A program made the translations under genes and the position numbers. From positions 620,001 through 684,000 of the forward strand of contig JBAIAA010000650.1 of assembly GCA_037893245.1 (NCBI GenBank): 64,000 nt of DNA. Direction: 5' to 3'. This document shows positions 1 through 64,000 of this stretch, piece after piece; position 1 is the stretch's first letter; the number at the start of each line of letters is the position of its first letter. The notes beneath the pieces are model-generated. The model ran no database searches, was not told the origin of the DNA, and was given only the letters and a program-made list of their open reading frames with translations. Origin of the DNA: Crossaster papposus. Lineage: Eukaryota > Echinodermata > Asteroidea > Velatida > Solasteridae.

Positions 1-249
1 GAGCCGGTAGTGCAGTCCGACACAATTACAGAACTTGAAAGCGCTCCGCCAACGATGGAGATTGATCTTAGTCCCATCAGACCACCGCAAGACGAGAACG
101 CTAACACAAACGGTCTGATTCCGGACTCAAAAGAAGAAGATAAATATCATTCGGGCGGTGTTTGGAACGAGGCCAAGCTGGAAGAATTGGCAAGTGGACA
201 AAACACGCCGTTGAGGACGCTTTCCGAAATTAGATCGTCAAATGTATAA
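1..249 (+). CDS. C-terminal exon of an unrecognised plus-strand gene (5' part outside window)
   Basis: An open frame runs in from the window edge, with no start needed, and stops at 247-249. It encodes about 82 residues: an acidic, proline-rich stretch, then a segment containing the motif GGVWNEAKLEELASG, and a C-terminus ending in EIRSSNV. The composition is polar and probably disordered, with no membrane segment or recognisable catalytic motif. No stop interrupts the frame back to base 1, and the downstream sequence becomes AT-rich at once, as expected for a terminal exon followed by a 3' UTR. I do not recognise the family. The next gene, CTBS, is on the opposite strand, so the two are convergent. 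That this is real coding sequence is likely but rests only on composition and frame. Confidence 0.55.
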   Translation, partial: EPVVQSDTITELESAPPTMEIDLSPIRPPQDENANTNGLIPDSKEEDKYHSGGVWNEAKLEELASGQNTPLRTLSEIRSSNV

Positions 250-2128
250 CTAGTACTCAAGCCGTTTTCTTTTTTCTTTTTTTACCTGACAGCTCAGTTT
301 AGTTTATAAAACAGTGCTCTGTATTATTTTGTACATCTACCTATAGTCAGCAGTACCTTGGTGAAATCCATTAGAAACTTACTACTAAAATCTACCAACA
401 ACGTGCGCGTGCCTTAATCATTATTAAAATATATGCCTATGGGCTTCGTGCCAACCAAATTTCCAATTCATGAATACCTTTCGGTCAAAAAAAAAAGGCA
501 TGTAAAAGCAGTTTTGTGTGTGCTTAGCAGCTACCTAGAACTGGCCTAAAGTAAGTCCGAATTTCATATGACACTGGCTTTGCACAGCTTTGATAGGAAG
601 GGTCCCATTTAATCTCGGGTAATTGGACACTGCCGAATATCTTTCTTTGTGTTTATTTACCAGTGAGTATACCACAAGTATAGATATAAAATTTGTGTGG
701 CTAAATTGTTGCAATACATCAAGGAAGAAATGACCCGTACACCGATCTCAATTCTTTACGCCAATGTTGAACTTCTATTTCCAATTTCCTTCACTTTGGT
801 ACATAAGATTCGTAGAAAGATATTTTGTTATACGTGTGCTTTAACTTTTTGGCATTAAATTTGTATAAAATAATATGCATACGTTGCCCGAAGAGACTTT
901 TTTGTTGTAAATGCCGACATCGCAGATAAAATGATTGAAATGTGTTTACTTTAAGTACGCAAAAACAAATGAGCTGACCATTGTATTCGTCGCACTAATA
1001 TTATGTCATCGGCGAACTAAAACGTCGTGTCCACTCATCACTTGTCCACTCACTTCTAACGTTTGTTAACGTTTACAATGGAAACGTTCGCGCGCGCAGG
1101 AGAGACCACAAACGTTGGCGAACGTTAGCAGTGATCGTTCGGTTATCTTTGCCAAAACGGCCGACTCTCTGAGCGCAATATGCTTTAGTTAGAAGTAAAA
1201 TGCAACCTCTCTAAATCCAATTTCCTAAGGCATTGTATATGTAGATTGATGAAATGCGACGTGTTTGTTCAAGTTTTAAAGAGGTTTTCTTTGACTCATT
1301 GGCTAATGCAGTACATGAGGGCGTCTTAATTTTGACATTAAATTTTTGATGACAGTCATTTCCTTTCGGGTTCGCAAGCTCGAGTTGTGAAAAGCTAACA
1401 ATTCACGCTAACACCGTTCGCGTGCGTGGAACGCAGCCAGTGTTACTTATGAATGGCAGCATTTTTGTTAGCATTGACATTGTATTCGAATTAAAATTGT
1501 ACTTGACACATTACTGTAAAACGTCTGAAAGGTACTTAATTAAAAGTTTATAAATATACGTACAATACAAATATTAAAGTACAAATCTTACTACCTGTGG
1601 GAGAAGTGTGACTGAAGTTGCAATAAATTCAATTATATAGTATCAATTTAGTAAGCTTCATTGAGATGTTTTCCCTTAATATTGGTTATTGTTTGCCTGA
1701 TTTGTCTTTGTATAATTTTAGTGGATAGTCTCCGCACAAGCAGCATCTAATATTAATCGAGAGATGCAGTGACGAGATTAATCAGGACACTGGATGGGGA
1801 AACCCGGGTAACTTCGTTAGTATAATATAACCACTGACCTCTACACCTGGACGGATCATTGCCCATATTCTTACGCGCTAACGCTTGAAGTCGGCGCGAA
1901 CGAGAAGTGCTAATTCAGACTAATTAACATCAGAATAATTAACATATTTTTTTTTTTTTGTAATGACCAAACGTTTAGAGTGAATGATAAAAAGACTAAA
2001 TTATTTTGTGCAAAACGTGTGATTCTTTTTTTCAGACAAAATTGAATGTGAGATTTGGTGAATTTGAATTGAAATTATTTTAAAACGGCTGGTAAAACCT
2101 ATAAGATGCACGACAAAATACATGCACC
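250..2128 (+). other. Probable 3' UTR of the upstream gene and intergenic DNA
   Basis: AT-rich sequence without a convincing open frame. An AATAAA polyadenylation-type hexamer lies at 1622-1627 on the plus strand and could end the transcript of the gene at 1-249. A GC-richer patch around 1070-1170 has no coding signal. No clear polyadenylation signal for the minus-strand CTBS gene was found just below 2129. Confidence 0.3.
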
Positions 2129-5100
2129 TTAGAATTTATTAATGGCGTCCCACATAGCTTTGGTTTGATTCTTGGCCAGCGGGTCATTGCCGTAGTCCAG
2201 ACTATCGGCTTCAAACATACCAACGCCACGAAGTCCTTCCGTTTCTGCGTATGAATACCGCATGGCGAGGCTGGGTGGGTCGTCGTACCAGACTTGGTGG
2301 GTTTGACCTGAAGCATCCTGGGAAATGTAAAATAAAAAACCACGTGACCACGTGATAACGTAAGGTGACCACGTGATAACCACGTGTAAAAAACCACTTC
2401 GTGGTGCGGCAACTATACACGATACGTCACTTCGTGGTGCGGCAACTATACACGATACGTCACTCCGTGGTGCGGCTAACTATACACGATACGTCACTTC
2501 GTGGTGCGGCAACTATACACAATACGTCACTACGTGGTGCAGCTAACTATACACGACACGTCACTTCGTGGTGCGGCAACTAAACACGATACGTCACTAC
2601 GTGGTGCGGCTAACTATACACAATACGTCACTTCGTGGTGCGGCAACTAAACACGATACGTCACTTCGTGGTGCGGCAAGCGTAATTTTTTTTCCTAGGA
2701 AGGTTAGGGGTAATTATCATAAATGGGCGGCTCTAGACCCCTCACGTCATGATTATTCAGTAGTTTTAACAATGACGCTAATACATTGTTATTGCTCAAT
2801 CAACTAGTTACACATAGCCCAGAGGTACATTAAAGCACTTTTAAAAACGGCTTCTGTCGACCTCTCCCAGTAGCTATAGTGGATAATGGGTTAGGTTATA
2901 GATCGTTCGACTGGGGTTCGAATTCGCTCTCTGTCTATTTTTCATTGACTATTTTGGTCTACAAGTTTGTTGTTGGAGTGAGTTTAATTTAGGGGAAAAT
3001 AAGGATCTGAGAACCTAAGTGTCTTCTACTCAGTGTGGTGTAGAAACGCCCATTTATGATAATTACCCCTAACCCTCATAGGAAAAAAAATTACGCGTGC
3101 GGCAACTATACACGATACGTCAATTCGTGGTGCGGCTAACTAAAACACGATACGTCACTTCGTGGTGCAGCTAACTTTTCACGATACGTCACTTAGTGGT
3201 GCGGCTAACTATACACGATACGTCACTTCGTGGTGCGGCAACTATACACGATACGTCACTACGTGTGCGGCAACTATACACGATACGTCACTACGTGGTG
3301 CGACCGACGAATTGAACTACATGTTAACAAATAAGGTGGTGACGCCATTTATATTATGCGTACATACACGGTATCTCCCTAGAGTGTGTGCAAAATAACA
3401 TTGATTTTGGAGGATTTGGGAGGGTTAGGGAGACATATCGTACTTAACAAGTGATATACTGGATGCAATTACAAGGCTTGATTGTCTAAGCCTTCGGTGT
3501 ATTCAAATTGAGCTCAGCTACCTTTCGAAAACAGAAATAGAAGGCAACAAACCTCGTAATTGAAGTAGGCCGACTGGAAAAGCTCGCTAAACAAGCGCCC
3601 AGTGGAGGACTTTGGAAGTAGCTTCATGATGTTCTTGTATTGAATCTGGGTGATTGACCCGGAGCGGATGGACGGTGATCTGTTGACAAGGCACGTGTTG
3701 TTCTAAAAAAAATATGTAGAATAAAACTGAGAGTCAAACATGAGAGTATATACAAGGATATGAGGCTACTAACTTGAAATCGGTATCAATGCATTGAGTT
3801 CAACGATGCTGTAAACCCGAACGTGAACGTTAAAGGGAAATTTGTAGCTTTACCGAAACTGTTGTTTTCTCAATGTGAACAGGTATGTTGTGAAGTGAGA
3901 CGGACTGGTCACTAGAAACGCCCAGAAGTTCTCGCATCGAGCTGACTCGTATACCGCAGCTAATGGTTCGGCTATAGGTGCAAGTTAGATCGTTTCAAAC
4001 CTGGTTAAGTCGATCGAGTTATACCGTTTAAAACCTGGGTTAAACCTTGATGGTAATAACTATATAGATTTTTTGAATATCTTTCCTACCGTCAAAAGCT
4101 TCTCGCAGGGGAAATCGTAGCCGTACCAGGGAGCGCCAAGTACCAATTTGCTGGCCGGAACCCCCATAAGCTTGAGTAGATCCACACCTGGACAAATTAA
4201 CACACAAACACCAACGATTCAAATTATTCCAGAATATTTCGGTAAAAACAAGTTAGGTAAAAACAAATGTGAGGCAATTGTATTTACCCAACATTGGTAA
4301 AAAGTAAAACATTGGAACGCCGCTATACCGAACACCGCTATACCGAACATTCGGCTATACCGAACACGATTTTTGACTCCCGATTTTTGTGTCCAAACAT
4401 ACCAAACGATGTTGTTGAAAATATGTCGACAGATTTTTAGAAAACCACTGGGTACATGTAGAATGTCATGGCCCAGTGGTTACGGTGTTCGACTCATGTA
4501 CGATGGTGCTTGGGTTCGAACCCGACCAGGAACATGGTGTTTGTGCCCTTGGGCAAGACACTTAACTACAATTGCCTCTCTCCACCCAAGAGTATAAATG
4601 GGTACCTGCGAGGGTCGAGGCCGATTGAGCGCCTATAAACGGCTGCCGTGTGGTCCAGGGCCTGATGAACGGGGTAATAATTGTAAAGCGCTTTGAAATT
4701 GTTGATACGATGTAAAGCGCTATATAAGCACGAACATTAACATTATTATCAAATCATACTGAACGGTCAATATTCCAAACAAAATATGTTCGTTATAGCG
4801 GCGTTCCACGGCGACCAAAATACAATTGGTAATTTGTTACCAGTTTGTTAGATGTTAACAGTTGCTATACAAAATACAAAAATAGAAACCAAACTTGATT
4901 GTCTACAATATTTTTCTGTAGAAACTCACCAAATTTGATGATAAAGAGCGGAGAGTTGGGCAAAGCCAACGGCCCAGCTGCGAGGAAGTCGTAGTCCATA
5001 GCAAAAAGAAAGTCGCATATCTCGCCCAAGGCTTTGTAGTCATAGCAACGGCCTAGTATAAAACAGTCTGGTACCCCAGCTATGTCAAAAGATATCTGTG

Positions 5101-7838
5101 GAAACACGAGAATAAACAAACGAAATTTGTTGTCTTTTATCAAAAAAGAGTAACTGTAAAATGTAAAATAAATTAGGTGACCTGGTAGAATAATTTTGTA
5201 GGCGTACTGCAGTCTTTTGGAACGAGAGCTTGAACAATCGGCCTTCAGTGGATGCTTAACATGAAATTAATTCAAAACGCAAGGCCTATCGCTCGAGTTA
5301 CTCTGAAATGTAGCCATGGGCTTATACGTTTTAGAGTGCAATAATTTAAGCACACACATTTGTAGGGGGTACTGCCGCCACAAAATTACCAAAATATTAC
5401 TGTAAAGTCTAATACATTAGGTACTTTTTCGGTTGTTATTATACCCAAATTCCGATATTTCGAAAAACGGGCAGCTGGGAATCCTTCGGCATCATTAGGC
5501 TATGTTCCTTGGACAGCTCTTTTTTTTCTGTTTCCGCATTTGAACGATTTTCCCTTAAATCGCACCCCAACGACTACTGTTGGTATAACAATTTTAATCT
5601 ATCTTGTTAATAAAGGGAAACATGTAATCTCTGGCCTTATGAGGTGATAAATAATCATCAAAAGTCGTATACATGCTTAATATAGCAAATCGGGACTTAA
5701 ACTGAAGGATCTATCGGAGCTTATCACACGGGGCAAAGTTTGCCATTTATGTCACCTGAGCGTGTGGATTGTAAGCTCGGAAGGCCTGCGCCGTCTCCTT
5801 GACCAGGTCGACCAAGTACTGCGCATGCTCCGGGGAGACTTTGAACTCGATGTCCACGTTCACGCCGTCCATGTGCCAGCTCTTAGCCTGGGAAACCTTC
5901 TGTTGTATCCATGCAGTGCGGGCAGAAGGGATCGTCAGGTTAGCTGCTGATGGATATCCACCTAATAAATAAAGGGGGTGTATAAGTTACTGCTTTATCT
6001 CAACAAAGGCTGATGCAGCTTAACAGATTTCTGTGAAGAAAACGCTCGGCATAAACTCCACAAAAGCTATACAAATGTATTTTTAATTATCGGTTGACAT
6101 CAGTGTAGTATTATACAAATATTGACTGCTTTGAGTGGTATAGTAAAACTAGCCTCCCTCGTTGATCCATGGAGCATTCTATTTTCCCGAGGCGAAGCCG
6201 AGGGAAAATAGAATGCTCCATGGATCAACGAGGGAGGCTAGTTTTACTATACCGCGAAATAAAGCAGTCAATATTTGTTTTATAACACCTTACTCACAGA
6301 TTCTGCACAATTTAAGCTTCCTGAAAGTATAGTAATGACAAATAATCTCCGAATTATACGTCTCTCGATCATACGTGTACTTTGTTGCCTTGATGAACGG
6401 GTGCGAAGGTGATAGAGCAATGTTTACGCAATGCACCGAAACACACGTCTGGGTTTCAGTCACGCTTTCGTTGCTAGCTATGCGCATAGTTCGTGTGTTG
6501 CTAGCGCATAGTCCTTTTTGCGTGGTATAGTCTTTTTGGATAGCGCAAGTAAAAAATAGTAAAAATAGCAAGTGACACGTGCCGCGCTCTCGGCCAATCA
6601 AGACACAGAATCTGTGAGTGAGGTGTTATAAAACAGAATAGTGTACATTTATTGATATCCATTGAGTTGTATGGATACGAATCCTATCATGATTCTCATT
6701 CCAGTTTCAGAATTTGAAAAATAGTTTTTGCCGTAGAATTTATCAAACTATAGGCTACCTGCCAAGACGATTCGAGCTCCCTTGGAGTGTGCGTAACACA
6801 TGAGTTTAGGGTCGTATTTGGCGAACAGCCCCACTGTGGTGATTTTCGACCAGTTGTATTTCTCCCAGTTTGTGTCTTCCACGACGAATGCAAAGAGCTG
6901 TATACAAGTTACAATAAAATCATCAATAAATCGGACTTGTTCTTTCGTATGACGAGCAGCTTAACGTGTTGCTGCATACATCATATACATCTGTTTGATG
7001 TCATTAGTGGAAACCGGGTTGACCGCGTAAGGTTTTCATCTCCCGGCACCCCGTAAATCCGACTTGATTCGCATTGATAATGAGAACTCGTAGGTGCTAC
7101 TGTGTAGGGCCGAGTCAATAATGGTACCTTATAAACCGGATAGCGATATCGGTACCAATAAATGGTACCTTATTGGAGACTGTCCCACAGACTTGCATTG
7201 AATCTTCTCCAAGTTTCCTGACCCCTAACCCCAATTTTCCCTTATCCTACCCCAACACAATTTTATATATTTATGTTTTGAACCGCGAACTATCGAACTA
7301 TAGCCTATTTGCGGCATTCATTTGTTGCCTCTATAAATATAAGAGCTGTGGCATTAAGAAGACAGTGCCTGTTTATCTCTATTAATTACGCTAAAGTGTC
7401 TCCCTAAAGGTACATAAATATGCGGTTGTATGTCTGACCTCATAATACGGATTGGTCACATGTATTTCGGGCAATGTCACAACTTTCGGGAAAATTAAGT
7501 TGTATGTTGAAGTTGAGAGGGGCACAGTGCTCTAAAGCCCCTTCCCATTATGGTAATGCTTCACATCTCGGAAATGTATTGGCCAGAACCATGTAGAAAA
7601 GTACTGAGATTTGAAAGCATCACAAATCATAGAGGACCTTGTCATATAGGCTACCCTTCTGTTCCCTTGTACATGTACACGCTCAACTAGTTACCTCTTT
7701 TCGTGGCGGTGCCGTGATCAGCTCACAATGAGACGGGTCGGCACACGGGCAGTCTCCCTCGACAGGCGCGGTCGCGCCTGGCCGTGTAGCAATAAAAAGC
7801 AGACATCCAAGTGCCGGTAGAATACCACCCAAAACCAT
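2129..7838 (-). CDS. CTBS: Di-N-acetylchitobiase (lysosomal GH18 glycosidase), complete, 7 exons
   Basis: Minus-strand coding exons: 7695-7838, 6759-6897, 5756-5961, 4930-5095, 4090-4187, 3553-3702 and 2129-2317. All have GT/AG borders and consistent phases, giving 363 aa; vertebrate chitobiase is about 385. Residues 1-24 form a signal peptide (hydrophobic core GCLLFIA). The mature N-terminus is Cys-rich (CPCADPSHCE). The family block KYDPKLMCYAHSKGAR follows. The GH18 active-site strand DGVNVDIE lies at 126-133, with E133 as predicted acid/base. RRCYDY-type and DFLFAMDYD strands follow, then LGAPWYGYDF (235-244) and, near the C-terminus, HQVWYDDP and LRGVGMFEADSLDY. In the known family the enzyme removes reducing-end GlcNAc from chitobiose cores during lysosomal glycoprotein breakdown. 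The start is the first ATG, directly before the signal peptide. Introns carry a minisatellite with a nested element, a SINE inside another element, and a long palindrome. Confidence 0.95.
2398..3303. repeat. 33/34-bp minisatellite in the last CTBS intron, split by a mobile element
   Basis: The unit is about 33 bp and contains CGATACGTCACTTCGTGGTG and GCGGCAACTATACA; a variant inserts one base (GGCTAACTA). About eight units run from 2398 to 2679, and about six more, in the same orientation, from 3097 to 3303. The gap is a 417-bp inverted-repeat element. Open frames across the array arise only because the unit is divisible by three. Just before the array (2341-2385) lie four CACGTG palindromes within 45 bp. 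Confidence 0.9.
2680..3096. mobile_element. 417-bp non-autonomous inverted-repeat element nested in the minisatellite, 9-bp target duplication
   Basis: The ends are inverted copies of about 48 bp, starting GCGTAATTTTTTTTCCTA and continuing through GGTTAGGGGTAATTATCATA. The flanks are identical: GTGCGGCAA at 2671-2679 and 3097-3105, a 9-bp target-site duplication of one minisatellite unit. No open frame fits a transposase. The middle (about 2869-2935) resembles a Pol III promoter, with A-box-like TAGCTATAGTGG and B-box-like GGGTTCGAATTC. A 9-bp duplication is typical of Mutator-like elements, but the superfamily is not settled. Confidence 0.85.
4314..4807. mobile_element. Short inverted-repeat element in a CTBS intron, host of a SINE insertion
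   Basis: GGAACGCCGCTATACCGAAC (4314-4333) pairs with the inverted copy at 4788-4807, with one mismatch. A 15-bp unit CCGCTATACCGAACA is repeated about three times at the left end. The interior is mostly a tRNA-derived SINE, so the original element was probably a short MITE. No transposase frame is visible and the target duplication is unclear. Confidence 0.65.
4466..4735 (+). mobile_element. tRNA-derived SINE
   Basis: The 5' part carries a Pol III-type split promoter: A-box-like TGGCCCAGTGG near 4470 and B-box GGGTTCGAACCC near 4512. A body follows with CCCTTGGGCAAGACACTTAA and GTATAAATGGGTACCTGCGA, then a 3' tail with AAAGCGCTTTGAAATTG and AAAGCGCTATATAAGC, the LINE-like 3' end shared by many invertebrate SINEs. 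Partial relatives occur near 54079 and 37075. Confidence 0.85.
6137..6253. repeat. Perfect 52-bp-arm palindrome (hairpin) in a CTBS intron
   Basis: 6137-6188 and 6202-6253 are exact reverse complements around a 13-base centre that can itself pair (GGC GAA GCC). After a short mismatch the symmetry resumes: 6115-6132 pairs with 6261-6278. The element abuts the 29-bp inverted-repeat element starting at 6277. Confidence 0.9.
6277..6634. mobile_element. 358-bp MITE with 29-bp inverted ends
   Basis: The 29-bp left end, beginning GTTTTATAACACCTTACTCA, matches the inverted right end (6606-6634) with one mismatch. There is no coding capacity. It sits in the CTBS intron 5962-6758, directly beside the palindrome, and the two may be parts of one composite element. 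Confidence 0.75.
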
Positions 7839-9830
7839 ATTTGCGACCCGATGGGAATTTGAGTGTGTAAATTTGCCAGAATTGCCTTCGAAACGAATAA
7901 ATATTTTCAGAGTTCAATCATGATTTGAACAGACACGCCATCTGCAGTCAAAAGTCCACCAACTACACTCGTGACACCGATAGTTCTATTTACTTTATTA
8001 TAAGGACCATTGAATAATCAGAGTAAATCTTTGGTAAAGTTAAGGTCGGTGGGCCTTTATAATGGGAACGAGCGCGCAACTCGTGCGGTGTGGTCCCAGA
8101 GAACAGCGCCACCCAGCGTCCAAATCGATAAATCTCTCTCATTCTGCAAAACTAGGGCGCGTCCGATTTTGGTTGTCAATGGCTATTGTCTAGGTGTTCG
8201 CCCATTACAACTACGCGTGAGCAGGCTGACAATAGACGTAGCCAGTCAGTCCGCAGCGCACTGAAAAGCCGTTCCTTTTATGTGCGATTTATGCATGGCA
8301 CTTTGTGCGTGACCTCGTTTTTGAATACTTAATGAGCTGGCGACAACGCCTGGAATTTGGTCCGAAACATCCGTTTTATTCACTGGCTGTCAATATTATG
8401 TATATTTTCTTTTGGATAAGGAAACATTTTGTTATATTATCAAATCAGATTGGAAATTATATGACATTTAGAGGGTGAAATTTATAACGTAAAAAAAGCT
8501 CCCGAACCAACAAATTGACCTTTAAAAAAAGACGAATTTTGTCCACCTTCTGGCAGCGGCCACAACCCAATTTCACACTGATGTTAAAGATAATTTCATA
8601 TTCTATCACAAAACTGTAGATTTGGGGTTGATTTTAACTTAGTCCAGTCAGGGCGCAGAAAATTATAACGTTCTCAATAAATTAACAAACGGAACATCCC
8701 GCCATGACAGTCCATAGTCTTCCTGCGCCCTCATTGGTCGAAAATGACGTCATTGAAAAAGGCTTCGTGGTAACGTGTAGTTCATGCACATTTCAATACG
8801 CAGTTTTTTGTGTATTTTTTTAATTGTAAGCTCAAGCGAAAAGGATTCTGCCAATCAGTATTTTGTTTAATCTTTTTAACAGTGGACTGATTAAAAAATA
8901 ATAATATTGCCTGCGTAATACAATGTATACAGCCAAATATACACAAAAAAAGCAACAAATGAAGTCGTTGTTTAAAATTTATATCTGTATTGTGTGGTTG
9001 GTTTATAAAAGAAACTGCACTTTTTATTTAAAACGTGCATGTTATTGCTTACATTAATATACCCTGTTGATGTTATACGACTTGAATACAATTGTTAAAT
9101 TAAACCCTGAAATTGTAAAAACTCATTTTAATTACATCATCATGTACATGTACACAAATACAGATTGAAGAAATGACCAAAATTAGGGTTGATAATGAGA
9201 TAATAAATGTTTAGCAATTAGGCAAAACATTAACAAAAATATGGCCAACATTCAAATTAAAATAATGACAACATAGTGAAGATGATAATTACCATCATCT
9301 TTGGCATAATGTTCAATGTGCAAACCATTAAGATTTATTATAAAAGTAAATAAAGTTTTTTGTATCTTTGCTTGATGTTTTTGGCATAGTTTCTTTGTCA
9401 TTAAATTATTGTAAATATTAAATTACAATGTATACCCGCTTCTAACATTGCAAAAATAAATGATTTTAAATAAGACATAAATTTAGTAATATAGATGTTA
9501 ATGCACATGAATTATATCACTGAATAGAAATAATACAATCTGCATTCATAAAGTAATATGCTGTTTGTGTCAAATTTACATTGTAGCTCAAAACTTTGTT
9601 GGCATAGTCCTAGATGATTTGACAAACTGACCCGACTCGACCAGACTCGGTTTCGATCTGTTTCAGTTGCACTGTGTTTGCACAACACTGACACAAAGTC
9701 ATGTAAATTATTTAAAACACTAAAATACAAAGCACGTGCTGCATATATCCACCAGTACATTTAAATCTTCAACTATTTTCAACACTTCTTTGGAAACCCA
9801 ACTCTAGATTATTTGTCCCAACATGAATCA
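7839..9830. other. CTBS upstream region and intergenic DNA
   Basis: 7839-8270 lies just upstream of the CTBS start and is GC-richer than the rest, so it probably includes the CTBS promoter; no TATA box is clear. The remainder is AT-rich with no coding signal. A CRE/CCAAT-like cluster (CATTGGTCGAAAATGACGTC) lies near 8732. The string TTAGTCCAGTCAGGGCGCAG occurs near 8640 and again near 10600. Confidence 0.3.
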
Positions 9831-9833
9831 TTA

Positions 9834-10030
9834 CAAATACAATATGTCAGGCACAGTTGTGAGGTTGATGTCATGCTGATGAAGCAGATACTTTCTAAGG
9901 CCAGAAATTGTAGTACCGCGACGAGTCACTACCTGCAAATCAACCAACTTTAGTAGTGATGTTCTCTTTGAGATACTTTGTGAGAGAATATCCAAGGACA
10001 AGAGCTTTGCCTTTGGCCTTCTGTAGAGGT
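9834..10030 (-). pseudogene. Possible decayed SGNH/GDSL-like domain fragment
   Basis: On the minus strand one frame reads KALVLGYSLTKYLKENI. A second, overlapping frame continues with VVTRRGTTISGLRKYL and ends in DILYL. Together these resemble the start of SGNH-hydrolase-like domains common in invertebrate repeat proteins (a G-D-S-L block, then a RGATIS-like block and an (I/L)HIGTND block). The usual Asp of GDS is Tyr here, the frames are shifted and the last block is cut short. The family link is from memory of the pattern only. Confidence 0.3.
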
Positions 10031-10639
10031 TCCCGACATGCTGGCAATGGCTGCGGTGGGCATGGCCATGGTGGTGGACGGCATGACTACTACCTAGTAT
10101 AATAAACATATTGGAAGACAGAAATATGAACTATGAAGTTTAGCACAATAATAGCAGTAACTATTATTATTAAACAATTTGTTATAATTTTGAACAAAAA
10201 CATAGGCCTAAGTCGTTTTTATACATGAAAGAAAAATCAATTTTGTATGCATGACATGAAGGCAGAAACCTAACTTTATCATATAAATAAGCCACACAAT
10301 TAAAACAAAACAATTAATTTTGTTTCTGTTGGCAATCACCATCTAGTGTGCAATCACCATCTAGTGCATATCCAGCACATGTAGGCCTACATTTTGTACA
10401 TGTACATGCACCCCTGTACTGCATAACACACGCTCTGCGTATGTACAAGCCGAAAGACATGGCCGAAAAAGTTGAAATCGCGCGCACGAAAATCGTCGCA
10501 AAATACATGAAAAACATTTCGCCACAGGCTAAATTGTATATCAAACGAAAGATCATTGCTTCCTTTATCGATGTGTAGTAATCATTTTTGGCAATATTTG
10601 TTAGTCCAGTCAGGGCGCAGAAACTAAACACACGACAAC

Positions 10640-11189
10640 AAATTTCCTTAAAATCATACCATAACTTCGAGTGAACAAAATTCTGCCAAAAACATACTGA
10701 ATCTCGTCATATTTTATATCATTCGATTCAGAAAATCGTTCGCTTTCCACTTACCACGCCATCTTGGAGAATCACTGCTTCGTTTGCAACGTGTAGCTCG
10801 TGAAAACAAAGCGGTCGAACTCTCGCAATTACTCGCGTAAATCTCGTGGCCGATTTGCGACGCCGGCCCTGCAAATAAAGTTCGGGATATGACCTCATTA
10901 ACGCGGGCGCTGCGGACTGACTGTAGCCGTAGCTCTAGAAGCCCGTTTTGGACACGGCCTACCATGAAACAACCAACCTGAGCCCGGGGGCGTTGACTCT
11001 ATTTAAAAGAAGAAAAACAATAGGTCTGAAAATATCTTTGTCAAGCAAAGTGTAACTAGAAAATCACACATCAATAGGTTAAATGTTGTGTATACAATAG
11101 TTGAGAAAAGTGATCCTTTATCCTCATTCTTTCGCATTCCCCCCAAACCTCCACGTATCTAAGCTCCGCCCCCGTGAGAGGAAGGTGTT
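10640..11189. promoter_or_regulatory. GC-rich island with a YY1-like site; possible promoter
   Basis: GC-richer than its surroundings. On the minus strand CCAAGATGGCGTGGTAAGTG combines a YY1-type motif, an ATG and a consensus splice donor, which would suit a very short first coding exon of a minus-strand gene. No continuing exon was found between here and CTBS, so this remains a suggestion. Confidence 0.25.
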
Positions 11190-11404
11190 TTCCCACTTTC
11201 CAACCGGGCCACGCAATCGATCGCCGCGGTTGGTCACAATACAATTATTGTAATGTATGCTCCGTGGTCAAACCAACGCAGCTGCAGGCGTGGCAACGAA
11301 TTGCGCATACAGTACGACTGGCGGCGCTAATACAGTTTGGTGTCTCCGCCATTTTTTACCGAAGCAGAAAAACCACGGAATAATCCAACTTTGTCGCATT
11401 TTCG
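11190..11404 (+). other. Probable promoter and non-coding first exon of the PLAC8-family gene
   Basis: GC-richer stretch with an inverted CCAAT box (TTGGTCACAA near 11230), ending at a consensus donor (TTCG|GTGAGT at 11404/11405). The next plus-strand gene begins its coding at 13347, so this could be its 5' UTR exon. No transcript evidence is available. Confidence 0.35.
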
Positions 11405-11489
11405 GTGAGTATCCAAGATCTTTTTACAATTCACCTGACTATCTGACTCTGTTTTTCTTCTTCTTATGTCATCTCATGGAAGGCGCAAA

Positions 11490-11605
11490 AATGTTGAAAA
11501 GACATGAATCTGGGACTGAGAAACATCTCCAATTTTGTTTCGAAATATATTTTTTTCCGACTCTCTACAGACGTGTACGCAACCGCTGAAGTGGCATCAG
11601 GATTT
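11490..11605 (+). repeat. Dispersed repeat B, copy 1
   Basis: Contains TGTTGAAAAGACATGAATCT and a distal block like GAAGTGGCATCAGGAT. Related copies lie at about 18405-18530, 46930-47080, 48780-48835 (opposite strand) and 61495-61625. All are outside exons, and no terminal repeats are seen. Confidence 0.75.
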
Positions 11606-11784
11606 CTACTTACATTTGAGAACCGAAATGTTAATGATCGTTTTCACTTTCCACACATTTTTGCCACAATTGTGGTAATTCGATTACGTCCTGTGGGCCT
11701 ATTGTTCCGTCATTGTCATTCTGCGAGTCAGGCGAATTGGTACAAAATATGATCAAATAATGTTCACTTGATGATAAAGGCATC

Positions 11785-12050
11785 CATGATTCATTGTAAA
11801 ACCTGGGATTCGGTCAGTTAAACGACATTTACTACTTAATACAACCCCCTAAATCCACCCATTCCTAATATTAATTCAAGCACAAAATAAATGGTGTATC
11901 CTACATTTAAACTGCCTCAGGTAATGGGTGGGGTAGGTCATGTAGTTAAACGATATTTACGACAAATACAAACCCCTAAATCCACCCATTCCTAATAATT
12001 CAAGCACTTACAATGGTGTATCCGGTAATGGGTGGGGGAGATGCTAAACC
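11785..12050. repeat. Dispersed repeat A, partly duplicated in tandem
   Basis: Two adjacent versions of a block containing CCTAAATCCACCCATTCCTA and TGGTGTATCC, about 140 bp apart. Parts match the copies near 15628 and 56360 (inverted). Confidence 0.7.
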
Positions 12051-12463
12051 ACGTTGGCCTGTTAAAGTGTGATTTTTTAATTAAAAACAATTGTTAAGAT
12101 AATTTGCAAATTTAGCCTTGGTTTTAGTTTCCGGTGATGAGTTGAAATCAACATCATCGTCAAGGCTTAAAGAATGGTACGATTTGTTTTATGAAATAAT
12201 ACAGATTTTTTTAAAAGAAATATAAACATTGTCTGTATATCTATGATAGTTTGGTTTGGTGGTTGTTCTGATGAACCGTCTGATTCGACATTTAGAAGCC
12301 CCTATGGCAATGCATGATGTATTTATCTTTTTCTTTTCTGTTTTCCTGTGTACATAGATTTGTATCTATACAGTTACTTGATAATGCAGCCAAGTTAAAT
12401 TGGTGGCACCTTTCCTTAAAATGTATGTTTTGGGAACGAACGGCCCTGATCATCTCCTTCCAA

Positions 12464-12488
12464 CCCCCCCCCCCCCCCCCCCCCCCCC
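12464..12488. repeat. Poly(C) run of 25
   Basis: Uninterrupted C run followed by A2 and a T run. It is one of about twelve C/G homopolymers of 14 or more bases in the window. Confidence 0.95.
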
Positions 12489-12550
12489 AATTTTTTTTTT
12501 TTTAAAAATTGTTTTATATTGATTTGCACGGCGTGGCCAACACAACTGTG

Positions 12551-12603
12551 TCGGTACACCATAGACATTGAGGATTTGTTTTTCCTCCATGTCTATGGGT
12601 ACA
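12551..12603. repeat. Short imperfect hairpin
   Basis: GTACACCATAGACATTGAGG pairs, with a few mismatches, with the downstream TCCTCCATGTCTATGGGTAC across a T-rich loop. It could be a small palindromic repeat; a miRNA precursor shape is possible but unsupported. Confidence 0.5.
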
Positions 12604-13346
12604 CATACAGCGTTTATTATGCCTATTCAGTTGTAAAGGATTTGTGTCAATAGTTCAATACACAAATGAATGGCAATGCAAACAGGTTTACAATGTACAA
12701 CTGTACATGTACGTCATAAAAACAAACTGCAAACACGTACGTGAACTACAAGGGCATAACCTCTGCGTTCTACACACTGCTCAAGTGAACAGATCTCGTG
12801 ACCGAGTAGTAGTATGTTCACATGAACTTGGTCTAGAAATAATGCACAAATTCAATGAAGGAGTCGGTTAAGGTTGTTTTTCTCTTTTGAGAGCCAATAT
12901 AACCTTGCTTTGTTACAATGGTCTGCCCTTACTATTTTGTGGCAGACTATGTGGCTTCATTGTCGGCCATAACTAACTCAGAGACAGTGGCATGAATTGT
13001 ATTCTCAATGGAATACGGATTCATTGGTAGTATATTGCGCATGCCTTTTAAGTGAAGATGATTTAGGGGAGTTAATGGTCACATGATAGGGTTTAACCAA
13101 TAATAGGGAAAAGGAGTAAATTTTCCCAGGAATATGATTTCCATAAGACGCCGAAAAGCAAAGTACATGTACATAGTAGTAGAATTTCGCGACGCGATTT
13201 AGATATGTTCATAAGCCCATCTTTCACTTTTTACTTGCGCCGCAAAAGAAGATCCTATCGACCTGTGGTGATAGTTTTGTCTTTGTTTTCTTTGTCTTTT
13301 TTTCCCTCTCATAAGAATAAGGGGTGTTTTCTAATACAACACGGTC

Positions 13347-15095
13347 ATGGACAACGTAGTTATGAAGCAACCTATGGGACAAGTGAATTACTCTAGTGAC
13401 GTAGCGTTGCCCATGCAGAATGCTCCATTGACAGTGGTTACCACACAACCTATGTCTACCACTATCATCAACGTAGGAATCTTCACATTCTTTGCGATTA
13501 TTTAAATGTTTATTTCAATGGGCATTTAAAGATGGACAGATTATTAATTTGGAGGGTAAAATGACTCGTTGGTGCAAAGGAAGATATCACTTAACTAGAA
13601 ATAACTGAAATATATATGTTTTCCCCGACAAATAAAAAAAACCGTTTATTGTTTAAATTCACTAATTATAATATTTAAATTCGTCCAGCCCAAACATCGG
13701 TTTAGTGCACTTCCATTGTTTAATTTCTTGTTTTCGTAAGACAATTTTATTTTAAAGGGAATGTACAACATTTTGCAAAAATCAAAACAAAAATGAATAG
13801 AATGACCGAAACTTTATCCACTTGATCAGGTGACTCAGATGGACGTATGGCACCCTCGTGGGATACCACGTGACTGGTCTACGCCCCTCTGTGGTTGCTT
13901 CGAGGACTGCATTGGATGTGAGTGAAGTACCCCCTCAAGAACCAAGAGAAGAGAATTAAAGGATAAGACACAATGAGAACCAGTGCACTGATTTACGTTT
14001 CCACATCTCCCCCAAAAAAGCACCAGTCTCACAATTTTTTGGGAAATGCAGCTAAACGGAATTTGGCAGCGTCCATTATGCTACCATGTTTTTTGCTGCA
14101 ACGGTATTTTAGGGGGGGGGGGGGGGAATTGGAAAGAAACGAGAAATCAGAATTTTTAGTCTAGAAGCGAATTGCAAACAGTTCGAAACAATAACGGAAA
14201 AGAAACACTTCGTTTTTGTCCAGAGTTGCGAGAGGTTGAAGTTTGAAACCCACATGCATTCAACCTTCTGAAACCTCGCCATATCTCACATGACACTACA
14301 CGACCTCCTCCCAAATCTCAATCGAAATCTTCAATTTTACGACCTGGAATAAGGGGAATTATCCCAGATCAAAATATATCAGTTTGATTTTCCTCCTGAT
14401 CTCATCCACCTGAGTTTAACTTCGTACTTTTTACGCAGGTCTTTGTGCCTTTATGTGTTTCCCTTGCTATGAGTGTCACGTGGCCTCAAAGATTGGAGAG
14501 AACTGCTGCGTGCCTTGCTGCGTTCCTCAAGCCACCATGGTTATGAGGGCGCACTTCCGTGGACGTCATAACATCCAGGTGAGCCAGTCGCCCTATCCAA
14601 ATATTTTTTAGCCGCAGCATGAAATCACACGGTTTAGGGGAAGTGGCCGCAGCCACTTACATAGACTTGTTTGTACTTTCAAGCCGTAGCCAAGTAATTC
14701 GGACACAGCCCTTTAGTCCAGGCACGGTATCGAGCATGCGCATTGCGGAGTATTGTATCACGTGCCAGCAAAGGTCCAATGAGAATCGCATAAAAGCATG
14801 GGGTTACATGTACTAGTTCGTATTTGTACAGCTGAGCTGACACAATTGGCGTCGCGAATATTTGCAAAAAGGTCGGATATCGGAAGTTAGTTCGACAATC
14901 TAATTTCGTTTGTACACATTCCTGGTGCCGAATCGGACTTTAATTTGATAACGATTTGGGGGACTTTCTTTTTGTGGTAATTTTCAGGGATCGCTGATCA
15001 ACGACTGCTGCACCACCGTTTGTTGCTCCCATTGCACCCTGGCTCAGCTCTCCCGTGAGGCCGACAACATCCTAAGCGGACGTGCTGCTCCATAG
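13347..15095 (+). CDS. PLAC8/cornifelin-family cysteine-rich protein, complete, 4 coding exons
   Basis: Coding exons 13347-13472, 13830-13917, 14439-14578 and 14988-15095, with GT/AG borders and phases that join cleanly, give 153 aa. The first 42 residues are a Gln/Met/Thr-rich tail. The PLAC8 domain follows: DWSTPLCGCFEDCIGCLCAF, then MCFPCYECHVASKIGENCC, the mid-domain AHFRGRHNIQ and the C-terminal Cys pairs NDCCTTVCCSHCTLAQLSRE. Nearly all conserved cysteines of the family and the closing CxxCxLxQ-RE signature are present. Family members are small, often membrane-associated proteins linked to growth control, immunity or metal handling; the biochemical role is unsettled. The start is the only upstream ATG in frame after the last likely acceptor. 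Whether this is closest to PLAC8, PLAC8L1 or CNFN cannot be decided here. Confidence 0.92.
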
Positions 15096-16522
15096 ATCGG
15101 TCAAAAAAAATCGATCTGGCTTATAGCTGAGGATGAAAGCTTAAGGATGCCACAGTTTTACACTGTTTGCAGTGTCGGATCATAGTAATTGTACCTTTTT
15201 AAAATTTGTATTGGATTAAAGGTAGAATACACCATTTGCAGATATCGAAAAATTTACTACCGAATTATTTAGAAATATCTTACTTATTTTTAGTAAATAA
15301 TTATTCAAGGCATCCAGCAAATTTACTGCGCTAGAAATCCTGTAATTGTTCCTAGTAATCTATGGCTTGTAATTTACCTAACAGTGTAAATGTAGGATAC
15401 ATCATTTGCAGATATCGATTTTTTTACAACCGAATTATTAAGAAATATCTTATTTATTTGAGAGTAAATAATGATTGTAGGCATCCAGCAAAATTATTGC
15501 GCTAGATATTCGTAATTGTTCCGAAAAATTGATTTTATATAAACGCGAGAAGAAAAAACCCAAGAACAAGATAAAGTCAACTGTCTGACGCCGGTTGAAA
15601 ACAAACGCCGTTTTTCTTGCTTTTCTCGGCATCCATGATTGTAAAACTTCGAACAGGTCAGTTAAACTATATTTACTATAAAATACCCCCCCCAAATTGT
15701 TTTCCATAATTAAAGCAATTACCGATAGTGTCTCCTACTTTTAAAATAAGATGTCTCAGTCAAACCGGTGGCCTTATGCTGTATAATAGAAAGTGGTTAT
15801 ACGACTTGTGTATAAGCACTAGTTCTCCAATTTTATTAAAATTATTTTTCGACATTTTTTCGACATTTTTAAAACTATTTTTAAGGTAAAACTACTCGGT
15901 CGTTTATATGGGCTTGTTAAACATACAATTTTACCAGTCTTTATCGTTCTGTATTATTACATTGTTTGTTTTATTCATAGGTTTCAATCTTCATTTTCAA
16001 ATATTAAATTTCATTCTTTACTCCCTTTTTGCTTCAGAAATCCTGCTATATTTTATTGTTTGTATCTTTGTACAGTTTGTCATTAGCTTGTTGTAGTCAC
16101 CGCGATCGATGGGCTATTGTTCATTTTTGTTTGGTGAAGGAAGCACAGGCACGCAAGGCATTGTGGGATGGAGCTTCTGGGAACACTCGCACACAGAAGT
16201 GGTGACCCGTGTTTGTAGGGGCGGGGACACCTAGGGATGCAGCAATGTTTTTTAAAGGAGAGACCGAATAGCAACATTTTTTCTCTTGCTTGCTTAGCCT
16301 AGACTCTCGAAAATCGGTACTATGAGGATTATTGTTTGTTGGCAGGGGGGGGGGGGGGGGGGGGGGAATCACGGACTTCCGACGGGGTGGGTGGGGTAGG
16401 CACGTGGGCCGCACCCCCTCTACCCTCTTAACGGCACCGTGTACTGATGTCTATGGACGTGGACTGTTGGGTATCAACAGCGCCACCACACGACCGCTAG
16501 CAGCCAACATACTCTAGCCAAC
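15096..16522 (+). other. PLAC8 3' UTR and intergenic DNA with repeat A copies
   Basis: A possible polyadenylation signal ATTAAA is near 15214. Two tandem copies of a roughly 172-bp block (from about 15219 and 15391), each starting near CATTTGCAGATATCG, are followed by a third partial relative at 15628-15720. A 22-base G run lies at 16345-16366. The GC rise after 16370 is probably the GOPC promoter and 5' UTR. Confidence 0.6.
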
Positions 16523-19500
16523 ATGTCAGCGAAAAAGATGGCCGCGATTCACTGGCTCGACATTCTGGAGAAAGAGTTCGACAAAGCCTTTGTCGACTTG
16601 GATATCTTGCTGGGAGAGATCGACCCGGACCAATGCGAGATCACCTACGAAGGCAGGAGGAAAATGACGGCCCTGAGCGCCGCTTTCGCCCAGCTTTGTC
16701 ACAAGGGTCAGACCATTTTTCAGAACAACGCCAAACTTGAGGTAAACAACACAAAATTGTGCACAGTCAGGGGCCAATTTCACAGAGCTGCTAAGCACAT
16801 AAATTTGCTTAGCATAACAATTTGTCCTCGGCAAAAAAAAGGATACAGAAAAAATTGTTACGTGATCTTTATTGTGTTTGAATGATAATCAGCTGGTTTT
16901 TTGCTTAGCATGAAAAACACGTAGAATTTTGGCTGGTAACCTGTTTTTAATGAGCAAGACTTTTTTGTGCTAAGCAAATTGTTGTGCTTAGCAGCTCTAT
17001 GAAATTGGCCCCAGGTGTACGTGTGAATATGTACTATGCCCATGGCGTACGTACGGGGGTGGGGAGAGGCTGCGACTGGGGAGGGGCTGCGGCTGGGGAG
17101 GGGCTGCGGCTGGGGAGTGGGAGGGGCGGCGGCGGCTATCTCAGTCTTTCATTAATTAAATATAGAATAGACCATTTTCTGTAGATATCGAAAATGTTTA
17201 CTACCGTAATATTAGGCCATGAGAACTTAGGTACGAGTTTACCGTCCGAGACTTTTTGAAAAGTGATGAGGCTTTTTTTCATTATTCATTATTCATTATT
17301 CAATATTTTTCATTATTTCATTATTCATGAAGTATGGATAGTGAAGTACATAGAACCGGCAAGGGCCGCCCCGTATACTGCAATCACGTGACCTGTATCA
17401 TGACGCGAGCATTCGTCTGCTGCGGCTGGGTCCTTCAAAAATCGCAAGATATCGTGTTAGATTTGTGCCATCGTTTGATGTAATTACATCTACGAGATTC
17501 ATCAAAACATTATTCAGGTTTTCATTTGCGTATTTATGACTTTTCATCGTTTTAATGCTCGATATGATGAAAATACTTACGCACATGCAACACGGGAAAT
17601 CCCACACGAAATCGGCAAATCGGTAAGCAACATCCGGGTCCCGGCCAAGCGTTGCCAAGCCGATGAAAGAGGACGACGGTGATTGGCTGACACGTTTGGC
17701 GCCCAGTAATAGTGTAACTACAAGTCGCTAGGGCCGAGTTCGGGCGGTCTGTTCTTGACACGCGAACTCTGTTCTCGCGCTCGAACGGCGGGAACGCGAC
17801 CCGTGAACATTGCACTCGGAACAAGAACACACACCACCTATCCATCAGGGTTTTGCAAGAACAAGTTACGCGTGTCAAAAACAGACCGCCCGAACTCGGC
17901 CTATATGTCTCCCTGAACAACGCCATGATCGTAGGTGTAGAATTCGTCGTTTTTGGAGGGAATAAGTGAAACAGACTTTTGGGATAAAACTGCAACTTTT
18001 TTTGAGAAATAATGAAATTTTTTTAAATAATGAAATTTTTCATGCGGTGGCGCCACGACCATGCGGGCGGTGGACGGTAAACTCATACTTTCATTCTCAT
18101 GGCCTTACTGTGAAAGTAAATAATGATTGATTCTAGGCACTAATCCAATGCTTTCATTGCAGGCACAGGTCATGAATCTGCGAGCTGATCTGTGCGAGGT
18201 CCGAGCGACAAAGTCTATCCTAGAGAAAGAACTGCACAACCAGCTGTTGCAGTTACACGCTGTGCAGCTGCAACTACACGCCAAGACGGGACAGAGCGTG
18301 GACTCTGACGCCATCAAAAAGAGACTGGTACGTACGTGCCACACTCTCCTAGGAAAGAATGCCGCAACCTGACGCCACTTTTTTCTTCATAAATCATCTC
18401 GATGAAGGTCAATCAGGGCAGAAATGTTATAAAGACATAAATCTGGAACTGAGTACCATTTTCAGTTTTGTTTATTGACTCTCTATAGATTTTGTACTTA
18501 ACTGCTGAACTGTAGTCGGGATACTACAGTCTTTCCCCTGCAGAGGCACAAAATTGTAATTTTTTGTTGTTGCGATTTGGTCCAGTAACTCACTTGGAAT
18601 TGAAATTGTTTTGGTTCAGTATGTACATTGTATTATCGTGATTATTGATATGGCTCCGATTGGTACATATAGAGTTTGTTCAAATCCCTGAGATGTAAAA
18701 CGGAGAGTGGTTGGCCAATCTCAAAAAAAAATCTCTTCCTTCAATCAGGAGCAAGAAATGGAGTCCTTCAAAGCCGACGGGATGAAAGAAGCGCGTATGG
18801 AGGCGGAGCTTAAGGAATACCGAAAAGACAGCACGGAACAGAGACAACACATCATGGCCCTGCAGGGAGAGGTGTATGGGGCGCGGCTAGCTGCCAAGTA
18901 TCTGGATAAGGAACTCGCTGGAAGGTGAGTAGCCGCAGTTGTAACTGGAAATAACTTGTCTTAGTTTTCACAGGCACTGTGATAAATTCTCCAAAGGTCC
19001 TAGGTTCATTGTCCATAAGCTGATCTATCTTGTTTTCTCTTTAGAATCCAGCAGATCCAGCTGTTGGGGCGAGACCTGCGGGGTCCAGAACACGACAAAC
19101 TATGGAACCAACTCGAGGCGGAGATCCACCTACACCGACACAAGACGGTCATCAGGGCGTGCCGGGGACGACAGGGGTATCGCAACAGACTCCCACAACC
19201 ACCGGGACACGTAAGAGTGGAGCCAGTTGAACCTCCTTGTATTCACATAGGCTAGAGTCAATCACAAATGAAATTTAAATTGTCGACATCGATATGTACT
19301 CCCTGAGCACATAATATGTAAAACCTGAAGGTAAAGTCATATTTGTTGTCATTTTTTGCTTCTTTTTTCTCCAGGAAAATGCTATCAGTCACCGTGGCGT
19401 GGGTGAAATGCGGACCGTGCTGATAGTCAAGGAGGAGGATGAGGGTCTAGGCATGTCAATCACGGTAAATAGATCGGACATGGTTTAGCAAAAGCAGGCT

Positions 19501-21007
19501 TTTAACCAGGACTTGTATAACACGAGCGAGGCCAGAAATATCAGGGTGTGCTACCCACAAATGCCGGCATGAACCCGTCTCGGATCTAAGTTCGTGAAAA
19601 GCAATCCCATGCCTGTGCCCGGTCAATGTCAAAAATATTCCCGGCGCGAACTGGTTAATTTTTTTTTTACAATAATTAAGATTTTGTGGTTAAAAATCTT
19701 GATTGCTCCTAGTGATTCCAGTTTTCCCTTTCCCTCCCAATCTCCTGTTTCCAAGGGTGGCAAAGAGCACGGTGTTCCCATCTTAATCTCTGAGATCCAC
19801 GAAGGTCTTCCCGCCGATCGCAGCCAAGGGTTGTATGTAGGGGACGCCATCCTGTCGGTCAATGGCATCAACCTGCGCGACGCCAAGCACACACAAGCGG
19901 TAGATATCCTCTCCCAGCAGGTAGGTGGAGCCAGGGAACTTAAAAAGGGAAGAAGGGACTTGATCAATTTTGGAAAAAATACAAATGACACCACACCGAC
20001 CCAAATTGTTTTACTAAATTTACGATTGCGCTACCCTACCTCTCTCAGTGCAAATACGAAGCCAGTTAGCATTTCTATCAAAACCTATCGTAACTCATGC
20101 GCTTTGAGAGATCGAGGGAAGGAGGTTGGTTTTTTGATAGGTTGTGAGGGTGATAACTGGAGGAGGGTTTTAATGGAGGTCTTGAACTTTGTGGGCGATA
20201 AACCATCAGTAAATCTTACGATCACACGTTTTGAGTAACCATTGGACCTATTTTTTATTCTCAGAATGGGGAGATTAGCATGGAGGTTCAGTTTGTTGCA
20301 CCCGATTCGGACAGCGACGACGATAACGACGAAATCATTGATGAAAATGGTTACAGGTCAGTAAGCACAGTCCGTCATTTGAAACAAATTTTGAAAAGAA
20401 ACGTAGAGACAAATGGTTACAAAGACCACCAGAAACTGATCTTCAAACTTGACGTGGGATGCTTGTCTTCTGGTGGCAAGCTACATTTTATTTCCACGTT
20501 TGTTGAAATTGCAGTTATCCAGTTTATGAGGAAAGCGAGGAGGACTTGCTAAGTTACCAGCAGCCCAGCGAGGACAGCCTCCCACGGTCCCAGGCCACCA
20601 GCAACTCGGCCACTCCGCTCCACGAAAACAGCCCATCGACATCATCAACGCGCCAACGAGCCAACGGGCATTCCCCGACAAAGAAGATGGCGAAAACAGC
20701 CGGGATGCAGAAGACACCGTCGCCAGCCACGCCGGGTACCAGCGGTGGCGGGGCGCGAGCTGCGGGGAAGTCGTTTCCGCCGCTGTCATCGTCGTCGTTG
20801 TCACGCGAGGCGCGGCACTCCACGTCCAGCCAATCATCGGAGAGATCGGCTGCCTCGCTCCTGCAGGGGGACATGAGCGCGGCGTCCCCGCCCGCGACGG
20901 AACCGGGAAACGAGATGAAGATGATGAGCGTGGGTCGCGTGTGCACCAATGCGGTGCAGGGCATGCCCTCGGCGGGGAGTGGCGAGGAACTATTTGGAGC
21001 AGACTGA
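16523..21007 (+). CDS. GOPC: Golgi-associated PDZ and coiled-coil motif protein, complete, 8 exons
   Basis: Exons 16523-16741, 18163-18327, 18749-18924, 19045-19210, 19375-19464, 19756-19920, 20265-20356 and 20515-21007 join in phase to 521 aa. Exon 1 carries the family start block [20 protein letters not shown]. Exons 2-4 (about residues 74-242) are coiled coil, with [34 protein letters not shown] and [20 protein letters not shown]. The PDZ domain spans about 257-343, with carboxylate-binding loop GLGMSI at 266-271 and [17 protein letters not shown]. The acidic patch DSDSDDDND follows, then a Ser/Pro-rich tail of about 160 residues, longer than in human. Known homologues sit at the Golgi/trans-Golgi and sort PDZ-ligand membrane proteins toward lysosomes or the surface. 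Two in-frame ATGs (16523 and 16538) are possible starts; the second lies in a stronger AAGATGGCC context. Intron 1 contains a MITE. Confidence 0.97.
16770..17012. mobile_element. MITE family 1 copy in GOPC intron 1
   Basis: Inverted ends GGGGCCAATTTCACAGAGCT and AGCTCTATGAAATTGGCCCC, with internal inverted TTGCTTAGCA blocks. About 243 bp, non-coding. Other copies: 28219-28463, 42536-42778, 44701-44936 and 62681-62904. Confidence 0.9.
17053..17136 (+). repeat. G-rich tandem repeat
   Basis: Repeats of GGGGAGGGGCTGCGGCT lie in GOPC intron 1. Many closely spaced G runs on one strand could form G-quadruplexes. Confidence 0.8.
17160..17340. repeat. Repeat A fragment followed by an ATTCATT microsatellite
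   Basis: 17160-17215 matches the end of repeat A (GTAGATATCGAAAATGTTTA). 17278-17330 is an imperfect TTCATTA microsatellite. Confidence 0.6.
18405..18530 (+). repeat. Dispersed repeat B, copy 2 (GOPC intron 2)
   Basis: Diverged copy with AAGACATAAATCTGGAACTG, aligned to the copy at 11490. Confidence 0.65.
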
Positions 21008-21260
21008 TGAATATTCAATCTTATGAATATTCATTATTCTGAGGAATACTTATGAATACTTATGAATATTTATGATGGCAGGTCATCTCAATATTAACAT
21101 TTTAATATTGTGGTGAACTGTGAGTGAATATTATTTTTTTTAAAGAAATCCTCATGGTAATAGGTACATGTAATCCCAATATGGCAAATTGTTTAGCATA
21201 CTGATAAATATTAATTTTTATGAATATTCATTCTTGTAATACAATAAAGTCCTCTCATAA
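21008..21260 (+). other. GOPC 3' UTR with repeated TGAATATTCA palindromes
   Basis: Directly after the stop, ATGAATATTCA-like palindromes recur several times. An AATAAA signal lies at 21243-21248, a plausible polyadenylation site about 240 bases after the stop. Similar AATATTCA words continue to about 21740. Confidence 0.6.
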
Positions 21261-24200
21261 ATATTAATCATAATGAATATTCATGTTGAGAAGACTTGTC
21301 TTTCCATCATCTACTAGATTTGCAGTCGTATTCAAATTCAAGTGCTAAACTTATTTTATAATTTGTTTTGTTTGGGGGGGCGGGGGGTACATTGGCTTTT
21401 CTGAGTTTTGTGATGGATTTTGTTTTCTATGTGTTTTTTTCATGATAACTTTACCTTTTCAGATTGCAAACGGGATTTCATTGTTGCATGAATCCTTGCC
21501 GTGTAAAATCCCGCTCAATATCAATGTGTCGCGCCCATTCTACTAAGTAATTTTTGTTTTGCTGCGTGAAATGATGCTTTAAGGTGCAATATGTACAGGT
21601 AACCGTTTCGTGTACATGTAAATTGTTGGTGGTATTCGGCTGTGATTGTCACATGGTGCATTATCATATTGTGAATATTCAGTGCCATATTTAAATATTC
21701 AATACCATTATTTGAATATTGAAGGTCGTAAATGAATATTATTGATATTATTTTGATGTGGTTCGCAAGCTGGAAAAACATAGCAGCTAACTTATTTATA
21801 CCATCCTAACCAGTTTGCGCCCGAGGACGTATATACACGCAAAGTTTGTCCGAGATTTAAAACGGATGACGCATGAAAACGTCACGAGCAAGGCCGGAAA
21901 TGTCTGTCAGCAGTGAGCAAGGCCAGAAATGCGTGGGTGTGCTTCCCCGTACCATTGCCTGAACCCGCCTCGGATTGAGTTTCGTTAAATATAATCCCTC
22001 GGCTCGGTGATGTTAAAATAATCCCGGTGTGTACTACCTTCCAAAATCTAAAATAAATCTACACATTCAATAATTATCAAAACTGTACATATTTATTAAA
22101 CAAAAAAATAGCAATTGCTATGGGAAAACTTCGATACCAATAATAACCTGTTATACTAGTTTTGTACTTAATTAATATTCAACGAATATTCGTACACCTT
22201 TGATGGACACATGCTGCTCATATGACCATGTGAACACCTCCTTTTAGGACCAACTTAATGCAATATTTATTTACATAAACAACTTGTTACGTTGTTACAT
22301 GAAATTCTAGGGTGTATATTGATTAGAACTTAAGGAAATCTAATTTTAAAAGTTAGATTTAGTAGTTAAACTTCTAAGTAAACAATAACATAGTTGTAGT
22401 GAAAGCATCAGAAACTGATGTTTGCCGATATTTAAATTAGTTTTTCCCACCCATCAATTTTCAGATAATATAGAAAACAAAATTTATAAAAAAAATGATT
22501 AAAAATACCGTATGATAAATTTCACATAATCTACATTCCAGAGATCGTTAACTTTAAATTGTTCACTAATTGTCATTTGTTTTACGTTATAATTAGCTGG
22601 TAACCATTATCTTTTAATGTTATAGAATGGAGACAATGGTGCATGGGAACCAGTGACAATTGCCACATAAGGCCTTTTCAAATTCCTGGCTTCGTTGTGG
22701 CTTAAGGTGACTTTAGGCTGGCTCCCAACTGCAGGATCTTCAGCCACATTCGGATGACTGTTGTGCTTCAGAAACATTCAATCGATATGAACCCAAACGT
22801 TAGACTATTTCCAAATTTTCTTCCATTTTTTTTTTGCTTCTTAGCGATCGGAATTCGGAGGAGATAGACTGCGTTTGTAGCCCACCCTATTTGAAGGTGT
22901 GTTGGATTTCTGTACTATTTTTAGGGTGTGTGAACATTTGTATTGAAAGTGATGGATTAAGCACTGTTCGGGTTAATTAATTAATTAATTATTTAATTAA
23001 TACAAACAATTAACAAAACTCTTGGGTTTATTTTTGCCATAGTGAAAAAGAGGAATCGAAATAGTATTTAGATGGAAATATTTTATTGAAGATTTTCAGT
23101 ATATTTTATTTAAACCAGCATTAATAAACTGATAGTTGAGGTTTTGTGAGTTTGTTTTATCGGTCAGTCCGGATCAAGCAGTTTGTTGCCAGAGAGTTCA
23201 TTTGAATCGGTTTGATTGTTTACTATATTTGGCATTAATTAATAAAGAAAATGTGACCCGGTCTGTTTAAAACAAGTGAAAGAAGTATAGATGTTATTAA
23301 AGCAATGTGGTAATTGACATATCTTGAAAAATAAGTGTTCATCCTTATTTTTATTTTTATTTACAAAAATCGAAATAAGGGCAAAGCACTACATACTGTG
23401 GATAACATCAAAATCTCTTTCAATATGATGTGTGGAAGATTTTCAGTACATTGAAATTTAATTCAAATTTTGCTTAGTAAGCCTTAATATATATTTTTTT
23501 TTATATATTTATTAAATTGGATCTCGACGTAGGATGTTTCAATCCAAAGAATTACAAAATTGTTTCCAGGATATGAAAAGCATTTATTAGTAATTTGGAG
23601 GGGAAAAAAACCTCAATTTGGGGGTGACAGTTGTTGGAAAGTGACTTTCAAGATTTCTTGTGCTTGTAATATTACATGAAGATGTTATTATTGGCAGACA
23701 AAAGAAAACATTTGAACAGAAATTAGCAGTTGGCAATCAATTTCAAACAATATGGTGAAGTCATTATATCAAGGGAAATCCCTACGGAATCCGGTAGTCA
23801 CCATGAAAATGTAGACGACCCCGGGCATGTGTCACATGTGGTCACACTGGGATGTGCGGCGGCACATGGTGCGTATCGGCCACATTCATGCCTGGCGGTC
23901 GTTCATTTCACCGTAAACAAAAGGGGGACTTACGGCCGGCATTGTGCGGGCGTAAAACTTAACGAGCGTTCATGAATTCAGTCGTAAAAATTAGTTAAAT
24001 TGTTGCATTATAGTACTAGCCTACCGGGCTTTGTATGTCTGACAGTTGGAACTGACGGACCGAAAGGTAAGTGGAAAACCAAATGTCGCAAGTCAAGTAG
24101 AAAGACACGACATTATTCGAGATTAAATCGAAACAAAATGAAGTGTTGAAAGACTTAGAATTTCATAAAGGTTTACGCAGTTTGCGGTCGATTCCCCCCA

Positions 24201-25119
24201 CTAAATTTCACATGCAACCCTCTCTAAAACTATTAATTATTTCAAAACATTTTTTTTACAACAAATTTGTTCATTAGTCTTGACTCTTGTTATGTTTTCA
24301 TTTGATTTTTTTTAGCAGTTTAGAAATTATTTTATCCGAAAAGGTTTTTGAATTTTAGGATTAGGATTATAACTTAGAATTGACGTAATGACATAATTTA
24401 AGACATCGGTGAATAAGTTTCTCCTCGTAATCCTTTCAAGACCTCCTCTGATTTTAGTGAAAATAAGGTACTTTCCGAGTAGTTTTTGGAGCGAACTTGT
24501 TTGCACCATCATATTTCTCCATGTTTGCACCATTCTTTATTGTCCGTGCCATTTCCCGACGGTTGAGGGCGCTGTTGCTGCTGATTGCTCATTTGCAGTG
24601 ACGGAACTAAATTATTGGTAAACAACCAACAACTTTTGCAACGCGGCCTGCAATTTGAAATAGACAATTTTCCGATTTCCGCCAAACCTTTTACAAACAC
24701 CCACGCCAAGTTTCCACACGTCAACAATATGCCTTCAACTCACCAGGGATTAACGAACTCCTCACCGTAAGTTTTAGTTATTTTCCCCCAATTTCTTTTG
24801 AAAATTGAAGCTCAATAATAAATTGCAATCAGAGCGCTTGATCCCAGACCCACAACTTTTTATGGGACCTAGTTTCCACCCAACGGACGTACCATGCCAC
24901 CAGATCCGTTGCCTTACCCCTACGGGATATCAACCATTATGTCATTCTACTTCAAAAACTTCTAACCACTTGTCCTACAAGCGGATATATTTCCAGAATT
25001 CTTGGAAACAAAATGTTATTTGATGTTTCCTTTAATGTTAAGAGATCAGTTCTGGTTGGAAGCTTGCATTTTCAAACCCAATGGTGCCATACTATAGTTT
25101 CAAGACAAAGGATTTGTTT
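21261..25119. other. AT-rich intergenic DNA
   Basis: No coding signal. It holds a TTAATTAA-type microsatellite near 22973-23000 and, at 23750-23970, a GC-richer patch with clustered E-box-like words (CATGTG, CACATGTG). Short open frames here are chance. Confidence 0.4.
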
Positions 25120-26480
25120 ACACTCAAAAGGCATACATTTTAATTTGTTTGTCCAAAAAGTCATAAAAATACAGGTCTAACCCCTAATCATTTTAATTGT
25201 TTCCACAAAGTCATTTTTTGGCCAATTTGAATACAAATGCAATTTTTAATTGTTTCAAAATGCATTTTGTTTGCCATTCTTAATAAAAGTGCAAGTCAAA
25301 CCTATTGGTTTCAAAAAGTTAATTTTTGTTCAGTTATAAAGAAAAATGCAAGCCTAACCCCTTATGATTTTTAAATGTTCCAAAATGCCAAATGTTGGCC
25401 AATCTAAATAAAAATCTATTTTTTTAACAATTTCAAGTGTTTCCAAATTATTGGCCAATCTTAATAATTGGGTTTTAGATAAGAAAATACCTGGATCTGT
25501 ATTAACTTATTTAGACAAAAGAAATTAGGCTTTATTAAAATTAGCCAAAATATAATTATTTGGAAAAATTAAATATTAAATAAGGGTTAACCTTTGATTT
25601 GTATTAACATTGGCCAACATTTAAAAATTATAAGGGGTTAGGCTTACATTGTTATTAAAATCGGCAACACCTTTCCTAAAAAGAAAAAATGAAAGTTGTA
25701 AGGGGTTAGGCTTGCATTTCTATTAAAATTGGCCAAAATTTGACTCTTTGGAAAAATTAAATATTGTAAGGGGTTAACCTTGCATTTTTATTAAAATTGG
25801 GCCAATCTTTACTTTAAAAAAAACTGAAAGTTATAAGGGGTTAGGCTTGCATTTTGATGAAAATTTGCTCAAATTTGACTTTTAGAAAAATTTTAAATTA
25901 TAAGGGTTTAGGCTTGCATTGTTATTGAAATTGGCCAACATTTGAGTTTTTTTGAGACATTTTAAAAGGGTTTAGACTTGCATTTTTTATTGAAATTGGC
26001 GAAACTTTTACTTTAAAAAAAATTGAAAGTTATAAGGGGTTAGGCTTGCATTTTTATTAAAGTTGGCAAAAATATGATTTTGTTGCAAAAATGTCTTAAA
26101 TCAGACTATAATATTGTATAAGGGGTTAGCCTTGCATTTTGATTAAAATTAGGCAAAAATATGATTTTGTCCTGAAAATGTCTTAACAGACCAAAATATT
26201 GTTTAAAAAAAATTGTAAGGGGTTAACCTTGCATTTTTATTAAAATTGGGCAACATTTTCCTTAAAAAAAGAAGTTAAACTGTAAGAGGTTAGGCTTGCA
26301 TTTTTATTAAAATTGGCCGAAATTTTACCTTTTTGAAAAATTAAAAAAATGTAAGGGCTTGCATGTTAAAAGAAATTGGCAAAAATTTGACTTTTTAGAA
26401 TTAAAAATTGTAAGGGGTTAGGCTTACATTTTTATTAAAATTTGCCAACATTTAAGTTTTTGGAGAAATAATACATCTAA
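25120..26480. repeat. Degenerate AT-rich array arranged as an inverted repeat
   Basis: From about 25560 to 26480 a unit of about 68-100 bp recurs at least eight times, marked by TAAGGGGTTAGGCTTGCATT and ATTAAAATTGGCCAA. From about 25120 to 25450 the same unit appears reverse-complemented (GCAAGCCTAACCCCTTA, TTGGCCAA). The two arms meet near 25500, so the whole is an old inverted-repeat array. No terminal structure or coding frame was found. Confidence 0.85.
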
Positions 26481-29400
26481 CTTTAATACGAAGAGTATAC
26501 GTTATATTTTCCGCATACCAAACAAATACATGGCAACAAATTAAAACAAGCAGAAAAGATAGTCATGCCGGAAGCAAAGGTATACGTGTTCTTTGATACT
26601 TTATTGACAAATTCCCGCTTGGAATTTGTTATCGTCAAAGTACACATCAGAAGATAATTTTATATTCGTGACAACAAGAATATCGGGAAATTAAGGCATT
26701 TAAAACAATTAAAACAAATGTTATGCATTGGATAAATCTTTGGTAACTAAACACGTGTGATAAAGTTGGTTGGATGATAATAATACAATTTATCGAATAG
26801 TTGAGATTTTACAACTTTTCTAATAAGGCAAAATTATCATTTACATAAGTTTAATGCCTTGTAAAATATAAATAAATGCACGTGATAGGGAAAACTGATG
26901 AGTTACGATATAATTTTAAAAAATAACAGTTTTCTTTAATTAAGGTTGGATGAAGTTACTTATTCATTACCTTTTTTTGGTAAAACTATAAATAGAGGTA
27001 AAAGATTAGTAACTTTATTCTTATGTCCAAAACACCCAGAAATTCAGCAAAGTCTATACCAACGGGGACGAATTTCAAGTCTGAGTAAATTTTAGGGTTT
27101 TGAACCAATAACATGTGTAACAATGGCAAACAGCATTAACATGAAATATCGTAAACTTCGTCAAACATAACATGGTGTAAAAACGACTTTGTCCAAAAAT
27201 AATAACAATTCGATAAAACTGTGCGGGTGGTATATAGCACTGTACAACATGATTTTAACCCAATTTCTTAAAACATCGTTAAAATTCTGTCTTTTTCATA
27301 CACAGAATGTTAAACATAGAACCAAAAAAGTATGTTCAAAACGAGAAAAGAAGAAAAAAACAACTCCACGTAATTATATATACAACGGATTAAACATTAA
27401 GGTAAATATTGCCCCAAAGAAAATTCAAATTGTACATATATTATCTCTATTTTTCATCAATTAGCAGACCGGCGCAGATTTTATTAGACCATCTGCAAAC
27501 AATTAGGCAAACAAAATTATAGTTCTGCTTCCTGTTACTCTACCTACCCTATTCTGTTTTTGGAAGAAAAGGCGGGAAAAAACCCTCAAAACTATATACA
27601 CAAACAAACCCCGCCAGTTACGTTTAAACATGACAAACAACCCCGGTTAGGAATAAAATAATCTCATAAAAAAAATAGGAGCACGCCCAGCAACATTTTA
27701 GGCTTTAAAGAAAAAAACCACCAAATAAACGTGCTTAGGTTACTCTGAACTTTAATACATGAAGCTGGGATCTAAGTATGGCCATTCAAAAAATTCCCCA
27801 CTTTACCCTTTTTTCAAACGCCATGTAATCGGAAGCAGAACTATTTTTGTTGGCCTTATTGTATTTCTTTAAATTAAATAGATGTTTATTTGTCTTCGCT
27901 CTCAAACTAACCGCACTGGTTTCCAGAAAGCCGTAAATACCTTCATTCTCATAAATAATTAGTACAGTGTATGATTTAAAATTAAATCAATAAATAAGTG
28001 ACAATTTTTTCAATATTTAAATTGAATTCAAATAAGTTATGATTTTTGGTAAATACTACCATGGTTAAATCTTCAAGCATAACATCGGTGATAAACAATT
28101 GCGAGGATAGCAAAACACAAACTCAAACCCAGTTTTTGTTCTCGAAAAGAAAAATAAGAAGAGATTTCAGGATGTAATTTGTGCATCTTCTGTCAATCAT
28201 CTGTATAGAGATCTGCCAGGAGTCAATTTCATCGAGCTGCTAAGCACACAATTTTGCTTAGCACAAAACAGTCCTGCTCAGTAAAAACAGGTTACCAGCC
28301 AAAACTATATCTGCTTTTCGTGCTAAGCTAAAATTAAGCTGAATACCAGTCACAGAATAATACACATCACCTGACAAATTAGTTTGTAAACCCTGTTTTT
28401 GCCAAGGAAAAGGTTCATGCTAAGCACATTTCTGTGCTCGGCAAGCTCTATGAAATTGACCCCTGTTTGCTCCATTTACAATTACCACCGATTCCCATCG
28501 TTACATTTTCAAGATTCCCTCTCAACACGCAATGAATCAATACAAAAACCGACCTTTTGGTATCAACCCTTGGACTTAATGAACGGAATGCGCATGTCGT
28601 GCGATATTCGGATGCGCCGACATAAGCGAGAAAGTGCCCGCCGACAAATTGGATAACACAAAATAGGCAACTGTGTTGAAAAAAAGGTTCCGAATTCTTC
28701 ACCAAACAGTTTAACATACACGATGTGTTTATATCGTTACTTTAGGGCTAGACTTAAAGGCATACACCATTTGTTTTTGCTGTAGTTTTTCAAAAAAATA
28801 GATAGGTTCAGGAATTAATATATATGGTGAATATTGTGACGCTGACCAAAGTTTTGCGTCCATCGATGCTGGAAACAAAACTAAGAACATGTTTTTGTAG
28901 TCTAGTTCCTTGACTTCCTTCAGACAAAACGGAGCAATTTATAGACGTCAGGGAATTATCACCAGCCTAGGAAACCAGACTAGTTGGCTTGCACCCACTC
29001 ACGGATGTGCAACAGTATTGCAAATAGAATATGGACGAACTAAATTTAATAAATTAGAGGGCAGTGCTTGAAATTAGTGGGTTATTTCCAACGATTTCTC
29101 ACTCAGAAACCCTGCCCATACTTTCCTCGTACGAAACCTTAAAAAATACATTATATCATACATTATACTGTACACACAACTTTGGATTTACAACAACCAT
29201 CATGTTTTATGGTATAGTGAAAATGCGACATTTTTTAAGATGGTAATTTGTTCACTGGCAATAAGCCAGTTTAGTATACCAACTGCGCATGTGCACAGGA
29301 AGATTTGACGATTTTTTCCTTCGAGATAAACATTTTATCGTATGCGTGCAAAAGCATAGCGGGTACCAGCAATTTTAAAGAGAACGTCGTGTTCTGAAGT

Positions 29401-31595
29401 AACATTTTTGTCAAAAAAACTAAAGTTTGGACAGCGAAGTGTTTTCAGATGTCTTTTTGATTGCACGAAAACAATTGCACCGAACGCGGATTCGGTTACC
29501 ACGACCCCCATAGCCTTGTGTGTCTGCCGCGTTTATCCCAAGAGAAAAACCGTTGAACCTTCTTGTGCACATGCGCAGCTGGAATACCGAACTGGGTTAT
29601 TGTAACACCACTTTTTTTCATAGTACAACTTGAACAAAAACAAAACCCAAATGACGTAGCTTTTGGAATAGCACGGGAAAAGTTGCACCCAATATGTGGA
29701 GGATATAATATCCTCTCATTGAAAACAGTTTGGTAAAAAGAGGTATCGTTTAAAACTGTTTCGGATTGAGCATTGTTCTGATGGCAGATTCGTATGATGC
29801 GAGAATAATCTTCTTGATGAGTGTAAACAAAAAGGAACAGCCCCGGCCAATTAAAACTACAATCATAATCATTCGACCGCACATTATTTCTCAAACAGAT
29901 TTCTCACCGCAGAAGATGGAAGTCTAGCTTTTGAAATTTGATGACAACCAAAGGCAGTCTTTGAAACTCGGCGATCGTCTGCAACCATCTGCGATTGTCT
30001 GCGACCATCTGTTACCATCTGCGACCGTCTGCAACCGCATCCGAAGGAGAGTCCTCTCTCAAAACCAGTACAAGTCTTTGCTCGTGTCGGTTGCTTCTAG
30101 CGTTGACGATGATGCTGTGTAGTCAACACACAAAACAAAAGAAAATCAGTTTTCAGTTCCACTTTTTGTTTCACCATCTCCCGCAGCGGGATGGGTTTTA
30201 CGGTGGATCTGATCGTTTTCACTCATCGTTCCCAGGCTCCTGTTCTTCACGGTCAAAAGGATGGGACGCCAGCCACACAGATCCACAATAGATGCGGCCA
30301 AATTAACAAGCCCCATCGGTTAATTATCCCGTACTAGTAATGATTTAAGAGGCGGGGGCTCGTCCCAGTAAAAAAAAAACCTAATGATGAGGCGACTGCT
30401 GATGGATCAAGGTGTGTTACGTATATAAACCAGACCAAAAAAACAAGAGAGGATAAAAAAAGATACAAAAAACCGACAGCTAGTTAATGAGCGGTATTCC
30501 GTGGAATTTTTTTCAATTATTCTCCCGCGCATGCACGTGTTGTCTGTGGAATTTTCAGAGAAAAAGACGTCGGATTATTTAGGAATTATACGACATGTTG
30601 CCATGACGACTGGGATTGGTTTTTAATGAAAAGGATTGTGTTGATGGCGATTTTCAGATTTTTATGATGAAAAAACAGCCTTGTGAAATTTTCAAACGCA
30701 GCTATAGGTTGTTGAATTTTGCACCAATTAACTTTAGAACTTGGTTTTCTTAGTTGTGTAAAATCTTGTCTTTTTCTTTAATCCTGTTTTTTTTTCTCAG
30801 TTAGGAGGAAGTTACGTCGATTTATGTTCCCCAGTTGTTAGTTTATTCGTCTGTTCAATTGTGGGATGGAAAAGCCGAAACATCATTGGTTTCCGAAACG
30901 AAACCTTGTGTTTGTGCTCTATAATGCTCGGTGATCCTCAAATAATTTGTAAAAATATGTAAAACGATTGGGAAAAGATACACGTAACGCATTACGGTCA
31001 ACGGAGAAAGTACGTTTCCAGCATTGGCGCGGTTTGCGATACAATCTCAAACATGTTTGAGATTTTTGCAGTCAAAATATTGTCGCCACAAGTACAAACG
31101 ATGTAAACAAAGGTTCGTGTTTTCAAAATACAATTTAATTCGAGCAGGGTCCTTTCTCTGGTTCTAGGCAACAAAAGACGTACGTGACCAAATTCTGGGA
31201 ATACGTGTGGGGGGCCCTAGGGTTTTGTGTCGGTGAGCCGGTGTAAAGTGGTACCCTAGGAAATACGGACCCATTGGTGGTATTGCGCATGCCTATAACT
31301 TACGGTGTAACCTACCATAGGAGAGTGACCGAAAAGGAGTCTGATTTTCATATGACACTGGAATCGACATTTAAACCTCTGAATTGCAAACCGCAATAAT
31401 AATTGCCAACGGTCGCTGTAAACTCTTGCACATGTATTTTCGAAATGGTTTATAGCTTTTGTAATGAGAAAAGTCTTCAGCCAAATTCAGCCCAAAATTC
31501 GAATTTTGTCGGGCGGGTTCAAGTTTGCAGACGCCCGAAGTAGGAGTTTTCCGTTAGAACGAAACATGCAAATTGAAAGATCTGATGTTGCTCTA
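26481..31595. other. AT-rich intergenic DNA
   Basis: No gene is supported. It contains the MITE at 28219-28463, a short CTGCGACCATCTG-type repeat at 29975-30045, and a patch at 31255-31290 that resembles 13010-13045 (TATTGCGCATGCC). Open frames of up to 132 codons lack coding character. Confidence 0.4.
28219..28463. mobile_element. MITE family 1 copy
   Basis: Inverted ends GTCAATTTCATCGAGCTGCT and AAGCTCTATGAAATTGACCC. The ends differ from the consensus GGCC in the same way on both sides (GGTC/GACC). Confidence 0.85.
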
Positions 31596-31770
31596 TATAG
31601 ACGATGTGCCTCTGACGTCACGTGTTTACATCTGTATTCAAATGTACCCGGCAGTATATGCGCACACATCGTGTTTTACATACAATTTGCTTAAATAGTG
31701 ACGTCGCAGGTCAGATCGCCTTTGAAATGTGACCTCTGATGTCATCTCTTAACCAAATTTATTTTGTAAT
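31596..31770. mobile_element. Palindromic MITE family 2, copy 1
   Basis: Starts TATAGACGATGTGCCTCTGA and contains CATCTGTATTCAAATGTACC and GCGCACACATCGTGTTTTAC. The distal part folds back on the inner part (GTGACCTCTGATGTCA). Related to 34102-34355. Confidence 0.75.
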
Positions 31771-31889
31771 GAAAACCTATGCTGAATGAACACAATTAAG
31801 TCACGAAAACAGTCAAATTTACAGAACATTTGCTTTTTTGTTTGACGTCTCGATTGTGAAAGTGTGAAAATCGTTATCTCGACATTCGC

Positions 31890-32060
31890 GATCAGTAACT
31901 GCAAGCTCACAGGATGGAACTCCGAGAAACCGAGACAGGTGGAGCGTGTCCGAGGCCTGTCAGTCCGCCGTGAGGGTCGGCTGGCCGACCCGCTGAGGCG
32001 GGCAGCGCCGCGCAGCGATGTCCTACTGATTGACAGAGCTTGCCTCGCGGTATGCACGCT
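31890..32060. other. GC-rich island, unassigned
   Basis: A sharp rise in GC (CCGCTGAGGCGGGCAGCGCC) between AT-rich flanks. Both strands are open over part of it, but no protein family is recognised. It may be regulatory. Confidence 0.3.
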
Positions 32061-32603
32061 CTCAAAAGATAACCCCATGTTGGTTATGTTGTAATTATAC
32101 ACAACAAGATAGTAAAGTGTGTAAATGATGGATGGTGCAAATTGAAAAAATTACTGTGTAACCAAAACAAAACCTCAATTCAACAGCAATGAAGATAACA
32201 AGCTTGTGTATTTTGGCTTTTGGGGCCGCAACAAGTTAAAACTAATACAAAAAAGTGTCGTTTGTCTTTGTTTAGCTTCGCCTTATATTCTAGTTTGTGG
32301 TATTTTGTTCGGAATAAAACCGGTTAGTTCTCGATAATCTTCACAATACAGAGTTGCGGGAAACATCAGCCAAAAGCGCCAAACGTGCACCCAGTTGACG
32401 TCAGCTTGGACCAGCAGGGTGCAGAGTCAAATTTACCAAAAGTGCCGTACCAAACTCTTCTGAAATCCCAGCCCTTTGTTATCCCGGTATAACAATAACA
32501 GTAAATGCTCGTGTAAAACGCTAGTCCTTCTAATTCACATCTCTTTCATCGAAACGATTTGCTTTGTCGAGCCGCCAAACCGCCTATATATCACCGCTCA
32601 AGT

Positions 32604-32623
32604 CCCCCCCCCCCCCCCCCCCC
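32604..32623. repeat. Poly(C) run of 20
   Basis: Uninterrupted C run. A second C run of 17 is at 34393-34409 and a third of 16 at 40093-40108. Confidence 0.95.
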
Positions 32624-34101
32624 TCAATAAAAACCCATTCATGATCATCCGGGCAATTTACGTAATGAAGAAACCCTTTGCAATCAAGTCGAGGTACTGT
32701 GGGTTAAGGTTACCCATTTTCAGAATCGGGAAAAATAATAAATAAAACGGAGAAATCTGTGTGGTGTTTGTATAAAAGAAAGTAGAGTGAAAATACAACT
32801 GACAATTTCACAAGCCGCGGATAAAAATACCTGCGAAGTCTTTAGTCTTTTGGGACGTCTATTTCCAATCAAGGCCCTAGCAGGTCGATTTCCGCGCGTC
32901 CGGATGATATTCAAGCAGGGAGAGCGATCCGTAATACTCAGGTTTCAACTTGGCGTTTACAGTTTCAGGTATATTAACAGGTAGAAACCGAAGGGTGAAA
33001 AAAAAAGACCCTGCCGAATTTGCCGCCGGGTAGTGCTTCAAATTAGCGGCGCCTATGAACTGGCGAGGCGCATCAAAACTCCGCGGCATCGGCCGGCAGT
33101 GTATGATCGGTTGTTAGCCTATAAAGTTTTACAAAGGTATCTGGAAATCGTGGTTTTTTTATGGCTTGGTTTCCCAAAAATCTCTGCATTTTTATAGGGA
33201 GCCTTTTTTATCAGAGGAATAGTTGGTATTTTGAGGAAGTGTTTGAAGATTATCCGACCGTAGATCAAAGATATCATACTCTAGGCCTACAACAATCACG
33301 AAAAGCGAAAGCATGTCGAGTAGTACTTAAAGTTGAACGCACTGTGTCCATTACCAAATAAAGCACCGCTCTTTGAAAGTTTTTCTAATATATATATCAA
33401 CAGCAAACATCAACAATAGAGGACCCGAACTTTGTTAACGGTATCTGTCTTATTTGTTTGTATAAAACTCTTTCTTCATTATGATTTCGAACCGTAAATG
33501 CTTCTTTGCATGTAAAACAAATAAACTAGCTAAAAAAACCGCTTGTACTACAAATTCGACTCTTGGTACTTACTTCCCTGCGCGGCAATTATGTGACAAG
33601 TTGGCATTATCAAAACTATCATAAACTTGTCACCAGTTTTTCCTACACTAGAACAGTTTAAGGCCTGCCAATTAAAGGTCTACCTCTGACCAACTAATAC
33701 GTCAACCCCAAAACTATACCCATCACTGTGACGTCATGAGTAACTCGCCCGATGCGACTCGCCCATGAGGCTATACGCTCAAAAAGCGCTGCCCATACAT
33801 CACCTAAATACTGCCAGGATTCGCGGTCCCACAATGACATCATTAATATCTATTCGTCAACATATCAACTGGTTCTCAAGGGCCGGCCTGCTTTTCCCCA
33901 ATTCATCTATCATTTTTTTATTTTATATTTTAATTCGCATCAAGGTTAAGTTTTGTTTTGTTTTGTTTTTTGAAAAAAAATACCGAAGGAATGTTAATAT
34001 CTTGGTCCTCAAAAACTACTTAATTTCCAGAAAAACCCGAAATCGTGTCCTGCAAAAAACCCACCTCTGTTTAGAATTAATCTCTATATGCCCTAGTTGT
34101 G
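32624..34101. other. Intergenic DNA, nothing recognised
   Basis: No coding signal, tandem repeat or inverted repeat of note was seen. Confidence 0.4.
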
Positions 34102-34355
34102 TATAGACCATGTGCCCTCTGTTTATATCTATATTCAAATGTGCCCGTCAATATGCGCACGCATCGTGTTTTACATAAATTTGGTTAAGAGGCGACATCA
34201 GAGGTCACATAATTCAAAGGTTGAGGAGTGACGCTACAGGTCATGTAGCGTCACTCCTCAACCAAAATTTATGAAAAACACGATGTGTGCGCATATTGCC
34301 GGGCACATTTGAATACAGATGTAAACACCTGACGTCAGAGGGCACATCGTCTATA
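34102..34355. mobile_element. Palindromic MITE family 2, copy 2 (whole-element foldback)
   Basis: The outer ends TATAGACCATGTGCCCTCTG and the inverted CAGAGGGCACATCGTCTATA pair. The centre is a 15-bp perfect hairpin stem (GAGGAGTGACGCTAC) around AGGTCAT at about 34225-34262. The element is almost fully self-complementary and non-coding. Confidence 0.85.
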
Positions 34356-35069
34356 AGAAAGAGCTAGGTGGTGATGAGGGGCTGTGTACGTACCCCCCCC
34401 CCCCCCCCCTTTCCCTCCCCTATTTCCTTTTTAAAATCTGTGCAACATTTTCAGTTCATCATGACATTGCGCCCGATTTACGCGCGGTTGAAAAGTGCGG
34501 CTGTTTTATTTAGCTTGTACTTTGCAGTTGTACGCGTTGTTAAAAAAGTCACTCGTATATGGATCCGCCCCTGAGTAATTGTTCTTTCCTTTCATGGTAT
34601 TACAAAAATTGAACTCGGTCTAGGAAATATGTAAATTGTATATTCATTCAACCAAACATTGCGTTGTACACTTATATTAAAATTCGAAGCAATAGTGATT
34701 TTGTGTTCGTTTGGAAGGAGAACTTTTCACCCCTGCACGGTCGAGCCCGCGCGCGGCATGGCAGCCATAAGTTAGGTTCAGTCAGTCTGATCACAAAAAT
34801 AAAATGGCGTTTTAATGACGACGGATTGAGGACAATTACCGTCACGGGCAAAATGCCTGGCATGCGCCATGAATCCATCATCTGTCTCAGAACGGCGAGG
34901 CCAATTTTGGCAGAGAAGAGCTAGCGGTGAGTAGTAGCTATAGCTATAAAGCTTTGAGGAACAGTTAATTGACAGGGGAGCATTAATCCGTAGGGCAGCG
35001 CTGGGGCGTTGCGGTTGACGCGTATGGAACGCCAAACGTACCAATTTATGATGTTACGGGATACAAATT

Positions 35070-35885
35070 ATTATGTGATGTCGTCAATCCATTATGTGAT
35101 GTAGTCAATCCATTATGTGATGTGGTCAGTTTATTATGTGATGTAGTCAATCTATTATGTGATGTCGTCAATCCATTATGTGATGTGGTCAATGTATTAT
35201 GTGATGACGTCAATCTATTATGTGATTTGGTCAGTGTATTATGTGATGTGGTCAATCTATTATGTGATGTGGTCAATCCATTATGTGATGTGGTCAATCC
35301 ATTATGTGATGTAGTGAATCCATTATGTGATGTAGTGAATCCATTATGTGATGTAGTGAAGCCATTATGTGATGTAGTGAATCCATTATGTGATGTAGTG
35401 AATCCATTATGTGATGTAGTGAAGCCATTATGTGATGTGGTCAATCTATTATGTGATGTGGTCAATCCATTATGTGATGTGGTCAATCCATTATGTGATG
35501 TGGTCAATCCATTATGTGATGTGGTCAATCCATTATGTGATGTAGTGAATCCATTATGTGATGTAGTGAAGCCATTATGTGATGTGGTCAATCCTTTATG
35601 TGATGTGGTCAATCCTTTGTGTGATCTCGTGAATCATTATGTGATGTAGTCAATCCATTATGTGATGTCGTCAATTCCTTATGCGATGTAGTCAATCCAT
35701 TATGTGACATCGTCAATCCATTATGTGATGTAGTGAATCCATTATGTGATGTGGTTAATCCATTATGTGATGTAGTCAATCAATTACGTGACGTAGTGAA
35801 ACCATTATGTGTCGTCAATCCATTGTGTGATGTCGTGAATCCATTATGTGATGTAGTCAACCCGTTATGTGAAGTGGTCAATGTA
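35070..35885 (+). repeat. 21-bp satellite array, left arm
   Basis: Units such as CCATTATGTGATGTAGTCAA, with variants at the GTAGTC/GTGGTC/GTAGTG position. Because 21 is a multiple of three, both strands stay open and give artefactual heptapeptide-repeat frames (CDVVNPL, HNGLTTS). Confidence 0.97.
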
Positions 35886-37074
35886 TTACGTGGTGAGCTA
35901 TTATAGCCACTGCCGAATTATGTGAGGTCGTCAAGCCATTATGCGGCGTCGTCAATCCATTATATGATGTAAACCCGTGTGTATTGCGCCGGAGCTATTT
36001 CTTGTTTATACCTCCTGCCGAATTATGTGGTGTTGTTAAGCCATTATGCGGTATCGTCAACCGTTGCGCGTGCGCAGTCACTCCTACGTTATAGTGGTCT
36101 GTATAGTGCAGCTCAAGGAGAAATATATAGCGTTGAAAGCATGATGCGCGTGTACTGCGTTTAAGCATGGATGATGGTTTAAGCTATCTTCTGAAGTGGA
36201 CACCAGCTAAGAAACTGTGTGCAGATTGCACTAAGAAACTGTTTGCATATTGCAATCTGACTTTCTTGTACATAGTATAGGCCTACAATACAATTAAATA
36301 CATTAATGAAAACGCTTTTTTTCTTCCCTTTTCGTAATAGGAGTCATCAATCAAAATTAAGCTATTTTTACTTGCTTTTTGATACTAGTCAGCAACTCTG
36401 GCAAACGGAATGAATTTGCTGTTCCTAAGCCGGCTTTCATTTTATGTGATACGTAATCTCATTGGTTGCTCATTTTTATCAGAAAAATACCCCAATTAGT
36501 TATAAATCTTTAACAATCATATATATTCCAGCATCCGATGACCTGGCGATCACTCGCATTTTGATCGTACCACAATAGCAGTGGGTACGTGCAAACGTTG
36601 ATGTACATTCCCGCGAAGTTCAACTTTCCGTATACACTGCTATAGTTTAATGTGTTTTTTAAAAAATAGTTTCTGCCATTTGAATCTCAATGTTTAGAAT
36701 CTCAATTTTTCAGAAATTACAGAAAGTTCATTTTGGATACATTTATATATGGCTATCTTGGCACTGTTTATTCACCCATACCAGACAATGGTATCGCCCT
36801 GAAGTTTGGTAGTCGACCTTGATCGACCGACACAAAACACGTGGGTAAAATCTTTTATGAGGTGAAAGTTAGAAAACGTTTCCATAGCGGCGGGATGGAT
36901 ACGTTGAAATCGATCTTCACTTTCTGTTATTTTTCACTCGGCACAAAACTGAATACCTAGTATCGGGAAAGTGCTTTTAAACAAAAGGGAGATATGATGC
37001 AGCTGTTGCTTATATGCAAAATTAAATTAAGACTGGTTAAAAATGAACAACGAATGATGCCATGGCCTATAGAC

Positions 37075-37180
37075 AGTGGGTCTGGCATGCATGGCCAAGA
37101 ATTCGTGGTCTGTGCGTAGTTCTGCAGGTTTGGGGTTCTAGCCTGGCCTGGGCTATGTAGAGGTATTATTGCTCATCCCA
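37075..37180 (+). mobile_element. SINE fragment inside the foldback spacer
   Basis: GTAGTTCTGCAGGTTTGGGG followed by TTCTAGCCTGGCCTGGG resembles the tRNA-like 5' part of the SINE at 54079 (GTAATTCTGCAGTTTGTGGG). Only a fragment is present. Confidence 0.5.
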
Positions 37181-37904
37181 ACCGTATTCATACTCTGAAG
37201 GGTTCAGATTATCATTTATTGTTTCAGTTTGAGGTGCTGGTTATTTCACACTTTCCATTAAAGGAAAACATTTTTTTAACATTTCGCTATTACACCTAAC
37301 AGTCTACAATCAACTGTTAACCTCTGATGAGATTTGTGAAATATTAATAGCAATAAATCATTCATTACTCTTCATGGCACCAAGGCCCAACCCATTACTT
37401 AGACATTGATTTACACCAGACCCGGTTCTTTTATTGTTCTTCCGATATTCGATATACGAATGATTTTATCAATATTTTACTGAATCTCATACTATATTAA
37501 ACATCCGGAGTTGCTGACTAGTATATAAAAGTAAGAATAAGTAAGAATAGCTTAATTTTGATTTATGAGTCTTATTACGAAAAGGGAATACAAAAAAGCG
37601 TTTTCATAAATGAATTTAGTTGTATTGTAGGCCTATACTATGCACCATGCTTCCAAAGCTATATATTTCTCCTTGAGCTGCACTATACAGATCAAACCTT
37701 GGAGTGACTGCGCACGCGCAACGGTTTACGACACCGCATAATGGGGCTTAACAACACCACATAATTCGGCAGGAGGTATAAACAAGAAATAGCTCCGGCG
37801 CAATACACACCGGTTTACATCATATAATGGATTGACGACGCCGCATAATGGCTTGACGACCTCACATAATTCGGCAGTGGCTATATAAAGGGATAGCTCA
37901 CCAC

Positions 37905-39300
37905 GGATAATGCATTGACCACTTCACATAACGGGTTGACTGCATCACATAATACACTGACCACATCACATAATGGATTCACGACATCACATAATGGATT
38001 CACGACATCACACAATGGATTGACGACATTACATAATGGTTTCACTACGTCACGTAATTGATTGACTACATCACATAATACACTGACCACATCACAAAAT
38101 ACATTGACGACATCACAAAATACATTGACGACATCACATAATACACTGACCACATCACATAATGGATTGACCACATCACATAATGGATTGACCACATCAC
38201 ATAATGGATTGACCACACCACATAATGGATTCACGACATCACATAATACACTGACCACATCACATAATGGATTGACTACATCACATAATGGATTGACCAC
38301 ATCACATAATGGATTGACTACATCACATAATACACCTACCACATCACATAACAGATTTACTTCATCACATAATACATTGACGGCGTCACATAATAGATTC
38401 ACTACATCACATAATGGATTCACTACATCACATAATGGATTCACTACATCACATAATGGATTCACTACATCACATAATGGATTCACTACATCACATAATG
38501 GATTCACTACATCACATAATGGATTCACTACATCACATAACGGATTCACTACATCACATAATGGATTCACTACATCACATAATGGATTCACTACATCACA
38601 TAATGGATTCACTACATCACATAACGGATTCACTACATCACATAATGGATTCACTACATCACATAACGGATTGACGACATCACATAATACACTGACCACA
38701 TCACATAATGGATTGACTACATCACATAATGGATTGACGACATCACATAATACACTGACCACATCACATAATGGTTTCACTACATCACATAATGGATTGA
38801 CCACTTCCCATTATGGATTGACCACATCACACAATGGATTCACTACGTCACATAATGGATTGACTACATCACATAATGGATTGACTACATCACATAATGG
38901 AATCACTACATCACATAATTGATTGACTACATCACATAATACACTGACCACATCACATAATGGATTGACCACATCACATAATGGATTGACCACATCACAT
39001 AATGGATTCACTACATCACATAACGGATTGACGACATCACATAATACACTGACCACATCACATAATGGATTGACTACATCACATAATGGATTGACCACTT
39101 CCCATAATGGATTGACCACATCACATAATGGATTCACTACGTCACATAATGGATTGACTACATCACATAATGGAATCACTACATCACATAATTGATTGAC
39201 TACATCACATAATACACTGACCACATCACATAACGGATTGACGACATCACATAACATATTGACTACATCACGTAATGGATTGACGACATCACGTAATAAC
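37905..39300 (-). repeat. 21-bp satellite array, right arm, with higher-order repeats
   Basis: The same 21-bp unit on the minus strand, about 66 copies. A variant pattern recurs at larger spacing: TTGACCACTTCCCATTATGG near 38798 and a near copy near 39091 are about 14 units apart, and AATTGATTGACTACATCACA recurs near 38917 and 39188. The right array therefore grew partly by multi-unit duplication. Confidence 0.95.
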
Positions 39301-39344
39301 TTGTATCCAGTAACATCATAAATTGGTACGTTTGGCGTTCCATA

Positions 39345-40803
39345 GACGCGTTGGCCGTGGTTTACGGAGTGGCGCGCTCGCGGAAAGGGTTCCAATTCAA
39401 GTGTGGCCGGCGACGCGGTGACTTATTCCGTTGCAAGTGAAGCAAGGAGTCATTATAAAACTGAAAATGATAACATCGGTTGTTGTTTTTTTAATTTGGC
39501 ATTAACAGGCGCGGGTTTCCGTCAAATCTGAGCGGTGTAACTTCTGTTTGTGAAAGTTTACACAGAAATTGACTGGCGAGGGGGTTGAACCCTCGACTTT
39601 GGGAATGCCGTTCCCTTGCTGTTCAGAACGGCAAGATATGCGAGTTCGTTTTGGGGGCAATCCTGTATTGTTGGCAACAAAATATGTACGGATCATGGGA
39701 TGCATTGTTTGTATTGCGCAGGCGCAATTAAAGATAATGGCAGTGTCGGGTCACGTGTGACGGTAACATTCCATATAAGGTAAAGAAGACCGTTTATCGT
39801 AACATTTATTAAATTATAAAGTACGTGTACAGTTACCTTTTAGTGCAATGCCGTTAACGTTACGTTTCACTCTTTCAAGTATTAGGTCGCAGAGTGCGAC
39901 AACTTCAATGGGATTTATCAAGGAATCGAGACCGAATCTGTGTCAGAACCGGGCGGTATTAAATGTCGCTTCATTGTCGACACCATTTCTACTTGCAGAG
40001 GAACGCGTGCAATGCCGCCGTGTTGAATTCCCCGCGTGTTCTGCGCATTCTTTCCCACGGTCGCCCAAGGATCGTAAAGAAAAAAAAAATTCCCCCCCCC
40101 CCCCCCCCGTGTAACGATTTGCTTAACGACACACAATATTGCTAGTATAGTGGACAGGGAATATTGCTACTTAATGTCCAACTCAAATTGGCGAGGTTTT
40201 CTTAACGAGATGATTTGAGGTTTCCTGGAACGACAATTATGTTTATGATTTGCAGGCAAGGCTATCATACCCGGTATTTTGTAAACAGCTTGGCTGATGT
40301 TGGCTACGTGCAGCGGGGAATCACACATTACCGCGACTGGTGGTGAGACTAGTCATTACTACACGTCATACAAAATATGCTTTCACGTATTAACCATTCA
40401 AAATCCACACATAGTTTGGTACCGTTGACGATACGAAGTCATACTTTGCTGAAACTAGGTGTACCTAACGTACGCCTGTTGTATTCTCCATGTTCCCAAT
40501 AAAAATGTATTTCCCAACAACTGGATTAGCATGGGAAATTTGTGTTGCCATTTGGCATCAGTGGGAGTTTAGGCTATAAGCATAATGAGCACCCGTACGG
40601 ATGGTTGAAACAAGGCGTTCAGTCGTCTTCAGTTGATTTGCATAAATAGTGGCCGCGTGAGGTCGCTGTTTGCGCTGTATTTTAGCACTGCTTACTGCAG
40701 CGTGCGGCGTGGATTTCGGACAGATAACGACAAACGCCTTGCACAAGGCTAGACTTGCAGAAACTCCAATACAAATATAAAGCTTAATTCCGGATAATTC
40801 TTA
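39345..40803. other. Intergenic DNA and probable VGLL 3' UTR
   Basis: The 3' end of the minus-strand VGLL gene lies at 40804, so part of this region is its 3' UTR; a minus-strand AATAAA is at 39805-39810. On the minus strand near 39575-39610 a tRNA T-arm-like stem (GAGGG TTCAACC CCCTC) is present without a matching acceptor stem, probably a tRNA-derived relic. Confidence 0.4.
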
Positions 40804-43800
40804 TCACATTATGACATCTAAAGATGAAGGAAACTGACCCGATTCCATTCCGTACGAAGCGATCTCCGCAGACAGCTGTTGCGGGTGACTGTGCGAGTAA
40901 CTGGCCGTCCATCCCTCCCCAGCTCCCTTGGTGAAGTCGCACTGTCCGGGCATTGCGGGTAACCTCCCTGGGCGGACCGAGGGCTGGATGAGGAGGGACG
41001 AATACCGGGGATTGAAGGCGCTTCCCCCGGTAGTCATCCCAGGGTAGCTCAGGTCGTGGATCCCGGACCGGTGGTGGGTGTATGAGCTCTGGGAGGACCC
41101 GAATGGGTAGTGCCAGGGGTCGGGCTGGTGGTGGACGGACCGGTGGTGGAGGGGTAAGGGGTAGGGGTCGGTGAAGAGGGGCTCGTGGTGAGTGGAGTTT
41201 GAGGTAGGCCCTTGGGTGGTGACGGTTGTGGTGAGGCTGGTACTGCTGCTGGGGGTGGGGGTGGTATGATGGGTGTGGTGGTGGGGATACCTGACTTGGT
41301 TGTAGTAGTTACTGTTCCAGAAGGAGGCAGGGAGGTCACGTTGACACATCGGGGGTACTGCCGATTATATGGGGAGGGAGAAACAAGAATGTATACCAAA
41401 TATAAGGTATTATAACTAACGTAGATACAAAAATATGTGCGGTTTAAGAAAATTAAGCTTGGCTGCCATGCCACCAAAGTCTGTTCAATAATGTGGCCTC
41501 TGGCAATCAATCAGAATTAATGCACATTTTGCCACTTTGTCGTAATGCCTACATCAACCATGTCTTAACCAAGGCTTACAAGGGCTAGGCCCCAGCTTTG
41601 TCTCCGTCTGCGGTTTCGTTCATCCAGTTTGACAATGGTGATGAAGCCGAAATGGAGCAAGCTGGAGTTTGAAAAACGAGGCTAGCCTACAACTATACAG
41701 GTACTCAACTTGGAGCGGACGCAATGCACTAAAATCTCAACATGTTGTAACTTTTGATTAGTGTGTTGTTCCCCCTTTTCCCCACATAGTTGCGCCCATT
41801 TGCCTATTATCGATGGTTGGCATCCATGGTATTTGTAAAAGAAATAGGGTAGGTGGCTTTTTCTCACAAAGAGTTAGTCTCTTTGAACACTCAAAGAAAC
41901 GAACCCCACTATTAAAACAAATCACTTCACGGTTACAAAAAGATTGAAACAGAAAGTACTTCGTTTCAAGCTCTAGATATTCTCAGATACGAGGTTCTTT
42001 CTAATGGTGACACGTTGTCATCTAGCCAAATAAACGTGGTCATACGCGACCCATATGTCCGAGGCTTCTCCGGCCGGGCGCGCTTTCGCTGTCAACGCGC
42101 TGGGCTAAAAACCTTTTTGAAACACGGGCGACTATAAACAACGGGGGCAGTCACCATGAATTTATTATTTTGATGCACTTAAAAACAATCGCTGAAAGGC
42201 GTCAGGTTTTAAGGCTGTATAGTTGTTTTTGTTTTTTTTGTACAGAATAAATTTGTCGGAATTATAGGGACATAATGCTGATTGCTGAAGTCCATTATCA
42301 TCCTCAACCCTCCAAAATCCTCCAAAATCAATAAGATTTTGCACACACCCTAGGGAGTTAGGGTTACGTAAAGAAACTAACATTTCAATTCAAGTGCAAG
42401 TAATGGTCAGTTATTTGCTTAATGGTGCTAATTCGGACATTACATTAGTTTGTGGGTTTTTTTTCCTCAAAATTTCGAGAAATGAGTAAAATCGAATAAA
42501 AGTTTAATTTGATAACTGCATTGCCACTATAATATGGGGCCAATTTCATAGAACTGCTTAAGCCCAAAATGTTGCTCAAAAACCCTTGCTTGGTAAATCA
42601 AGTTAGGCGCGAAAATTCCATGTGATCGTTATGCTAAGCTAACAACAGATAAACACCAATCACAAATAATATACATGTACATCACGTGGAGTTGTGGCTG
42701 GTAAGCTGGTTTTACTAAGCAAGAATGTTTTGTGCTTAAGCAATTTTTATGCTTAAGCAGCTCTATGAAATTGGCCCCAGTTGGTTATGTTCATCCGTCT
42801 ATGTTTTTAAATATTATTATCAAATTACAAATAGTAGACGCAATACAACAATTTACAGAACCATAACAAGTAAAACAAGAGAATCGATAAATAATAAACG
42901 CTTTTGGAAATCTATATCTGAGGACAAATAATAATTAAATCTTCGTCATGTGATACAGGTACAAACCGCATATACAAATTTGAGTTTCAAACCGTTTGGG
43001 TAGACGCGCCAATGGAGGGCGCCTGTTGTAAAATAATAATAATCACGTGGCAGGCTTCCGTCCAATCGAAAGACTCTAATTTATAAGGCACCTATCAAAG
43101 CTAATGTCATTTGGTGTTTTGTTTAAAATTACGTCTGATACATTTTTTAATAAAGGGACACATCTCAAAATCTTGAGAAATATCGTAGATGTTTTCTTTG
43201 GAAAAGTTAATTCGTCTCCCAAACTGTAAACTTGCTGCAAGTTTAAATTGTTATATCTAGTGTTGAATCAATGACAAATTATTTACCAAACCCAGTTTCT
43301 CGATTCAGCAATCATTGTTAATCCCCCTTAAAATGTCACACACACACTCAACAGCATTCCGACGATGGATTTACACGGGGCGAATTACCCAGTCACCTTC
43401 ATAATAAATCTGGGACAGTAATAACTATTATCTTTAATTGACGCCCCGTTATTTTCATCGGAGTAGCGGGGGAAATTCTGGAGCATGTTTATTTTCATTT
43501 TCAATGTGAACCGCGCGCGCTGCCGGTCCCGATACAAAATTGACCGCGTGCCGCTTGTTAATACATGCGGCCTGTTATTACGAACAATCATCACTTGCTA
43601 ACATGTGCAAACTGTACTGACACAACTGGCAAAGTTTATTCCAATTCCAGCTTTCTATCGTTGGAAAACGGACGAATTTTTACAATATTTTTACAAGGTG
43701 ATATTCTCATAAATCAAACAATAGTATTTTTTTACAGAGTTTTAATTTTTAGTTTTTAAAAATTCTCAAGCCCGAAACAAGTAATTCTGAGAAATAAATT

Positions 43801-46800
43801 AATAAAGATTTTTTTGAAATGACGATTTTATCTACGAAAAAAGAAAAGAAAGTTGGAAGAACAAGACGACAATGAAGAGTTGTTGCGTGGAATAGCGTCT
43901 GGGAGGTTTATCAAACATGGGTTCCATCTACAATGAGGCTTCAGCCACAATACTTGATTTCTTGAACGTTGACGGCGCGAGGTTTTGAATCCATATATTG
44001 GGTTCATTTTCTCCAACCGAACAATAACATTTTGATAATAAGCTAAATGAGTGAGACTTTTCATTTGGTTGGATCAGTAAAACGCGTACGATATACCCGA
44101 ACCAGAAACAAAGACGAACTTGAGATGAACCCGAGGTTTAAAAACACCAAAGATGTACGAACCCCGTTAAAAAAAGACTCAGTCATTTGACCCAAAATCT
44201 GAGGTTTGATCCCCGCTCTTCATCAAAGCTAAAGACCTTGGTTAATTCGTTTTTAAGGATACCAAACTCTGATTTTATCTGAAAACATGTAGAGTATAGT
44301 GTTGTCTTTCATCTATAGTGTTACACACAGTGGCTGTATTATGGTGCCTCGTTTCGTAGGCATTCCATCACCTGTTCTCGGTCTTTATCTAGCGATACAC
44401 TTGACATTAACTGCGGCTGGGTCGTGCGCCAGCTGTCATGGGGGGCTTGGGGGTCTAGAGCGGTCAAGCCGCGCCGGGCCGCGGGCCAGGGCGAGTCAAG
44501 AGTTCGCGTTTCGGAATTAGCAGCTACACGGGCACGGCGAATTTATAGGCCAAAATCTGTCTAGTCGACTCCTGATAGTTAGACGGGGCTATATCAAGAG
44601 ATTGATGGACATTTGTCCCAATCTTCAATGAAAATCGACCGGTAGGTTTAGGATATTGCAGTGTTATTGGAAGAGCACAGCCACTTTTCAAAGGACATGT
44701 GGTCAATTTCATTGAGATGCTAAACACAAACATTTGCTTAGAATGAACATTTACCTTGGCAAAAACAGGGTTATAGCCCACAGACCAACTTTCCAGGTGA
44801 TTTGTTGTGTGTGTGTGATTGATATTTAGTTGGTTTTGGCTTAATGCTTAGCATGAAAAGCACGTGAACCTGTTTTTACTAAGAGTTTTTGTTCTAAGCA
44901 ATTTGTTGTGCTTAGCAGCTCCAAGAAATTGGCCCCTAAAGTTCAAGGAATACGTGCGAGTGGTTTTCTACACAGTGATGGATTTTGTAAGATTTGGGAA
45001 TATTCCCTGCATTAAAAATGTGCCCCAAAAGGCAATTAAAGGTCTAGAATGAAGCTGGGTCTATTTTTATAGGAGAATTTAGGCCCAACATCTTGGCCAC
45101 TCCCTACAATGACTCAGGTTTGATATTGCCACGCCCCTGATACTCCCCTGGTTCTTCCAATCTTCCAGCGTTGTATGTAGGGTTGTAACATCTTTGTCTA
45201 TGTGTAATTATCTGCACACGATAAAGGTTTCTTATTAAGCAAGAGTCAGAAAGCCACATTATTCCCGATGTACCTCTCCTAACCCGAAAAGCCACGTCCC
45301 CCTGTACGCGGTACAACAAGTAACATAAAACCTGTCTCTTCGGTATTCAAATTTGTGTTACTGTTAGCGTTTATGCAATCGAGTGTATTTTGCCTGTAAG
45401 GGTGTACTTTTTTTCCTTTGACCTTCTTCTGAGGTCAACTCCATAAAATCATGACAAGGAGAGAAAATATACTGCGCTACACCAAATTAAAACCACTCGC
45501 GCATTCCACAACATAAATTCTTCACGTCTGTTTTCCTTTCTATATGGCTAAAACCTAAAACAGAGTCATTATTCTGAGAAATATGATCGTCAACGCGAAA
45601 GAAACAGCAACAGCACAAACGACTGTCATTTGTGTGTCTTGTACATGCAGAGAGCTAAGGAGAGGGCACCATATGTTTCACATTTAGCCGCATTCCTGGC
45701 TCTTCTAGGGGTTGAACCATCGTGACTTCCGTTGACAAGTCAAATTCAATATTTCCCAAATTGATTGAAGGTACGAAACCAGGTCAGGTACAGGCAGCAG
45801 GTTAGGCCGGGTCGGGGGAAACGGCAGCGGTTTGCAGTTGACCGTGACCACACGCGATATAGACTTCGACCGGGAGGAGACGAGACAGGGGGAAGTGTAC
45901 CTGCTCGCTAAAGCTGGTCGAAAAAAAATCAACGTTGTTTTTATTTTAAAGGGCACTGGATGTAATTTAATGGCATTGCCGGCCGTCTATATAGGTTCTT
46001 TAGAAGTATGCTTATATCTACCATCATAAATAGTACCGTTTAATATATTTCAATTGTTTTTAGGGCCACCGACCTACAAAACGCGAGAATATAATCGCCA
46101 TCCAACAAAAGTTGTTTGGGGTTCTGTAAAAGCAGACATACTGGCCTAGATCACATGCCTTGTCTGAACAATCTTAAGAATTTCACACATGGGATGAATT
46201 ACAAATGTAAACAGATGCTATTTTCGTGATAAGAAATGGCATTAAGCTTTTGCTTGCAGTAAATATATTTGCACTTTTTTAGTTTGGATTCAGTAAATGG
46301 GAGTGCGCACGGGTCGGATTCTAACCCTAGACCCGATTATTACAATAATCTCTTGGGGAGTAATTTAAAAGGTGCCTTACACTACAGACTTACCCCTATT
46401 CTCGCCGTTCCACGTGCCCCCTTCACCCTGTTTACCGGGACTTTCCCCCGCGCCCGTGGTCACCCCGACCCGCCCGTCTTGGGGGAAGCTACTGGGCTGA
46501 CTCAGCGCCCGGCTGAAATGTTCGTCGACGACTTTGTTCAGTTCGCCGGTGTAGTACGTGAAGAGCACGCAGCGCGAGTTGACGTACTCCGCCTCCACCG
46601 TGGGCTCGGCCTCGTCCACGGTAGGCTTGTCCTCTTTCTTCACGCTGGCCTGGTGGGGGTTGTCGGGGCTGTTGCCCGTAGTTGGCGAGCTGTGTTGATG
46701 GTGGTGGTGGTTGTTTTGATGGTGGTAGGGTGAGGTGGATGTTACCGGGGGTACAGATTGAGTGTGAGGGGTGTAGCTCGTTTCATGGTCTGGGGGCTCT

Positions 46801-49034
46801 TGCATCTTATAGTGGCCGAACTTCTGTGATATCAAAATAAGATAATAAATTTATTAAATGAGGATATCAAAGCATTCGAGAGATAATGAACATCCGCTAC
46901 AAAACAATGTTTCTACCCGACGCTATCATTTTCTTCATATATAATCTCAATAAAGGTCAGTCATTGCAAAAAATAATGTTGAAAAAACAAGAATGTTTAA
47001 TTTTGGTAGAAAATAATTTGTCGTGACTCTTCTTAGACTTTGTACACAAACGCAGAAGTGGCGTCAGGATGCTAGTGCTACATCCTTTCAACACGACATA
47101 GGCTGCTAGTGATTTCTAGATTATGAATTTCTAACATTTTGTAGTATAATAACTAATAAATAAATAACATTTCACCATCAATGTACTTAGATTTTTTCTT
47201 GTAGCATTTGGTACCTCGTTTTAAATGCATAACATTGGGGTTAGGAAAGGGTTAAACGTTGCCTTGCGTGAGACACTTACATCACGGTTATTCGGGTCAT
47301 CGTGGGACTCTTCAAGATATATAGTCCTGACCCCTCCGCCGTCCCAGACAGCACATGCGTTAGGCATTATCGACAACGGCTCTGCCGCAGTCGCATCTTC
47401 AACACGTGGAATGTCCATACGATGGCATTAGAGTAAATACAGCTTCGGGGACGAAAACATAAAGTTGGGCTCTTCGTGCGTTTGAAATTATTTTGGTCAA
47501 GTATACACATGTACCCGGAGATATTTGTTGAACCTTACATGTGTTCTAGTTTGTGTTGTCATGTCATGTCATGTCATGTCCAGACCAAGAATGCCTCAAC
47601 ACCAGTTCGGCTGAGGAAAGGAATCTAATGAATTCCAAAGATTTGTTGTCACCTTTCATATGTAAATGAGAGTTCGGCTTCAGATGATGCGGACACACTT
47701 CATTTAAAGTGGACGAAATTTATCACACGTTGATCGAAATGGGTGAACAAATAAACAGATGTTTATTTCATTACGAAGTGATTATTACCTCTGCCGAAAA
47801 GGGGTTATGTTTTTTGCCGGTGTAGCATGAACTTCAGACTCCATAAAATCCGGACTAGTTTCCCCCTGTTTTATTAATTTGAGCAAAAATTTGGCTAAAA
47901 TATATCTTAATGCCAGTTACGCTCACACCTACATTCAAGTAATATATTTTCGTCCAAAATAGGCAGAATTGAATAAATTCCAAGAAGTTTAGCCCGATTA
48001 AAACCCGACCTGTCACAATTGTAGAATATGTGACCATAAAAATCATACACATTCCAAACATGTTAGAATTCGGTAATCCCTACAAGTCAACATTTTTCCC
48101 CCATTTTTAAATGACGAGTAATTAGCAACTTTGCGCAAACTCTTCGACTATTCATTGTTCAAAGAATTCCGAGAATTACTGAGAATAGTCGGCTTTCTAC
48201 CCATTCTGTGCATATGAGTGACCTACATTTAGTTTGTAACCGCCATGAACGCGGTTCTATTTAAATCACTGTTGGTTTTTAATTTATACCAACGCGAAAG
48301 ATATCCAAACGTTTCTATTGCTCTAAAAGTAAAAAAAGGTAAATCGAAGGAAAGGCTACTACGTAGAACAAACAATGATATGAAATTAAAAAATTTACAA
48401 TTTAAAAAATAAAATGTATATTAACAATAACGTTAGTGTATAGAGTAGACTTTATCTTAATACGCTGGGGTATATAAAACAAGAGATTCGTGTACAGGTT
48501 GTGTTTACATGGGTTGTCTAAGCCAAGGTCAACTGCATGTGGCAAACTATATCTGGCATTTAAAAAGTGACATTGCGGTTAAAAAAACTTTAATTTCCTG
48601 AAACCATGAAGTAAGGAAAGAAGGAATTCCTTCCATTAATGCTAAAATCAAGTGACACAATCCACCCCGGCAGGGAAAGAATGTATCCAGCCAAACGATG
48701 CAGCCAGGACGATACCAAGTTGTGTACGGAGTGTATGAAGAGTAACGGACATTTTCAAAGTACTTCTACTCCTAAGTTTTGAAGTGGAAATGTTTCTCGG
48801 TCCCAGATTCATGTTTTTTAAACATTGAACAAAAATCGAAATATGTCTTGCCTCCCCCTATAATAATATACACCAACTGAAAATAGTCGTCAGTGCCTGA
48901 ACTACTTATTACATAATAATCTCTAATGTAAACACTGGTATGGTAAATACCTGAGTGAAGTGACGTTGGTAGAAAGGGTAGTGTTGATATGATTGATGAT
49001 AGCCGCTCTGATACATCACGTCTAAACAGCTCAT
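40804..49034 (-). CDS. VGLL: Vestigial-like TEAD cofactor (Tondu domain), complete, 3 exons
   Basis: Minus-strand exons 48951-49034, 46394-46823 and 40804-41357 join in phase to 355 aa. The N-terminus MSCLDVMYQ is the hallmark of the VGLL2/VGLL3 group, followed by a Tyr/His-rich stretch and KFGHYKMQEPP. The TEAD-binding Tondu domain spans about 105-141 in exon 2, with AEYVNSRCVLFTYYTGELNK followed by VVDEHFSRALSQPSSF. Exon 3 has the second conserved block DLPASFWNSNYYNQ and long His/Ser/Thr/Pro-rich low-complexity segments. Known homologues have no DNA-binding domain and act in the nucleus by binding TEAD/Scalloped, controlling muscle and appendage fates. Introns of about 5.0 and 2.1 kb hold two MITEs and repeat B copies. 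It is convergent with GOPC and lies downstream of HTATSF1 on the same strand. Confidence 0.96.
42536..42778. mobile_element. MITE family 1 copy in VGLL intron 2
   Basis: Ends GGGGCCAATTTCATAGAACT and AGCTCTATGAAATTGGCCCC; internal TGCTTAAGCA-type repeats. It is the copy closest in symmetry to 62681-62904. Confidence 0.9.
44701..44936. mobile_element. MITE family 1 copy in VGLL intron 2
   Basis: Ends GGTCAATTTCATTGAGATGC and AGCAGCTCCAAGAAATTGGC. The left end is diverged and the inner TTGCTTAG blocks are retained. Confidence 0.85.
46930..47080 (+). repeat. Dispersed repeat B, copy 3 (VGLL intron 1)
   Basis: TGTTGAAAAAACAAGAATG and CAGAAGTGGCGTCAGGATGC match the ends of the other copies. A fragment on the opposite strand lies at 48780-48835. 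Confidence 0.65.
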
Positions 49035-50140
49035 TCTGTCTCTTTCTCGATCTAATGTCGATACTCCAAAGCAAATCGATAACACTTAAGTGTCCTTTGA
49101 TACGACTTGCAGGTATAATCACCTGATAATCACCTTCTCAAAAGAATCCTTGCGATTATAGCGGATAAGTATCAATCATCCAAGGAAATATTCCGCTGTG
49201 TTTGAGAGGCTTTGCTAACTCGATCAAGATCGCACGTCTTTTTTGCCACACGAGAGGAGTGTATGTGTAACAATTGGCGGTTTAGCAAGACCGAGATATC
49301 GCGTAATTTTCAGCTGTTCTGCCGAAGACGAATAGAGGTCATTGTCTTGGTAAAGAACGGCGTTGCAACGTAAACAATTACAGCGTCCAATCGTTCAGAT
49401 AATCTTTGCTTGGAAACTGGTGCAAATATTTGACGCGGTTTGATACATACAATAGCCCACAAAATTCCAAGGGTGGAAACAAATAGATCTAATCTCCGGT
49501 TGGTTGTGATTCCTTTGTGGCGGGTTTTCAAAGTCGCGGTTTCTTCAGCGTGCCCGGCGAATTGCGTGCATTGTCAACTCGTCTGGGACTCAGCATGCAG
49601 AACGGCTAGCACGGCTAGCTATGCTCGGCAGTCCAAAAAGCATGGATGACAGCTTTAATGTCGTCTCCGTAAATCGGTAATTTCAATCCTGTACTCCACA
49701 GACAAAACAGGCCCAAGCAAACCTCACTTGAACACACTGCATGCCAAAGATGTGCACGGATTGATACCGAACACCGTCGCCTTCGACTCGTTTCACTTTA
49801 CACCAAACGAAAATAAAAGTTTGCAATGCATGCGCGCTGCACGGGATGGCGGTGCATACAAGACACAGCGAAACCACGCCCACTGCTGCCCGTGATTGGT
49901 CACTGGCTCACGCCGACTTCCTGTTCGTGTCCAATCAGCGACAGCTTGCCAGTGGAGTTGGTATCTTTAGCGCAGTTTATGCCGTTTTGCCGCGCGAATA
50001 TCAGCGCCCGTCTTTCGTCTGCCGGAGATACAAACTGATAAAGCGGCAACGGGGGTCGGTTGAGGAAATAATCCGTCATAACATAGTTTTGTCGACAATT
50101 TTTGTTTTAAAGGGCACCGCAGCTTAAGGTCATTAACAAC
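49035..50140. promoter_or_regulatory. VGLL upstream region with a CpG-rich, CCAAT-bearing patch
   Basis: The VGLL start codon is at 49034 and its 5' UTR lies just above. At about 49830-50050 the sequence is CpG-rich with two CCAAT-type sites in opposite orientation (GTGATTGGTCA and GTCCAATCAGCG), typical of a promoter or proximal enhancer. No TATA box or coding sequence was identified. Assignment to VGLL is by position only. Confidence 0.35.
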
Positions 50141-51909
50141 TGTGATCGTGCGGAATAATGTTCTATCAAAATTTAACATAGGCCAAATAATTCAATTCAT
50201 GTTCGGTACTTTCGATAAGAGCGGTTTCAAATTGCAGCTTTCGACCAACTGGGTGGCATTTTGGGAAATCTTTAAGCTCTCCACAATAAAACTACGTACA
50301 AGGAAAAACACAAAAAAGGTTTACAGCTCGCTGTACCAACGCGAAGTGCTGTCCGTGCACTTCCTACACGGTTCAGCGAGGTTGCTGGTTTTCCCCCTGG
50401 TTCAGTTGGTGACTTTTGCGATAGTGTTTCACTTACATGCAACAACAGAACAAACATACGCCGTTTATGACGTGCTCTTTAATTACCAATAGGCACAGGT
50501 ACTAGGTATACACACTTTAAAGGTAATTTAATATACATTTGCAAACATAAAAAAACTAAACTACCAAATTATAGTGAAATACCTCACTTGACTGTAAGTG
50601 AATACAAAGTAAATAATTATAGTCTCGATTATTGAAATCAAGAAACTTAGTGTGGTATGGTGCCATTAAATTTCACAAATGTATAAATAAGACTTTATTT
50701 TACATCAAAATCACTAACTTTTGTATTGAGTTTTTTGGCTCTGCAAGTAAGTTTTCAAACCAAAGATAACTTTTTACGTGAATTCAAAACTAGATTAAAA
50801 TCTTACAGACTCATGGACATGTACATGATAGCACAGATGACGATGATAATTATGTAGGTAGAAACACATACATCAACATGAAGACATTTAAAAAAAACTA
50901 AATTACTTGCTTTTTATCAGAAATATTATAAAATATACAAATCTAAAAACTCTGACACGCCAGAGAGATCGCAGACTACCAGTTATAAGTGCCACCGTTT
51001 AAGTAGCAAGTGAAGATTATCACTGGACCGTCACTGGTCCCCTGCAGATGTCAAATGTACGCAGGCAACCAGGATGTATTAAAAACAAAAACAAGAAAAG
51101 CTATGAACGAAAGTTACAATTAATATAATCTTAAATTAAACAATTTAAAACACAAACAAAATCCAAACAAAAAGCATTAAACAGTGTAGGGACTACAACA
51201 TACAATTACAAAGTAAAGTAAAATTTGACAAAAATGTGTCTTTACCAAATAATATGTTTAAAGGAAACAAATACAACACACATTTAAACGAAGTAAAAAG
51301 CCATGATACCTCCCCTTTTAAAAAAAGTTTTAACTAGGTCTTATCCCCTTCCAAAATCTGCCCCTGAAACAAGGTAAAACACCAGCTGAAACTTGCAAAG
51401 TTGTTTTACTTCATTACCCTCAATATATCCAGTTCAGAATTTCCCTTCATTTCATTTACAAAAGAACCTGCCGCTTGTGATTAATTCGATAAGTCGTTTG
51501 CTCACTTTGGTCGGCGGCGTAAACAAAGCGTGAACAACCTGGCCAAAGGCGCCCAATTGGATACTCCTAAACAGGACCAGCATCAGTCGGTGAGGGAACG
51601 AACGGGACTGTGATGTGATTTACGATCCTTGTTTGGCGCGGCTTCCTTCATCAAACCCCGCACCTGTTTCAGCGGCAATACATGCTCTAGCTCACAACTG
51701 CCGAAATTTCAAATTCTGTTCATAAATCCTGCCCTACTTCTTAAAGTAAAAGGCTGATGACACCGAGAAAGATAAATTCTGTGGACAAGAAATGGGAAGT
51801 TCTCCATCCTCAAATGGACGGCTATTCGTGAAACAGTTCACTTCATGTAAAAACTGCCAATTTCTGTATTTGTTTTCTCGCACAAACAGGAAAATACAGT
51901 CCTACAGTC
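50141..51909. other. AT-rich intergenic DNA, nothing recognised
   Basis: No coding signal or notable repeat. Confidence 0.4.
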
Positions 51910-52142
51910 AGGGATGTAGTCGAGTCCATCACAAGTCCCTGCAAGTCCCTGTAAGTCCCTGCAAGTCCATCACAAGTCCTTCAGTTCCAATTCAAATCAC
52001 AAGCTATTCAAATCAGCTTTGACAAAGGCATTCCTTTGTCATTGTTCATCTAGTTACTGGTGACTGCCTTTATGAAGGGACTTGTGACTGGCTTCACGAA
52101 AGGACTTGTGAAAGGACTTGCAGGGACTCGACTACAACCCTA
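51910..52142. mobile_element. hAT-type MITE, copy 1
   Basis: Inverted ends CAGGGATGTAGTCGAGTCC and GGACTCGACTACAACCCTA. CAGGG tips with near-identical 8-bp flanks (CCTACAGT at 51902-51909, CGTACAGT at 52143-52150) fit the hAT superfamily. Short direct repeats of AAGTCCCTGC lie inside. A degenerate relative extends from about 52150 to 52510. Confidence 0.8.
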
Positions 52143-52510
52143 CGTACAGTTGAGTCCATCGAAGGGATGTGCAAGTCCATCACAGTTCTTCAGTCCCAAT
52201 TCAAATCGCAGGCTATTTAAATGAGCTTTGACGAAGGCATTAATTTGTCATTGTACATGTATTGTTCATGTGACTGGCTCCTACGAAGCAAGACATGAGA
52301 CAGAGAGAACCCCTCTTCTTTGTGGTGGTCATTGTGCTTGCAGAATGTTGTGGTTTCTCAGGAATTCGTTTTAGGGTTTTTTAGGGAGGGTGCGTAAGAT
52401 AACAATAGTCTAAGGAGTGTATAGGCATGGGGGACTAAGGGGGAGTCCCTAGGTCTCATATCGTGCTGGATATAGATTGGCTCGACTTGTCAAAGGACTC
52501 GCAAGGACTC

Positions 52511-54058
52511 AAAAACAACTCTTTTCACTCAACTTGTGGTAACATGATTTTCAAACAAAGTCGCCGAGAGGCAAGCGAGTACAAAAAATAAACACAAATT
52601 TTTATAGTTAAGAAGAATTATTTGCTCAAAGTAGTGATGCAACAGTTGTACTGCATCTAGTCAGTTTCCCCAGTGGTTCATTTGAAATGTAAAAATAATA
52701 AAAATTGACGATTGTAATTAGAACAATTCAAATCTATATCTAGCACCTCTTGACAATCACTTCAATTGTTTTGAAAGCTAAATCAGGGTTCTTTTCACCA
52801 ATGCTGACCCATCTTATTATCAATCATGCAAAAGAGAAATTCTCCCTTTCTTAAACTAAAGACTCGTTGGACCCCAAGAATGTTCGGATACTCAAAGTTG
52901 ACAATCTGTGTTTTCTGCAAGTTTCATCGTTGGTGGTTAAATATATATAAGAGAGAAAAAAGCCAATGACAGAAATGGGCGTTTATGGCTCAGATATAGG
53001 TTAGAAAACATACCCGCTACATTTCAAGCAAGTTTTCCTTCTTTTTTTTGTTAAATGAGGGGTCATAACTTAACTCAAGGTATTTCTTAATTTATTACAG
53101 GCTACTAGGCAAAAGCCCAGCACATAAAACATCACGAGAACATTTCCAAAGTGATTTAAGAAAAACTGTCTCAACCAAAATACCTCCTGATTACAAGATA
53201 CCCATAAGCTTACTTCGAAGAAGTATCAAATGCTCATTTATTATTATTTTTTTCAATCAGAAATTAAATTCTTTCCATCAAACCCATCTCATTATAGTAA
53301 CAAAAACCACTGGAAAATTGAAGTAGGCACTAATCAAGAACTTTTTGTTTTTACTTCAGACCGCCGGGGCCCAGAGGTCGCATACCGAACAGCCTACCGT
53401 GGTTAAAGCTTCAAACCAGGCCGGACTGACGGGGAACCGGGGAGTTCTTTGATACGTCAACTCTCCGGTAATTTACGGCCGGAGCACACGTGCAGCTTGG
53501 CCGAAACCTGGTGCTTAAATTGCTTGATTTACGCTACCGCTACTGCAGCCCAGACAAGACTAATGTACGTGGTGAGTGGGGGTGTAATACTATAGCGAGG
53601 GTCTGCAAGATGAACCTTATAGGGAGCATAGGGACTAGATAAACCTCAGGAGGAACCCTCCATTTGGGGCTTTACTATAATAACGATTATATGATTGGTG
53701 GGGCTGGGGAATAACGTAAAACCTTCACTAATCGCCAAGCGACACTCTTAAGCGACTGGAATCCCGACAACGAAATTAACCCTCAGCAAAATAACGAGGT
53801 CGAGGGTTAAAGCATTTACCTACACTTAAAATGTTATATGAACAATAAAGTAACATGGTAAATAAATAATGCGGTATGGGTCTTGTCACACAATAGAATA
53901 TCACATTAAAAAAATATCGGTACTATTTTAACCATTTTTACAAGGCTTTTAATCGCTATGGTTCTAATCTTAGCCACATTACGATTACTCTATAATCACT
54001 CAAGGGAGTTGACACCGTTCCACCCCTAGGATTGAATTTATAGACTTGGCAATTGTTA
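52511..54058. other. Intergenic DNA
   Basis: No gene is supported. 53345-53580 is a GC-richer patch (GACGGGGAACCGGGGAGTTC) of unknown role. Confidence 0.4.
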
Positions 54059-54078
54059 GGGGGGGGGGGGGGAGGGGT

Positions 54079-54181
54079 TGACATGTTGTCGTTGTCTGCG
54101 TGTAATTCTGCAGTTTGTGGGTTCGAGTCCAGCCTGGGGTTGTGCATGACTGGTATGTGTGCCCTTGGGCAAGGCACTTTG
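54079..54181 (+). mobile_element. SINE 5' part, interrupted by a hAT-type MITE
   Basis: B-box GTGGGTTCGAGTCC near 54117 and the body word GCCCTTGGGCAAGGCACTTT match the SINE at 4466. The SINE is cut at 54181 by the element that follows and resumes briefly after 54408. Confidence 0.75.
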
Positions 54182-54408
54182 CAGGGTTGTATAGTCGAGT
54201 CCCTGCAAGTCCGTTCACAAGTCCCTTCGTGAAGCCAGTCACAAGTCCCTTCATAAAGGCAGTCACAAGTAACTGGATGAACAATGACAAAGAAATGCTT
54301 TTGTCAAAGCTGATTTGAATAGCTTGTGATTTGAATTGGGAACTGAAGGACTTGTGGTGGACTTGCATGGACTTACAGGGACTTGTGATGGACTCGACTT
54401 CATCCCTG
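54182..54408. mobile_element. hAT-type MITE, copy 2, with 8-bp target duplication
   Basis: Ends CAGGGTTGTATAGTCGAGTC and the inverted GACTCGACTTCATCCCTG. The 8-bp sequence GCACTTTG lies on both sides (54174-54181 and 54409-54416), and both flanks are SINE sequence. At 227 bp it is non-coding and related, in inverted orientation, to 51910-52142. Confidence 0.92.
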
Positions 54409-55061
54409 GCACTTTGTCACTCATTACTTCTACATACGAGCGCAGTGATTGATACCGTGGCTGCTTTGCGTGGAAATGGCGGTATTAGGCAGTATGCATG
54501 TACTAATACTATGCAGGCAGCTGAGATTGTTTTTGGAACGTTTGATTGGCTCAATGAAAAGGGGTAAGTAATAATGTAAAGTAATCTTTAGAAAGTGAAG
54601 TACCATTAGGATTGTAAAACGTTTGGAAAACCTGGCCAAAATATGTTCATTATTCAAGATGTACCAATCTTTGTTAAACCATTCACCCATTACTTTTTAC
54701 TTGACATAACCCCACTGTCATTACACGTACATGTACTGTGGTTTTTGTTTTTTTGGGGTAATTATATAGACTCGAATGATGACCCGGAACCGAATTTAGA
54801 AAAAACAAACGATCTATCATAGTTGTACACAACCTTATAATGGACTCCCCAGATGTGAAACGTTTACAAGAAGCTGGTTTTGTAATACACGGAACCTTGT
54901 TTACGTGTGGACCGGGTGACAAAGGTAATTTGACTGTGGAAGTCATCATTGGACGTGTTTACATTCTCTTAGAGTCATCATCATCGTCATCGTCATCATC
55001 ATCAAATGACCCTCTGTGCTCAATAAGTTAAGCTTCTTTAGCTGCTGGGTGATTAGGGTTG

Positions 55062-55063
<2 letters not shown>

Positions 55064-55092
<29 letters not shown>

Positions 55093-55345
55093 AGCTACTA
55101 GGGGCTGGGGCTGGTGGGGGATGGTGGGGGATGCTTGGGGATGCTTGGGGCTGGGGCTAATATGGGCTGGGCTACTGGGGGGTGGGGCTACTGAGGGCTG
55201 GGGCTACTTGGGGCTGGTGGGGGTTGGGGCTTTAGGGCTTAGGCCTACTGGGGCATGGTGCTGTTGGGGGTGGGGCTGCTGGGGCTTGGGGCTGCTGAGG
55301 TTTGCTGAGGCTTGGGGCTGCTGGGGGGGGGGGGGGGGGCTGGAG
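55064..55345 (+). repeat. G-rich low-complexity block bounded by long G runs
   Basis: A run of 29 G (55064-55092) is followed by irregular GGGGCT/GGGGATG repeats and a second run of 17 G (55323-55339). The strong strand asymmetry over 280 bp could form G-quadruplexes. The open frame across it is low-complexity and not a gene. Confidence 0.9.
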
Positions 55346-56319
55346 ATTGGGAATTGAAGATCGATAATTGGGTTTTGAGTGGGGGTGATGTAATGGCGTA
55401 CATAGCACATCCAAAGGTTCTCCCAATTCAAGGTAATTTAGAACAAGCCAAAACCAGTAACTCCCTTCCATCACTGTCAGAATCCCAATCTCAGCTCTTA
55501 ATCAAAGTGTCAACGATTTTCTTCCAATGCCTGCCAAGTTCAGGACGGTAATTTGCTAAACACTCTTGTTTATTTTAAAACCTCTCCCGGACTACCCCTG
55601 TAGGTCAACTGTTTAGGTATACAGGACAAGTAAGCGGGCGCATTCCAAGCATTTTGACACCTTTTCGGTGATAAATCTCCCATATTTAGAGATGAAAACA
55701 GGCGCGGGTATTAGTTGGATCGATGTGTTGTCAACAGAGCCGAATAGCGTTAAAGGTTTGAAGGTGCAACCTAAAAGTGATAAGGCAAAAAGTCAGCCGG
55801 TGAAAGTTTTACTAAAACACAATTTCTGCTGCAGCCTTTAGAACCATTCTTTTATTAAAGAAACTCAAGATTTTAAATAATGTTGTCAACCTTTATGGGA
55901 CGGGTGGGGTGAACAAGTAAGTTGGGGTATATATTTTCAAAAACTTGGGCAAATACTATTTCCCTAAACATCTTCGAAACTCATGTCATTTCTCCATGGA
56001 GAGAGGTCTGCAAACTCGATCAATACCGGTCGTCGTGCATCGATACTTTTCCATGAGATAATTTTGCAGTGTGCCAATCATTTCATGCAACCTTTCAGAT
56101 TTCAAGAGACGGTTCAATCAAGTAGACTTACGTGCGCAGAATACCCTTGTCAGTCAATAGTTTCTAAATCCAGAGACCATAAAATAGCAGATCTTGGAGG
56201 AATTTTAAGTGTCTCAAGGTTAGGTGTTTCTTTTTTCTTGTTTTTGGGAGGGGAGGTTATAGTGTCAGTTGTATAAAGTAGATTATTGTTGTTGTCGTTT
56301 TGAAATAGGTGTCAACATC

Positions 56320-56610
56320 TCGTAAAGGTAGGATATACCATTAGTAATTGCTTAATTTATCATGAATGGGTGGATTTTTTTGGGGGGAGGGGGGGGGGGT
56401 TTAACTGACCTGTCCAAAGTTTTACAAATATGAAAAAAAACAGCCGTCCGGCGATCTGAATTTTTAAAAATAAAATTCAATTTTTCGAAACAATTATTTT
56501 GCTGGATGCCTAGAATCCTTATAGACTTTCAAATAAGTAAGAAATTTCTTAATAATTCGGTGGTAACCTTTTTCGATATCTGCAAATGGTGTATCTTCTA
56601 AGGATAACAT
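56320..56610. repeat. Repeat A copy, inverted
   Basis: Reverse-complement of repeat A: GTTTAACTGACCTGTCCAAA near 56400 and TCGATATCTGCAAATGGTGT near 56573. The left edge also starts AAAGGTAGGATATACCATT, so the outer ends form inverted repeats. Confidence 0.7.
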
Positions 56611-58899
56611 TTTGATTGTTTTGCAGATCGGTTGTTTTGCAGAACGACTTAAATGGCCCATTGCTAATTTCAACAGATTAATTGAGCCGCTTTTGCCTGG
56701 AAATGCCTGAAAGGTTTCATCATGTTTAACGTTTGATCATAATCTACGTGCACATACCACCTTTAAAAAAGTCCCAATTGTACAGAAATAAAATATGAAG
56801 CGCCGAATGTTCACCGAAAGGACATGGCCGATCCCAGACGTGACATCAACAAAATGATCTCATGGATCGGTGCAAAACTAGAAAAACTGCTCTGCTTTTT
56901 AGAAATGCGGGCTTTAGGGCTCGGAGGGGGCACTACCTAGGGAGTCTTGTGTTGCTCAAGATTTGTTACTGGGCCAACAGATGCGAAGGAGAGATTATTT
57001 ATATGCTCGGTGTCATCTTGGGAAGGTGATGATGGTTTTTTTCTTCAGTTCAACTATCATAAAAGTCTGGATTCCCGGGTCAAAAGTCGGCCGACATGCT
57101 TAATGTGATGGAGTTTAGGTTTTATTACTGAGAGTTGTGTTTATAAAGTTAATGCACAATTGGGGAAGAGAAAATGAAAACAAAAGATACAATCCAAGCA
57201 GTGTTCCTGCACCTTTCAAACATTTCTGTGACCAAATAATAACAATTCGTGACCAAGTTTATAATAAAGGAAATTATAATGTGTATTAGTGAAATTTGTC
57301 CTATTTTTTTTTTAATACAGAAACCTCAGATTTCCGATTGTAAACTAGTATGAATATATATACAGACCAATTACAAGTGTAATTTTGACAATTTTCCATG
57401 AAAGAAAGTATCGGCTGAATAACTAACAATTTGCTAATCACAAAATAGGTTACCAGCCCAAATGCCACGCAGTCAGTATTGCATGCGACTGGTTCCCTGC
57501 CAATTTCTGCTTAGCGCATAAACCTCCTAAGCAATATTTTCTGTTTAACAGCTCGTCGAGAGTGGATCCTGGACTCTTCCTATGGGGAAATCTGTGATTG
57601 GCACGTAGGTTGGCTGAGTTCCACCTCAAGATGTCAAATTAACCTGGTTATGATGCTGATTTACAATATCCTTATTTGGGTCTGTCTGGTACCCATACCT
57701 CTCCTGGGACCCACACTTGATATAATGAGTAAGGGCTCTGATCCTTGATCCAAGGGATCTGAAATATTAAATCATACCACAATAAATTTATTGAGGTGGT
57801 GAAAAAAATTGCTTCGGGAGGAAAATAATCTACACTAGAAAAAAAAGTAAATTTCACTTTTAGCAACTGCTCTACCGATAAGTCTAGATCTGCCTAATTA
57901 TATTCTGGTTTAAACGTTATATGTGCTTAGAAAATACAACATAACATTTAAAGATTATTCTGTAGATTAACTGTGACTCAATGATGGACTGTATTAGGCA
58001 TTCAGATCTCCAATAAATTCTTTTAGGTCATCAAATAAATTCTTGAAAGGTTTGCTCCTGATTAAAGGCACAGGATTGTCTTGCAAAAATCTAGCGAAAC
58101 AGAAACCGAAAGTCGCCATCAGAGGTGAAACCCTTTAAAGGGCAATCTAACAAATGTACAAATGTGCCTAGAAGCATCTGGCCAATTCCGAAAAGTCACC
58201 CCCCCCCCCCCCTCTTCCCCTCATCCCCCCCAAACAGACATTATAAATCTACCAACACAACTTTGCTCGCTCATAGAAAATATCCACAACCATCAATTTA
58301 CACAATTTTGTTGTTGTTAAGGTTAATATAAAACACAACAGGGAACGGGCATGTGGTGATAGACAGTCAGAAATATATTGAAGAAAGGCGAGAAGGTCGA
58401 TTTATCCGCTGACCCCAAACGGAAGTCGCACCAACACCGATTGACCACATGTGGACCGGTCTCATACGGGCGACTTCCAAAACCCCCTTGTCAATTTTTT
58501 TCTATCACCCTACTGAAGTGAACACCTCACCAGATGATTTTTACCTGCAGCTAGCTTGGGGTGGGGGGAATTGACTTGCAATCAAATCTGGCCATGTCAC
58601 ACAGTTCATCATCAGCTACCCCACTACGGACCTGAACCGGGGAAGAATTTACCCCCCACAAGAGGAATCTTCCTGTTGGTTCCCATGGTGATATCACACG
58701 CAACGTATCTCAGCCAGTAATTCACTGTATGATTAACGGCCCAAATACTAATTGAAACAACATTGGGTTATTTCTCTGAAGCCTGTATAGCACCGAACAG
58801 CAAGAAATATCAACTGATGAGATCGAAATTTGGAAGTTGGCAAGATTTGTTTAACGGTAAAAAAAAAGAAAAAGTGTAATCACCACTTTCTCTGGGGCA
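56611..58899. other. Intergenic DNA and possible HTATSF1 3' UTR
   Basis: No coding signal. A degenerate MITE-1-like stretch lies at 57420-57560, and a 14-base C run at 58199-58212. Part of the right side should be the HTATSF1 3' UTR. Confidence 0.35.
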
Positions 58900-59988
58900 T
58901 CACGTTGTCGTGTGGACGGCTTCGGTGTTCTGCGTGGTATCGCTCCCTGCCTCCGTAACCGAACTGCTGCCGCCATCGGTGTGCTGAGCGATATTGCTCC
59001 CCTGCGTTTTCGTCGTCTCCTTCCCCGTGTCTTGCTTCTTGCCGCTCTCCGATTCCGCCGTCCTCTTCTTGTCGTCGTTATCTAAGAAGTTCTCCCACTT
59101 CTTGAGGCGTTCGTCTCGCTCTTTGTCCGTCTCCTCTATCTTGTAGTCGGTCACGCCATCCCACAGCTCGCAGAGAAGCTGTCTCTTCGCAAACCACCTT
59201 CCAAAATAAACGAAGGTCCCCCTTTAAATAAACTGATTTCTCAAAGGACAGGTGAACATGTGAGTGTGTTGCATGGACAAGGCACTGAAGAATTTCGAAA
59301 TATTTCAAAGCGACTGGAAGTGTAAGTTATTAAGAACACATTCTTGGGGATAGATTGACCGGTCTGGTTCCCTACCTTCCGTTGAGGGATGCCACACAAT
59401 CATCAGCGCATTCCACGTCTTTGAATTTGACAGAGGCGACACCGTCAGGATGCATCTGCGAGAAAGACAGTCGAAATAGGGGTGAAGCTTATTACTGGCA
59501 CTTGTTATTATGACATTTGTCATGGTCACTGCCATTTGTGGTGGCCACTCATTTGTTGTGGTCACTGTCATTTGTTGTGGTCACTGTCATTTGTCGTGGT
59601 CACTGTCATTTGTCGTGGTCACTGTCATTTGTCACAGTCGCTGTCATTTGCCACAATCGTTGTCATGAAGAAATCATTTTCTTGATCAAGATGCGCTGTT
59701 ATCACAAGAATTGCCACCTTTATCACCAGCATGACCATCAATAAAATTACTGTCATCATCATCACTACCACCAACACAATCATCACTACCACCCCAAATC
59801 ACCGCCGACCAACTCTCGGGACACCGTGACCAGATGCAGCATCTCAAACCTCTGAAAAAAAGTCTCCCGATTTGTCAAGCATCTTCCAAAAAACTTACAT
59901 CGAAGATGAGGACTTTCTTGACCTCTCCAAACTTGGAGCACTCCGACTGCAGGTCGTCTTTGATCTCGTTGATAACCATAGCATCTTC
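58900..59988 (-). CDS. HTATSF1: HTATSF1 (Tat-SF1/CUS2-like splicing factor), last 3 exons only
   Basis: Minus-strand exons 59899-59988, 59376-59455 and 58900-59197 join in phase to 155 C-terminal residues. They encode the U2AF-homology motif (UHM/RRM2): INEIKDDLQSECSKFGEVKK, then HPDGVASVKFKDVECADDC, and RWFAKRQLLCELWDGVTDYK with the UHM-type R-W/G-F loop. TDYKIEETDKERDERLKKWE follows, a linker typical of this family. The C-terminal tail is short (about 60 residues, Lys/Glu/Thr-rich) compared with the very long acidic tail of human Tat-SF1. Known homologues contact SF3B1 through the UHM and support U2 snRNP and transcription elongation. RRM1 and the N-terminus were not found up to 64000 and probably lie beyond the window. 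Confidence 0.93.
59516..59665 (+). repeat. 18-bp tandem repeat in an HTATSF1 intron
   Basis: About seven imperfect units of GTCATTTGTTGTGGTCACT lie between exons at 59455 and 59899. Confidence 0.85.
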
Positions 59989-61494
59989 CTGCAAAAAAGA
60001 GAGAAAAAAGAGAATAAAGAGAAGTTAGCAAAATAAATAAACCATTTTATTTAGTTAATTGCAAGGAACAACTGGAGAGCCCCTTAAATGTTCACAAAGT
60101 CATAAAACAATACCTTTGCAAACACTTTTTTGCCAGCAGAGCTCTTAAAGAGACAGTAACATGTCCCTTTTTATTTTGAAAAAAACCAACCAACACATGC
60201 ATTTCTAGGAATTATCAGAGGCAGTCTTTTCCATGTTTAGGTATCGCGCGTGGCCTTTAAATTCAACCAAGCCAAATATTCCCTGAATGCAGAACACTGT
60301 CTTTACGGCAGAAAAACAAGTTGGGCCAATCAACACAAACGTTTTAGCACCCTCTCATACCAACCCAAAGCACTCGAACAGCCTCTAAACTTTGGAAAAC
60401 CAAGAAAAGAAAGATGAAAAGGAAAGGAATATACAAGAAATATATCCCAGATTGGCTAGCTGGAAAACACAAGCAGTTATCTTTCAACAATAATTACCAC
60501 TGTCCTAGTATCAGCCCTTCATAACTATAATATATGGACTAGACAGCTGCTCCATAAATCTCACCCAATTACGCCAGTAGAGACATATTTACTAGGGGTG
60601 ACTCTAAATGACTCCTAGGGTTTTTAAATAAACGAAGAGCATTTGGAGACCTTGGGTAGGATGCTACAGGGAGAGTATTTGATATATACCCAGAGAGATC
60701 GAGTTATACACAAACGGAGAGTCTTTTTGTATTTTGTTGAAGAAGGACAATGGATAAGAACGAGACTTGTGGAGGTTTCGTAGACAAGTTAGAGAAGGCA
60801 CATTGATCAACCAAGGATTGATCAAGTGATTTCAAGTGATTTCAAGTGATTTCAAGTGATCCAGGGATTTTTATTTGAGAAATAAAAAATATCAGATTTT
60901 GAACGTTTTGGACAAATGGGAAAAGGATTATTACTGAAAAGAGACTGTATTGTTTTATTACTAATATAGATATGGTCAGGAAGGAACTAATCAAATAAAT
61001 GAATATTTCTTGATCAAATTTATATCGTTTGATTTTTAAAAAAACCAATACCAGTTAAAAATAGGGATAGAATTCAACATTCTAAAACTGCATTTATATT
61101 CAGTTTATGAAAAAACGTTACTGCAATAAGTGCTACTGAACAATCCATTGTTGTGAGTTTCATTCAGGTTACCAATGTATGTAACTGGGAAAGATTTAAC
61201 TTACATTTAAGCATCGACTCTAAACAAAGAAATCCCAATTTACCAGACAAATATTAAATTTAAAGGTTATTCCCAACAGAGCAACCACAAAGGAGAACAT
61301 AAAACATGTTGCTTTTTTTACATTCATGCAGCACATTCTTTTTTCCCCCCCAACATCTGGAGAAAGTTCAAGGGAACATTAAAGCTGCTTGCAAGAAAGA
61401 GACTTCAATTTTTGAGGCAATACAAGGAAAGAATGTTGAAAGAACTTTTGCCACTTTTTTTTTTCCATAAAAAAAATCATCTAAAAAAAAATCA

Positions 61495-61625
61495 GTCATT
61501 GTAAAATATGTTGAAAAGACATGAATCTGGGGATGAGAAAACATTTCCAATTTCTTTAGAAAATACTTGAAAATTGTCTTGAATCTCCATACACTTTGTA
61601 GACAAATGCAGAAGTGGCATCAAGA
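61495..61625 (+). repeat. Dispersed repeat B, copy 5
   Basis: ATGTTGAAAAGACATGAATC and GCAGAAGTGGCATCAAGAT, close to the copy at 11490. Confidence 0.75.
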
Positions 61626-62680
61626 TACATTCTTTCCAAAGACAACAGAGGGAATAAACTTTAGACCAAAAGTTTAAACTTTTGTTGATCTTTCAACATT
61701 TTGAATTGACTATAAACACAGTGAAGTAATCTTGGAAATAACTGAAGCAAACATTCACCAGTTATTTGTTCATTTTAAATCAAGAAAAAACGAATAACTG
61801 AAACAATAAATACGATCTTCATCCCCGCAAGGTTGAAAGTTGTCTACATTTCTATTTGCAAGTCCCCAATTACTGCAAGGCCATCTGCAGCTCGCTTGAA
61901 CATACAAACAATCCCCCCCCCCCTCCAACCAGTAGGTAAATAACACCAACGACCCACCAAACCCCTATAACAACCAGATTTGTAGAAAATTCACACGTTT
62001 GACAATACAAAGAAATTACTGTTTATAAATGGTCCCCCACCCCAATAGAAAAAAAATCAGAATAAAATAAGACAGGGATTTTTCACCACCTTGTCACGTC
62101 TCAAATCTCGACTGTGGTCAAAACTAAAGACAAGGCCAAAAAAAAAAAAAAAAATCAGAATAGAAAAGGAACAAATATTGTCATCGCACATCAATTACTG
62201 CAAATCCTCTGCACATTTTTTACCCCCTTTTTTTCTTTTCTTGTTGAAGTAACAGCCAGCCATGGAATCTAACACAGTGCGTCTTTGTGTAAAGCTGGGG
62301 AGGATTTTGAACAGATTTTATTCCCTGTGCCCCCAGGGGCAGGAGGTGATGATAGAGGCCTGTCATAATCAATACTTATCTTGGTCTTTCCGTCTATTTT
62401 TTTCTTCTTTCCTTTTCGTTTTCTCCTGATTTCTTTCTTTGACTCTGGCAGACGGGATGGATTGTGGAAACTGAGAATTGCTTCCAGATTTTTTTTTGGG
62501 GGGGGGGGGGGGTGGACAAAGGTTGTTAGGATAGATTTACAAGGTTGGGTACAGATGGTTGTGAAATACATGCCTCTAAATCAACAAAATCTCAAAGGAG
62601 GGGGGGGGAGCATGAATGTCTTTCATTTGAAAATACTTACCTTACCATCCATTACACATGAAATGTAACCTACTATACCA

Positions 62681-62904
62681 GGGGCCAATTTCATAGAGCT
62701 GCTTAAGCACAAACACCCTTGCTTAATAAATTAGGTAAGGAGCCAAAATTCCAGGTGATTGTTATGCTAAGCTAAAAACAGCTAAGTACCAATCACAAAT
62801 AATATACATCACATGGAGTTGTGGCTGGTAAGCTGGTTTTACTAAGCAAAAATGTTTTGTGCTTAAGCAATTTTTATGCTGAAGCAGCTCCTTGAAATTG
62901 GCCC
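62681..62904. mobile_element. MITE family 1 copy
   Basis: Ends GGGGCCAATTTCATAGAGCT and AGCTCCTTGAAATTGGCCC, with internal GCTTAAGCA repeats. Confidence 0.9.
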
Positions 62905-63573
62905 AAGACATTGCTTCTAAAAAAATAAGTTGGTCAGGAAAAAGAATGCCTAATGTCGAGAGGTTTAACATGCACTGTAACCATATGTTTCTTGCATCGT
63001 TTGGCTTTTCAATAATTATGTTTTTTTAACAGTGCCACACTTGTTGCAATTAAAGTCTACAATTAGGTTTGAGATTACTGTAACCAGATTAGCCTTGAGG
63101 TTTACCCTGCTGCAGGCATTGATGTGACACTGCTGTCTAGCATGTTCCTCCAAAATCTGCTGGAAGTGAGATACTACACATGTGAGGGGCAAGTCCGTGT
63201 ACATGTCATGTGTTCATGTTGATGTTGTCGAATACACATAACTTGCCAATCCTACATGTACCTCTTTATATGGTAAAACAAAAAAATACAGAAGATTTGA
63301 AAGTATCTCTCTGAAATACTCTCCACAAGATCATGACCCTTATACCTTCAATGGAGGGGAGAGAAGGAGGGGGGGGGGGGGGGGGGGGGGGGTCCAGTGG
63401 GGGTAAAGAGGGAATAAATTTGTCCTCAGTGATAAGGCCAGTGACAACAGATGTGTGGCACCTGAAGTGTCCAGACAAATTGGCCTGGCCAGGTTATTAA
63501 GCCCTCTAGCCCCTACAGGTATTAAAGGGGTCTCCCTTTTGTTGTTGTATTCATAAAAATCACTGCTCAGGGA

Positions 63574-63644
63574 CCATTAGACTTGTCCACCATTAGACTT
63601 GTCCATTAGACTTGTCCATTAGACTTGTCCATTAGACTTGTCCA
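63574..63644 (+). repeat. 15-bp tandem repeat
   Basis: Five or so units of CATTAGACTTGTCCA; the first two are separated by an extra CAC. Confidence 0.9.
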
Positions 63645-63811
63645 CATGTCTAAGGGACCATGGGTCTTGCACGCAACTTGTCTGGTGTTTTCATGAAATG
63701 AGTTAATATAAACGGTCATTCACAGAAGCCGAGTGTGAGTTACATTAGCAAGTTCAGGGTAGTTGTACAAAGAAGAAATTTAGGAAAGAAACCTTCTGCA
63801 GTTTTATCCCA

Positions 63812-63940
63812 TACCCTGCTGAATCCAACAGGATCCAACCAGTTGACATTCTAAGACAGTTGGATCCCGTTGGGTTAAGCAGGCAAGTAAATTACCCGAC
63901 AACTTGGTGAGTTGGACTCTGTTGAATTCAGCAGGGAAGT
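63812..63940. repeat. Inverted-repeat cluster
   Basis: CCCTGCTGAATCCAACAGGA pairs imperfectly with GTTGAATTCAGCAGGG near 63920 and also with internal copies (TTGGATCCCGTTGGGTTAAG). Possibly a small degenerate MITE. Confidence 0.6.
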
Positions 63941-64000
63941 CCTGGGGAACCATTAGGGTGTTAGGGTTAACAAAAAAGTGATGTTTGAACATTCGATCTG

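Follow-up and report, generated by a model that had tools for sequence, protein, structure and literature searches.

Can one invertebrate locus correspond to two human loci that lie on different chromosomes? This question is raised by a stretch of DNA from the sea star Crossaster papposus (genome 1.02 Gb), in which a VGLL gene sits between GOPC and HTATSF1. The stretch, termed here the window, comprises 64,000 nucleotides and forms part of a contig of 1.38 Mb (C650). In the mitochondrial contig of this genome, AAA stands at COX1 sites expected to be invariant Asn, AGA reads as Ser and TGA as Trp; 13 tRNAs immediately precede COX1, which is followed by Arg-ND4L-COX2-Lys (ND4L and COX2 assigned by eye), as in the asteroid gene order. 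A protostome or chordate origin of the window was rejected on these grounds. An earlier note on this DNA had claimed the order GOPC (+), VGLL (-), HTATSF1 (-), and had proposed that an ancestral block of the three genes was duplicated in vertebrates, each copy keeping one side. All three genes, in that order and orientation, were recovered in the window by tblastn, Pfam and structure matches: GOPC directs its 3' end toward VGLL, and HTATSF1 is situated upstream of VGLL on the same strand.

GOPC, the Golgi PDZ and coiled-coil protein, is encoded on the plus strand at 16553..20357 in seven coding blocks (16553-16747, 18157-18327, 18695-18928, 19043-19210, 19372-19464, 19756-19926 and 20250-20357), which are covered by six tblastn alignments of 48-79% identity to a human GOPC query; the last block is weak by itself (E 2.2). 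The PDZ block matched human GOPC PDZ structures best (1.3e-23), followed by syntrophin (1.9e-15). The architecture is a coiled coil followed by one PDZ domain, the coiled coil being recognized through similarity to the human protein over most of its length; its three pieces matched no Pfam family. GT donors stand behind several blocks, the ends of which were refined in part, and the outer ends of the first and last exons were not located. At the other end of the trio, the last three blocks found of HTATSF1, containing most of the UHM region and what follows it, occupy 58903..59991 of the minus strand (59991-59899, 59452-59375 and 59202-58903). In the last of them, which had no Pfam match alone, similarity stops at 59062 and the frame at 58903. 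Five further blocks, with RRM1 and the N-terminus, are located to the right of the window at C650:688042-691321 (window-equivalent 68.0-71.3 kb), and the gene extends about 7 kb beyond the right edge. The joined protein matched human HIV Tat-specific factor 1 chains at 2e-81, with RRM1 and then the UHM both covered.

The VGLL gene consists of three exons on the minus strand, running from 49,034 to 40,804 and encoding 355 aa, with in-frame joins and AG/GT borders. Exon 1 (48951..49034, MSCLDVMYQSGYHQSYQHYPFYQRHFTQ), whose first nine residues equal those of human VGLL2, is weak alone (E 1.1) but gains support from joining exon 2 in frame and from aligning with the start of VGLL2/3. Exon 2 (46394..46823; acceptor CACAG, donor GTAAGT) carries the TEAD-binding Tondu domain (PF07545, E 1.3e-17), the core of which, CVLFTYYTGELNKVVDEHFSRALS (aa 113-136), was placed by Pfam at 46500..46571, and exon 3 (40804..41357) holds, according to Pfam and the alignment, an omega-loop and a C-terminal region common to VGLL2 and VGLL3. 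The single Tondu stretch of about 24 residues, scoring 63.8 bits against a cut-off of 27, assigns the gene to the Vg/VGLL1-3 type and not to the two-Tondu VGLL4/Tgi type, for which PF15245 gave no match here.

The omega-loop PMCQRDLPASFW (aa 174-185, 41317..41352, minus strand) is a probable second TEAD contact: PF15238 matched at E 2.7e-5 with 24.7 bits, below its cut-off of 26, and the residues M, R, L, S, F and W agree by eye with the TEAD contacts described in PMC7566471. Judged from its sequence, the sea star protein is expected to be a TEAD cofactor with two predicted contacts, the Tondu helix and the omega-loop. In this it resembles the two-contact form of Drosophila Vg and human VGLL2 (PMC7566471), keeping the M, R, S, F and W contacts, but it possesses L where Vg has F329, the same residue as in YAP. 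The linker between Tondu and omega-loop comprises 37 residues in the sea star, versus 26 in VGLL2 and 11 in Vg by the numbering of PMC7566471, which prints 27 and 12, respectively. Whether the ancestor of VGLL2 possessed a similarly long linker is called difficult in the same paper, and the sea star protein, with its omega-loop and long linker, supplies a non-vertebrate deuterostome datum for that question.

Each member of the trio appears as one copy among the best-scoring candidates of the genome searches. PF07545 returned one match genome-wide, the sole Vg/VGLL1-3 gene found, and the separate VGLL1 orthologue elsewhere in the genome, which the earlier note had named as evidence against its proposal, did not emerge from this search. 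VGLL4 (PF15245) likewise gave one match, on contig C354 and not at the VGLL locus, which demonstrates that the genome search was able to find so short a domain. For HTATSF1, six of six matches fell on C650, and for GOPC seven of twelve, the remaining five spanning the PDZ part only.

The intervals were scanned with 128 frames of at least 60 aa against Pfam (77 of 77 and 45 of 46 in the two gaps, 6 of 28 in the VGLL introns), and no domain-bearing gene was found between GOPC, VGLL and HTATSF1 at this frame length, at which shorter exons may be missed. Eight of the 128 frames matched at 1e-3, one of them (Collagen_mid) over its cut-off, and these are regarded as repeat artefacts because all lie inside 21-bp minisatellite frames. 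Two inverted 21-bp arrays are present between GOPC and VGLL, with 39 copies at 35,070-35,882 and 66 copies at 37,907-39,297; Rfam found nothing within the window. On the gap frames scanned, the presence of ROS1 or DCBLD1 between GOPC and VGLL is rejected here. ROS1 is found on another contig, C301, which also carries a gene of the NUS1/DHDDS family, and none of the 141 matches to a ROS1 query fell on C650 (best 139 of 374 candidates scored). Searches for MAP7 and LCCL (DCBLD) were blank here and equally blank in controls, and are thus uninformative.

On the human side, HTATSF1 is presumed to adjoin VGLL1 directly, and the strands, with VGLL2 and GOPC convergent and HTATSF1 upstream of VGLL1 on the same strand, are likewise presumed to agree with the sea star; the claim that both orientations match human is correct for the window and presumed for its human half. 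Of the claimed position of HTATSF1 beside VGLL1 at Xq26, published sources give VGLL1 at Xq26.3 (PMC10932951) and Htatsf1 and Vgll1 within one mouse X interval (PMC9601528). The other human neighbourhood is in print as claimed, since PMC3232202 presents the order VGLL2-ROS1-DCBLD1-GOPC-NUS1 at 6q22.1. Compared with that interval, GOPC and VGLL are near neighbours and convergent in both species (human strands presumed), but ROS1 and DCBLD1 intervene in human, whereas the sea star interval is devoid of a domain-bearing gene in the frames scanned.

The trio is embedded in a longer segment that includes group I mGluR, CTBS, tomosyn (STXBP5 type), OCRL/INPP5B, HDAC8, CTPS, ABCB7 and SMS. The left neighbour of GOPC is CTBS (di-N-acetylchitobiase, GH18) at 2138..7913 of the minus strand, supported by PF00704 (E 6.9e-6, 26.4 bits, below the cut-off of 29.6) and by a tblastn span of 2138-6936 with human CTBS as query, the first exon being assigned by eye. 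Positions 1..246 of the plus strand probably represent the last part of a gene for a group I metabotropic glutamate receptor, the start of which is near C650:582 kb; its frame at C650:618840 (+), of 469 aa, was read by eye as the C-terminal exon, and the 7TM exon is most similar to mGlu5/mGlu1.

Twelve families were named in 304 kb with the hypothesis in mind; they were chosen by eye from frames of at least 55-85 aa, so that others may be missed. With human places mostly presumed, seven have a human X member (five on Xq) and four a 6q member, interleaved along the contig. A 6q or X member is found in 10 of the 12 families, and in 7 of 9 when GOPC, VGLL and HTATSF1 are excluded, with binomial chances of 2e-8 and 7e-6, under an assumed 1.75 members per family and presumed gene shares of 4.2% for X and 2.5% each for Xq and 6q. 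Restricted to Xq plus 6q, the figures are 8/12 (1e-6) and 5/9 (4e-4), and for Xq alone 5/12 (9e-5) and 3/9 (0.006), while 6q alone without the original trio (2/9) is not significant (p 0.055); the chance for X at 1.25 or 2.5 members per family is 7e-7 or 6e-5. The count pools STXBP5 with STXBP5L and PAXBP1 with GCFC2, and leaves out a dual-specificity phosphatase of unclear orthology at C650:505 kb and unassigned frames near 502-504, 533, 565, 704-712 and 793 kb; three of the latter, at 533, 565 and 709 kb, matched nothing in Pfam. CTBS (1p22), PAXBP1/GCFC2 (21q22, 2p12) and GRM5 (11q14) fall out of the pattern, and SMS and CTPS2, two of the seven X members, both lie in Xp22, which joined X later. 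The check suggested earlier, for further genes linking 6q22 and Xq26, was carried to the flanks: the 10 of 12 families favor the idea, but as interleaved genes and not as 6q/X pairs, VGLL being alone among the 12 in having members on both 6q and X (human places mostly presumed). FHL1/FHL5 and MAP7D3/MAP7 are presumably further pairs of the two vertebrate regions.

Other histories must be weighed against these results. The two inverted arrays, of 39 and 66 copies, might suggest that misassembly between GOPC and VGLL produced an artificial gene order, which is scarcely credible given that 6q and X genes flank them on both sides (mGluR, ABCB7 and SMS to the left; HTATSF1, STXBP5, OCRL, HDAC8 and CTPS to the right); such interleaving across the arrays at 35-39 kb argues against a misjoined contig. 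Alternatively, one linkage alone could be ancestral, the other having arisen when sea star and vertebrate genomes were rearranged independently, with the match being partly chance. Both neighbours, however, agree with human in closeness and in orientation (human strands presumed), and additional 6q and X families occur farther out, to the left as well as to the right. Two independent coincidences would be needed; this history is judged quite improbable, even though only two lineages are compared and the human VGLL2-GOPC interval includes ROS1 and DCBLD1, with sea star ROS1 on a different contig.

It is similarly improbable that VGLL1 is no sister by whole-genome duplication but stems from an earlier or independent duplicate that the sea star has lost, the sea star gene being the counterpart of VGLL2/3 only. 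HTATSF1, the presumed neighbour of human VGLL1, adjoins the single sea star gene, and no second Vg/VGLL1-3 gene was found among the best genome candidates. The similarity scores to three human sequences, on which the VGLL relationships rest, do lean the other way, with VGLL2 at 85.5 bits, VGLL3 at 73.2 and VGLL1 at 52.4, and the overlap with VGLL1 is essentially the Tondu domain, while the alignments with VGLL2 and VGLL3 extend past it; fast divergence of VGLL1 accounts for the weak similarity.

The preferred reading, held with a probability of roughly 0.87, is that the window represents an unduplicated neighbourhood of the deuterostome ancestor, split in vertebrates between 6q and X. Provided that both linkages are common to the two species, human and sea star, the block was present in their last common ancestor, a step for which no further outgroup is required, and the interleaving of 6q and X families fits an unduplicated segment later divided by gene loss, in support of the duplication proposed earlier. 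As in double conserved synteny, which is an already known kind of evidence, single-copy genes match at least two vertebrate regions in interleaved fashion, copy number having been checked for the trio and human places being mostly presumed. From human locations, some of them documented in papers and most of them presumed, the following history may be reconstructed. Two whole-genome duplications in early vertebrates would have copied the longer segment containing the trio; the copy now on human 6q would have kept GOPC and VGLL2, plus GRM1 and STXBP5, and that now on Xq HTATSF1 and VGLL1, plus OCRL, HDAC8 and ABCB7, and further copies would have given VGLL3/STXBP5L on chromosome 3 and INPP5B/CTPS1 on 1p34.

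Conserved synteny with amphioxus allows the scaffolds of sea stars to be arranged into groups that follow the chordate linkage groups, a correspondence already established in general (PMC7269912). In PMC7269912 and PMC6193309, chordate linkage groups and 2R paralogons likewise equate one invertebrate segment with several vertebrate segments through interleaved loss, but at chromosome scale, whereas the sea star case is an oriented local order of three genes in one contig. No publication on a GOPC-VGLL-HTATSF1 block was found by title among the open-licence matches listed, one of which, PMC3930512, names all four genes.

Why the trio stayed together can be addressed only tentatively. It is possible, though rather doubtful, that regulatory DNA of VGLL in or beyond its housekeeping neighbours held the genes together, that this regulation was later split, and that the ancestral VGLL was a two-contact protein with a long linker. 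After duplication each vertebrate copy would then have needed one neighbour, and the retention of GOPC by VGLL2 and of HTATSF1 by VGLL1 would imply an ancestral regulation divided between the two sides; the short linker of the fly and the loss in VGLL1/3 would be derived states. The GOPC-VGLL and VGLL-HTATSF1 gaps would be natural places in which to search for shared enhancers. The locus offers a concrete, small and oriented example of how one ancestral locus may have become two human loci via duplication and loss, in which VGLL1, a protein hard to place by sequence, is tied to VGLL2 through its neighbour genes.

The gene trio proposed by the earlier note, GOPC (+), VGLL (-) and HTATSF1 (-), was confirmed in this order, each gene with its exons or aligned blocks and its strand. 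GOPC extends over 16,553-20,357 (+), where six alignments in seven blocks display 48-79% identity to human GOPC, and its PDZ part matched human GOPC structures at 1.3e-23, with syntrophin behind at 1.9e-15. In the whole genome (1,023,315,904 bases in 1,841 contigs), seven of the 12 GOPC matches are located on C650, the contig of 1,383,807 bases in which the window spans 620,001-684,000, and the five elsewhere are limited to the PDZ part. The last three blocks of HTATSF1 were aligned at 59,991-58,903 (-) and five more to the right of the window, as far as C650:691,321; the joined protein matched human HIV Tat-specific factor 1 at 2e-81 across RRM1 and UHM, and all six genome matches belong to C650. 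Between these two genes lies VGLL (-), whose exons (49,034-48,951, 46,823-46,394 and 41,357-40,804), bordered by AG and GT, keep one reading frame when joined and encode 355 residues. Among the best candidates scored genome-wide, it provides the one match to the Tondu domain (Vg_Tdu, PF07545), at 63.8 bits against a cut-off of 27, and VGLL4 has a single match, on C354. The N-terminus MSCLDVMYQ is the same as that of human VGLL2; this match is weak by itself (E 1.1), but reading frame, splice borders and alignment all support the start.

Open frames of at least 60 aa numbered 77 and 46 in the two gaps and 28 within the VGLL introns, of which 77, 45 and 6, respectively, were scanned against Pfam (128 in total). 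Eight of the 128 matched at 1e-3; since each of the eight belongs to the 21-bp minisatellites at 35-39 kb, these matches are read as repeat artefacts. No domain-bearing gene beside the trio was detected in the two gaps among the frames scanned, a search that smaller exons could escape. The minisatellites comprise about 39 copies at 35070-35882 and about 66 copies of the same unit in opposite orientation at 37907-39297; both are open on both strands and gave spurious Pfam matches, one above its cut-off. Other tandem arrays (2395-2679, 3097-3302 and 25624-26206) have units of 33/34 bp, also about 67 bp and multiples.

Among the human linkages invoked by the earlier note, that on 6q22 agrees with PMC3232202, which gives the order VGLL2, ROS1, DCBLD1, GOPC, NUS1 at 6q22.1. 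A point against the proposal is that, in comparison with the sea star, the human GOPC-VGLL interval contains ROS1 and DCBLD1 in addition, the best sea star ROS1 candidate by identity (82% across part of the kinase) being on C301 rather than C650. The immediate upstream position of HTATSF1 relative to VGLL1 in human, as well as the human strands of these genes, are taken here as assumptions. VGLL1 is placed at Xq26.3 together with CD40LG, ARHGEF6, RBMX and GPR101 (PMC10932951), and Htatsf1, Fhl1, Map7d3 and Vgll1 share one interval on the mouse X (PMC9601528). As a separate observation, C301 also carries a NUS1/DHDDS-family gene about 190 kb from the ROS1 kinase (C301:370931-563490); it may be either NUS1 or DHDDS. 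In human, ROS1 and NUS1 flank GOPC on opposite sides (PMC3232202). Beside the ROS1 kinase exons, five matches to one 29-residue kinase stretch at about 180-base spacing (C301:371672-372475) may represent a partial exon repeated in tandem.

The survey of the flanks covered positions 500-804 kb of C650, with genes chosen by eye and the hypothesis already known. The order is SMS (-), ABCB7 (-), a group I mGluR (+), CTBS (-), the trio, a tomosyn of STXBP5 type (+), OCRL/INPP5B (+; OCRL at 7.5e-26 better than INPP5B at 2.3e-21), a PAXBP1/GCFC2-like gene (+; assigned by eye, with NTR2 as its single Pfam match), HDAC8 (-) and CTPS (+). The tomosyn tail is 59-75% identical to human STXBP5; of four other pieces of this gene, one gave WD40-type matches in Pfam and three gave none. 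Adjoining HDAC8, a 308-aa open frame (C650:793190-794113, -) includes at least two units like SSSSEKLLKRLEDLSENIPP.

The human places are assumed to be Xp22 for SMS and CTPS2, Xq13 for ABCB7 and HDAC8, Xq26 for OCRL, 6q24 for GRM1 and STXBP5, 1p34 for INPP5B and CTPS1, 3q13 for STXBP5L and 3p12 for VGLL3. With binomial chances computed from assumed shares of human genes and mostly assumed places, seven of the 12 families (SMS, ABCB7, VGLL, HTATSF1, OCRL, HDAC8 and CTPS) have an X member (6e-6), four (mGluR, GOPC, VGLL and STXBP5) a 6q member (1e-3) and ten either (2e-8); without the trio, the values become 5/9 (2e-4), 2/9 (0.055) and 7/9 (7e-6). Xp22 joined the X later, and the Xq-only counts differ because SMS and CTPS2 lie there: 5/12 (9e-5), or 3/9 (0.006) without the trio, and for Xq or 6q 8/12 (1e-6), or 5/9 (4e-4). 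These chances make the X association strong, but not that of 6q alone without the trio. The ten families alternate along the contig rather than forming the further 6q/X gene pairs sought by the earlier note, VGLL being the sole family with human members on both 6q and X; some others presumably have members on X and 1p34, or on 6q and 3q, and FHL1/FHL5 and MAP7D3/MAP7 are assumed to be further 6q/X pairs. CTBS (presumably 1p22), PAXBP1/GCFC2 (21q22 and 2p12) and GRM5 (11q14) do not fit the pattern. X and 6q genes alternate along C650 and are present to the left and right of the repeat arrays, as would be expected of one ancestral segment and not of a misjoin.

Elsewhere in the assembly, the mitochondrial contig C1841 (16,330 bases) assigns AGA to Ser and TGA to Trp, with AAA at COX1 sites taken as invariant Asn, a code found in echinoderms (and flatworms); 13 tRNAs stand immediately ahead of COX1, followed by Arg, ND4L, COX2 and Lys, which we take to be the asteroid order. 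The assignment of the genome to a sea star rests on this code and gene order. Contig C8 (5,301,754 bases) may be a bacterial chromosome, as it holds stop-free COX1-family matches at two sites and a full-length, uninterrupted cis-prenyltransferase match, whereas that on C301 is split in exons.

The sea star VGLL resembles human VGLL2 (85.5 bits) more than VGLL3 (73.2) or VGLL1 (52.4). In its exon 3, PMCQRDLPASFW matched the omega-loop family (PF15238) at E 2.7e-5 and 24.7 bits, below the cut-off of 26, with M, R, L, S, F and W at the contact positions. According to PMC7566471, Vg and VGLL2, unlike VGLL1 and VGLL3, bind TEAD by Tondu plus omega-loop, the Vg residues being M324, R327, F329, S332, F333 and W334; the loop is proposed to have been present ancestrally, with later loss from VGLL1 and VGLL3, and whether VGLL2's ancestor had a similar linker is considered hard to decide. 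The sea star thus shares M, R, S, F and W with Vg, and L replaces F329, as in YAP. By one counting rule, the Tondu/omega-loop linker measures 37 residues in the sea star, 26 in human VGLL2 and 11 in Vg (numbering of that paper, which prints 27 and 12). This single sea star sequence favours, without settling, the view that the linker was already long in the ancestor of deuterostomes.

Evidence from double conserved synteny is already well known in kind, and sea star scaffolds group by chordate linkage (PMC7269912); among the open-licence papers listed, no title on a GOPC-VGLL-HTATSF1 block was found. That shared regulation kept the trio together is our own, doubtful suggestion. The adjacency and orientation common to sea star and human indicate that the trio was present in the deuterostome ancestor. 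Duplication of this block with reciprocal loss, each human copy keeping one side as the earlier note supposed, best explains the single copies in the sea star and the split in human, and is further supported by the flanking X/6q counts (probability about 0.87).
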